Shown here: one piece after another, positions 1-64,000 of the stretch | Layout: each line of letters starts with the position of its first letter | Numbering within the stretch: position 1 is the stretch's first letter | DNA from: Auricularia sp. M13 | Taxonomy: Eukaryota; Basidiomycota; Agaricomycetes; Auriculariales; Auriculariaceae | Direction: 5' to 3' | NCBI GenBank assembly: GCA_037042915.1 | Contig: CM073201.1 | Location: 3,038,001 to 3,102,000 of the forward strand | DNA: 64,000 bases | The notes under the pieces: model-generated | The model's database searches: none | What the model was told of the DNA's origin: nothing | The model's input: only the letters and a program-made list of their open reading frames with translations | Made by a program: the position numbers and the translations under genes

Positions 1-102
1 CTTAGCCGTCGCCTTATGCCAGCCTCTTCGACAACTTGACGGCTGCTCACTCGCAGCCACTAGCAATGGCCCTGTGGCATTCACATACACTACAATAGGC
101 AT

Positions 103-1643
103 ATGGCTAGCTCTCGCACGCCGCCAGAACCAGTGGCCCCGTATATTGCGCGTCCGCCGCAATGGCTGAAGCGAACTCATGCAACGGCTGACATCGGTGA
201 GGCCTGTGTTCCAATCCAACTGAGCATGAATTGATTGCGAATAGGATACTCCGGATTCTACCCACCACTTCCCAATGCGCAGGAGGAACAGCTCACCGAT
301 TCTGCTGTACAGCAAGGCTACACGGCGCCGCCAGAAGTCAATGTGCGTGGCACCAAGTCGCAAGCATTTCTGGCACACGCTGATTTGACTAGGCAGAAAG
401 CTTCAACGCAAAGGGAGAAGCTACCAAGAGTTTTGCAGTGGGAACCGCGCTCGAAGATCTGAAGCAGCTCTTGGAGCTCGTCATTGAACGGCGAGCAGAC
501 AATGCATCCAGACTTCCGTATGCCCATAAAGAAAATTTGCTGTGGCATATGCTAATGTCTTCCTAGACCCTCTACGTTCAAGGTTCCTGGACGGGTCACA
601 TTCACGGAGACACGCCGCGTCGGTTGGGTCAACGAGCTCGCCGACCCGGACACGCCGCTCAGCAAGCTTGGCAAGAGCGTGCCGCACGGATTCAAGGGCC
701 ATGACCTGCTCGAGATGCTGCAGACCAACAAAATTGCCGTCTCTCGAGCGGTATGGTATGTCCGTGTGCTCGGCGCAAACGAGACGCAGGGCATGCGCAA
801 CCGGCCCAACTTCCACCCCAGCATGTACAGTGTGGAGTGGGCCAACGTTGTCACGAGCTACCTCAAGAAGCTGCTAGCCGACATTGCCCTTCCCAGTGCG
901 CCTCGAGCAGGACTCAATATCAAGCAGACATTCAAGAGCATTCTTGCTGAACCCGACTCTCGTGAGCGGTGGTTGACCCGATACTCTTACTGGTGAGTCG
1001 AGCGCGTCTCCCGCAACACAATTTGCCTGGCGGTCGCCCTCTGCGTTTTATTGCAACATGATCTGCGTCGCGGATTTTGTTGCGGCCGGTTGAGAGCACT
1101 CTGATGACTTGCTGACATTTTTCAGTTTGGATCTTGTTCGGGAATTCTACGCAGAGTCTCTTGTGGACCACTGCACGTTTCTGTCCTGGCTTTGTCAACA
1201 CCTTGCCGGCGCCAACCTCGCACAGGCCTTTTTCATCGCTGGCCTGATGGAGGAATACTCGGATGGCCTGCTCGGGCATCGTGCCTTCGCACGACCGGTC
1301 ATAGAGAGCTGCCTGGCTAGGTTGACCGAAATTGAGGCTTCTCCCGTCAAGGAGAATATGGTCTTCCTCTCGTCGACGATCAAATCGCTTCTCCACGTGC
1401 GTCGGCCTCCAAGCCCCCAAATATGTAATAACGCCTATTTCAGCGTGCTTTGGCCGCAGTGCCCGACGCGCTTGTCAGCCCAGGCATCTGGATGTACCAC
1501 TCGGGCATCTTTCGTGACGTCTTGGGCCATGCGGACGACTTCCGCGAAGTCGAGCAGCGCAACGAGGCGCTGGTGTTCCGCATCCTGCCCGAGCGCGCGA
1601 TGGCGGAGGTGCGCATGATCATGGTGGCACGGCGCTGGTCACC
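103..1643 (+). pseudogene. MED12: Truncated MED12 5' copy 1 (exons 1 to mid-6)
   Basis: The exons align with the whole gene at 50,743: 103-196, 245-342, 393-517, 567-992, 1126-1396 and 1444 to about 1623. All are open and in phase, and encode about 398 residues of the Med12 N-terminal region: an amino-terminal segment starting MASSRTPPEP, then the Med12 core with STFKVPGRVTFTE and PHGFKGHDLLE. Intron 3 keeps the branch-point-like CTAAT seen in the whole gene. Exon 6 departs from the whole gene after 1624, and the inserted element at 1644 follows directly. About 1125 C-terminal residues are missing. It has a promoter region like the other copies, so it may be transcribed; I infer it is not a functional full Med12. 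Confidence 0.88.
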
Positions 1644-3097
1644 CATCATGAAAAGGCGTAGGAACTTCCTTCGTGTGACAGTAGGTTGTACTGGAAGTGG
1701 CAACTTGAAAGTATTTATAAGTTTCTACATGACGAGGGCAGAACTCATCATGATGTCCGATAATTACACTCGGATTACACTCCGTACGGAACCTGGTAAC
1801 GGATCGAAATCCGAGTCAAACATGGCAGTAGATTACCATCGATTACCGACGGCTTACTGGCTGCCTCCATGTAGCTGTGATTCTGCGGCAAGCCTGATAA
1901 ATATCCTGGGTCTTCCTGGGTATATGCAGGGTAGCTCAACGAGGTTGCATCCACCCGGAGCTGCTTCTGCATTTCCATTACTGTATTTATCTCATACCAT
2001 TTCGATATCCTAATACAGCAGACAGTTTTGTCGAACAGACGATGCCGACCAAGGCAGCTGGCTCCCAAGGACCGAAGTTACTGTACTTCGATGACGTGTT
2101 CAGGGCCGACGTCATCATGAGCGTCATGGACTGCGGAACCTTGTTCGGGCCGTGTCAACAAACAGCGCGGTGTTCGAAAAGACTTTGCACTCTTTGCTCT
2201 CCCCCTTCCGCTCATCGCGCTTTCGCCAGCCTCAAGCACATCCGCACGCCCTGTCCCAGCTTCAAGCACTTCAGCGGGCCGCTCCGTTCGTCAAGCCCGC
2301 CTGGCCTTCGACCGCTAGCTCTGGAGCTTGCCCTGGGTTACTCCAATGTTGCTCGCGCTTCGTGTCTGCCTGACTCAGTCGTGAATTCAATCCTGGGGCT
2401 TAATCTGATCTTGGGCTATGCTTTGCACCTCTGGGGATGGCTGGCTCTGCTCGTGCTCGTGCCTGCTCCGCTGCCTGTCCTCAATATTGCGGACCAACTA
2501 ATCATTTTCAGATTCATGACATTCAACGCACGCAGCGCCGCGTTTCCCTCACTCCCTCGCCTTACACGCCCTCTCGCACATCCCCCGTCTCCCATACAGT
2601 ACTCTCATCCGCCTGCAACCAGCCGTCGCGTCTTCCACCCTCGTTTCCGGTATATTAGATTTACATCCCCTTATGTCCGTGCTGTACACACGTTCCCAAG
2701 AATATGCACTTGCTTTGCCCTATCTTACCTGTGCCGTGAATACGAGAATCCTAAGCAAAAGATTTCCCAGCGGTCCTGCCGTTCAAACAGCCAGAAACTG
2801 AGCAGCAAGCTACCACAATGCCTGCCTCCTGGGCAATGTTCCGTAATGACAATGGCCGACTTGAATAGCACTGACCAACGAGCGGCCAAGTCTGGTCAAC
2901 CTGGTCGCAAGATTACGACAGATTACGAACGGACTGTTACCCTGCCGGCAAGTGTATCGCCGGCTGAGTTCGTTACACTGGCTTGTCACGCTTCACCACG
3001 CTTACACACGAAGTGAGAGTTGACATGCAATATGACGGATTATAACTCAGTACATTGCGATGTATTATGCTACAATCTATCGGCGGTTTTCATGATG
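1644..3097. mobile_element. 1.45-kb insertion with terminal inverted repeats, family unassigned
   Basis: Unit 5 preserves the empty site (ggtcaccgtggacg at about 42,570). In unit 1 that site is split by 1454 bp beginning CATCATGAAAA and ending TTTTCATGATG, an 11-bp perfect inverted repeat, with CC present on both sides, which fits a 2-bp target duplication. The interior is less GC-rich than the surroundings. It has one long open frame (2042-3016) with unnatural composition and no transposase motif that I can see, so the element looks non-autonomous. It is absent from the other four units, so it entered after the array began to form. A TIR DNA transposon is the likely class; the superfamily cannot be named from the ends. 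Confidence 0.7.
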
Positions 3098-3907
3098 CCG
3101 TGGACGTGGGTTCAAGAATGTACATACGCTGCAATAGACTTGTGTTGACGAGTTCTCAGATGCGTCGAAACGGAGGTGCAGGGTTTTTCCATAGGTACGA
3201 AAAATTTCAACAGGATTTAGTAAAATTTGGCAGAGATTCGGCCCGGCCGAGGCCCGGTATTTACAATGTCAAAATGCACGACCGTGAGGGGGTTACCTTG
3301 GGTGCAGCGACGAGCGAGGGGTGGGTGTTGACGAGCACGACAGGTTGAGGGCATAGTAGAGAGATGGAGGAAGAGACGAGAGAGCTGGGTCCTAACCTGC
3401 ACGCCTTATATACTCGCTGAGAGCGCCTATTCCAAGCGAGGGCGGTGAGAGCTGAGTGATGCCCCGGTACTGACGGACGTTCTCACCTGTGTTTCCCTCG
3501 CCTCTCCGCGCGGAGAGCGCCTCACTCCCTGCAGCAGCGCAGACTCGCTTTTTGGCCTTGACTGCGACCTTGGGGCTCGTCGCTGGGCTGCTCGACCTGT
3601 TTCGGCGGGTGAGAAATGCCGCAGCCGGCCGCGAACATGCGGGGCGATCTCAGCCAAGCGACCCGCTGACACACGCATTTTCACACACCCCGGCCACTTG
3701 CTCCCTTCAGACGGCGTGCTGCATGTGAGACACCTTGTATCCCTGCTGGCTGCAGTGAGATCCACATCTCACACCGTGTACGACGTCCTCAAGACCTTGA
3801 CTTCATTTCTAGCATCAACTCCTGCCCAGATGCTTAAATTTAGGCCCAAAGCATTATGTGTGACTCAGAATGATAGCCTCTAGCGGTGCTGAACGTCATC
3901 CCGTGCT

Positions 3908-4473
3908 CATTGCATCAATGTGGCCACTCCAAACGCCATTCAATCGGATGTAAACGGTTTCGGCAACTTCCTGCGGGCGGGTCTCCCGCCTCTTATAATA
4001 AGTCCCACACTTGAGTTTCCGTCCTCAAATGTACCTAGAATTGCTTATATCTACATGATACATCTATTCTAGGTCCAAAAACCTCGGCCGGGCGCGTCCT
4101 CTGAGTTCCATGGCCGAATCAAGTCTGCCGGCCGATTCTCACCCACTCAGCAAAACTCTCGAAAGGCTCAATTTCGCCAAGATAGGCATTCCCAATATAA
4201 TATGGCATGTATATGTGTCTTTCCTATTAGTTTGGAGCCTCAGAATGCCATTCTCAGCTCTCACCGGACGGGCAAAGTCTTAGAGGTTGGGTTTACAGAC
4301 TCTGGAAAATCTTCATATTCTGAATCCGAAGAGGAAACGGAGCAGTTTGACATAGAAATGGGGGCGTTTGATTGAGAATTGGCGGCGCAATCCAAGATTC
4401 ATTGTTCCGGAGGGTTGTCTACAATGGGGATCGGGAACTCCCGGTCCCTTCGGTTTGGACTGGCCAATCAATG
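3908..4473. mobile_element. Second insertion in unit 1 (about 570 bp), possible TIR element remnant
   Basis: Where the other units read cgtgctgagagtgcatatatggta, unit 1 has about 560 extra bases between cgtgct and atggtac. The ends are loosely inverted: CATTG..TGGCC on the left and GGCCAATCAATG on the right. The inserted DNA is AT-richer than the spacer and contains a 57-residue frame (4202-4375) with an acidic, serine-rich tail. This suggests a decayed mobile element or captured DNA. The alternative, that the other units deleted it, is not excluded. Confidence 0.45.
4202..4375 (+). CDS. Small open frame with acidic Ser-rich C-terminus in the unit 1 insertion
   Basis: This is a 57-codon frame starting MACICVFPISLEPQN and ending with SYSESEEETEQFDIEMGAFD and a stop. 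Its composition (acidic and serine-rich, with few Arg or Ala) differs from the Arg/Ala-rich chance frames that fill the GC-rich spacer, so it may be the last exon of a gene carried by the inserted DNA. No family is recognised, no start context is convincing, and an upstream exon could join it. It occurs only in unit 1. Confidence 0.25.
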   Translation: MACICVFPISLEPQNAILSSHRTGKVLEVGFTDSGKSSYSESEEETEQFDIEMGAFD

Positions 4474-7400
4474 GTACAATTTCTATTGTGATTTTGTATG
4501 CACATACTGGGACTTAAAATATGTACATTGGGACAGCATGGCGGACACAGGCAGTATAGGGAGCTTGGCGGGAGAGGATGGACCGATGCTGAAACGGCAT
4601 CCGCATTTCGTCTGCAGGGGTTGTGCGGGAATCTCGATCGAGGCTCCCAGTCGCAAACGGGCCGCCAACATCAACGTCAGCTCACCTACGATCCACGCAC
4701 GCAGCGGTTGGGGCAACCAAATCCGGAAATAGACGTTGGCCGACGAGGTGCGCGGCGGGCGACGCTGGTGCGAACGGAGGGCGGGGGGACCGGCGCTGAT
4801 GCACAGCCAAGTCGCTCCTGCACTCAGCGCGAGTTGTGCGCCGCTGGCGTAATGCGACGGCAGCGCGAACTAGTGCGCAACGCCATCTCGTCGGCGGGAG
4901 CACCCAGGAAGTTGACCAATGGATAACGCCATCACTCGCGCGCGTGCATGTGCAGCCGTCGTAACCGACGAACGTATTCCGACCCGAGACGGAGGGTGCG
5001 ACGCGCGCGAATTTGCAGAGGGTGTTGACGTGCGTGTACACGGTCAGCTCGCGATCAGCGTGGAGGTCGGGTACATCGTCCGAAGACGTCGCTGTCGGGG
5101 GAGTCTCGTTGCATCCACCGCTTCCGGCACGGAGGAAACAGGCCCTGGAGACGTGAGTGGTCAGCGAGGCCGCAACGAGGTGCATAACGGGCGGGCGAAC
5201 CAGACACTGGCGCGCCACGCGCGGCGATCGGGCGCCGACTTCTGACGTTGGCGCTCGTCGCGAGAGCGCGACGTTGAGCTGCAAGAGAATACCAGGTTCT
5301 GCTCGTCGACTGAAACGCACAAGTGAGCGGCCGAAGGTCAACGGAGTCGTTCCCGGAATTTTGGCCGCCCGGTGAGCTTTCTGATGACTGAGTCAACGCA
5401 CCGATAGTGGGCCGCTACGCGGGTCAACGGAGTCGCCCCCAGGATTTTGACGTCGCGGTGACTTTTTTTATGTCGAATGTGCTGCGCGCATCGCGGGCGT
5501 CAACGCATGGCAGAGCGAATACCGAGTCGGCTGCGGGAACGAGATATAACCTGGTACGTCGAGAGCTCGTCAGTTCAGCAGAAACGGTGAGGTTGGCGAT
5601 CCGACGCACCAGAGGAGTTGCGGAGCGCCGCGCGCTCCGCGTCGAGCACCGAAGTAGACCGTGAACGTCGAAATCGATGTGATTCCCATACAAACACGAC
5701 TTGCGTACCTAGTGGGCGTTGCGCTTTGGCAACGGAGTCGCTCCCAGAAAAATGACCTGGCGGGTCCATTTTTTATGGGAAAGTAGGCGCCCAGGCGTGT
5801 TTTTTGAGGGGAGTCTGCACGGCGCAGCTGGTGCGCGGCGCCGGCTGGAGTGCATGAGCGAGTCACATGGCACACTGTGGAGCAATGCGTCAGAGTAGAG
5901 GTATACGGCGACGCTGCCGTCCACCATAAGGAGAACGAGCCGACGCAAAGCGATACGTCGGGGAGAATGCTTCTGGAGAGCTGCGGCATAGCACAGGTAA
6001 CACAGCGTAATGCGGGTCTGTGCGTATGGTGCGGAGGTGCGGGCGGTGCGCGACAGCGACGTAGGTGGGTAGGGAAGACGGGCGGGGCGATCGTAGAAAA
6101 GCGTAAGAAACTGACCTGGGAAGTAACCCATTTCAAAAACAGGACACTGGTCTGCATGCCATGTATGTGTAAATGGCGCTTGCAGCCCCCGTTGTCTGCG
6201 AAGAAAAAAGTCAGACGCAGAAGACAGACGAGAAAAAGTCTGTTCTCACCTTGTTCTAGCCCTCAGCGACAACCTTCGACGTCGCAAATGCCGCCCAGCA
6301 TTTCAAGTAACCGATAGGCGCAGCGAGCGGTGACGGCAGGCAAAGAGGTCGGCAGCGTGGCGGGGATGGTAGACACAAAAGGGAGAGAAGCGGAGTTTGC
6401 CGATGTGCTCTTCGCGTGAGCACGGTTGTCGGCACTGCTCGCCGGCAGCCGTACTGAAAAGCGTCCTGGCGTCACAGAGTCGTGGAAAAAGATAGAGACA
6501 AGATGCTCGGCTTTTATGCACAAGCCAGACTGCGTCACGAGGTTGAACGTCACGCAGGAATGAGTGATTTCGCTGAGCTCCTCCGAGCCGCGGCTAACCC
6601 GGAAACCGTTTCCATCACTTGCTGTGCAGCAATCTGTTTGCCAGCAGCTCGCGTGTTCTGTCACTTCCTCTAGTATTACCTCATTCCCGCCCCAACTGGG
6701 GCCCGTTCGACTATTGAGACCTGCGCAACAAAGGAACTCTGCACAGTGAAATCCTGTGTGCAGGCTCATCTGCAGAAACAGGGAGATGGTCCATGAGGCA
6801 TGTACCCCGTTCCGGCGCAATGAGCGGTCAAAGATACTCTAAATCTGGTTCTAACTAAGAGGGACTGAATCCCCAGTAGATGCTCAAGATGATTCTCGGG
6901 AGCTCCGCGGCATGCGCGCGGACATTCTCGAAGTGAGCCACCTCAGTGACGTAGCTGAGTGTATGAAGCCGAGATGCGTTGAGAAGCGCACGCAGGGCCT
7001 GACGGCCGGATTTACATGCAGTCATCCCAAACCTAAATTTACTTTTTTTTTTCGCACTTTCGACCATTTGAACATATTGGCAGCATAAATAAGCGTCACT
7101 TGACCTGAGGAGCCGTCAGGGATCACGCTCGCTCGTCGGGAGGGTGCAGAACTGGCGTTCTCACGTGCCGGAGCGGGCCAGAAGACCGCGTGCAAACTCC
7201 GCTCGTGACAGAACAACAGCCCAGAACTCGCCCACGACAACCGGCGCCCGCGGTATCTCTACGTCATCAGCTTTGCATGTACTCCGGCATGCCATAACCG
7301 TATTTATTTCAAGAAAATCGCCAGTGGGACGAGATCTGCGTACGCGGCGCGGTTGCGACGCATTTCGCACATTACTCACTTTCTACTCAGTTACCCTGCT

Positions 7401-10400
7401 TCTCGTTTCACGGCCATCATTCTCCGGTCGATCACGCATCAGATCTGCTGACTCGACGCGTCCAAACGCGGTTGCGCGGCGTCCGTACTCTAGTGCGACT
7501 TTTGGTTTCCTGAGGGTATAGGGGTACCCCTACCCCCAGTGCGCGCACAACGGGCGCTTATTTTGGTTCAGGCGTTGACCTCGACCAGACCCACAAGTTG
7601 AGCGACGTTCGGACGCGAGGAATTCGCTCTGCGCGTCGTGTTCGGGAGGTTAACCCCCCATCACAGGCACTCTCGTAGCCGCGGCACCGGTCCTCCGGCC
7701 TTCCCTCGACACATCGTGCCGCATCACAGCCCTCGCAGTCGTACGATATCCCGGAATAGCTACGGGCTGCGCGAGAAGCGTATAAAGGTAGGCGCGGACG
7801 CGGGTCGAGGTCAGCATCGGGTCTTCCTCCCACCTTCCTCGCATCGTCTCGACCGCTCTCAACCTCGACTTCGACGTCTTCGACGCTAAACTGCCCACGC
7901 ATGACCCACTCGCAGCTTGGCGTCGGAGAACGGACGCGATTCGCGACGCTCAGCTTCGCCGGCGTCACCGTCAACAGCATTCGCAACGTCTCCTCGACGC
8001 TGCGATCGGCGGTCCGGTATATGTACGCTTCCTAATTGAATCCTGTGTGCGACACATGCTAATACATCATCATCTCTTGGAATCCATTCAGAAATCCGTC
8101 CACCGTCGTACAAGCTGGCGCTCTCTCGATCGGCAGCCACTCTCGCGGTCAACCGCGGCTTCCGTTCCCTCCCCTGATCCCAAACGGTGAGTGCTCCAGA
8201 TATTCAATATCCCGCGCCGAGCTGATACATCATCATTTCTTGGAATGCATTCAGGATGCGTCCGTCAACGCGCGAGACGGTGGCGGCGTTCTCTCGCGCA
8301 CCATACCGATTCCCGTCGCCATCACTCGTCAACGCCGTCTTTCTCCGCAAATCGTCGAGGTAAGCATTCTGGATTCACATTTTCTATCCCCTTATCGATA
8401 GATCATCATCTCCTGGACCCATATGTGCCCGTTGTTGTTCAGTCAAATTAGTTTGCGTGCGATCGTTCGACCCGCTACCACCGTTTGGACGCATCGGCTG
8501 CATCGGCAACGTTGGTGTGAGTACCATGCCGTCCTGAGTATCCTATCGCTCGCTGATTCATCGTCATTTCGATGCTTGCAGAACGTTTGTCGCTGTTGGG
8601 CCAGCGGGACGACCGACTTCACATCGACGCATAACGTACGTTTCACTCTCATTTTTCGCGCATCAACGTCGGTGCTCATCGCAATATGCAATGAATACGC
8701 TCAGGCGCCATCGACGAGGCGTGCGGATCGCGGGACGGGAAAACAATGTTGTCATTAGCGAAACTGAGCATAATGGTGCGTACACCCATTCCCCGTACCG
8801 CCCATCGCAAGCGCGCATGCGCATGTTATTCTGGTCATCGAGGCGCAGCTCTGGCCGCCGGAATCTCGGGCTACAGCAGCGGTGGACGCTGTTGCGTGTC
8901 CGAGTCGGTGCTGCCGAGCCGAGGGCACACCACTCGAACCGCGGCGAGCCGCGCGCGTAGCGCTCGTTTTCCATCGTCTATGGCATGGTGTCAATGCCTG
9001 ACGGGCAGCAGGAAGCGCGCGAGAGCGAGACCGTACCGCGGCGTCCGTTGTCGTGCGCGCCGGCCGAAAACGGCCATATCGCACGCACCGCGCACAGGGC
9101 GTGCACGATGCACCGCATGCGCGTTCTGCGTCGTTGACTCCATGCGTGGCGGCCGGGATATTGACGTTGCGCATCGTGCGCGCGAGATCGTGCACGGGCG
9201 GTTGGCTCGCGCGGCCCGACCGATAATGGCCATATCGCCCGAACCGCGTTGAATCGCGCGCACTGCGACGCATATCCGAGTTCAGTGACCTCGGAGCTGT
9301 CCACAGCGGAAGTGGTGTGCGCGCCGTATGCCTGCGGAGTCCGTGAGACTCATCGGCAGCTCCGATGCGCACGCGCCGCGTTTCCCACCGCGTCGCGCAT
9401 CCGAAGCTCGTTCTGCGGGTGGGAGGTCGTAGAATGAGCTATGCGCGATGTCAGCGTGCTGTTGGAATCGGAGAACGAGCCTCGGACGCACGCTGAGCGT
9501 CGGTCTGTCGTCAGATCCGACCCAAGCTGCCGAACTCGTTCCGCGTGTTCGACGCGGAATTTGCGTGTCGGGGATGGATAATGCAGTCCTATGCTCACTC
9601 AGGAAAGCGTTCTTGAAAGCCGTGGGGTCGTGAGCGTTGAGATCGCGAACTGAGTCAAACCAAAAAAAAAATCGGACGCACCGAGTTGAGCACAGAAGGC
9701 GTCTTGAACGCCGGCATTCGATAAACTTCTTAAATGATAGCCCGTAGCCCGTAATCTTGAGTTGTTTGCACGAGGGGTGGATACTGCGCGCGCGATCGTC
9801 TGGGCGGACAGAAAGTCACAAAAGCAAAACTTGTCCAAACTCGAAAAGAACGGTACGCACGGATAGCCCGATCAAAGCCGCATGCCGACCCTGTGTTGAA
9901 TTTGCAGATTTCGAAGGTGTTCGGCCTGCGCGTGCGACGCGATGCCGAATGAGCTGTTAAAAAAAGTTGTTCAATTCCGACGATAAGGGTGCGTACGGAT
10001 AGCCAGGATGAAGCCGCATGCTGATATGATGTTGTATTTGCAGAATGCGGACTTGGACGGTGGGAACGTGCTTCGCGGTGGCGGCCGGCAGATACCCCGC
10101 GCTCAGGCTTGCGCTCCGTCCCGCGCGTTGTCGAACGGCCCCGCGGGCGCTGCATGCTGCAGCAGGTTGACTGCACCAGCTCCCGTAAGAGCTGCGCGAG
10201 GTCGACGAGTTCTAATCGCTTCAGCGAGGTGAGTCGCGGTCACTACCCAACTCAGTAAAACTGACGGCCGTTCACTACGCACACACACTCACACGTTGCT
10301 TTTGCAGGCTACTCACGGTCTTTTCGAGGCGGACGGTTTGGGAGGGCAATGAGTCTATTGCGGTCTATCTACGCGGTCGTACTATGTACACGCGTGACGT

Positions 10401-11798
10401 TCATTCCACCTCCTCGGCGCGCGCGGCGCAGATTCTACGGGCGCGTGAGCTCGAGCTGGCGTCAAGGGCCTGCGGTACGTACCCTTTCGCCGATCCGCGG
10501 CGTTTTGGCGGTCGCTGATCTGCAGTCGAGCAGGTTGCGTCCAGTCGAGCGCGGCCAAGTTGAAACTGAGCTCCGGGTCCGTCAACATGCGCGTTTCGAA
10601 GTACCATTCAGTCGAGCTCACCTTTCAGACGATGCCGCCGCACAAGGTGCTGTGCATCGCGTTTGTTCGCACCAGGAATCGATTTTGCACGGTGCGTGGA
10701 ATTTGTCTGCTTGCTGGATCAGCATGCAGTCGGCGCGCGCAGACTGTGGGTACGCACTCTGCACTGGTGGGCGTCAGAGTCAATGCGCGGTGCGTTGGCT
10801 GGCACCCGTTTCGAGCGCTCGCTGAGCAGCTTCGCGTTCGGGTTCGCCGTTTGAGCTCTTTCTGCGAGCGCATCGCCGTCCGCCGAATAATTGGCTGACT
10901 GTGACCGATGAACAGCTGCGAGCTCGTTAGCAAAAATCGAGAATTAGAAATATTGTAATTAGTACTGACCGGAGCGGCGCGTTTGGGGCGGCGGGAGACG
11001 GCGACGAGCAGCGGTGAGCAGGTCGGGGCAGCGTCAAGGCAGCGCACGCTCGCCGCTGGCAAAGGTCGGGAGATGGCGGAGGAGCGCGCAGAGGGCGCGG
11101 TCGCTGCTGATGACGACGAGCAACGACGCGACGAGTGAAGGCGGCGTGACCGTGAATCGTGCTCGTCGGTGAAGGTGACGAGTAAGGCCTTGCGCGGTGA
11201 TGGCGCTCGATGGAGTTGAGCACGGCTGGGCGCGCGTCCAGCATGCTGCCGCGAGCGATGCCGGGCGTGCGCACGCCGCGGTCGTCGCTGCCGACGGCGG
11301 CGAGGTGGGCGCAGAAGACGGCGCGTGGGCAGTGCTGCTGGCGGCGAGCGCGCGGTATGTATGCGGCGAGCGCGGCTAGCGTGCGAGCCACGGACGGCGG
11401 GCGCGCTCGAGCTGGGCGGGCGGGCGTCCAGCATGCGGGCGCGAGGCGATGCCGGGCGTACGCACGTCGCGGTCGTCGCTGCTGACGGCGGCGAGGTGGG
11501 CGCAGACGACGGCGCGAGGCCACCGCAGCTGGCGGCGACGGCGGTCTGGCGGCGAGCGCGCGGTATGCGGGCAGCGAGCAAGCCGCGGGCGGCGGGCTGC
11601 AGCTGGCGCGCTCTGCGTCGTCGGCAGCAGCGTGCGCGCGGGCGGGCTGCAGAGCGCGCGAATGGTCGAGGACGGACAGGGTGGGGCGGAAGTCAGAGTC
11701 GTGCCGGCTTATGCCAGGCTCTGCAACGACTTGACGGCTGCTCGCAACGCAGCCACTAGCAATGGCCCTGTGGCAATCACATACACGACAATAGGCGT

Positions 11799-13462
11799 AT
11801 GGCTAGCTCTCGCACGCCGCCAGAACCAGTGGCCCCGTATATTGCGCGTCCGCCGCAATGGCTCAAGCGAACTCATGCAACGGCTGACATCGGTGAGGCC
11901 TGTGTTCCAATCCAACTGAGCATGAATTGATTGCGAATAGGATACTCCGGATTCTACCCACCACTTCCCAATGCGCAGGAGGAACAGCTCACCGATTCTG
12001 CTGTACAGCAAGGCTACACGGCGCCGCCAGAAGTCAATGTGCGTGGCACCAAGTCGCAAGCATTTCTGGCACACGCTGATTTGACTAGGCAGAAAGCTTC
12101 AACGCAAAGGGAGAAGCTACCAAGAGTTTTGCAGTGGGAACCGCGCTCGAAGATCTGAAGCAGCTCTTGGAGCTCGTCATTGAACGGCGAGCAGACAATG
12201 CATCCAGACTTCCGTATGCCCATAAAGAAAATTTGCTGTGGCATATGCTCATGTCTTCCTAGACCCTCTACGTTCAAGGTTCCTGGACGGGTCACATTCA
12301 CGGAGACACGACGCGTCGGTTGGGTCAACGAGCTCGCCGACCCGGACACGCCGCTCAGCAAGCTCGGCAAGAGCGTGCCGCACGGATTCAAGGGCCATGA
12401 CCTGCTCGAGATGCTGCAGACCAACAAAATTGCCGTCTCTCGAGCGGTATGGTATGTCCGTGTGCTCGGCGCAAACGAGACGCAGGGCATGCGCAACCGG
12501 CCCAACTTCCACCCCAGCATGTACAGTGTGGAATGGGCCAACGTTGTCACGAGCTACCTCAAGAAGCTGCTAGCCGACATTGCCCTTCCCAGTGCGCCTC
12601 GAGCAGGACTCAATATCAAGCAGACATTCAAGAGCATTCTTGCTGAACCCGACTCTCGTGAGCGGTGGTTGACCCGATACTCTTACTGGTGAGTCGAGCG
12701 CGTCTCCCGCAACACAATCTGCCTGGCGGTCGCCCTCTGCGTTTTATTGCAACATGATCTGCGTCGCGGATTTTGTTGCGGCCGGTTGAGAGCACTCTGT
12801 GATGACTTGCTGACATTTTTCAGTTTGGATCTTGTTCGGGAATTCTACGCAGAGTCTCTTGTGGACCACTGCACGTTTCTGTCCTGGCTTTGTCAACACC
12901 TTGCCGGCGCCAACCTCGCACAGGCCTTTTTCATCGCTGGCTTGATGGAGGAATACTCGGATGGCCTGCTCGGGCATCGTGCCTTCGCACGACCGGTCAT
13001 AGAGAGCTGCCTGGCTAGGTTGACCGAAATTGAGGCTTCTCCCGTCAAGGAGAATATGGTCTTCCTCTCGTCGACGATCAAATCGCTTCTCCACGTGCGT
13101 CGGCCTCCAAGCCCCCAAATATGTAATAACGCCTATTTCAGCGTGCTTTGGCCGCAGTGCCCGACGCGCTTGTCAGCCCAGGCATCTGGATGTACCACTC
13201 GGGCATCCTTCGCGACGTCTTGGGCCATGCGGACGACTTCCGCGAAGTCGAGCAGCGCAACGAGGCGCTGGTGTTCCGCATCCTGCCCGAGCGCGCGATG
13301 GCGGAGGTGGCACGGCGCTGGACATCGACCTGCATGCGCGTGGACGTGGGTTCAAGAATGTACATACGCTGCAATAGACTTGTGTTGACGAGTTCTCTCA
13401 GATGCGTCGAAACGGAGGTGCAGGGTTTTTCCATAGGTACGAAAAATTTCAACAGGATTTAG
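11799..13462 (+). pseudogene. MED12: Truncated MED12 5' copy 2
   Basis: Exons are 11799-11892, 11941-12038, 12089-12213, 12263-12688, 12824-13094 and 13142 to about 13309. They are open and in phase and give about 392 Med12 residues. The frame then runs into about 40 unrelated residues and stops at 13462. The exon-6 end is rearranged relative to copies 1 and 5: a short internal deletion after GCGGAGGTG, followed by a stretch resembling MED12 (gcgctggacatcgacctgca). Intron 3 (12214-12262) has CTCAT where the whole gene has CTAAT, so splicing there may fail. Retention keeps the frame open to the intron's final TAG and would give a 121-residue product. I infer a transcribed but truncated gene. 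Confidence 0.88.
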
Positions 13463-15350
13463 TAAAATTTGGCAGAGATTCGGCCCGGCCGAGGCCCGGT
13501 ATTTACAATGTCAAAATGCACGACCGTGAGGGGGTTACCTTGGGTGCAGCGACGAACGAGGGCTGGTGTTGAGGGCGATGATGAGAAGGGCATAGTCCCG
13601 AGGTGAGAGAGATGGGGAAGAGACGACAGAGCTGGGTCCCAACCTGCAGGCCTTATATACTCTCTGAGGGCGCCTATTCCAAGCGAGGGCGGTGAGAGCT
13701 GAGTGATGCCCCGGACGTTCTCACCTTTGTTTCCCTCGTCTCTCCGCGCGCAGAGTACCTCACCACCTGCAGCAACGCAGGCATGCTTATTGGCCTCGAA
13801 TGCGACTCTGGGGCTCGTCGCTGGGCTGCTCGACTTGCTTCGGCGGGCGAGAAATGCCGCAGCCGGTCGGGGCGATCCTAGCCAAGCGACCCGCTGACAC
13901 ACGCATTTTCACACACCCCGGCCACCTTCTAGTTGTGAGACAACCTCCCGGTGCTTACTGCATGTTGTATAACCTGTTTTTCTACTAGCTGCACTGGCGG
14001 CAACGTCTCAAGCTCGTTGTGCAGCATACGACCTCCCGAAGACCTTCTCGTCATTCCCATCAACTTCCTGCCCAGCCATACACTTCAATTTAGGCTCAAT
14101 ACATTGTGTGTGACTCAGAATGATTGTCTCTAGCCGCGTTCAACGTCATCCCGTGCTGAGAGTGCATATATGGTATGATTTCTATTATGGCACATACTGT
14201 GACAGGACATATGTACATGACGAACACAGGCAGTATAGGACGCATGGAGGGAGAGGAAGGACCGATGCAGAACGCCATCCGCATCGCGTCTGCAGGCGGT
14301 TGCGTGGGAATCCAATCGAGGCTCACAGGCGCAAACGGCGGCGCCAACATCAAGGTCAGCTCACCTATGACCCACGCGGGCAGATGTCCACGCGGCGAAT
14401 GCAGCGGTGGGAAAACCAGATCCGGAAACAGACGTTGGCCGACGAGATGCGCGGCGGGAGACACTGGTGCGAACGGAGGGCTGGGGAACCGGCGCTGGCC
14501 TCAGCGCGAGTTGTGCGCCGCTGGCGTAATGCGACGGCAGCGTGAACCAGTGCGCAACGCCATCTCGTCGGCGGGAGCGCCCAGGGAGTTGACCCATGGA
14601 GAACGCCATCACTCGCGCGTGTGCATGTGCAGCCGTCGTAACCGACGAACAGGTTCCGACGTGAGACGGAGAGCGCAACGCGCGCGAATTTGCAGAGGGT
14701 GTTGGCGTGCGTGTACACGGTCAGCTCGCGATCAGCGCGGAGGTCGGGTACATCGTCCGAAAACGTCACTGTCGGGGAAGTCGCGTTGCATCCACCGCCT
14801 CCAGCGAGGAGAAAACAGACCCTGAAGATGCGAACGGTCAGCGAGGCTGAAATGAGGCGCATAGCGTGCGGGTGGACCATTCAGTGGTTTTGGAAGCACG
14901 CCACGCGATGTCGCGCGGCGATCGGGCGCCGACTTCTGACGTTGGCGCTCGTCGCGAGAGCGCGACGTTGACCTGCAAGAGAACGTCAGTTTCGGCTCGT
15001 CGACTGAAACGCACCATTAGTGAGGGGCCGAAGGTCAACGGAGTCGTTCCCGAAATTTTGACCTTGCGGTGAGCTTTTTGATGGCGATTTCGCGGTGCGC
15101 GCTGCGGGCACCAATCGCGCAGCCACGCATTGGCGACGCATGCCGCGTCTGCGGCGGGAACGACATATGACCTGGCGCGTTGAGAGCTCGTCAGTCCCGC
15201 AAAAACGGTGAGTGTGGCCATCCGACGCACCAGCTGAGTCGCGGAGCGCGCGGCACTCCGCGTCCAGATTTCGACCGCGAGGATGTCACAGGTCTCCAAG
15301 ATCTGTTAGTGCGATTCCGACGCAGACACGGCTTGCGTACCTAGTGGGCG

Positions 15351-16214
15351 TTATGCTTTGGCAACGGAGTCGCTCCCAGAAAAATGACCTCGTGGGTACA
15401 TTTTTGATGGGAAAGTAGACGCCCAGGCGTGTTTTTTGATGGGTGTCTGCACGACGCAGCTGGTGCGCGGCGCTGGGAGCGACGTGTCCGTCAAACGCAG
15501 AAATTTCACCTGCACAGATGTTAGTGCCGCCAGACGCTCGATATCAAGTACTCACGACCTGGAGCACAAGCAAGTTCGACGACACACTGGAAATGCGTCA
15601 GAAAAGTCGCGAAGGAAATGATTGGGGATACGGCAGAGCGAGCGCATACGAAGCGATACGTTGACGCGTATGCTTTCGGTGAGCTGCGGTTGAACACGAC
15701 ACGCAGAACAGCGCAGTGCAATTCTGCATTGGAAATGCGGAGGTGTGAACCGCGCGCGAGAGCGATGTGGATGGCGAGGGTTGATGGGTGGGATTATGGC
15801 AGAAAAGGAATATAAGCTCACCTGGAATGCAATGCATCCTGAACACCGGTCGCATAGTAGATCCGTTCACATAGCGCTTGACGCTTCCGTTGTCTGCAAA
15901 GCAGAGACTTCAGACGCAGAAGACGCAGGAGAAAAAAACTGTTCTCACCTTGTGTCGGCTCTCAACGAGAACCGTGGACTCCAGACGCAGTCCGGCATGT
16001 CTGTGCGGCGGTAGGAACAGCGCGAGACGGTCGCAGGACAAGAGGTCGGCAGTGCGGGATGGTGGACAGAGAAGGGAGAGAAGCGGAGTTTGCCGATGTG
16101 CTCTTCGCGTGAGCACGGTTGTCGGCACTGCTCGCCGGCAGCCGTACTGAAAAGCGTCCCGGCGTCACAGAATCGTGGGGGAAGAAAGAGAAAAGATGCA
16201 AGATCTTTATGCAC
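15351..16214 (-). CDS. Candidate spliced minus-strand gene in the spacer, family unknown
   Basis: Read on the minus strand, three well-formed introns follow one another: 15894-15948 (GTGAGA..TTTGCAG), 15724-15821 (GTGAGC..AATGCAG) and 15510-15555 (GTGAGT, CACTAAC branch site, GTGCAG). The exons between them stay open in one phase: from ATG at 16214 (MHKDLASFLFLPP) through QRKRQALCERIYYATGVQDA to SIRVNVSLRMRSLCRIPNHF in a 168-nt exon. The phase then breaks at the last junction, although that final exon is open to a TAA at 15351 in another phase. I recognise no domain. Equivalent loci lie at about 25095-25960, 34840-35703 and 44593-45457; unit 1 has a diverged version near 5,750-6,500. It may be a decayed gene or a spliced non-coding RNA. 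Confidence 0.3.
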
Positions 16215-17243
16215 CGGCCAGATTGCGTTACGAGGTTGAACGTCACGCAGGGATGTGTAATCGCTGCTGAGCTCCTCCGAGCCGCGGCATCATGTGCTGT
16301 GCAGCGATCTGTTTGCCAGCATCTCGCGTATGTTGCCACTCCTACTGGCATTACCTCACGCCCGCTCTGGCTTTGTTACGCGAAAGGGACTGGTACGAGC
16401 ATTGAAACCTACGCAGCAGAGGAGCTGTGCCGTCTGTACCTCGAAGTCGGTGCATCTGTGGCACAGAAACCGCGAGAGCTCAAGGACACATGGGCCACGC
16501 ATTCTATTTCCAATGCAACGAGCAGCTCAACACACTATTGAATGGTCGGGCTGAATATCCGGTGGTGACGCGAGATAACGCTTGTGAGTTCCGCGGCACG
16601 CGCGCGGTCGTCCGATTCCATGCATACATTCTCGAGGTATGCTAATGATCTCTCTCTGATTCAGTGGTGGGAAGCTAATGCTATGGAAATAATGAAGCTC
16701 AACGGATACAGAAGCCCCTGGAGGGGCTAACGGCCGGATTTACATGCAGTCATCCCAAAGCTGAATTCACTTTTTTCGCACTTTTGACCACTTGAACATG
16801 TTGGCACGCATACAAAAACGTCACGTGACCTCAGGAGCCGTCAGGGGTCACGCTCGCTCGTCGGGATGGTGCAGAAATGGCGTTCTCACGTGCCGGAGCG
16901 GGCCAGAAGCCCGCGTGCAAACTCCGCTCGCTGAAGAACAACAGCCCAGAACTCGCCCGCGACGACCGGCGCCTGCCATCTCGCCACGTCATAAACTGCG
17001 CAGGTACTCCGGCATGCCATAACCGTGTTCATTTCAAAGAAATCGCCAGTGGGACGAGATCTGCGTAGGCGGCGCGGTTGCGACGCATTCCGCGCATTAC
17101 TCACTTTCCACTCAGTTTTTCTGCTTCTCGTTTCACGGCCATCATTCTCCGGTCGATCGCGCATCAGATCTGCTGACTCGACGCGTCCAAACGCGGCCGC
17201 TCGGCGTCCGCGCTCTAGTGCGAGTTTTGGCTTCCTGAGGGTA

Positions 17244-17257
17244 TAGGGGTACCCCTA
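17244..17257. promoter_or_regulatory. Perfect 14-bp palindrome TAGGGGTACCCCTA
   Basis: A perfect palindrome lies about 270 bp upstream of the TATA box at 17,516 and downstream of the minus-strand candidate gene's start, that is, between two divergent spliced units. It is kept exactly in the diverged unit 1 (7519-7532) although the flanks there differ, and recurs in units 3-5. This suggests a binding site for a dimeric regulator; no factor can be named. Confidence 0.4.
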
Positions 17258-17515
17258 CCCCCACTGCACGCTCAACGGGCGCTTATTTTGGTTCAGGCAT
17301 GAGCCTATACCAGAATCACAAGTTGGGCGACGCTCTGAGGCGAGGAATTCGCTCTGCGAGTCGTACTCGGGTGGCTAAACCAAGGCTAAACACCCATCAC
17401 ACGCACTCTCGTAGCCGCGGCACCGGTCCTCCGGGCTTCCCACGGCACAGTCGTAACGCATCAGCACGCGCAGTCGTACGATGGCCCGGAATAGATACGG
17501 GCGGAACGAGCAGCG

Positions 17516-17523
17516 TATAAAGG
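17516..17523 (+). promoter_or_regulatory. TATA box TATAAAGG of the spacer plus-strand transcription unit
   Basis: TATAAAGG is followed by a pyrimidine-rich stretch and an ATG 130 bp downstream (17,646). The box and the spacing are conserved in unit 1 (7781 to 7901) and in units 3-5 (27,261, 37,004 and 46,759). This is the best core-promoter candidate in the spacer. Confidence 0.45.
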
Positions 17524-17645
17524 AAGGTGCGGAAGCGGATCGAGGTCAGCATCGGGTCTTCCTCCCGCCTTCTTCGCCCTTCCTCGCATCCTCTCTACCG
17601 CTCTCAGCCTCGGCTTCGACGTCTTCGACGCTGACCTGCCTACGC

Positions 17646-20640
17646 ATGACCCACTCGCAGCTCGACGTCCGCGAACGGACGCGCTTGCTTCGCCGGCGTC
17701 GCCGTCAACAGCATTCGCATCCTCTCCTCGACGCTGCGATCGGCCGTCTTGTCTAGGTACGCTTCCTAACAGAATCCTGCGTGTGACACATGCTAATACA
17801 TCATCATCTCTTGGAATCCATTCAGGAATCCGTCCACCATCGTGCAAGCTAGCTAACGCTCTCTCGATCGGCAGCCACTCTCGCCGTCAACCGCGGCTTC
17901 CGTTCCCTCCCCTGATCCCAAACGGTGAGTGCTCCAAATATTCAGTATCCCGCACCGAGCTGATACATCATCATTTCTTGAAATGCATTCAGGTTGCGTC
18001 CGTCAACGCGCGAGACGTCGGCGGCGTTCTCTCGCGCACCGCAACTCGCTACCGATTCCCGTCGCCGTCCTTCGTCAACGCTGCTTTTCTCCGCCAATAG
18101 TCGAGGTAAGCATTCTGGATTTGCATTGACGTTCCCCTTATTGATACATCATCATCTCCTGGACCCATATGTGCCCGTTGTTGTACAGTCAAATCAGTTT
18201 GCGTGCGATCGTTCGACCCGCTACCACCGTTTGGACGCATCGGTTGCATCGGCAACGTTGGTGTGAGTACCATGCCGTCCTGACTATCCTATCGCTCGCT
18301 GATTCATCGTCGTTTCGATGCTTGCGGGACATTTGTCGCTGTTGGGCCAGCGGGACCACCGACTTCACATCGACGCATAACGTACGTTTCACTCTCATTT
18401 TTCGCGCATAAACCTCTGTGCTCATCGCAATATGCAGTGGACACACTCAGGCGCCATCGAAGAGGCGTGCGGATCGCGGGACGGGCAAATAATGTTGTCA
18501 TTGACAAAACTGGGCATAATGGTGCGTACACCCCTCCCACGAGCTACCTATCGCAAACGCGCATGCGGATGTCATTCCGAGCATCGAGGCGCACCTCTGG
18601 CTGCCCGAATTTCGGGCTGCAGCAGCGGTAGACGCTGTTGCGTGTCCGAGTCGGTGCGGCCGAGCCGAGGGCACACCACTCGAACCGCGGCGAGCCGCGC
18701 GCGTAGCGCTCGTTTTCCATCGTCTATGGCATGGTGTCGATGCCTGACGGGCAGCAGGAAGCGCGCGAGAGCGAGACCGTACCGCAGCGTCCGCCGTCGT
18801 GCGCGCCGGCCGAAAACGGCCATATCGCACGCACCGCGCACAGGGCGTGCACGATGCACCGCATGCGCGTTCTGCGTCGTTGACTCCATGCGTGGCGGCC
18901 GGGATATTGACGTTGCGCATCGTGCGCGCGAGATCGTGCACGGGCGGTTGGCTCGCGCGGCCCGACCGATAATGGCCATATCGCCCGAACCGCGTTGAAT
19001 CGCGCGCACTGCGACGCATATCCGAGTTCAGTGACCTCGGAGCTGTCCACAGCGGAAGTGGTGTGCGCGCCGTATGCCTGCGGAGTCCGTGAGACTCATC
19101 GGCAGCTCCGATGCGCACGCGCCGCGTTTCCCACCGCGTCGCGCATCCGAAGCTCGTTCTGCGGGTGGGAGGTCGTAGAATGAGCTATGCGCGATGTCAG
19201 CGTGCTGTTGGAATCGGAGAACGAGCCTCGGACGCACGCTGAGCGTCGGTCTGTCGTCAGATCCGACCCAAGCTGCCGAACTCGTTCCGCGTGTTCGACG
19301 CGGAATTTGCGTGTCGGGGATGGATAATGCAGTCCTATGCTCACTCAGGAACCCGTTCCTGAAAGCCGTGGGGTCGTGAGCGTTGAGATCGCGAACTGAG
19401 TCAAACAAAAAAAAATCGGACGCACCGAGTTGAGCACAGAAGGCGTCTTGAACGCCGGCATTCGATAAACTTCTTAAATGATAGCCCGTAGCCCGTAATC
19501 TTGAGTTGTTTGCACGAGGGGTGGATACTGCGCGCGCGATCGTCTGGGCGGACAGAAAGTCACAAAAGCAAAACTTGTCCAAACTCGAAAAGAACGGTAC
19601 GCACGGATAGCCCGATCAAAGCCGCATGCCGACCCTGTGTTGAATTTGCAGATTTCGAAGGTGTTCGGCCTGCGCGTGCGACGCGATGCCGAATGAGCTG
19701 TTAAAAAAGTTGTTCAATTCCGACGATAAGGGTGCGTACGGATAGCCAGGATGAAGCCGCATGCTGATATGATGTTGTATTTGCAGAATGCGGACTTGGA
19801 CGGTGGGAACGTGCTTCGCGGTGGCGGCCGGCAGATACCCCGCGCTCAGGCTTGCGCTCCGTCCCGCGCGTTGTCGAACGGCCCCGCGGGCGCTGCATGC
19901 TGCAGCAGGTTGACTGCACCAGCTCCCGTAAGAGCTGCGCGAGGTCGACGAGTTCTAATCGCTTCAGCGAGGTGAGTCGCGGTCACTACCCAACTCAGTA
20001 AAACTGACGGCCGTTCACTACGCACACACACTCACACGTTGCTTTTGCAGGCTACTCACGGTCTTTTCGAGGCGGACGGTTTGGGAGGGCAATGAGTCTA
20101 TTGCGGTCTATCTACGCGGTCGTACTATGTACACGCGTGACGTTCATTCCACCTCCTCGGCGCGCGCGGCGCAGATTCTACGGGCGCGTGAGCTCGAGCT
20201 GGCGTCAAGGGCCTGCGGTACGTACCCTTTCGCCGATCCGCGGCGTTTTGGCGGTCGCTGATCTGCAGTCGAGCAGGTTGCGTCCAGTCGAGCGCGGCCA
20301 AGTTGAAACTGAGCTCCGGGTCCGTCAACATGCGCGTTTCGAAGTACCATTCAGTCGAGCTCACCTTTCAGACGATGCCGCCGCACAAGGTGCTGTGCAT
20401 CGCGTTTGTTCGCACCAGGAATCGATTTTGCACGGTGCGTGGAATTTGTCTGCTTGCTGGATCAGCATGCAGTCGGCGCGCGCAGACTGTGGGTACGCAC
20501 TCTGCACTGGTGGGCGTCAGAGTCCAATGCGCGGTGCGTTGGCTGGCACCCCGTTTCGAGCGCTCGCTGAGCAGCTTCGCGTTCGGGTTCGCCGTTTGAG
20601 CTCTTTCTGCGAGCGCATCGCCGTCCGCCGAATAATTGGC
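17646..20640 (+). CDS. Candidate multi-intron plus-strand gene or spliced RNA in the spacer, family unknown
   Basis: After the TATA box come at least six good introns: 17757-17825, 17925-17992, 18106-18188, one starting at 18263, then 19597-19651 and 19732-19786, and probably others at about 19,971-20,050 and 20,220-20,270. In unit 1 the first exon (ATG 7901) is open to its donor and reads MTHSQLGVGERTRFATLSFA; exon 2 follows in phase (NPSTVVQAGALSIGSHSRGQ). In units 2-5 an 11-base deletion shifts exon 1 and a 4-base insertion breaks exon 2. The fourth intron's acceptor is CAG in unit 1 but CGG here. Later exons are open in more than one phase, so I cannot fix a protein, and I recognise no family. 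Probably a decaying gene or a spliced non-coding transcript. Confidence 0.3.
17757..18345 (+). repeat. Four consecutive look-alike introns, period about 157-181 bp
   Basis: Donors lie at 17757, 17925, 18106 and 18263. The 3' halves match: CTAATACATCATCATCTCTT, CTGATACATCATCATTTCTT, TTGATACATCATCATCTCCT and CTGATTCATCGTCGTTTCGA. They share the branch-point region and the run after it, and the first two also share a TGCATTCAG/TCCATTCAG end. The spacing is nearly constant, so the series arose by tandem duplication of an exon-intron module followed by exon divergence. The same series is in every unit. Confidence 0.65.
18800..19000. repeat. Degenerate duplication around GGCCATATCGC, period about 162 bp
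   Basis: Two blocks with GGCCATATCGC followed by an (A/C)C(G/C)(A/C)ACCGCG-like tail lie near 18,820 and 18,975. Each is preceded by a GCGCGCGAGA element and a G/C-rich bridge. The spacing matches the period of the intron series just upstream. Copies in unit 1 are at about 9,070 and 9,228. Confidence 0.45.
19580..19800 (+). repeat. 135-bp tandem duplication carrying two 55-nt introns
   Basis: Introns 19597-19651 and 19732-19786 are both 55 nt. They share ACGGATAGCC, AAGCCGCATGC and a TTGCAG acceptor, and the exon ends before them are also alike (TTGTCCAAACTCGAAAAGAAC and TTGTTCAATTCCGACGATAA). The whole exon end plus intron was therefore duplicated in tandem. The pair is kept in all units (unit 1 near 9,850-10,045). 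Confidence 0.6.
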
Positions 20641-20959
20641 TGACTGTGACCGATGAACAGCTGCGAGCTCGTTAGCAAAAATCGAGAATTAGAAATATTG
20701 TAATTAGTACTGACCGGAGCGGCGCGTTTGGGGCGGCGGGAGACGGCGACGAGCAGCGGTGAGCAGGTCGGGGCAGCGTCAAGGCAGCGCACGCTCGCCG
20801 CTGGCAAAGGTCGGGAGATGGCGGAGGAGCGCGCAGAGGGCGCGGTCGCTGCTGATGACGACGAGCAACGACGCGACGAGTGAAGGCGGCGTGACCGTGA
20901 ATCGTGCTCGTCGGTGAAGGTGACGAGTAAGGCCTTGCGCGGTGATGGCGCTCGATGGA

Positions 20960-21400
20960 GTTGAGCACGGCTGGGCGCGCGTCCAGCATGCTGCCGCGAG
21001 CGATGCCGGGCGTGCGCACGCCGCGGTCGTCGCTGCCGACGGCGGCGAGGTGGGCGCAGAAGACGGCGCGTGGGCAGTGCTGCTGGCGGCGAGCGCGCGG
21101 TATGTATGCGGCGAGCGCGGCTAGCGTGCGAGCCACGGACGGCGGGCGCGCTCGAGCTGGGCGGGCGGGCGTCCAGCATGCGGGCGCGAGGCGATGCCGG
21201 GCGTACGCACGTCGCGGTCGTCGCTGCTGACGGCGGCGAGGTGGGCGCAGACGACGGCGCGAGGCCACCGCAGCTGGCGGCGACGGCGGTCTGGCGGCGA
21301 GCGCGCGGTATGCGGGCAGCGAGCAAGCCGCGGGCGGCGGGCTGCAGCTGGCGCGCTCTGCGTCGTCGGCAGCAGCGTGCGCGCGGGCGGGCTGCAGAGC
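20960..21400. repeat. GC-rich internal duplication upstream of the MED12 promoter
   Basis: Two similar arms of about 190 bp begin CGTCCAGCATGC and run through GATGCCGGGCGT, GTCGTCGCTG and GGCGGCGAGGTGGGCGCAGA. The DNA is very rich in CpG and resembles an unmethylated promoter island. It stands just upstream of each MED12 start codon. In the last copy, before the whole MED12, 32 bp between two GGGCGT repeats are missing (near 50,413), a deletion between short direct repeats. Confidence 0.6.
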
Positions 21401-21445
21401 GCGCGAATGGTCGAGGACGGACAGGGTGGGGCGGAAGTCAGAGTC

Positions 21446-24400
21446 GTGCCGGCTTATGCCAGGCTCTGCAACGACTTGACGGCTGCTCGCAACGCAGCCA
21501 CTAGCAATGGCCCTGTGGCAATCACATACACGACAATAGGCGTATGGCTAGCTCTCGCACGCCGCCAGAACCAGTGGCCCCGTATATTGCGCGTCCGCCG
21601 CAATGGCTCAAGCGAACTCATGCAACGGCTGACATCGGTGAGGCCTGTGTTCCAATCCAACTGAGCATGAATTGATTGCGAATAGGATACTCCGGATTCT
21701 ACCCACCACTTCCCAATGCGCAGGAGGAACAGCTCACCGATTCTGCTGTACAGCAAGGCTACACGGCGCCGCCAGAAGTCAATGTGCGTGGCACCAAGTC
21801 GCAAGCATTTCTGGCACACGCTGATTTGACTAGGCAGAAAGCTTCAACGCAAAGGGAGAAGCTACCAAGAGTTTTGCAGTGGGAACCGCGCTCGAAGATC
21901 TGAAGCAGCTCTTGGAGCTCGTCATTGAACGGCGAGCAGACAATGCATCCAGACTTCCGTATGCCCATAAAGAAAATTTGCTGTGGCATATGCTCATGTC
22001 TTCCTAGACCCTCTACGTTCAAGGTTCCTGGACGGGTCACATTCACGGAGACACGACGCGTCGGTTGGGTCAACGAGCTCGCCGACCCGGACACGCCGCT
22101 CAGCAAGCTCGGCAAGAGCGTGCCGCACGGATTCAAGGGCCATGACCTGCTCGAGATGCTGCAGACCAACAAAATTGCCGTCTCTCGAGCGGTATGGTAT
22201 GTCCGTGTGCTCGGCGCAAACGAGACGCAGGGCATGCGCAACCGGCCCAACTTCCACCCCAGCATGTACAGTGTGGAATGGGCCAACGTTGTCACGAGCT
22301 ACCTCAAGAAGCTGCTAGCCGACATTGCCCTTCCCAGTGCGCCTCGAGCAGGACTCAATATCAAGCAGACATTCAAGAGCATTCTTGCTGAACCCGACTC
22401 TCGTGAGCGGTGGTTGACCCGATACTCTTACTGGTGAGTCGAGCGCGTCTCCCGCAACACAATCTGCCTGGCGGTCGCCCTCTGCGTTTTATTGCAACAT
22501 GATCTGCGTCGCGGATTTTGTTGCGGCCGGTTGAGAGCACTCTGTGATGACTTGCTGACATTTTTCAGTTTGGATCTTGTTCGGGAATTCTACGCAGAGT
22601 CTCTTGTGGACCACTGCACGTTTCTGTCCTGGCTTTGTCAACACCTTGCCGGCGCCAACCTCGCACAGGCCTTTTTCATCGCTGGCTTGATGGAGGAATA
22701 CTCGGATGGCCTGCTCGGGCATCGTGCCTTCGCACGACCGGTCATAGAGAGCTGCCTGGCTAGGTTGACCGAAATTGAGGCTTCTCCCGTCAAGGAGAAT
22801 ATGGTCTTCCTCTCGTCGACGATCAAATCGCTTCTCCACGTGCGTCGGCCTCCAAGCCCCCAAATATGTAATAACGCCTATTTCAGCGTGCTTTGGCCGC
22901 AGTGCCCGACGCGCTTGTCAGCCCAGGCATCTGGATGTACCACTCGGGCATCCTTCGCGACGTCTTGGGCCATGCGGACGACTTCCGCGAAGTCGAGCAG
23001 CGCAACGAGGCGCTGGTGTTCCGCATCCTGCCCGAGCGCGCGATGGCGGAGGTGGCACGGCGCTGGACATCGACCTGCATGCGCGTGGACGTGGGTTCAA
23101 GAATGTACATACGCTGCAATAGACTTGTGTTGACGAGTTCTCTCAGATGCGTCGAAACGGAGGTGCAGGGTTTTTCCATAGGTACGAAAAATTTCAACAG
23201 GATTTAGTAAAATTTGGCAGAGATTCGGCCCGGCCGAGGCCCGGTATTTACAATGTCAAAATGCACGACCGTGAGGGGGTTACCTTGGGTGCAGCGACGA
23301 ACGAGGGCTGGTGTTGAGGGCGATGATGAGAAGGGCATAGTCCCGAGGTGAGAGAGATGGGGAAGAGACGACAGAGCTGGGTCCCAACCTGCAGGCCTTA
23401 TATACTCTCTGAGGGCGCCTATTCCAAGCGAGGGCGGTGAGAGCTGAGTGATGCCCCGGACGTTCTCACCTTTGTTTCCCTCGTCTCTCCGCGCGCAGAG
23501 TACCTCACCACCTGCAGCAACGCAGGCATGCTTATTGGCCTCGAATGCGACTCTGGGGCTCGTCGCTGGGCTGCTCGACTTGCTTCGGCGGGCGAGAAAT
23601 GCCGCAGCCGGTCGGGGCGATCCTAGCCAAGCGACCCGCTGACACACGCATTTTCACACACCCCGGCCACCTTCTAGTTGTGAGACAACCTCCCGGTGCT
23701 TACTGCATGTTGTATAACCTGTTTTTCTACTAGCTGCACTGGCGGCAACGTCTCAAGCTCGTTGTGCAGCATACGACCTCCCGAAGACCTTCTCGTCATT
23801 CCCATCAACTTCCTGCCCAGCCATACACTTCAATTTAGGCTCAATACATTGTGTGTGACTCAGAATGATTGTCTCTAGCCGCGTTCAACGTCATCCCGTG
23901 CTGAGAGTGCATATATGGTATGATTTCTATTATGGCACATACTGTGACAGGACATATGTACATGACGAACACAGGCAGTATAGGACGCATGGAGGGAGAG
24001 GAAGGACCGATGCAGAACGCCATCCGCATCGCGTCTGCAGGCGGTTGCGTGGGAATCCAATCGAGGCTCACAGGCGCAAACGGCGGCGCCAACATCAAGG
24101 TCAGCTCACCTATGACCCACGCGGGCAGATGTCCACGCGGCGAATGCAGCGGTGGGAAAACCAGATCCGGAAACAGACGTTGGCCGACGAGATGCGCGGC
24201 GGGAGACACTGGTGCGAACGGAGGGCTGGGGAACCGGCGCTGGCCTCAGCGCGAGTTGTGCGCCGCTGGCGTAATGCGACGGCAGCGTGAACCAGTGCGC
24301 AACGCCATCTCGTCGGCGGGAGCGCCCAGGAGTTGACCCATGGAGAACGCCATCACTCGCGCGTGTGCATGTGCAGCCGTCGTAACCGACGAACAGGTTC

Positions 24401-27400
24401 CGACGTGAGACGGAGAGCGCAACGCGCGCGAATTTGCAGAGGGTGTTGGCGTGCGTGTACACGGTCAGCTCGCGATCAGCGCGGAGGTCGGGTACATCGT
24501 CCGAAAACGTCACTGTCGGGGAAGTCGCGTTGCATCCACCGCCTCCAGCGAGGAGAAAACAGACCCTGAAGATGCGAACGGTCAGCGAGGCTGAAATGAG
24601 GCGCATAGCGTGCGGGTGGACCATTCAGTGGTTTTGGAAGCACGCCACGCGATGTCGCGCGGCGATCGGGCGCCGACTTCTGACGTTGGCGCTCGTCGCG
24701 AGAGCGCGACGTTGACCTGCAAGAGAACGTCAGTTTCGGCTCGTCGACTGAAACGCACCATTAGTGAGGGGCCGAAGGTCAACGGAGTCGTTCCCGAAAT
24801 TTTGACCTTGCGGTGAGCTTTTTGATGGCGATTTCGCGGTGCGCGCTGCGGGCACCAATCGCGCAGCCACGCATTGGCGACGCATGCCGCGTCTGCGGCG
24901 GGAACGACATATGACCTGGCGCGTTGAGAGCTCGTCAGTCCCGCAAAAACGGTGAGTGTGGCCATCCGACGCACCAGCTGAGTCGCGGAGCGCGCGGCAC
25001 TCCGCGTCCAGATTTCGACCGCGAGGATGTCACAGGTCTCCAAGATCTGTTAGTGCGATTCCGACGCAGACACGGCTTGCGTACCTAGTGGGCGTTATGC
25101 TTTGGCAACGGAGTCGCTCCCAGAAAAATGACCTCGTGGGTACATTTTTGATGGGAAAGTAGACGCCCAGGCGTGTTTTTTGATGGGTGTCTGCACGACG
25201 CAGCTGGTGCGCGGCGCTGGGAGCGACGTGTCCGTCAAACGCAGAAATTTCACCTGCACAGATGTTAGTGCCGCCAGACGCTCGATATCAAGTACTCACG
25301 ACCTGGAGCACAAGCAAGTTCGACGACACACTGGAAATGCGTCAGAAAAGTCGCGAAGGAAATGATTGGGGATACGGCAGAGCGAGCGCATACGAAGCGA
25401 TACGTTGACGCGTATGCTTTCGGTGAGCTGCGGTTGAACACGACACGCAGAACAGCGCAGTGCAATTCTGCATTGGAAATGCGGAGGTGTGAACCGCGCG
25501 CGAGAGCGATGTGGATGGCGAGGGTTGATGGGTGGGATTATGGCAGAAAAGGAATATAAGCTCACCTGGAATGCAATGCATCCTGAACACCGGTCGCATA
25601 GTAGATCCGTTCACATAGCGCTTGACGCTTCCGTTGTCTGCAAAGCAGAGACTTCAGACGCAGAAGACGCAGGAGAGAAAAAAACTGTTCTCACCTTGTG
25701 TCGGCTCTCAACGAGAACCGTGGACTCCAGACGCAGTCCGGCATGTCTGTGCGGCGGTAGGAACAGCGCGAGACGGTCGCAGGACAAGAGGTCGGCAGTG
25801 CGGGATGGTGGACAGAGAAGGGAGAGAAGCGGAGTTTGCCGATGTGCTCTTCGCGTGAGCACGGTTGTCGGCACTGCTCGCCGGCAGCCGTACTGAAAAG
25901 CGTCCCGGCGTCACAGAATCGTGGGGGAAGAAAGAGAAAAGATGCAAGATCTTTATGCACCGGCCAGATTGCGTTACGAGGTTGAACGTCACGCAGGGAT
26001 GTGTAATCGCTGCTGAGCTCCTCCGAGCCGCGGCATCATGTGCTGTGCAGCGATCTGTTTGCCAGCATCTCGCGTATGTTGCCACTCCTACTGGCATTAC
26101 CTCACGCCCGCTCTGGCTTTGTTACGCGAAAGGGACTGGTACGAGCATTGAAACCTACGCAGCAGAGGAGCTGTGCCGTCTGTACCTCGAAGTCGGTGCA
26201 TCTGTGGCACAGAAACCGCGAGAGCTCAAGGACACATGGGCCACGCATTCTATTTCCAATGCAACGAGCAGCTCAACACACTATTGAATGGTCGGGCTGA
26301 ATATCCGGTGGTGACGCGAGATAACGCTTGTGAGTTCCGCGGCACGCGCGCGGTCGTCCGATTCCATGCATACATTCTCGAGGTATGCTAATGATCTCTC
26401 TCTGATTCAGTGGTGGGAAGCTAATGCTATGGAAATAATGAAGCTCAACGGATACAGAAGCCCCTGGAGGGGCTAACGGCCGGATTTACATGCAGTCATC
26501 CCAAAGCTGAATTCACTTTTTCGCACTTTTGACCACTTGAACATGTTGGCACGCATACAAAAACGTCACGTGACCTCAGGAGCCGTCAGGGGTCACGCTC
26601 GCTCGTCGGGATGGTGCAGAAATGGCGTTCTCACGTGCCGGAGCGGGCCAGAAGCCCGCGTGCAAACTCCGCTCGCTGAAGAACAACAGCCCAGAACTCG
26701 CCCGCGACGACCGGCGCCTGCCATCTCGCCACGTCATAAACTGCGCAGGTACTCCGGCATGCCATAACCGTGTTCATTTCAAAGAAATCGCCAGTGGGAC
26801 GAGATCTGCGTAGGCGGCGCGGTTGCGACGCATTCCGCGCATTACTCACTTTCCACTCAGTTTTTCTGCTTCTCGTTTCACGGCCATCATTCTCCGGTCG
26901 ATCGCGCATCAGATCTGCTGACTCGACGCGTCCAAACGCGGCCGCTCGGCGTCCGCGCTCTAGTGCGAGTTTTGGCTTCCTGAGGGTATAGGGGTACCCC
27001 TACCCCCACTGCACGCTCAACGGGCGCTTATTTTGGTTCAGGCATGAGCCTATACCAGAATCACAAGTTGGGCGACGCTCTGAGGCGAGGAATTCGCTCT
27101 GCGAGTCGTACTCGGGTGGCTAAACCAAGGCTAAACACCCATCACACGCACTCTCGTAGCCGCGGCACCGGTCCTCCGGGCTTCCCACGGCACAGTCGTA
27201 ACGCATCAGCACGCGCAGTCGTACGATGGCCCGGAATAGATACGGGCGGAACGAGCAGCGTATAAAGGAAGGTGCGGAAGCGGATCGAGGTCAGCATCGG
27301 GTCTTCCTCCCGCCTTCTTCGCCCTTCCTCGCATCCTCTCTACCGCTCTCAGCCTCGGCTTCGACGTCTTCGACGCTGACCTGCCTACGCATGACCCACT

Positions 27401-30400
27401 CGCAGCTCGACGTCCGCGAACGGACGCGCTTGCTTCGCCGGCGTCGCCGTCAACAGCATTCGCATCCTCTCCTCGACGCTGCGATCGGCCGTCTTGTCTA
27501 GGTACGCTTCCTAACAGAATCCTGCGTGTGACACATGCTAATACATCATCATCTCTTGGAATCCATTCAGGAATCCGTCCACCATCGTGCAAGCTAGCTA
27601 ACGCTCTCTCGATCGGCAGCCACTCTCGCCGTCAACCGCGGCTTCCGTTCCCTCCCCTGATCCCAAACGGTGAGTGCTCCAAATATTCAGTATCCCGCAC
27701 CGAGCTGATACATCATCATTTCTTGAAATGCATTCAGGTTGCGTCCGTCAACGCGCGAGACGTCGGCGGCGTTCTCTCGCGCACCGCAACTCGCTACCGA
27801 TTCCCGTCGCCGTCCTTCGTCAACGCTGCTTTTCTCCGCCAATAGTCGAGGTAAGCATTCTGGATTTGCATTGACGTTCCCCTTATTGATACATCATCAT
27901 CTCCTGGACCCATATGTGCCCGTTGTTGTACAGTCAAATCAGTTTGCGTGCGATCGTTCGACCCGCTACCACCGTTTGGACGCATCGGTTGCATCGGCAA
28001 CGTTGGTGTGAGTACCATGCCGTCCTGACTATCCTATCGCTCGCTGATTCATCGTCGTTTCGATGCTTGCGGGACATTTGTCGCTGTTGGGCCAGCGGGA
28101 CCACCGACTTCACATCGACGCATAACGTACGTTTCACTCTCATTTTTCGCGCATAAACCTCTGTGCTCATCGCAATATGCAGTGGACACACTCAGGCGCC
28201 ATCGAAGAGGCGTGCGGATCGCGGGACGGGCAAATAATGTTGTCATTGACAAAACTGGGCATAATGGTGCGTACACCCCTCCCACGAGCTACCTATCGCA
28301 AACGCGCATGCGGATGTCATTCCGAGCATCGAGGCGCACCTCTGGCTGCCCGAATTTCGGGCTGCAGCAGCGGTAGACGCTGTTGCGTGTCCGAGTCGGT
28401 GCGGCCGAGCCGAGGGCACACCACTCGAACCGCGGCGAGCCGCGCGCGTAGCGCTCGTTTTCCATCGTCTATGGCATGGTGTCGATGCCTGACGGGCAGC
28501 AGGAAGCGCGCGAGAGCGAGACCGTACCGCAGCGTCCGCCGTCGTGCGCGCCGGCCGAAAACGGCCATATCGCACGCACCGCGCACAGGGCGTGCACGAT
28601 GCACCGCATGCGCGTTCTGCGTCGTTGACTCCATGCGTGGCGGCCGGGATATTGACGTTGCGCATCGTGCGCGCGAGATCGTGCACGGGCGGTTGGCTCG
28701 CGCGGCCCGACCGATAATGGCCATATCGCCCGAACCGCGTTGAATCGCGCGCACTGCGACGCATATCCGAGTTCAGTGACCTCGGAGCTGTCCACAGCGG
28801 AAGTGGTGTGCGCGCCGTATGCCTGCGGAGTCCGTGAGACTCATCGGCAGCTCCGATGCGCACGCGCCGCGTTTCCCACCGCGTCGCGCATCCGAAGCTC
28901 GTTCTGCGGGTGGGAGGTCGTAGAATGAGCTATGCGCGATGTCAGCGTGCTGTTGGAATCGGAGAACGAGCCTCGGACGCACGCTGAGCGTCGGTCTGTC
29001 GTCAGATCCGACCCAAGCTGCCGAACTCGTTCCGCGTGTTCGACGCGGAATTTGCGTGTCGGGGATGGATAATGCAGTCCTATGCTCACTCAGGAACCCG
29101 TTCCTGAAAGCCGTGGGGTCGTGAGCGTTGAGATCGCGAACTGAGTCAAACCAAAAAAAAATCGGACGCACCGAGTTGAGCACAGAAGGCGTCTTGAACG
29201 CCGGCATTCGATAAACTTCTTAAATGATAGCCCGTAGCCCGTAATCTTGAGTTGTTTGCACGAGGGGTGGATACTGCGCGCGCGATCGTCTGGGCGGACA
29301 GAAAGTCACAAAAGCAAAACTTGTCCAAACTCGAAAAGAACGGTACGCACGGATAGCCCGATCAAAGCCGCATGCCGACCCTGTGTTGAATTTGCAGATT
29401 TCGAAGGTGTTCGGCCTGCGCGTGCGACGCGATGCCGAATGAGCTGTTAAAAAAGTTGTTCAATTCCGACGATAAGGGTGCGTACGGATAGCCAGGATGA
29501 AGCCGCATGCTGATATGATGTTGTATTTGCAGAATGCGGACTTGGACGGTGGGAACGTGCTTCGCGGTGGCGGCCGGCAGATACCCCGCGCTCAGGCTTG
29601 CGCTCCGTCCCGCGCGTTGTCGAACGGCCCCGCGGGCGCTGCATGCTGCAGCAGGTTGACTGCACCAGCTCCCGTAAGAGCTGCGCGAGGTCGACGAGTT
29701 CTAATCGCTTCAGCGAGGTGAGTCGCGGTCACTACCCAACTCAGTAAAACTGACGGCCGTTCACTACGCACACACACTCACACGTTGCTTTTGCAGGCTA
29801 CTCACGGTCTTTTCGAGGCGGACGGTTTGGGAGGGCAATGAGTCTATTGCGGTCTATCTACGCGGTCGTACTATGTACACGCGTGACGTTCATTCCACCT
29901 CCTCGGCGCGCGCGGCGCAGATTCTACGGGCGCGTGAGCTCGAGCTGGCGTCAAGGGCCTGCGGTACGTACCCTTTCGCCGATCCGCGGCGTTTTGGCGG
30001 TCGCTGATCTGCAGTCGAGCAGGTTGCGTCCAGTCGAGCGCGGCCAAGTTGAAACTGAGCTCCGGGTCCGTCAACATGCGCGTTTCGAAGTACCATTCAG
30101 TCGAGCTCACCTTTCAGACGATGCCGCCGCACAAGGTGCTGTGCATCGCGTTTGTTCGCACCAGGAATCGATTTTGCACGGTGCGTGGAATTTGTCTGCT
30201 TGCTGGATCAGCATGCAGTCGGCGCGCGCAGACTGTGGGTACGCACTCTGCACTGGTGGGCGTCAGAGTCCAATGCGCGGTGCGTTGGCTGGCACCCGTT
30301 TCGAGCGCTCGCTGAGCAGCTTCGCGTTCGGGTTCGCCGTTTGAGCTCTTTCTGCGAGCGCATCGCCGTCCGCCGAATAATTGGCTGACTGTGACCGATG

Positions 30401-31190
30401 AACAGCTGCGAGCTCGTTAGCAAAAATCGAGAATTAGAAATATTGTAATTAGTACTGACCGGAGCGGCGCGTTTGGGGCGGCGGGAGACGGCGACGAGCA
30501 GCGGTGAGCAGGTCGGGGCAGCGTCAAGGCAGCGCACGCTCGCCGCTGGCAAAGGTCGGGAGATGGCGGAGGAGCGCGCAGAGGGCGCGGTCGCTGCTGA
30601 TGACGACGAGCAACGACGCGACGAGTGAAGGCGGCGTGACCGTGAATCGTGCTCGTCGGTGAAGGTGACGAGTAAGGCCTTGCGCGGTGATGGCGCTCGA
30701 TGGAGTTGAGCACGGCTGGGCGCGCGTCCAGCATGCTGCCGCGAGCGATGCCGGGCGTGCGCACGCCGCGGTCGTCGCTGCCGACGGCGGCGAGGTGGGC
30801 GCAGAAGACGGCGCGTGGGCAGTGCTGCTGGCGGCGAGCGCGCGGTATGTATGCGGCGAGCGCGGCTAGCGTGCGAGCCACGGACGGCGGGCGCGCTCGA
30901 GCTGGGCGGGCGGGCGTCCAGCATGCGGGCGCGAGGCGATGCCGGGCGTACGCACGTCGCGGTCGTCGCTGCTGACGGCGGCGAGGTGGGCGCAGACGAC
31001 GGCGCGAGGCCACCGCAGCTGGCGGCGACGGCGGTCTGGCGGCGAGCGCGCGGTATGCGGGCAGCGAGCAAGCCGCGGGCGGCGGGCTGCAGCTGGCGCG
31101 CTCTGCGTCGTCGGCAGCAGCGTGCGCGCGGGCGGGCTGCAGAGCGCGCGAATGGTCGAGGACGGACAGGGTGGGGCGGAAGTCAGAGTC
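21446..31190 (+). repeat. Tandem array unit 3 (9745 bp)
   Basis: Same length and order as unit 2; landmarks are shifted by 9745 bases. The differences I saw are small, for example a missing G near 24,330, an extra AG near 25,675 and A-run length near 29,150. It contains the same spacer signals, with TATA at 27,261. Confidence 0.95.
21544..23207 (+). pseudogene. MED12: Truncated MED12 5' copy 3
   Basis: Exons are 21544-21637, 21686-21783, 21834-21958, 22008-22433, 22569-22839 and from 22887. I saw no difference from copy 2, including the CTCAT branch-point change in intron 3 and the chimeric tail with its stop at 23207. It encodes about 392 Med12 residues if fully spliced, or 121 residues if intron 3 is retained. 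The complete identity with copies 2 and 4, introns included, indicates very recent duplication or continuing homogenisation rather than selection on the protein. Confidence 0.88.
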
Positions 31191-31288
31191 GTGCCGGCTT
31201 ATGCCAGGCTCTGCAACGACTTGACGGCTGCTCGCAACGCAGCCACTAGCAATGGCCCTGTGGCAATCACATACACGACAATAGGCGT
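23090..31288. other. Spacer of unit 3
   Basis: Equivalent in all landmarks to the spacer of unit 2: minus-strand intron series at about 25,256-25,694, palindrome near 26,989, TATA at 27,261, plus-strand intron series from about 27,502, 55-nt intron pair near 29,343-29,532, GC-rich duplicated block at about 30,700-31,145. No recognisable protein gene. Confidence 0.7.
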
Positions 31289-34200
31289 ATGGCTAGCTCT
31301 CGCACGCCGCCAGAACCAGTGGCCCCGTATATTGCGCGTCCGCCGCAATGGCTCAAGCGAACTCATGCAACGGCTGACATCGGTGAGGCCTGTGTTCCAA
31401 TCCAACTGAGCATGAATTGATTGCGAATAGGATACTCCGGATTCTACCCACCACTTCCCAATGCGCAGGAGGAACAGCTCACCGATTCTGCTGTACAGCA
31501 AGGCTACACGGCGCCGCCAGAAGTCAATGTGCGTGGCACCAAGTCGCAAGCATTTCTGGCACACGCTGATTTGACTAGGCAGAAAGCTTCAACGCAAAGG
31601 GAGAAGCTACCAAGAGTTTTGCAGTGGGAACCGCGCTCGAAGATCTGAAGCAGCTCTTGGAGCTCGTCATTGAACGGCGAGCAGACAATGCATCCAGACT
31701 TCCGTATGCCCATAAAGAAAATTTGCTGTGGCATATGCTCATGTCTTCCTAGACCCTCTACGTTCAAGGTTCCTGGACGGGTCACATTCACGGAGACACG
31801 ACGCGTCGGTTGGGTCAACGAGCTCGCCGACCCGGACACGCCGCTCAGCAAGCTCGGCAAGAGCGTGCCGCACGGATTCAAGGGCCATGACCTGCTCGAG
31901 ATGCTGCAGACCAACAAAATTGCCGTCTCTCGAGCGGTATGGTATGTCCGTGTGCTCGGCGCAAACGAGACGCAGGGCATGCGCAACCGGCCCAACTTCC
32001 ACCCCAGCATGTACAGTGTGGAATGGGCCAACGTTGTCACGAGCTACCTCAAGAAGCTGCTAGCCGACATTGCCCTTCCCAGTGCGCCTCGAGCAGGACT
32101 CAATATCAAGCAGACATTCAAGAGCATTCTTGCTGAACCCGACTCTCGTGAGCGGTGGTTGACCCGATACTCTTACTGGTGAGTCGAGCGCGTCTCCCGC
32201 AACACAATCTGCCTGGCGGTCGCCCTCTGCGTTTTATTGCAACATGATCTGCGTCGCGGATTTTGTTGCGGCCGGTTGAGAGCACTCTGTGATGACTTGC
32301 TGACATTTTTCAGTTTGGATCTTGTTCGGGAATTCTACGCAGAGTCTCTTGTGGACCACTGCACGTTTCTGTCCTGGCTTTGTCAACACCTTGCCGGCGC
32401 CAACCTCGCACAGGCCTTTTTCATCGCTGGCTTGATGGAGGAATACTCGGATGGCCTGCTCGGGCATCGTGCCTTCGCACGACCGGTCATAGAGAGCTGC
32501 CTGGCTAGGTTGACCGAAATTGAGGCTTCTCCCGTCAAGGAGAATATGGTCTTCCTCTCGTCGACGATCAAATCGCTTCTCCACGTGCGTCGGCCTCCAA
32601 GCCCCCAAATATGTAATAACGCCTATTTCAGCGTGCTTTGGCCGCAGTGCCCGACGCGCTTGTCAGCCCAGGCATCTGGATGTACCACTCGGGCATCCTT
32701 CGCGACGTCTTGGGCCATGCGGACGACTTCCGCGAAGTCGAGCAGCGCAACGAGGCGCTGGTGTTCCGCATCCTGCCCGAGCGCGCGATGGCGGAGGTGG
32801 CACGGCGCTGGACATCGACCTGCATGCGCGTGGACGTGGGTTCAAGAATGTACATACGCTGCAATAGACTTGTGTTGACGAGTTCTCTCAGATGCGTCGA
32901 AACGGAGGTGCAGGGTTTTTCCATAGGTACGAAAAATTTCAACAGGATTTAGTAAAATTTGGCAGAGATTCGGCCCGGCCGAGGCCCGGTATTTACAATG
33001 TCAAAATGCACGACCGTGAGGGTTACCTTGGGTGCAGCGACGAACGAGGGCTGGTGTTGAGGGCGATGATGAGAAGGGCATAGTCCCGAGGTGAGAGAGA
33101 TGGGGAAGAGACGACAGAGCTGGGTCCCAACCTGCAGGCCTTATATACTCTCTGAGGGCGCCTATTCCAAGCGAGGGCGGTGAGAGCTGAGTGATGCCCC
33201 GGACGTTCTCACCTTTGTTTCCCTCGTCTCTCCGCGCGCAGAGTACCTCACCACCTGCAGCAACGCAGGCATGCTTATTGGCCTCGAATGCGACTCTGGG
33301 GCTCGTCGCTGGGCTGCTCGACTTGCTTCGGCGGGCGAGAAATGCCGCAGCCGGTCGGGGCGATCCTAGCCAAGCGACCCGCTGACACACGCATTTTCAC
33401 ACACCCCGGCCACCTTCTAGTTGTGAGACAACCTCCCGGTGCTTACTGCATGTTGTATAACCTGTTTTTCTACTAGCTGCACTGGCGGCAACGTCTCAAG
33501 CTCGTTGTGCAGCATACGACCTCCCGAAGACCTTCTCGTCATTCCCATCAACTTCCTGCCCAGCCATACACTTCAATTTAGGCTCAATACATTGTGTGTG
33601 ACTCAGAATGATTGTCTCTAGCCGCGTTCAACGTCATCCCGTGCTGAGAGTGCATATATGGTATGATTTCTATTATGGCACATACTGTGACAGGACATAT
33701 GTACATGACGAACACAGGCAGTATAGGACGCATGGAGGGAGAGGAAGGACCGATGCAGAAACGCCATCCGCATCGCGTCTGCAGGCGGTTGCGTGGGAAT
33801 CCAATCGAGGCTCACAGGCGCAAACGGCGGCGCCAACATCAAGGTCAGCTCACCTATGACCCACGCGGGCAGATGTCCACGCGGCGAATGCAGCGGTGGG
33901 AAAACCAGATCCGGAAACAGACGTTGGCCGACGAGATGCGCGGCGGGAGACACTGGTGCGAACGGAGGGCTGGGGAACCGGCGCTGGCCTCAGCGCGAGT
34001 TGTGCGCCGCTGGCGTAATGCGACGGCAGCGTGAACCAGTGCGCAACGCCATCTCGTCGGCGGGAGCGCCCAGGGAGTTGACCCATGGAGAACGCCATCA
34101 CTCGCGCGTGTGCATGTGCAGCCGTCGTAACCGACGAACAGGTTCCGACGTGAGACGGAGAGCGCAACGCGCGCGAATTTGCAGAGGGTGTTGGCGTGCG

Positions 34201-37200
34201 TGTACACGGTCAGCTCGCGATCAGCGCGGAGGTCGGGTACATCGTCCGAAAACGTCACTGTCGGGGAAGTCGCGTTGCATCCACCGCCTCCAGCGAGGAG
34301 AAAACAGACCCTGAAGATGCGAACGGTCAGCGAGGCTGAAATGAGGCGCATAGCGTGCGGGTGGACCATTCAGTGGTTTTGGAAGCACGCCACGCGATGT
34401 CGCGCGGCGATCGGGCGCCGACTTCTGACGTTGGCGCTCGTCGCGAGAGCGCGACGTTGACCTGCAAGAGAACGTCAGTTTCGGCTCGTCGACTGAAACG
34501 CACCATTAGTGAGGGGCCGAAGGTCAACGGAGTCGTTCCCGAAATTTTGACCTTGCGGTGAGCTTTTTGATGGCGATTTCGCGGTGCGCGCTGCGGGCAC
34601 CAATCGCGCAGCCACGCATTGGCGACGCATGCCGCGTCTGCGGCGGGAACGACATATGACCTGGCGCGTTGAGAGCTCGTCAGTCCCGCAAAAACGGTGA
34701 GTGTGGCCATCCGACGCACCAGCTGAGTCGCGGAGCGCGCGGCACTCCGCGTCCAGATTTCGACCGCGAGGATGTCACAGGTCTCCAAGATCTGTTAGTG
34801 CGATTCCGACGCAGACACGGCTTGCGTACCTAGTGGGCGTTATGCTTTGGCAACGGAGTCGCTCCCAGAAAAATGACCTCGTGGGTACATTTTTGATGGG
34901 AAAGTAGACGCCCAGGCGTGTTTTTTGATGGGTGTCTGCACGACGCAGCTGGTGCGCGGCGCTGGGAGCGACGTGTCCGTCAAACGCAGAAATTTCACCT
35001 GCACAGATGTTAGTGCCGCCAGACGCTCGATATCAAGTACTCACGACCTGGAGCACAAGCAAGTTCGACGACACACTGGAAATGCGTCAGAAAAGTCGCG
35101 AAGGAAATGATTGGGGATACGGCAGAGCGAGCGCATACGAAGCGATACGTTGACGCGTATGCTTTCGGTGAGCTGCGGTTGAACACGACACGCAGAACAG
35201 CGCAGTGCAATTCTGCATTGGAAATGCGGAGGTGTGAACCGCGCGCGAGAGCGATGTGGATGGCGAGGGTTGATGGGTGGGATTATGGCAGAAAAGGAAT
35301 ATAAGCTCACCTGGAATGCAATGCATCCTGAACACCGGTCGCATAGTAGATCCGTTCACATAGCGCTTGACGCTTCCGTTGTCTGCAAAGCAGAGACTTC
35401 AGACGCAGAAGACGCAGGAGAAAAAAACTGTTCTCACCTTGTGTCGGCTCTCAACGAGAACCGTGGACTCCAGACGCAGTCCGGCATGTCTGTGCGGCGG
35501 TAGGAACAGCGCGAGACGGTCGCAGGACAAGAGGTCGGCAGTGCGGGATGGTGGACAGAGAAGGGAGAGAAGCGGAGTTTGCCGATGTGCTCTTCGCGTG
35601 AGCACGGTTGTCGGCACTGCTCGCCGGCAGCCGTACTGAAAAGCGTCCCGGCGTCACAGAATCGTGGGGGAAGAAAGAGAAAAGATGCAAGATCTTTATG
35701 CACCGGCCAGATTGCGTTACGAGGTTGAACGTCACGCAGGGATGTGTAATCGCTGCTGAGCTCCTCCGAGCCGCGGCATCATGTGCTGTGCAGCGATCTG
35801 TTTGCCAGCATCTCGCGTATGTTGCCACTCCTACTGGCATTACCTCACGCCCGCTCTGGCTTTGTTACGCGAAAGGGACTGGTACGAGCATTGAAACCTA
35901 CGCAGCAGAGGAGCTGTGCCGTCTGTACCTCGAAGTCGGTGCATCTGTGGCACAGAAACCGCGAGAGCTCAAGGACACATGGGCCACGCATTCTATTTCC
36001 AATGCAACGAGCAGCTCAACACACTATTGAATGGTCGGGCTGAATATCCGGTGGTGACGCGAGATAACGCTTGTGAGTTCCGCGGCACGCGCGCGGTCGT
36101 CCGATTCCATGCATACATTCTCGAGGTATGCTAATGATCTCTCTCTGATTCAGTGGTGGGAAGCTAATGCTATGGAAATAATGAAGCTCAACGGATACAG
36201 AAGCCCCTGGAGGGGCTAACGGCCGGATTTACATGCAGTCATCCCAAAGCTGAATTCACTTTTTCGCACTTTTGACCACTTGAACATGTTGGCACGCATA
36301 CAAAAACGTCACGTGACCTCAGGAGCCGTCAGGGGTCACGCTCGCTCGTCGGGATGGTGCAGAAATGGCGTTCTCACGTGCCGGAGCGGGCCAGAAGCCC
36401 GCGTGCAAACTCCGCTCGCTGAAGAACAACAGCCCAGAACTCGCCCGCGACGACCGGCGCCTGCCATCTCGCCACGTCATAAACTGCGCAGGTACTCCGG
36501 CATGCCATAACCGTGTTCATTTCAAAGAAATCGCCAGTGGGACGAGATCTGCGTAGGCGGCGCGGTTGCGACGCATTCCGCGCATTACTCACTTTCCACT
36601 CAGTTTTTCTGCTTCTCGTTTCACGGCCATCATTCTCCGGTCGATCGCGCATCAGATCTGCTGACTCGACGCGTCCAAACGCGGCCGCTCGGCGTCCGCG
36701 CTCTAGTGCGAGTTTTGGCTTCCTGAGGGTATAGGGGTACCCCTACCCCCACTGCACGCTCAACGGGCGCTTATTTTGGTTCAGGCATGAGCCTATACCA
36801 GAATCACAAGTTGGGCGACGCTCTGAGGCGAGGAATTCGCTCTGCGAGTCGTACTCGGGTGGCTAAACCAAGGCTAAACACCCATCACACGCACTCTCGT
36901 AGCCGCGGCACCGGTCCTCCGGGCTTCCCACGGCACAGTCGTAACGCATCAGCACGCGCAGTCGTACGATGGCCCGGAATAGATACGGGCGGAACGAGCA
37001 GCGTATAAAGGAAGGTGCGGAAGCGGATCGAGGTCAGCATCGGGTCTTCCTCCCGCCTTCTTCGCCCTTCCTCGCATCCTCTCTACCGCTCTCAGCCTCG
37101 GCTTCGACGTCTTCGACGCTGACCTGCCTACGCATGACCCACTCGCAGCTCGACGTCCGCGAACGGACGCGCTTGCTTCGCCGGCGTCGCCGTCAACAGC

Positions 37201-40200
37201 ATTCGCATCCTCTCCTCGACGCTGCGATCGGCCGTCTTGTCTAGGTACGCTTCCTAACAGAATCCTGCGTGTGACACATGCTAATACATCATCATCTCTT
37301 GGAATCCATTCAGGAATCCGTCCACCATCGTGCAAGCTAGCTAACGCTCTCTCGATCGGCAGCCACTCTCGCCGTCAACCGCGGCTTCCGTTCCCTCCCC
37401 TGATCCCAAACGGTGAGTGCTCCAAATATTCAGTATCCCGCACCGAGCTGATACATCATCATTTCTTGAAATGCATTCAGGTTGCGTCCGTCAACGCGCG
37501 AGACGTCGGCGGCGTTCTCTCGCGCACCGCAACTCGCTACCGATTCCCGTCGCCGTCCTTCGTCAACGCTGCTTTTCTCCGCCAATAGTCGAGGTAAGCA
37601 TTCTGGATTTGCATTGACGTTCCCCTTATTGATACATCATCATCTCCTGGACCCATATGTGCCCGTTGTTGTACAGTCAAATCAGTTTGCGTGCGATCGT
37701 TCGACCCGCTACCACCGTTTGGACGCATCGGTTGCATCGGCAACGTTGGTGTGAGTACCATGCCGTCCTGACTATCCTATCGCTCGCTGATTCATCGTCG
37801 TTTCGATGCTTGCGGGACATTTGTCGCTGTTGGGCCAGCGGGACCACCGACTTCACATCGACGCATAACGTACGTTTCACTCTCATTTTTCGCGCATAAA
37901 CCTCTGTGCTCATCGCAATATGCAGTGGACACACTCAGGCGCCATCGAAGAGGCGTGCGGATCGCGGGACGGGCAAATAATGTTGTCATTGACAAAACTG
38001 GGCATAATGGTGCGTACACCCCTCCCACGAGCTACCTATCGCAAACGCGCATGCGGATGTCATTCCGAGCATCGAGGCGCACCTCTGGCTGCCCGAATTT
38101 CGGGCTGCAGCAGCGGTAGACGCTGTTGCGTGTCCGAGTCGGTGCGGCCGAGCCGAGGGCACACCACTCGAACCGCGGCGAGCCGCGCGCGTAGCGCTCG
38201 TTTTCCATCGTCTATGGCATGGTGTCGATGCCTGACGGGCAGCAGGAAGCGCGCGAGAGCGAGACCGTACCGCAGCGTCCGCCGTCGTGCGCGCCGGCCG
38301 AAAACGGCCATATCGCACGCACCGCGCACAGGGCGTGCACGATGCACCGCATGCGCGTTCTGCGTCGTTGACTCCATGCGTGGCGGCCGGGATATTGACG
38401 TTGCGCATCGTGCGCGCGAGATCGTGCACGGGCGGTTGGCTCGCGCGGCCCGACCGATAATGGCCATATCGCCCGAACCGCGTTGAATCGCGCGCACTGC
38501 GACGCATATCCGAGTTCAGTGACCTCGGAGCTGTCCACAGCGGAAGTGGTGTGCGCGCCGTATGCCTGCGGAGTCCGTGAGACTCATCGGCAGCTCCGAT
38601 GCGCACGCGCCGCGTTTCCCACCGCGTCGCGCATCCGAAGCTCGTTCTGCGGGTGGGAGGTCGTAGAATGAGCTATGCGCGATGTCAGCGTGCTGTTGGA
38701 ATCGGAGAACGAGCCTCGGACGCACGCTGAGCGTCGGTCTGTCGTCAGATCCGACCCAAGCTGCCGAACTCGTTCCGCGTGTTCGACGCGGAATTTGCGT
38801 GTCGGGGATGGATAATGCAGTCCTATGCTCACTCAGGAACCCGTTCCTGAAAGCCGTGGGGTCGTGAGCGTTGAGATCGCGAACTGAGTCAAACCAAAAA
38901 AAAATCGGACGCACCGAGTTGAGCACAGAAGGCGTCTTGAACGCCGGCATTCGATAAACTTCTTAAATGATAGCCCGTAGCCCGTAATCTTGAGTTGTTT
39001 GCACGAGGGGTGGATACTGCGCGCGCGATCGTCTGGGCGGACAGAAAGTCACAAAAGCAAAACTTGTCCAAACTCGAAAAGAACGGTACGCACGGATAGC
39101 CCGATCAAAGCCGCATGCCGACCCTGTGTTGAATTTGCAGATTTCGAAGGTGTTCGGCCTGCGCGTGCGACGCGATGCCGAATGAGCTGTTAAAAAAGTT
39201 GTTCAATTCCGACGATAAGGGTGCGTACGGATAGCCAGGATGAAGCCGCATGCTGATATGATGTTGTATTTGCAGAATGCGGACTTGGACGGTGGGAACG
39301 TGCTTCGCGGTGGCGGCCGGCAGATACCCCGCGCTCAGGCTTGCGCTCCGTCCCGCGCGTTGTCGAACGGCCCCGCGGGCGCTGCATGCTGCAGCAGGTT
39401 GACTGCACCAGCTCCCGTAAGAGCTGCGCGAGGTCGACGAGTTCTAATCGCTTCAGCGAGGTGAGTCGCGGTCACTACCCAACTCAGTAAAACTGACGGC
39501 CGTTCACTACGCACACACACTCACACGTTGCTTTTGCAGGCTACTCACGGTCTTTTCGAGGCGGACGGTTTGGGAGGGCAATGAGTCTATTGCGGTCTAT
39601 CTACGCGGTCGTACTATGTACACGCGTGACGTTCATTCCACCTCCTCGGCGCGCGCGGCGCAGATTCTACGGGCGCGTGAGCTCGAGCTGGCGTCAAGGG
39701 CCTGCGGTACGTACCCTTTCGCCGATCCGCGGCGTTTTGGCGGTCGCTGATCTGCAGTCGAGCAGGTTGCGTCCAGTCGAGCGCGGCCAAGTTGAAACTG
39801 AGCTCCGGGTCCGTCAACATGCGCGTTTCGAAGTACCATTCAGTCGAGCTCACCTTTCAGACGATGCCGCCGCACAAGGTGCTGTGCATCGCGTTTGTTC
39901 GCACCAGGAATCGATTTTGCACGGTGCGTGGAATTTGTCTGCTTGCTGGATCAGCATGCAGTCGGCGCGCGCAGACTGTGGGTACGCACTCTGCACTGGT
40001 GGGCGTCAGAGTCCAATGCGCGGTGCGTTGGCTGGCACCCGTTTCGAGCGCTCGCTGAGCAGCTTCGCGTTCGGGTTCGCCGTTTGAGCTCTTTCTGCGA
40101 GCGCATCGCCGTCCGCCGAATAATTGGCTGACTGTGACCGATGAACAGCTGCGAGCTCGTTAGCAAAAATCGAGAATTAGAAATATTGTAATTAGTACTG

Positions 40201-40933
40201 ACCGGAGCGGCGCGTTTGGGGCGGCGGGAGACGGCGACGAGCAGCGGTGAGCAGGTCGGGGCAGCGTCAAGGCAGCGCACGCTCGCCGCTGGCAAAGGTC
40301 GGGAGATGGCGGAGGAGCGCGCAGAGGGCGCGGTCGCTGCTGATGACGACGAGCAACGACGCGACGAGTGAAGGCGGCGTGACCGTGAATCGTGCTCGTC
40401 GGTGAAGGTGACGAGTAAGGCCTTGCGCGGTGATGGCGCTCGATGGAGTTGAGCACGGCTGGGCGCGCGTCCAGCATGCTGCCGCGAGCGATGCCGGGCG
40501 TGCGCACGCCGCGGTCGTCGCTGCCGACGGCGGCGAGGTGGGCGCAGAAGACGGCGCGTGGGCAGTGCTGCTGGCGGCGAGCGCGCGGTATGTATGCGGC
40601 GAGCGCGGCTAGCGTGCGAGCCACGGACGGCGGGCGCGCTCGAGCTGGGCGGGCGGGCGTCCAGCATGCGGGCGCGAGGCGATGCCGGGCGTACGCACGT
40701 CGCGGTCGTCGCTGCTGACGGCGGCGAGGTGGGCGCAGACGACGGCGCGAGGCCACCGCAGCTGGCGGCGACGGCGGTCTGGCGGCGAGCGCGCGGTATG
40801 CGGGCAGCGAGCAAGCCGCGGGCGGCGGGCTGCAGCTGGCGCGCTCTGCGTCGTCGGCAGCAGCGTGCGCGCGGGCGGGCTGCAGAGCGCGCGAATGGTC
40901 GAGGACGGACAGGGTGGGGCGGAAGTCAGAGTC
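31191..40933 (+). repeat. Tandem array unit 4 (9743 bp)
   Basis: Nearly identical to units 2 and 3. The clearest difference is two fewer G residues in the junction (GTGAGGGTTACC near 33,018). TATA equivalent at 37,004. Confidence 0.95.
31289..32952 (+). pseudogene. MED12: Truncated MED12 5' copy 4
   Basis: Exons are 31289-31382, 31431-31528, 31579-31703, 31753-32178, 32314-32584 and from 32632, followed by the same chimeric tail and stop at 32952 as copies 2 and 3. The intron-3 branch-point change is present. I noticed no change relative to copies 2 and 3 within the MED12 part. Confidence 0.88.
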
Positions 40934-41031
40934 GTGCCGGCTTATGCCAGGCTCTGCAACGACTTGACGGCTGCTCGCAACGCAGCCACTAGCAATGGCC
41001 CTGTGGCAATCACATACACGACAATAGGCGT
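32835..41031. other. Spacer of unit 4
   Basis: Equivalent to the spacer of unit 2. Minus-strand intron series at about 35,000-35,437, TATA at 37,004, plus-strand intron series from about 37,245, 55-nt intron pair near 39,086-39,275, GC-rich block at about 40,450-40,890. No recognisable protein gene. Confidence 0.7.
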
Positions 41032-44000
41032 ATGGCTAGCTCTCGCACGCCGCCAGAACCAGTGGCCCCGTATATTGCGCGTCCGCCGCAATGGCTCAAG
41101 CGAACTCATGCAACGGCTGACATCGGTGAGGCCTGTGTTCCAATCCAACTGAGCATGAATTGATTGCGAATAGGATACTCCGGATTCTACCCACCACTTC
41201 CCAATGCGCAGGAGGAACAGCTCACCGATTCTGCTGTACAGCAAGGCTACACGGCGCCGCCAGAAGTCAATGTGCGTGGCACCAAGTCGCAAGCATTTCT
41301 GGCACACGCTGATTTGACTAGGCAGAAAGCTTCAACGCAAAGGGAGAAGCTACCAAGAGTTTTGCAGTGGGAACCGCGCTCGAAGATCTGAAGCAGCTCT
41401 TGGAGCTCGTCATTGAACGGCGAGCAGACAATGCATCCAGACTTCCGTATGCCCATAAAGAAAATTTGCTGTGGCATATGCTCATGTCTTCCTAGACCCT
41501 CTACGTTCAAGGTTCCTGGACGGGTCACATTCACGGAGACACGACGCGTCGGTTGGGTCAACGAGCTCGCCGACCCGGACACGCCGCTCAGCAAGCTCGG
41601 CAAGAGCGTGCCGCACGGATTCAAGGGCCATGACCTGCTCGAGATGCTGCAGACCAACAAAATTGCCGTCTCTCGAGCGGTATGGTATGTCCGTGTGCTC
41701 GGCGCAAACGAGACGCAGGGCATGCGCAACCGGCCCAACTTCCACCCCAGCATGTACAGTGTGGAATGGGCCAACGTTGTCACGAGCTACCTCAAGAAGC
41801 TGCTAGCCGACATTGCCCTTCCCAGTGCGCCTCGAGCAGGACTCAATATCAAGCAGACATTCAAGAGCATTCTTGCTGAACCCGACTCTCGTGAGCGGTG
41901 GTTGACCCGATACTCTTACTGGTGAGTCGAGCGCGTCTCCCGCAACACAATCTGCCTGGCGGTCGCCCTCTGCGTTTTATTGCAACACGATCTGCGTCGC
42001 GGTTTTTTTTGCGGCCGGTTGAGAGCACTCCGTGATGACTTGCTGACATTTTTCAGTTTGGATCTTGTTCGGGAATTCTACGCAGAGTCTCTTGTGGACC
42101 ACTGCACGTTTCTGTCCTGGCTTTGTCAACACCTTGCCGGCGCCAACCTCGCACAGGCCTTTTTCATCGCTGGCCTGATGGAGGAATACTCGGATGGCCT
42201 GCTCGGGCATCGTGCCTTCGCGCGACCGGTCATAGAGAGCTGCCTGGCTAGGTTGACCGAAATTGAGGCTTCTCCCGTCAAGGAGAATGTGGTCTTCCTC
42301 TCGTCGACGATCAAATCGCTTCTCCACGTGCGTCGGCCTCCAAGCCCCCAAATATGTAATAACGCCTATTTCAGCGTGCTTTGGCCGCAGTGCCCGACGC
42401 GCTTGTCAGCCCAGGCATCTGGATGTACCACTCGGGCATCCTTCGCGACGTCTTGGGCCATGCGGACGACTTCCGCGAAGTCGAGCAGCGCAACGAGGCG
42501 CTGGTGTTCCGCATCCTGCCCGAGCGCGCGATGGCGGAGGTGCGCATGATCATGGTGGCACTGCGCTGGTCACCGTGGACGTGGGTTCAAGAATGTACAT
42601 ACGCTGCAATAGACTTGTCTTGACGAGTTCTCTCAGATGCGTCGAAACGGAGGTGCAGGGTTTTTCCATAGGTACGAAAAATTTGAACAGGATTTAGTAA
42701 AATTTGGCAGAGATTCGGCCCGGCCGAGGCCCGGTATTTACAATGTCAAAATGCACGACCGTGAGGGGGTTACCTTGGGTGCAGCGACGAGCGAGGGGTG
42801 GGTGTTGACGAGCACGACAGGTTGAGGGCATAGTAGAGAGATGGAGGAAGAGACGAGAGAGCTGGGTCCTAACCTGCACGCCTTATATTCTCGCTGAGGG
42901 CGCCTATTCCAAGCGAGGGCGGTGAGAGCTGAGTGATGCCCCGGACGTTCTCACCTTTGTTTCCCTCGTCTCTCCGCGCGCAGAGTACCTCACCACCTGC
43001 AGCAACGCAGGCATGCTTATTGGCCTCGAATGCGACTCTGGGGCTCGTCGCTGGGCTGCTCGACTTGCTTCGGCGGGCGAGAAATGCAGCAGCCGGTCGG
43101 GGCGATCCTAGCCAAGCGACCCGCTGACACACGCATTTTCACACACCCCGGCCACCTTCTAGTTGTGAGACAACCTCCCGGTGCTTACTGCATGTTGTAT
43201 AACCTGTTTTTCTACTAGCTGCACTGGCGGCAACGTCTCAAGCTCGTTGTGCAGCATACGACCTCCCGAAGACCTTCTCGTCATTCCCATCAACTTCCTG
43301 CCCAGCCATACACTTCAATTTAGGCTCAATACATTGTGTGTGACTCAGAATGATTGTCTCTAGCCGCGTTCAACGTCATCCCGTGCTGAGAGTGCATATA
43401 TGGTATGATTTCTATTATGGCACATACTGTGACAGGACATATGTACACTGGGCTAGCATGACGAACACAGGCAGTATAGGACGCATGGAGGGAGAGGAAG
43501 GACCGATGCAGAAACGCCATCCGCATCGCGTCTGCAGGCGGTTGCGCGGGAATCCAATCGAGGCTCACAGGCGCAAACGGCGGCGCCAACATCAAGGTCA
43601 GCTCACCTATGACCCACGCGGGCAGATGTCCACGCGGCGAATGCAGCGGTGGGAAAACCAGATCCGGAAACAGACGTTGGCCGACGAGATGCGCGGCGGG
43701 AGACACTGGTGCGAACGGAGGGCTGGGGAACCGGCGCTGGCCTCAGCGCGAGTTGTGCGCCGCTGGCGTAATGCGACGGCAGCGTGAACCAGTGCGCAAC
43801 GCCATCTCGTCGGCGGGAGCGCCCAGGGAGTTGACCCATGGAGAACGCCATCACTCGCGCGTGTGCATGTGCAGCCGTCGTAACCGACGAACAGGTTCCG
43901 ACGTGAGACGGAGAGCGCAACGCGCGCGAATTTGCAGAGGGTGTTGGCGTGCGTGTACACGGTCAGCTCGCGATCAGCGCGGAGGTCGGGTACATCGTCC

Positions 44001-47000
44001 GAAAACGTCACTGTCGGGGAAGTCGCGTTGCATCCACCGCCTCCAGCGAGGAGAAAACAGACCCTGAAGATGCGAACGGTCAGCGAGGCTGAAATGAGGC
44101 GCATAGCGTGCGGGTGGACCATTCAGTGGTTTTGGAAGCACGCCACGCGATGTCGCGCGGCGATCGGGCGCCGACTTCTGACGTTGGCGCTCGTCGCGAG
44201 AGCGCGACGTTGACCTGCAAGAGAACGTCAGTTTCGGCTCGTCGACTGAAACGCACCATTAGTGAGGGGCCGAAGGTCAACGGAGTCGTTCCCGAAATTT
44301 TGACCTTGCGGTGAGCTTTTTGATGGCGATTTCGCGGTGCGCGCTGCGGGCACCAATCGCGCAGCCACGCATTGGCGACGCATGCCGCGTCTGCGGCGGG
44401 AACGACATATGACCTGGCGCGTTGAGAGCTCGTCAGTCCCGCAAAAACGGTGAGTGTGGCCATCCGACGCACCAGCTGAGTCGCGGAGCGCGCGGCACTC
44501 CGCGTCCAGATTTCGACCGCGAGGATGTCACAGGTCTCCAAGATCTGTTAGTGCGATTCCGACGCAGACACGGCTTGCGTACCTAGTGGGCGTTATGCTT
44601 TGGCAACGGAGTCGCTCCCAGAAAAATGACCTCGTGGGTACATTTTTGATGGGAAAGTAGACGCCCAGGCGTGTTTTTTGATGGGTGTCTGCACGACGCA
44701 GCTGGTGCGCGGCGCTGGGAGCGACGTGTCCGTCAAACGCAGAAATTTCACCTGCACAGATGTTAGTGCCGCCAGACGCTCGATATCAAGTACTCACGAC
44801 CTGGAGCACAAGCAAGTTCGACGACACACTGGAAATGCGTCAGAAAAGTCGCGAAGGAAATGATTGGGGATACGGCAGAGCGAGCGCATACGAAGCGATA
44901 CGTTGACGCGTATGCTTTCGGTGAGCTGCGGTTGAACACGACACGCAGAACAGCGCAGTGCAATTCTGCATTGGAAATGCGGAGGTGTGAACCGCGCGCG
45001 AGAGCGATGTGGATGGCGAGGGTTGATGGGTGGGATTATGGCAGAAAAGGAATATAAGCTCACCTGGAATGCAATGCATCCTGAACACCGGTCGCATAGT
45101 AGATCCGTTCACATAGCGCTTGACGCTTCCGTTGTCTGCAAAGCAGAGACTTCAGACGCAGAAGACGCAGGAGAAAAAAAACTGTTCTCACCTTGTGTCG
45201 GCTCTCAACGAGAACCGTGGACTCCAGACGCAGTCCGGCATGTCTGTGCGGCGGTAGGAACAGCGCGAGACGGTCGCAGGACAAGAGGTCGGCAGTGCGG
45301 GATGGTGGACAGAGAAGGGAGAGAAGCGGAGTTTGCCGATGTGCTCTTCGCGTGAGCACGGTTGTCGGCACTGCTCGCCGGCAGCCGTACTGAAAAGCGT
45401 CCCGGCGTCACAGAATCGTGGGGGAAGAAAGAGAAAAGATGCAAGATCTTTATGCACCGGCCAGATTGCGTTACGAGGTTGAACGTCACGCAGGGATGTG
45501 TAATCGCTGCTGAGCTCCTCCGAGCCGCGGCATCATGTGCTGTGCAGCGATCTGTTTGCCAGCATCTCGCGTATGTTGCCACTCCTACTGGCATTACCTC
45601 ACGCCCGCTCTGGCTTTGTTACGCGAAAGGGACTGGTACGAGCATTGAAACCTACGCAGCAGAGGAGCTGTGCCGTCTGTACCTCGAAGTCGGTGCATCT
45701 GTGGCACAGAAACCGCGAGAGCTCAAGGACACATGGGCCACGCATTCTATTTCCAATGCAACGAGCAGCTCAACACACTATTGAATGGTCGGGCTGAATA
45801 TCCGGTGGTGACGCGAGATAACGCTTGTGAGTTCCGCGGCACGCGCGCGGTCGTCCGATTCCATGCATACATTCTCGAGGTATGCTAATGATCTCTCTCT
45901 GATTCAGTGGTGGGAAGCTAATGCTATGGAAATAATGAAGCTCAACGGATACAGAAGCCCCTGGAGGGGCTAACGGCCGGATTTACATGCAGTCATCCCA
46001 AAGCTGAATTCACTTTTTTCGCACTTTTGACCACTTGAACATGTTGGCACGCATACAAAAACGTCACGTGACCTCAGGAGCCGTCAGGGGTCACGCTCGC
46101 TCGTCGGGATGGTGCAGAAATGGCGTTCTCACGTGCCGGAGCGGGCCAGAAGCCCGCGTGCAAACTCCGCTCGCTGAAGAACAACAGCCCAGAACTCGCC
46201 CGCGACGACCGGCGCCTGCCATCTCGCCACGTCATAAACTGCGCAGGTACTCCGGCATGCCATAACCGTGTTCATTTCAAAGAAATCGCCAGTGGGACGA
46301 GATCTGCGTAGGCGGCGCGGTTGCGACGCATTCCGCGCATTACTCACTTTCCACTCAGTTTTTCTGCTTCTCGTTTCACGGCCATCATTCTCCGGTCGAT
46401 CGCGCATCAGATCTGCTGACTCGACGCGTCCAAACGCGGCCGCTCGGCGTCCGCGCTCTAGTGCGAGTTTTGGCTTCCTGAGGGTATAGGGGTACCCCTA
46501 CCCCCACTGCACGCTCAACGGGCGCTTATTTTGGTTCAGGCATGAGCCTATACCAGAATCACAAGTTGGGCGACGCTCTGAGGCGAGGAATTCGCTCTGC
46601 GAGTCGTACTCGGGTGGCTAAACCAAGGCTAAACACCCATCACACGCACTCTCGTAGCCGCGGCACCGGTCCTCCGGGCTTCCCACGGCACAGTCGTAAC
46701 GCATCAGCACGCGCAGTCGTACGATGGCCCGGAATAGATACGGGCGGAACGAGCAGCGTATAAAGGAAGGTGCGGAAGCGGATCGAGGTCAGCATCGGGT
46801 CTTCCTCCCGCCTTCTTCGCCCTTCCTCGCATCCTCTCTACCGCTCTCAGCCTCGGCTTCGACGTCTTCGACGCTGACCTGCCTACGCATGACCCACTCG
46901 CAGCTCGACGTCCGCGAACGGACGCGCTTGCTTCGCCGGCGTCGCCGTCAACAGCATTCGCATCCTCTCCTCGACGCTGCGATCGGCCGTCTTGTCTAGG

Positions 47001-50000
47001 TACGCTTCCTAACAGAATCCTGCGTGTGACACATGCTAATACATCATCATCTCTTGGAATCCATTCAGGAATCCGTCCACCATCGTGCAAGCTAGCTAAC
47101 GCTCTCTCGATCGGCAGCCACTCTCGCCGTCAACCGCGGCTTCCGTTCCCTCCCCTGATCCCAAACGGTGAGTGCTCCAAATATTCAGTATCCCGCACCG
47201 AGCTGATACATCATCATTTCTTGAAATGCATTCAGGTTGCGTCCGTCAACGCGCGAGACGTCGGCGGCGTTCTCTCGCGCACCGCAACTCGCTACCGATT
47301 CCCGTCGCCGTCCTTCGTCAACGCTGCTTTTCTCCGCCAATAGTCGAGGTAAGCATTCTGGATTTGCATTGACGTTCCCCTTATTGATACATCATCATCT
47401 CCTGGACCCATATGTGCCCGTTGTTGTACAGTCAAATCAGTTTGCGTGCGATCGTTCGACCCGCTACCACCGTTTGGACGCATCGGTTGCATCGGCAACG
47501 TTGGTGTGAGTACCATGCCGTCCTGATTATCCTATCGCTCGCTGATTCATCGTCGTTTCGATGCTTGCGGGACATTTGTCGCTGTTGGGCCAGCGGGACC
47601 ACCGACTTCACATCGACGCATAACGTACGTTTCACTCTCATTTTTCGCGCATAAACCTCTGTGCTCATCGCAATATGCAGTGGACACACTCAGGCGCCAT
47701 CGAAGAGGCGTGCGGATCGCGGGACGGGCAAATAATGTTGTCATTGACAAAACTGGGCATAATGGTGCGTACACCCCTCCCACGAGCTACCTATCGCAAA
47801 CGCGCATGCGGATGTCATTCCGAGCATCGAGGCGCACCTCTGGCTGCCCGAATTTCGGGCTGCAGCAGCGGTAGACGCTGTTGCGTGTCCGAGTCGGTGC
47901 GGCCGAGCCGAGGGCACACCGCTCGAACCGCGGCGAGCCGCGCGCGTAGCGCTCGTTTTCCATCGTCTACGGCATGGTGTCGATGCCTGACGGGCAGCAG
48001 GAAGCGCGCGAGAGCGAGACCGTACCGCAGCGTCCGCCGTCGTGCGCGCCGGCCGAAAACGGCCATATCGCACGCACCGCGCACAGGGCGTGCACGATGC
48101 ACCGCATGCGCGTTCTGAGTCGTTGACTCCATGCGTGGCGGCCGGGATATTGACGTTGCGCATCGTGCGCGCGACATCGTGCACGGGCGGTTGGCTCGCG
48201 CGGCCCGACCGATAATGGCCATATCGCCCGAACCGCGTTGAATCGCGCGCACTGCGACGCATATCCGAGTTCAGTGACCTCGGAGCTGTCCACAGCGGAA
48301 GTGGTGTGCGCGCCGTATGCCTGCGGAGTCCGTGAGACTCATCGGCAGCTCCGATGCGCACGCGCCGCGTTTTCCACCGCGTCGCGCATCCGAAGCTCGT
48401 TCTGCGGGTGGGAGGTCGTAGAATGAGCTATGCGCGATGTCAGCGTGCTGTTGGAATCGGAGAACGAGCCTCGGACGCACGCTGAGCGTCGGTCTGTCGT
48501 CAGATCCGACCCAAGCTGCCGAACTCGTTCCGCGTGTTCGACGCGGAATTTGCGTGTCGGGGATGGATAATGCAGTCCTATGCTCACTCAGGAACCCGTT
48601 CCTGAAAGCCGTGGGGTCGTGAGCGTTGAGATCGCGAACTGAGTCAAACCAAAAAAATCGGACGCACCGAGTTGAGCACAGAAGGCGTCTTGAACGCCGG
48701 CATTCGATAAACTTCTTAAATGATAGCCCGTAGCCCGTAATCTTGAGTTGTTTGCACGAGGGGTGGATACTGCGCGCGCGATCGTCTGGGCGGACAGAAA
48801 GTCACAAAAGCAAAACTTGTCCAAACTCGAAAAGAACGGTACGCACGGATAGCCCGATCAAAGCCGCATGCCGACCCTGTGTTGAATTTGCAGATTTCGA
48901 AGGTGTTCGGCCTGCGCGTGCGACGCGATGCCGAATGAGCTGTTAAAAAAAGTTGTTCAATTCCGACGATAAGGGTGCGTACGGATAGCCAGGATGAAGC
49001 CGCATGCTGATATGATGTTGTATTTGCAGAATGCGGACTTGGACGGTGGGAACGTGCTTCGCGGTGGCGGCCGGCAGATACCCCGCGCTCAGGCTTGCGC
49101 TCCGTCCCGCGCGTTGTCGAACGGCCCCGCGGGCGCTGCATGCTGCAGCAGGTTGACTGCACCAGCTCCCGTAAGAGCTGCGCGAGGTCGACGAGTTCTA
49201 ATCGCTTCAGCGAGGTGAGTCGCGGTCACTACCCAACTCAGTAAAACTGACGGCCGTTCACTACGCACACACACTCACACGTTGCTTTTGCAGGCTACTC
49301 ACGGTCTTTTCGAGGCGGACGGTTTGGGAGGGCAATGAGTCTATTGCGGTCTATCTACGCGGTCGTACTATGTACACGCGTGACGTTCATTCCACCTCCT
49401 CGGCGCGCGCGGCGCAGATTCTACGGGCGCGTGAGCTCGAGCTGGCGTCAAGGGCCTGCGGTACGTACCCTTTCGCCGATCCGCGGCGTTTTGGCGGTCG
49501 CTGATCTGCTGTCGAGCAGCCTGCGTCCAGTCGAGCGCGGCCGAGTAGAAACTGAGCTCCGGGTCCGTCAACATGCGCGTTTCGAAGTACCATTCAGTCG
49601 AGCTCACCTTTCAGACGATGCCGCCGCACAAGGTGCTGTGCATCGCGTTTGTTCGCACCAGGAATCGATTTTGCACGGTGCGTGGAATTTGTCTGCTTGC
49701 TGGATCAGCATGCAGTCGGCGCGCGCAGACTGTGGGTACGCACTCTGCACTGGTGGGCGTCAGAGTCCAATGCGCGGTGCGTTGGCTGGCACCCCGTTTC
49801 GAGCGCTCGCTGAGCAGCTTCGCGTTCGGGTTCGCCGTTTGAGCTCTTTCTGCGAGCGCATCGCCGTCCGCCGAATAATTGGCTGACTGTGACCGATGAA
49901 CAGCTGCGAGCTCGTTAGCAAAAATCGAGAATTAGAAATATTGTAATTAGTACTGACCGGAGCGGCGCGTTTGGGGCGGCGGGAGACGGCGACGAGCAGC

Positions 50001-50656
50001 GGTGAGCAGGTCGGGGCAGCGTCAAGGCAGCGCACGCTCGCCGCTGGCAAAGGTCGGGAGATGGCGGAGGAGCGCGCAGAGGGCGCGGTCGCTGCTGATG
50101 ACGACGAGCAACGACGCGACGAGTGAAGGCGGCGTGACCGTGAATCGTGCTCGTCGGTGAAGGTGACGAGTAAGGCCTTGCGCGGTGATGGCGCTCGATG
50201 GAGTTGAGCACGGCTGGGCGCGCGTCCAGCATGCTGCCGCGAGCGATGCCGGGCGTGCGCACGCCGCGGTCGTCGCTGCCGACGGCGGCGAGGTGGGCGC
50301 AGAAGACGGCGCGTGGGCAGTGCTGCTGGCGGCGAGCGCGCGGTATGTATGCGGCGAGCGCGGCTAGCGTGCGAGCCACGGACGGCGGGCGCGCTCGAGC
50401 TGGGCGGGCGGGCGTACGCACGTCGCGGTCGTCGCTGCTGACGGCGGCGAGGTGGGCGCAGACGACGGCGCGAGGCCACCGCAGCTGGCGGCGACGGCGG
50501 TCTGGCGGCGAGCGCGCGGTATGCGGGCAGCGAGCAAGCCGCGGGCGGCGGGCTGCAGCTGGCGCGCTCTGCGTCGTCGGCAGCAGCGTGCGCGCGGGCG
50601 GGCTGCAGAGCGCGCGAATGGTCGAGGACGGACAGGGTGGGGCGGAAGTCAGAGTC
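40934..50656 (+). repeat. Tandem array unit 5 (9723 bp, older and mosaic)
   Basis: This unit differs from units 2-4 in blocks. The MED12 part from intron 4 on matches the whole gene at 51,700 (ACACGATC, an eight-T run, CTCCGTGATG). The junction and the next 330 bp match unit 1. After about 42,900 it matches units 2-4, but with a 12-base segment (CTGGGCTAGCAT near 43,447) that those lack. The last kilobase has private changes, including loss of a splice acceptor near 49,510 (CTGCAG to CTGCTG) and the 32-bp deletion near 50,413. It looks like the oldest of the near-identical group and a recombination product. Confidence 0.92.
41032..42623 (+). pseudogene. MED12: Truncated MED12 5' copy 5 (mosaic)
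   Basis: Exons are 41032-41125, 41174-41271, 41322-41446, 41496-41921, 42057-42327 and 42375 to about 42554. The first part, including the intron-3 CTCAT change, is of the unit 2-4 type. From intron 4 onward it carries the variants of the whole MED12. Exon 6 keeps GTGCGCATGATCATGG and then leaves MED12, adding about 20 unrelated residues before a stop at 42623. The predicted protein has about 398 Med12 residues plus the tail, or 121 residues if intron 3 is retained. Confidence 0.88.
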
Positions 50657-50742
50657 GTGCCGGCTTATGCCAGGCTCTGCAACGACTTGACGGCTGCTCG
50701 CAACGCAGCCACTAGCAATGGCCCTGTGGCATTCATAGGCAC
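42575..50742. other. Spacer of unit 5, directly upstream of the whole MED12
   Basis: Same landmarks as the other spacers: minus-strand intron series at about 44,752-45,191, palindrome near 46,487, TATA at 46,759, plus-strand intron series from about 47,000, 55-nt intron pair near 48,839-49,028, GC-rich block at about 50,190-50,600. It provides the promoter region of the functional MED12. A change at 49,510 removes one candidate acceptor, so the plus-strand candidate gene is more decayed here. No recognisable protein gene. Confidence 0.7.
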
Positions 50743-50925
50743 ATGGCCAGCTCTCGCACGCCGCCAGAACCAGTGGCCCCGTACATTGCGCGTCCGCCGC
50801 CATGGCTCAAGCGGACGCATGCAACGGCCGACATCGGTGGGCCGCCTCGACGTCATCCGCGCACGTGTTAATTGTCCTCAGGCTACGCGGGCTTCTACCC
50901 ACCACTGCCCAACGCGCAGGAGGAA
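50728..50925 (+). other. Diverged 5' segment of the whole MED12 (different sequence type)
   Basis: Across this 200-bp segment the whole gene differs strongly from all five truncated copies, although the sequence on both sides is about 99% identical. Intron 1 cannot be aligned with theirs. Exon 1 has six differences in 94 bases, five of them silent, and the start of exon 2 has mostly silent changes. A short leader segment also differs. Two MED12 lineages therefore meet here. Confidence 0.75.
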
Positions 50926-53900
50926 CAGCTCACCGATTCTGCTGTACAGCAAGGCTACACGGCGCCGCCAGAAGTCAATGTGCGTGGCACCAAGTCGCAA
51001 GCATTTCTGGCACACGCTGATTTGACTAGGCAGAAAGCTTCAACGCAAAGGGAGAAGCTACCAAGAGTTTTGCAGTGGGAACCGCGCTCGAAGATCTGAA
51101 GCAGCTCTTGGAGCTCGTCATTGAACGGCGAGCAGACAATGCATCCAGACTTCCGTATGCCCATAAAGAAAATTGGCTGTGGCATATGCTAATGTCTTCC
51201 TAGACCCTCTACGTTCAAGGTTCCTGGACGGGTCACATTCACGGAGACACGACGCGTCGGTTGGGTCAACGAGCTCGCCGACCCGGACACGCTGCTCAGC
51301 AAGCTCGGCAAGAGCGTGCCGCACGGATTCAAGGGCCATGACCTGCTCGAGATGCTGCAGACCAACAAAATTGCCGTCTCTCGAGCGGTATGGTATGTCC
51401 GCGTGCTCGGCGCAAACGAGACGCAGGGCATGCGCAACCGGCCCAACTTCCACCCCAGCATGTACAGTGTGGAGTGGGCCAACGTTGTCACGAGCTACCT
51501 CAAGAAGCTGCTAGCCGACATTGCCCTTCCCAGTGCGCCTCGAGCTGGACTCAATATCAAGCAGACATTCAAGAGCATTCTTGCTGAACCCGACTCTCGT
51601 GAGCGGTGGTTGACCCGATACTCTTACTGGTGAGTCGAGCGCGTCTCCCGCAACACAATCTGCCTGGCGGTCGCCCTCTGCGTTTTATTGCAACACGATC
51701 TGCGTCGCGGTTTTTTTTGCGGCCGGTTGAGAGCACTCCGTGATGACTTGCTGACATTTTTCAGTTTGGATCTTGTTCGGGAATTCTACGCAGAGTCTCT
51801 TGTGGACCACTGCACGTTTCTGTCCTGGCTTTGTCAACACCTTGCCGGCGCCAACCTCGCACAGGCCTTTTTCATCGCTGGCCTGATGGAGGAATACTCG
51901 GATGGCCTGCTCGGGCATCGTGCCTTCGCGCGACCGGTCATAGAGAGCTGCCTGGCTAGGTTGACCGAAATTGAGGCTTCTCCCGTCAAGGAGAATGTGG
52001 TCTTCCTCTCGTCGACGATCAAATCGCTTCTCCACGTGCGTCGGCCTCCAAGCCCCCAAATATGTAATAACGCCTATTTCAGCGTGCTTTGGCCGCAGTG
52101 CCCGACGCGCTTGTCAGCCCAGGCATCTGGATGTACCACTCGGGCATCCTTCGCGACGTCTTGGGCCATGCGGACGACTTCCGCGAAGTCGAGCAGCGCA
52201 ACGAGGCGCTGGTGTTCCGCATCCTGCCCGAGCGCGCGATGGCGGAGGTGCGCATGATCATGGCGGAAATTGCGGCGCTGAACGCCATGGCGCTGGACAC
52301 CGACCTGCACGCGCTCGCGATGCGCGGCACGAAGCTCGCCGTGCTCTTCACGTGGGCGTCGTCTCCTGCACAGCACGGACTGCACCGTCCGTTCCTCGTC
52401 AGCACGCTGCTGCAGCGCCGCGGCGAGGAGGGCGAGGCGCTGCAAGACGCGCTCGTCGATTGGCTCGAGCAGGACGACGCGAGCGTGTCGTCCCGCGGGG
52501 CCGCACGCCTCCTGGGCGAGCTCGGTCGCGTAGGCCTGTTCTCGTACGGCCGATTCCTGGACCGCATCCTCGCCCGCGGTGAAGTTGCGCGCCACCGCGC
52601 CGTGCTGCGCGAGATGCCCGTCTGGCGCGAGAACGGTGTTGTGCTCAGGCAGCGGGCGATTGCGCTGTATGGCCGGCAACGCAAGAGCGACGAGGAGGAT
52701 ATTCAGCGCACGATACGACAGGAAATACGGCAAGAACTTCCCCAGCTTTTCGGAGGGACGATGCCGGAGCTCGAGCCTACCGGCGCACTCAAGTCTAGGA
52801 TGCCGACGCTTTTCGGAGCACATCGATTTGAGCAGATCCGTACCGTGGGATTATGGCTCACGCCCATCGTTTTGGACAAGATCAACAAGTACGTAGCGCC
52901 GCCAGAGGCCCAGATTTCAGCGCGCTGACCTACGACTTAAGGGGTTTATTCAACGATGTGAACGTCGCTCTTCGGACATACAGCATTTTCAGCGAGTTGC
53001 TTTCATCCACACAGTGCTTTGCATGTCTTTGCGACGTGAGCATTTACATATTCTTCTTTCCCAGCCGGTGCTCACATGGCGGGTATTATAGGTGAATGTG
53101 GTTCTGTTAAAGCAACCCATGGCTCTCGAGTTGCTCATGGCGGTTGTAAGCAACTTGCGCCGCTTCGCCTTCCTCTTCAAATGCATGGACGTCGTACCGC
53201 AACTCGACGACGCGCTCGCCGTTGCCCATCACTGCGTGCGGTCGCGCCCAGCTCAACTGCGCGCGCTTCTTGGTCTCCTCGAGGCGCTCAACCGGGGCGG
53301 ACAATCAACCACTACACAGCTAGTCGCGGCTGACGTCGAAGCGTCCATTGAGGCACTACGTCCACCTCTGACCAGTCCGGAAGATATTCCGACGCAAGTG
53401 TATGAACTCGATGGACTGGCGAATGACCCTGCACCAAATGCGCCCTCTATCCTCGCGCACTCCATGTGGACCAAGTTCAAGCGCAAGCCGAATTGGGGCC
53501 TCACAGCTGCAGAGAGCACCTTTGCGAGCCTGCGCGACCTCCAGCCCGTCCCGGAGGATTGCGTGTTCAAGTTCACGACGTTCCTCTGGGAGGTCGACCA
53601 GCTGCTGGCGGGCGCGCTCGACGCGTGTGTGCTTGACTGCCTGCGTGGACCGGTTTTCGAGGATATGCGCACGTGCGGGACGGACACCTGGGAAGTGGTC
53701 GGTGTCATACTCGTCGAGCTCGTCGCGCGCGGGTGCGTCAGCACGCAGACCGTCCTGCGCGGCATAGCGTACCCCGCATGGAGCCTTGGTGCGCGGCCAG
53801 ACCTAAGCGACGAACAGGCCGAGATGCATGCCGGTTTCTTGATGATGAGCGTCAAGCTAGGCAAGACTCTGCTGCTATGCACGGCCGACCCGAATGGCGA

Positions 53901-55952
53901 GGACCACTTTCCTCCCAGGACGCTCGCCGACGCGCAGATGCTCAAGGCGCGGCGGACTGCGTTGTACGACGATGGCGACTTTTCGGAGCTCGTCACAGCG
54001 CTTCGTGCTCTCGTCTCGTGGGAGGCGGGGCCACATGCTGCGCTCCGGGAGGCCGCCGCCTCGCTCAGAACGGCATTGCAGGGCAACCGCGAATTCTGGT
54101 TCATCGCGAGGAAGAACCTGGATCTTGTCCGCGACGTTTTCCTGACCGTTCTTCCGACGAGCGATTCGCTGGTGGAAATGCTCCGCGCTATCCTGGGCGA
54201 TCCGGCGAATGGTATGCAGCTTTGTAGAATCTCTTCTCTTGCGGCACTGACGTTGAGATCTAGCCGTATCCGATATCGAGGAAGATGTGGCGACCACGAC
54301 AAGTTGGCAGAACATATCCTCGCGCGTCAATCCTTGGACCTTCGCTCGCACTTCGATCAACTTGCACCTTACGCTGCAGGAACTCGTGAAAGGGCTTGGG
54401 GAAGAATCTACACGCGCGCAGGCCGAGCGCGATCTTGACACGTTCACTGCAGGACTGTTCGACAGTGCCGTTACAGCTGAAGAAACAGACCTGCTCGCCG
54501 ATGTGCTGCGCGGCATTTCTGGCCCGGTCGCTGCAAAGGTGCGTTCATTTCACCCTTGTGGCACGACGGCGGCTAAGCTCAGATACAGTTTGTGAACAAC
54601 GGCCTACGTAGGATTACGGCGCTGCTGAACGACGTCGAAGGAGAGGTCGTATCTGTCGAGACCATCGAACTATTCCTCAAACGAGCCGGCGAGGTGCTGC
54701 GGTTACTGGCAGGCGTGCTTGTCCCGCTGCGCGACGACCCGATGAAGTTGCCCGCCGTCGAGGGCGAAGTGCAGGATGCCTTCGTTCTCGCACTGCTGGG
54801 CAAATTTACATGCATCGAACGCAAGCTCCCGGATCCCAGTCATCACGACGAATTGCATCTTCTACTTCAAACCCTCATTTTCCTCGCTCGCCTACTGCAG
54901 TTCAGCCTCGGCCTCGCTCGACCCTGGTCGGACAAGCTTAAAGAATGTGGAGTTGACCTCATGTCATGTCTTGTCCGAATTACTGCCGTACGTGCTGGTC
55001 TGCTTGGCAACATATCCTGTACTCAATTCTTGTTTGTAGATGTGTGGAGGAGGTGTCGTCACCGAGAGCCGCCCATTCACAATACTGCTGGATACAGTGT
55101 CGATGATGGTCGATGGTTCGTCTCCTGCCGCTTGAGTGACAAAACTCTGTTGACTCCTCTGCAGAGTTCCCCAAAGATCCCAAGACCGCTGCTACAGACC
55201 TCTTCCGCAACCTCCCAGATGTGGATCCCGACAGTTTGTCCGACGCCATTCCGGAGAGCTTTAAACAGCGCCTGCGCTTCATCCTCCCCTATCGTGCTCG
55301 TTCGCAGTACACCGATGATCTAGTTTACCTGACGCCAGCTACATCCGATATCACATACGGCCCTGGTGTGACGACTAGGCCGTGGGAGTGGCTGGAGTGC
55401 CTCGACGCAGGTGCAACATCTATCCCGCTCGAGCTGTTCGGCGGTCGTGGCACTGGCGAAGCCGTGCTGAAAGATTTGGACGGTGCGCGCCCCGGCGACA
55501 TATTGCAGCAGCAGGACACGTTCAACATGGGAAGTTTGTTCGAGCTCGACTGGCGCCAATCGCGCGTGCCTGTCAGTGCAGACGCAGATGAAGAGCCTAC
55601 GCCGCCTCCGGCCGCAGATGACACGCACGACCAGGAGCAAGCCGCATCGGAGGCGTTCCCGCACGAACCGTCCCCCGCGCCGACGGTGCTCTCGCGCACA
55701 TCTGCAGGAGGCTTCGCCTCCGCATCTGTATCTTCGCGAAGAGGAAGTCCTGCACTCGCCATGCGCGGCGGCAGGGGAAGTGTAGCAACCGGCACAGGCA
55801 CCGGTTCTAAACGAGGGAGCTCCGCGATGGAGGACAGCTCCACCGACAATGGGGAGGGACGTTCGGGGAGCGCAGGTCCCAATAAACGCGCGAGAGGACG
55901 TGCAACCGGTGCTGGCGCAACGACAACGCGGTCACGCACGAAGAAGAAATAG
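50743..55952 (+). CDS. MED12: Mediator complex subunit 12 (Med12/Srb8), complete
   Basis: Med12 is the large scaffold of the nuclear Mediator kinase module (with CDK8, cyclin C and Med13); its N-terminus activates CDK8. Twelve exons join in phase: 50743-50836, 50882-50979, 51030-51154, 51204-51629, 51765-52035, 52083-52888, 52942-53035, 53092-54211, 54264-54538, 54589-54987, 55040-55115, 55165-55952, giving 1523 codons, the usual size. Family hallmarks are the start region DIGYAGFYPPLPNAQEEQLT, the Med12 domain STFKVPGRVTFTE with PHGFKGHDLLE and RAVWYVRVLGANE (about residues 108-200), and NPWTF (about residue 1030). The last 120 residues are Ser/Gly/Arg-rich and end in KKK, as in a disordered nuclear tail. 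The ATG at 50743 is the first that reads in phase through intron 1. This is the only complete copy; five 5' fragments precede it. Confidence 0.95.
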
Positions 55953-56565
55953 TACTTTGTCTTGCTGTAATATCACCATCTTTCCTTTTGGTGTAGTGGT
56001 TTATCTTGCTATGGACGTTCCAAACTATGTATCGTATGTGTCAAATAACTAGGTATCACAGAATAGAGCACAAGAGTTGCCTTTGAAACCATCGGAGATT
56101 CCGTTTCCATTCCTCGTCTTCCCGTCACACTGTCAGGCTCGGGAGAAGACCACACAAAGACCACACCACTTCTATTCCATGGACGTGAAGTTATGGCTCT
56201 CATCTATAACGCCTATTTGGCTCTCGTGCTCTGCCTGTCAGCCAGAACAGTCGGTTCTACTACGCGATTACCAGCCCCTCTTCCAAGCTTCAGGCAGGGC
56301 CTTGCAGTTGCAGGCCGCGTCCATATAATCTAGACCCTCGACGGCCTCAATGAATTCGGTACTTGTGCTTCCTCTTCAGGGTCGAACCATGTAGCGTGTC
56401 CGTCTTGTCAACGTGTTCCCGCACCATAGCCGCTTGAGCGCCTACCGATGACTTCACGCGTACACTGGCGCGCACTATGTCCGGCGTTGAGACTTTCCAC
56501 CTTAAAACTAGCGAGGCTTTGCGCCGAACACCGCTCTCGCTTTGACCATCGCCAGTGCATCCACC
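55953..56565. other. Intergenic region MED12-IFA38
   Basis: About 610 bp. It should hold the MED12 3' end and the IFA38 promoter. No RNA gene, repeat or clear TATA box was seen. Confidence 0.5.
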
Positions 56566-57942
56566 ATGGACGCAGCAACGGCTAAGGCTTTGCTGAGCCC
56601 GCGTGTAGTGGCACTGGTCCTCAGTATGTCGACAACTCTCCGTAAAGAGCACTTGCTCATTCATTCCAGCTGCTTTGTTTCCAATCAGCATGACCGTCAT
56701 ATTCCTGACGGGATTATACGTGTGCGGCGACCTCGTTTTCCGCGCTCTTCGACTCCTGCTTCAGTTAACCGTCTGGCGGGGCACGAGCGTACGTATTTGT
56801 ACAGCCTGTGTCGCTATGGTGCTCAGCGTTTATCAGTTGGACAAGTACGGCGCGCGAAAAGGTGCATGGGCAGGTACGTCGTTGCATTTACTTAGAAGGA
56901 AGAACTCAACTGATCGTCGTAATCAGTTGTAACGGGCGCCTCGGACGGAATTGGTCGCGAGTTTGCCATTCAGCTTGCTAGCAAAGGCTTCAACGTAGCG
57001 CTTGTGTCGCGCACTCCATCCAAACTCGAAAAGGTTGCACAAGAAATCGGTTCGTTGTTCCTGCTGTCGATGCAGGCCGGTCTGAAGCGGCCTTCGCAGC
57101 GGCTCTCCCTGGCGAGAAAGTATCCATTATCCAACATCCCATAGACTTCGCGAAGGCCGGAGAACCCGAGTGGGCCGCTCTCGCAGGGGTGCTGACCCCT
57201 CTCGATGTCGGCGTCCTGAGTGCGATTATCCGCATTCCCACTGCCGCCAAATCCTTGCTGATACAATCTACAGTCAACAACGCTGGTATTAACCATAGCA
57301 ACAAATTCAGCGACTTTGTAGCCGCCCCGGAAGAAGAATGCGTAGAAATGGTCAATGTCAACGTCACGAGCGCAGTGCGCATGGCGCGCATGCTCCTTCC
57401 CGGCATGGTATCTCGCAAGCGCGGCCTGGTCCTCAGTATCGGGTCGCTCGCGGGAGGTACAGCTGCGGCCCCACTTTGGGCGACATACAGCGGCACGAAG
57501 GCCTTCCTTGTATCATGGACACAAGCCGTGGCCGCGGAGTTGCAGGCGGCTAAGTCGGGCGTGGACATGGCCGTCGTCAACGCCGGCTACGTGGTATGTG
57601 CGTCTTTTTGCCCTCTTTGGCTCGGCTGACGCTAGCATCAGGCGGGAGGAATGGCAACCATGGTCCAGGAGTCCTTCTACATTCCGAGTGCCTCGCGGTG
57701 GGTGCGATGCGTGCTCGCTAGCGTCGGGCTCTCCGGTGGTGCAGTCGGCGCCGATTTCGTCAGCTCGCCCTTCTGGTCCCACGCGCTCCCGGACTTCTGC
57801 GTCCGTACGTTCGGGCTTCAGAATTTCTTTAGGAAGTTGATGCACTGTAAGTGCTTGTATTTTTGTTCACTGCTTGGCGCTGACTGTCTACCATCCAGCG
57901 TCCTTGATAAAGGGGAGAACGCGGGCGATGAAGACCCAATGA
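56566..57942 (+). CDS. IFA38: Very-long-chain 3-oxoacyl-CoA reductase (Ifa38/KAR)
   Basis: This short-chain dehydrogenase/reductase carries out the NADPH-dependent second step of very-long-chain fatty acid elongation in the ER membrane. Eight exons join in phase: 56566-56623, 56670-56788, 56837-56873, 56927-57049, 57076-57219, 57274-57593, 57642-57846, 57899-57942, giving 349 residues, close to yeast Ifa38. An N-terminal hydrophobic segment (about residues 15-55) precedes [11 protein letters not shown], the cofactor loop [12 protein letters not shown], the catalytic serine region SIGSLAGG and YSGTK (Tyr and Lys of the active site). The C-terminus is basic, as in the family. Intron 4 (57050-57075) would be only 26 nt; without it the frame is broken, so it is either a very short intron or an indel. 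Confidence 0.9.
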
Positions 57943-58535
57943 TGCTTGAAGACACTGCGCCCTTGTACCACCCTGCTGCGATCAATCTTCCTGCAAGCCT
58001 CCCGGTGTTTATTCTCGGGAAATGCATTTCGTCGTTGGTTCCTTCAACTGCGCAGCGCGAAAGGCAATGCATTGCTGACCTGCTCGAGAATTCCGTTGGT
58101 GGATGTTGTGCTTAAGCTAATCAAGGTCATCGTCTTTCGTCCTGTGACTCAAGCTCAGATCCCTCAGTTCATAATCTCGCCCAGCGCCCGGCGCTGAGGC
58201 GCTGACAGGCTGCCTTCCTCGCCCAACAAGTTTTTACACTGTTCCCTCCCTCATAAGCCGCAATGCACCTCACTGCCATTCACCTCCTTCATATATAATC
58301 CACGTAGACCTTCAAGTTGCCCGAGCTTGTGCTGGGGTCTGTTCAGGCACTGTGGCTCTGTTCTGATGATCGCTTACTGTGACCGCGCTCACACATTACA
58401 CCCGACCCGCGCGCAGCTGCGCCCGTCAGACGCGTAGTCACCGTAGTGTAGCAAGCAATAACGTTCCAACACGGTTGCGGTGGCCAACTGCATCGGCTGC
58501 ATTGTGCTGGCGTGGCTCGACCCTCCTTGTTCTCC
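57943..58535. other. Intergenic region between IFA38 and the DUF6534 gene
   Basis: About 590 bp between two plus-strand genes. ATATATAATCC near 58,292 is a possible TATA-like element for the downstream gene. Nothing else supportable was seen. Confidence 0.4.
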
Positions 58536-60319
58536 ATGCACGTTGGCGCCACAATTCAGAGCATAGGCCAGGGGTCTGTGAGCGGAAACCCCCCATCCAA
58601 CTCGCCTCCATGGTTGGGTCCTATCGTGCTGGCTGGCATTGGTGCGTCGTCCAGATGGGAACAATGCAGCTCATAACATTCAATCCTAGTTCAGGCCTTG
58701 CTACAGGGTGTTCTCTTCGCTCAGGCATGGACATATTTCTTCCCAGAGAACGCGCCCGGGGCGGTACGCGATCCGATGGCTCTTCGCGCTTTCGTCGGAG
58801 GCGTGTTTGTACTGGGCACGTGAGTGGCTTCCGATCCACGTGCTGGGCAATTGGCTGACCTCTCGACACCGACACAGATTGCAGACGATCGAGAGGCTGG
58901 TTCATCTGTGGCGCGTCACGGTGCAGTTTCAGTCTTGGGTGAGTCACTTTCTCAGCTCCATATACCTGACGTACAAATTGGGCATTTTGCAGTTTGTCTT
59001 TGCGGTGAGATCACATGACGTCCGGGTCCCCGTCTTACCCCATGGGCTCTCAATCTTTTGCCTATTAGTCCAGCTGGACAGACCCGGTCCTTGTATGACT
59101 TCAGTCCGCGCTGCATTGGTGACTGTCTCACATTCCTTTCCGTACAGAATACAGCAATTGCCGCCTCAGTGCAATGCTTCCTGGTAATAGTTTCACTGAC
59201 AAGATCAAATTCTTTGTGGCTAAAGCGTGCTCAGATATACCGCTGTTGGAAGGCATGTGAATTGCAGGAGTGTACCAAACTGATGAGAAACATTATGTCG
59301 AAGATCACCCACAGGAAGATCTGGGTACCGGTGATCCTTGTTGGTCCATTACTCCTCGAAATATCTAGTGGTGTGGAAAATGTGAGATTCACTCCTCGCT
59401 CGCAAGCCTACTGATACAAGCTCATGATCAAACATACAGGGCATTTGCGTCACGCGGCGGGATTACCCTCGCATTCACAGGACCTGTACGTATACTTCTG
59501 GCCGCCAGTACATGCTTATTGAGAAAAGATGCATCAAGTCGTGACCTGGATTTTTTCGGCGCTTGGTATGTTTTCATTCATTCATCGTCGACGCTCATTC
59601 TCATGGACAGGCCTGGACACCATCATTACTACCGTCTGTGAGTAGGGCAAGAGCTTCAACTGCCTCATTGGCTTACATTTCATAGTGCTCTTTCACTTGA
59701 GCAAGGAACGGACTGGAGTTGAGCATCTCGATGCGGCACTGCGCTTGGTCATGCGCGTCACAATCGAGAGCGCTGCTCCTTGTCTCCTCTGCGTTCTTCT
59801 CACGATAATCATGTTCTATACGACATTCACGGTAAGTTGGTTCATCAAAATAAGGCCACAAACTCTCACCTGCACCGGCCGTGTGATAGACCTCAAATCT
59901 CACGATGTTCTTCATCATCACCACAGGGAAATTTTATTGCCACGCCCTCCTCCTGACCCTCAGCTCGTACGAGCTCTCATTAGCCGTTTAGTCCTTTTGC
60001 ATCACTGACAGTATATATCTGCCAGACGTGTGGAATTGCGGGAACGTATGTCGAGGCACCAGCTAGGACGGAGATCCTTACACGGCTCTGCGTTCCCAAA
60101 GTCCGATCGAGGCAACATCGAGGTAAGTTTGAAATCACCGGCTCTTTGACTCATGGTTCTCAGCTTATTCCTTAGCTCCCTCAAGAACATCGCCCTGAAC
60201 CTGATATTGAGCTGGGCGACCTGTCAGCTCCACGCTGGGTCGTAACGTATGATCGAAATAGTACGGGACAGCAACACAATTTGGAAGGGGAGATTGGAGC
60301 GGCTTCTCAACTTCAATGA
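58536..60319 (+). CDS. DUF6534-family multi-pass membrane protein (3' end uncertain)
   Basis: A member of the basidiomycete membrane-protein family whose C-terminal half is called DUF6534; function unknown, probably about seven membrane spans. Twelve exons join in phase for 240 codons: 58536-58641, 58690-58819, 58878-58938, 58993-59004, 59069-59092, 59148-59183, 59226-59252, 59304-59381, 59440-59485, 59539-59565, 59611-59637, 59686-59831. Landmarks are LGPIVLAGIVQALLQGVLFA (span 1), IAASVQCFLRAQIYRCWK, and SALGLDTIITTVLLFHLSKE followed by RTG. The intron 59253-59303 would be GC-AG, but its 51 nt are also open. The family's last span (FYCHALLLTLSS) and the tail (VELRERMSRHQ, to a stop at 60319) are present after 59926 but not in a phase that I can join by standard splicing. 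This points to an indel, an unusual splice or decay. Confidence 0.75.
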
Positions 60320-60527
60320 CGATTCCTGGTGTGGGGATACTTACTGGGACGAAGGAGTGAAAATTCGGTCATGGGCTGCGATAGGGCTACATTAGGACAA
60401 AAATGCAATCGAAGCGAGCGAACGAAGGGAAATAGAGAGCGAGTCCGGGATTAGTACTACGCAGTAGTGCTACATCAGCTATATACTGAGGGGTCATTGA
60501 GATCATGGGCGTAAACGGGAGGTGGCT
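60320..60527. other. Convergent intergenic gap between the two DUF6534 genes
   Basis: About 210 bp shared by two converging 3' ends. No other feature seen. Confidence 0.4.
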
Positions 60528-62197
60528 TCAGATCTGCCCACTCAAGTCGCGCGGACGAGCGAGAGGCGAGCTCGGAAGGATGTAAGGTGCCGGTGAGCGC
60601 AAGTCGCGGTATCCCGACGGAATCGGGCTTCGAGACGGTGTGTAAGGGCCGGGACCGTCGTTGACGAACGTGATTGCAGAGTTGGGCGAACCCGCGTCGG
60701 ACTCGATGTCCAGCGGCGGGTTAAAGCGCAACATCTCCTTCTCCGAGTTTGTGGACTGGGAGGATGAGCATGTGGTGAAGCGATTCCAAGATCGAAACGA
60801 CGTACGAAAGGAGAGGGATACGGCGAGCCGAGAGGGCCATTGAGTGAGCGCGGTGTGCGTGGGCCGTCGGTGCCCAAAGTGCGAGCCTTCGCCTCGGCAC
60901 GTTGGCGGAAGTATACGCGGCTGTTGAGAGAATATATCATGCTGAACGTTTGCAAAAGCGGTGTCTGTAGTTGGAAAACTGAGCTCTGTACACGCGTCTT
61001 ACTCCAAAGATTACATACCAGGGCAACAAACTGCAAGACGAGGAAGGTCATAACCAGGCTAACATGATTCATTCTGTACGACTTACGAGAAAGACATATC
61101 CTCCCGCTGCCTGGTCATCGTATATGACGTTGAGCAGCGCGGTGATGCAGGGCGGGACAGCGGACTCCAGCATGACGCGAATGATGCGGTACACAGGCGA
61201 CTCTTGCGGGAATGCAAGCGACGAACGCAGCAGATAATACATCGCTGGGGGAGGTGAGACTCGGTTCGGACGTTATGGAGAGGGCTTACCAAACCCCGTG
61301 ATCAGGATATCGCAGACGAGCGTGAACCCCGGCGCGACGCGGCCGGCGAGAACGAATGAGTGAGAGCGTGCGGCCCAGTCGGAGGGGAAGACGACGGTGA
61401 CCCATATCGCGCTCCCGATAGACCCGAGCCACGCGAGCAGAGTAGGGACCAGAAATACTGGTGCGTGGTGCGAGAACTTGGAGACGCGCTTGATGAAGAA
61501 CACCTGCACGGTCGCGGACACGATCGTCGCCGAGAGTACCGCTGAGATACGCAGGGTGAGACCAGGAATCTGAGACGAGGCATGACGCACATATACGGAA
61601 AACCCAGTTCTTATGCGTCAGAAAGTTGTAGTCACCGTAATGCAGTGCTGACAAGATGCCGGTCAAATTGTAGTGAGACACCGGCTTTGCCGAAAGTACG
61701 TACAGAAATCCATGTGCTGCAGGTAGGTTGTGAGTGTGGAAGATGTTGCGCAAGAGAACTGGGACGTACGCCGGCAGCACCGACTTGGATGAGCTTCAGG
61801 GTGGATACCACGAGCACGACGGCCACATGTAGCTTCAGGCTAATCGGGTCTTCCTTGAAGAATTTCGAGTTGAAATAGGACGCGGCCTGAGTTGTGCGTG
61901 GTTAGAATAGCGCTCTTTGACGTGTTCCTCTATTGTGCTCTACCTGTGCGACGATAACGCCCTGGGTGCATCGTCAAGAGCGGTAGTGGGGAGAGACAAC
62001 GGACGCACAGCAATCAAAAAGCTGAATAGTACTGCGAAGAAGTACGGGCTGAGGTATCCTGATGGATTGCGCGCAAACTTGAGTTCCAAAGGAGCTGATA
62101 GCAGCGTCAGGGTCAACCAGGGTCATCGGATCCTACTTCGTGCGCACTCACTGGGAATGTAGGATGAATTATAGAGGCCGGGGTACAGGAAAACCAT
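60528..62197 (-). CDS. DUF6534-family multi-pass membrane protein
   Basis: Second member of the family, convergent with the first. Eleven exons join in phase for 386 residues: 62197-62152, 62094-62009, 61961-61944, 61886-61770, 61716-61704, 61647-61604, 61569-61290, 61244-61087, 61030-61019, 60964-60806, 60755-60528. Membrane spans are visible at SPYFFAVLFSFLIAGVIVAQ, LHVAVVLVVSTLKLIQV, LRISAVLSATIVSATVQVFF, VFLVPTLLAWLGSIGSAIWV and FTLVCDILITGFA. The DUF6534 signature region is MYYLLRSS..RIIRVMLESAVPPC and the family's YSLNSR motif. The cytosolic tail is Pro/Ser-rich (GPGPYTPSRSPIPSGYRDLR). Three exons are only 12, 13 and 18 nt, and intron 6 (61570-61603) is 34 nt. Function and ligand are unknown. 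Confidence 0.85.
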
Positions 62198-62488
62198 CTT
62201 GACGAGCGATCTTGACGAGCGAGAGTAAAGAGGGTGGCGAGGGGAGAGGTTGGGATCGGCAGTTTGGGCCGGGTTGTCCTTTTGTATGCCCGGCGCTTTT
62301 GTGTTCCCGAATAGGAAGGTCCACGTGTTTCATAATACACCTGAATACAACCCTCTACGGGCTCTAGCTAGGCGTTGTCCGTTCGGCATAGCTGGGATAG
62401 TCAGCCAAACAGAGCAGCATATGAATAGAAGCTGGTCCTCCCACCTCTATTCCCTGTTTACATGCGATACAATACAGGTCACACATCA
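62198..62488. other. Intergenic region upstream of the minus-strand DUF6534 gene
   Basis: About 290 bp holding the promoter of the minus-strand DUF6534 gene and the 3' end of BET2. No distinct element was seen. Confidence 0.4.
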
Positions 62489-63695
62489 TCAGGCTGTACG
62501 GCGCGGCAACGATTGCCAGTCTTTACGCAGTCCCCGTGCCTCAATAATAGACGCGGGCATGCAATACACAGGGTCAAGATCCTGAAGACCAGGATAACCC
62601 AGCAAGCTCAACCCCGTGATGCCGAAGAGTGTATGAAATACGTCGACCATGTCGCCTGCGCGGTCGGCAATACCGCCGCCTTCTTCGTCCTGCGCAGCGA
62701 GAATAAAGCGCTCGAGTAACGGCCCGTCAATCCAGGAGACCTTTCGCAAGATGGCAAGAGAGGACAGGACCCAATGCGAGTAGCATACGTCAGGCAACTT
62801 CTCCGGGCGGCCGTTCAGACCGCCCGAGGGTAGCTGTCGCTCGGCTAGCCACCAAGAAAGAAGCGGGATGTCGACTGTTTGGTCGTTCAAGCGGTCAAGG
62901 ATGGCCAGCGCGCCTAGGCACACCCATACTGCGGATGTCAGCTATGTCGAAGATTGTAGCTTGTGTAGCTTACCTTGCCCAGAATGCGACTCGGCGCCAG
63001 GGTCGGTGCCAAAGCCGCCGTCAAAGTTACGACAGCGTTGAATGTGGGCGACAGCAGAGTCTGCGATGCGCGCGAGGTGGTCGCGCTCGCCCAGAAGCGA
63101 GAACGCGCTGACAGCGCAATATAAGAAGCGTGTGTCGCGCTCGCCGAACGCATCCCCCGAAAAGGAGCCGTCTTCGTTCTGGAGACAGAGCAGAACTAGA
63201 TTATTGTATGAGCAGATGCGGATGACAGTCTCTGAAATTACTGACATTTGACAATGCGAGTCCGTTTGCCGCCCTCGTCGAGCACGTCAAGGGCATCGTA
63301 GGTAATCAGGATTTGTATGCCGCTGAGTGTAGCCAGAACGTGCGCATCATGCCCTGGGTTTGCGCCAAAAGCGCCTGAGAGCGGGCGATTAACGTTGGCT
63401 CACTGAACTTCAACGATGCGCGCGCCTGCCTCGTCGTCCCAGCAGCTCAAGACAAAGTCGACGATATCAGCTCTATCGAGCGCCTCCGGGTGGCCAAGAA
63501 TGAATAATGCTGTGACGCCCCAGTATATGGCGTTCATACGCAGGTGCGTGGTTAGGTGGTAGGCGAGATCGTCCTTGTTCTGCGAATTTGATCTGAACAT
63601 CGCAACCGCGAGTAATATGCGGTCGCTACCTTAGCCAATGCTTGTATGTATGCAACATGCTTTTCTACAAGTAAAGTCGACGCGCTGGAAGCCAT
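62489..63695 (-). CDS. BET2: Geranylgeranyltransferase type II beta subunit (Bet2/RabGGTB)
   Basis: Catalytic beta subunit of Rab geranylgeranyltransferase, which with Bet4 and Rab escort protein attaches geranylgeranyl groups to the C-terminal cysteines of Rab/Ypt GTPases in the cytosol. Five exons join in phase: 63695-63630, 63579-63426, 63374-63246, 63195-62974, 62928-62489, giving 336 residues, the normal length. Prenyltransferase beta repeats are visible at [76 protein letters not shown] and [19 protein letters not shown]. The zinc ligands Asp and Cys (PDVCY) and His (FHTLFG) are present. The second intron (63425-63375) has a GC donor, and its phase fits only that way. Start chosen at [20 protein letters not shown]. 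Confidence 0.95.
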
Positions 63696-63867
63696 CTTGA
63701 CTGTTTGGTGCTGACAGCGGTGGGCCAAGGAGCGTGACGGTAAACGCCGTGCTCAGGGCAGTACGCGCTCTGCAGTTGAATAAAATCACGAAGGCCACAA
63801 GAACTGTAGATACATGTTCTAAAAAAACCAAGACGTATACTAGATACATATATAGAAGAGTAATGGG
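63696..63867. other. Intergenic gap upstream of BET2
   Basis: About 170 bp between two minus-strand genes. It must contain the BET2 promoter and the 3' end of the next gene. No distinct element was seen. Confidence 0.4.
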
Positions 63868-64000
63868 CTAGGAAGGCTCGACTTTGTGGTCAGCCGATGC
63901 GGATGCCTGTGTGTAGACGTCATTGGGGAACATGGATTCGTATGTGCTTGCGACACTGTCGACACGGTCCAAGTACTTCCCGAGCATGTCATGTGTTTCG
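63868..64000 (-). CDS. C-terminal end of an unidentified protein (runs off the window)
   Basis: On the minus strand the frame is open from the window edge to a TAG at 63870-63868. It reads ETHDMLGKYLDRVDSVASTY, then ESMFPNDVYTQASASADHKV and EPS. The composition is that of a real protein, with an amphipathic helical stretch and a polar tail. With about 43 residues visible I cannot name the family. Confidence 0.5.
   Translation of the reverse strand, partial: ETHDMLGKYLDRVDSVASTYESMFPNDVYTQASASADHKVEPS

Follow-up and report, generated by a model that had tools for sequence, protein, structure and literature searches.

A head-to-tail array of truncated MED12 5' copies with open reading frames and mosaic divergence between units, upstream of a complete MED12 gene

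The window analyzed here, a stretch of 64,000 nucleotides of contig CM073201.1 from Auricularia sp. M13, was compared with itself and found to contain a head-to-tail array of MED12 5' regions, all in the same orientation. Five truncated copies encompassing exons 1 to mid-6 (U0–U4) are followed downstream by a complete MED12 gene (U5); the start codon of each is the first position given for it in Table 1. The window begins inside the array, which extends past its left edge, so that the truncated copies number at least five, and no further copies were seen in the flank within the window, where a prenyltransferase gene, taken as an example of a single-copy gene, lies at 62.5–63.6 kb. The complete gene was identified by its Med12 domain (Pfam PF09497, E=1.2e-22, 80.5 bits with the cut-off at 25), accompanied by a weak match to the LCEWAV domain (PF12145, E=0.0038, 16.6 bits, under the cut-off of 23), and its product matches the structure chains of yeast Med12 (7kpv_C, E=6.1e-16) and MED12 (8tq2_C, E=1.6e-5). 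The exon limits of U5 were placed by hand using the reading frame and the GT-AG rule. A separate codon-usage origin for exons 2–6a of U5 was considered and rejected, third-position GC being 258/365 there and 805/1166 elsewhere (P=0.60). Searches for MED12 relatives with a 302-residue query confirmed 0 of 34 candidate stretches in genome_contigs and 0 of 19 in viral_contigs, two collections that are poor for eukaryotes.

The distances from ATG to ATG, from U0 to U5, are 11696, 9745, 9745, 9743 and 9711 bp. The first, 11.7 kb, is longer because it includes a 1,454-bp insertion with inverted-repeat ends and a diverged spacer. The original prediction had placed five truncated copies, repeated at a period of 9723–9745 bp, ahead of one whole gene. 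Self-comparison, the start codons and Pfam bear out this topology; the count of five becomes a minimum, and the period is about right for four spacings (9711–9745 bp) but not for the first.

Table 1. Features of the MED12 array (positions in the window)
Feature	Position	Strand	Remarks
U0 truncated MED12 (exons 1 to mid-6)	103..1643	+	527-aa open product, running into the adjoining insertion
1,454-bp insertion	1644..3097		11-bp inverted ends CATCATGAAAA/TTTTCATGATG, CC at either side; U0/U1 junction only
U1 spacer	3100..11798		diverged from U2 up to 9049
U1 truncated MED12 copy	11799..13339	+	open product 444 aa
U2 spacer, 8.2 kb	13340..21543		sole protein-domain match is one G-beta relic
U2 truncated MED12 copy	21544..23084	+	open product 444 aa
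U3 spacer	23085..31288		no substitutions and 6 indel bases over the whole unit relative to U2
U3 truncated MED12 copy	31289..32829	+	open product 444 aa
U4 spacer	32830..41031		U4 vs U3, whole unit: 10 substitutions
U4 truncated MED12 copy	41032..42574	+	open product 420 aa
U5 spacer with intact-gene promoter	42575..50742		vs U4: 40 substitutions in 8,148 aligned bases
U5 complete MED12	50743..55952	+	12 exons, 1530 aa
U5 exons 1–6	50743-50836, 50882-50979, 51030-51154, 51204-51629, 51765-52035, 52083-52888	+
U5 exons 7–12	52921-53035, 53092-54211, 54264-54538, 54589-54987, 55040-55115, 55165-55952	+
Diverged block covering exon 1, intron 1 and the beginning of exon 2	50732..50913	+	U5 vs U1: 36/182 aligned bases differ
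Exon-6 stretch	52251..52314	+	deletions in truncated copies, then MED12 homology ends (final shared letters near 52314)

The spacers are poor in recognizable content. The Pfam scans covered the window outside 60800–64000 on the plus strand and 51000–55000 on the minus strand, with the U2 spacer standing for the near-identical spacers of U3–U5. In six frames of one unit (13300–21600), no protein domain was found other than a fragment of a G-beta gene, which lies on the minus strand at 14620–14760 in U2 and at 4943–5089 in U1. Its Pfam match has an E-value of 1.9e-6, far under the curated cut-off, and among the G-beta structure chains that it matches, the best has E=8.5e-10 (a chain with two protein copies), the others being at about 1e-4. 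A CD59 match in the spacer (E=0.026) was taken as chance. Rfam and tRNA scans of the whole window gave no match. No overall coding signal was detected in the diverged U1/U2 spacer, where the synonymous share averages 0.19 over 330 overlapping windows in six frames, and with the six-frame Pfam result this led us to reject hidden spacer genes. The top-scoring of these windows (5/6 and 4/6 synonymous) are close to the G-beta fragment; stops occur in one of them. RIP-like or methylation decay was also rejected, the observed/expected CpG ratio being 0.97–1.42 over 12 segments and the U1/U2 spacer differences running in both directions. A transposon that had captured a gene piece would be recognized by its element domains; no transposase, helicase or other such domain was found in six frames of 13300–21600 or 1600–6600, and the unit may at most be a non-autonomous element.

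The junctions between the units tie the truncated copies together. At four joins (13339, 23084, 32829 and 42574) the exon-6 piece adjoins GTGGACGTGGG; the U0/U1 join shares this far side, at 3100, with the insertion cutting it off from exon 6. The near side has three forms, one in U0, one common to U1, U2 and U3, and one in U4. Those of U0 and U4 finish in TGGTCACC, with a single-letter difference between them in the stretch they share, whereas those of U1–U3 have 15 bases missing and finish in GCATGCGC. Thus, of the same exon-6 break claimed earlier for every copy, the truncation within exon 6 and the shared far side hold, and the near side proves variable. All five truncated copies have the far-side join in common, as well as deletions in exon 6 when compared with U5, and therefore descend from one tandem join that was later altered. 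The 1,454-bp insertion, judged from its sequence, looks like a transposon; it has no second copy in the window and matched no Pfam family in six frames.

Divergence between the units is mosaic. Over 9,742 aligned bases, U2 and U3 have no substitutions, and some of their indel bases fall in short runs. The spacer of U1, by comparison, differs from that of U2 at 829 of 5213 aligned bases (16%) up to position 9049, unevenly so (60–97% identity by 250-column step, with one step pure gap), and from 9049 to the end of the unit there are 3 substitutions in 4,287. Homogenization has therefore acted recently, and in patches, upon an array that is older. Left of position 54, 10 of 50 aligned bases differ between U0 and U1, compared with 12 of 1560 from there on. 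U1 and U5 are identical over the 28 and 261 aligned bases that immediately flank the diverged block listed in Table 1, and the 432 aligned bases before the block contain no substitution, one 32-base indel aside. At six columns between 51696 and 51997 (U5 coordinates), U4 has the state of U5 and U0–U3 have another; this stretch is a conversion tract and direct evidence for exchange between U4 and U5. The divergence boundaries are the marks expected of patchy conversion and unequal exchange on an older array. Head-to-tail units with a common join (in three variants) and mosaic identity, the two features sought for tandem segmental duplication with concerted evolution, are both present at this locus.

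The truncated reading frames look constrained, as far as sequence can tell. As had been predicted, the exons are open and spliceable in every copy: over the 394 codons compared, the frames are open in 5/5 truncated copies, and 25/25 introns have GT-AG ends. The copies can be told apart by the exon-1 block, by codons 122, 140 and 361–362 in the case of U0, by an intron-3 site that reads CTCAT or CTAAT, and by the junction tails. For a neutral expectation we took a synonymous probability of 0.267 per mutation from the substitution spectrum of the diverged spacer. Among U0–U4, 7 of the 9 variable coding columns are synonymous and 2 nonsynonymous (P=0.002), and 11 of the 15 columns fixed between U0–U4 and U5 are synonymous and 4 nonsynonymous (P=0.0002), these 9 and 15 columns being non-independent where conversion shifts several together. 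Columns whose minor state is unlike U5 are synonymous in 4/5 cases (P=0.02), and the 2 nonsynonymous changes compare with 5 variable of 324 intron sites (Fisher P=0.018). In the 182-bp exon-1/intron-1 block, dS is 0.34 and dN 0.03 between the truncated copies and the whole gene, and intron 1 differs at 21/45 aligned bases between U1 and U5, with GT-AG retained in both. If half of the block divergence had accumulated on a neutral truncated branch, ~16 nonsynonymous changes would be expected and 3 are seen (P=1e-4); with a quarter the value is P=0.04 and with a tenth P=0.6, the branch that carries the divergence being one that only an outgroup can define. Nonsynonymous change in the truncated copies is numerically below the neutral expectation, and conversion from intact alleles would yield an equal pattern. 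The apparent constraint, which is newly found here, fits either conversion from intact MED12 alleles, which we prefer, or selected N-terminal proteins.

The 394 shared residues include the Med12 domain (110–172) and a segment that aligns with the activation helix of human MED12. In the alignment to 8tq2_C, EEQL...QQG falls on human EDEL...KQG, so that the elements expected of an N-terminal CDK8-activation helix, an acidic triad together with counterparts of human L36, Q43 and G44 (numbers counted by hand onto this alignment), are all present. They are identical in all six copies, and there are no variable codons between 42 and 122. According to excerpts of two papers (PMC10666765, PMC8146938), the N-terminal segment of MED12 switches on CDK8, its helix positioning the CDK8 T-loop and containing the hot-spot residues L36, Q43 and G44. 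A product of the truncated copies, if made, would therefore have the CDK8-activating part minus most of the rest.

We propose, with a probability of roughly 60%, that the array arose by partial tandem duplication, was re-amplified and became patchily homogenized, with the frames most likely kept clean by exchange with intact MED12 alleles. One duplication would have fused a site within exon 6 of MED12 to another lying ~8.2 kb upstream of the start codon of this gene; with such a join every copy but the last is 5'-complete and 3'-truncated, and the intact gene stands at the downstream end. The unit would then have been re-amplified by unequal exchange, recently for the segment comprising the right part of U1, U2 and U3, while gene conversion would even out the units in patches. 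The truncated copies would be by-products without a needed function, and their clean frames would most likely be owed to conversion directed from intact MED12 alleles. We favor this reading because the topology matches a duplication with its breakpoint inside a gene and because all five truncated copies share the exon-6 deletions and the far-side join; the lack of substitutions between U2 and U3 beside a diverged U1 spacer, the U4/U5 tract and the sharply bounded 182-bp block speak for patchy exchange, and the spacer shows no coding constraint. The scarcity of nonsynonymous change argues against passive copies, both in the block, if half of its divergence were neutral, and among the truncated copies themselves. 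Since most columns unlike U5 are synonymous, as is most U0-specific change, conversion from U5 would be insufficient, and an unseen MED12 allele would be required; this point favors selected N-terminal proteins.

Alternatively, the truncated copies may be genes in their own right. They would encode Med12 N-terminal proteins of 420–527 aa, composed of the activation helix and the Med12 domain and lacking most of the HEAT solenoid and the C terminus, which would bind cyclin C–CDK8 off Mediator and alter kinase-module activity, with selection and conversion jointly holding the frames clean. The open frames and intact splice sites, the synonymous excess among the truncated copies and against U5 (27% expected), the paucity of nonsynonymous change relative to intron variation, the preserved borders of an otherwise diverged intron 1 and the invariance of the helix-aligned residues are all consistent with such genes, a case drawn from sequence data. 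However, the ends past exon 6 vary by copy, with three junction forms and unrelated tails; U0 is diverged upstream of about -50; the changes are few; and exchange with intact MED12 could leave an identical signature. The original prediction, in which N-terminal Med12 fragments could come from the copies, thus gains from the scarce nonsynonymous change and the invariant helix but meets the same difficulty: repeated overwriting by intact alleles would leave this pattern too, and exchange between U4 and U5 is directly evidenced. On balance we regard genes in their own right as possible but rather unlikely. The fuller proposal is that selected Med12 N-terminal proteins form a concertedly evolving multicopy family and act as a free-standing CDK8-activating module encoded in tandem beside the parent gene, so that fragment copy number could set kinase-module activity; this we hold to be doubtful.

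It is improbable that the array acts in cis, tuning MED12 expression through extra promoters, transcription towards MED12 or shifting copy number: the copies do include the upstream region, are oriented towards MED12 and, in U1, match U5 before the diverged block, but the promoter side of U0 is diverged and homogenization also accounts for the near-identity. An assembly artefact, either an inflated copy number, as the lack of substitutions between U2 and U3 and their few indels in short runs could suggest, or a chimera of haplotypes blended in a dikaryon or diploid, is very improbable for the array as a whole, because U0, U1, U2/U3, U4 and U5 are each set apart by substitutions, by the junction form or by an insertion and so do not represent a single unit multiplied by the assembler; from the sequences, U2 or U3 could individually be an assembly duplicate.

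The partial duplication with patchy exchange that we prefer resembles known tandem segmental duplications with concerted evolution in its head-to-tail units, shared join and downstream intact gene, as well as in its near-identical neighboring units and patchy homogenization. Unlike the usual case, the repeat ends inside a core regulatory gene, and the truncated copies have few nonsynonymous changes. The analogy drawn earlier with the Candida TLO genes, a subtelomeric family encoding Med2 in the excerpts available (PMC5908203, PMC10721199), extends only to the multiplication of a Mediator subunit gene region in a fungus-like genome. As those excerpts describe them, however, the TLO genes are subtelomeric Med2 homologs and not tandem copies of a 5' end; a TLO-type family would have a complete Med2 homolog in each copy, whereas the copies here are truncated MED12, arranged in a single tandem array next to the complete gene. 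In Triticeae, a retained partial gene duplicate confers resistance, according to an excerpt (PMC6092874), which likewise proposes that a truncated duplicate is functional and not a pseudogene. That case, as excerpted, concerns another gene and another kingdom and has functional evidence, while the MED12 copies are known from their sequence. Among the matches listed for literature titles on MED12 or Mediator duplication, truncated partial duplicates and tandem arrays, none concerned such an array.

If the truncated copies were genes, several clean-frame copies supplying the CDK8-activating segment alone would amount to the fragment experiments carried out by nature, and kinase-module activity would be linked to gene copy number. 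If instead the copies are passive, the locus would be a clear case of conversion with an essential-type neighbor making truncated copies look functional, and a warning for the interpretation of dN/dS in tandem duplicates.

In the diverged block at 50732-50913, which spans exon 1, intron 1 and the start of exon 2, nine synonymous columns are fixed between the complete MED12 gene (U5) and the truncated copies (U0-U4). The difference runs one way: at every one of these columns the base is G or C in U5 and A or T in U0-U4. The third-position GC content of exons 2-6a of U5 taken together was not unusual.

In the spacer separating neighbouring MED12 copies, the half that holds the 159-bp repeat has the higher GC content (0.63) and CpG ratio (1.41 observed/expected), both as measured in U2. 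The spacer also contains a degenerate G-protein beta subunit fragment, with WD40_Gbeta matches (E=1.9e-6 in U2 and 2e-5 in U1) that both fall far below the curated cut-off. Around this fragment, the U1 and U2 spacers are 88-92% identical in 250-column alignment steps, and the steps further to the right are less alike. A short-chain dehydrogenase gene is found downstream of MED12.

Features located in and around the MED12 array
Feature	Position	Strand	Details
Transposon-like insertion	1644-3097		At the U0/U1 junction, where truncated copy U0 meets the U1 spacer; 11-bp inverted ends, CC flanks
G-protein beta subunit fragment	4943-5089 (U1); 14620-14760 (U2)	-	WD40_Gbeta
Tandem repeat, two copies of a 159-bp unit	50250-50562		Upstream of MED12; 80% matches
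Short-chain dehydrogenase gene	56926-57593	+	PF00106, E=2.2e-17 and 1.3e-8, two frames
Prenyltransferase beta-subunit-like gene	62558-63579	-	PF00432, E=9.4e-56 and 3.2e-9, two frames
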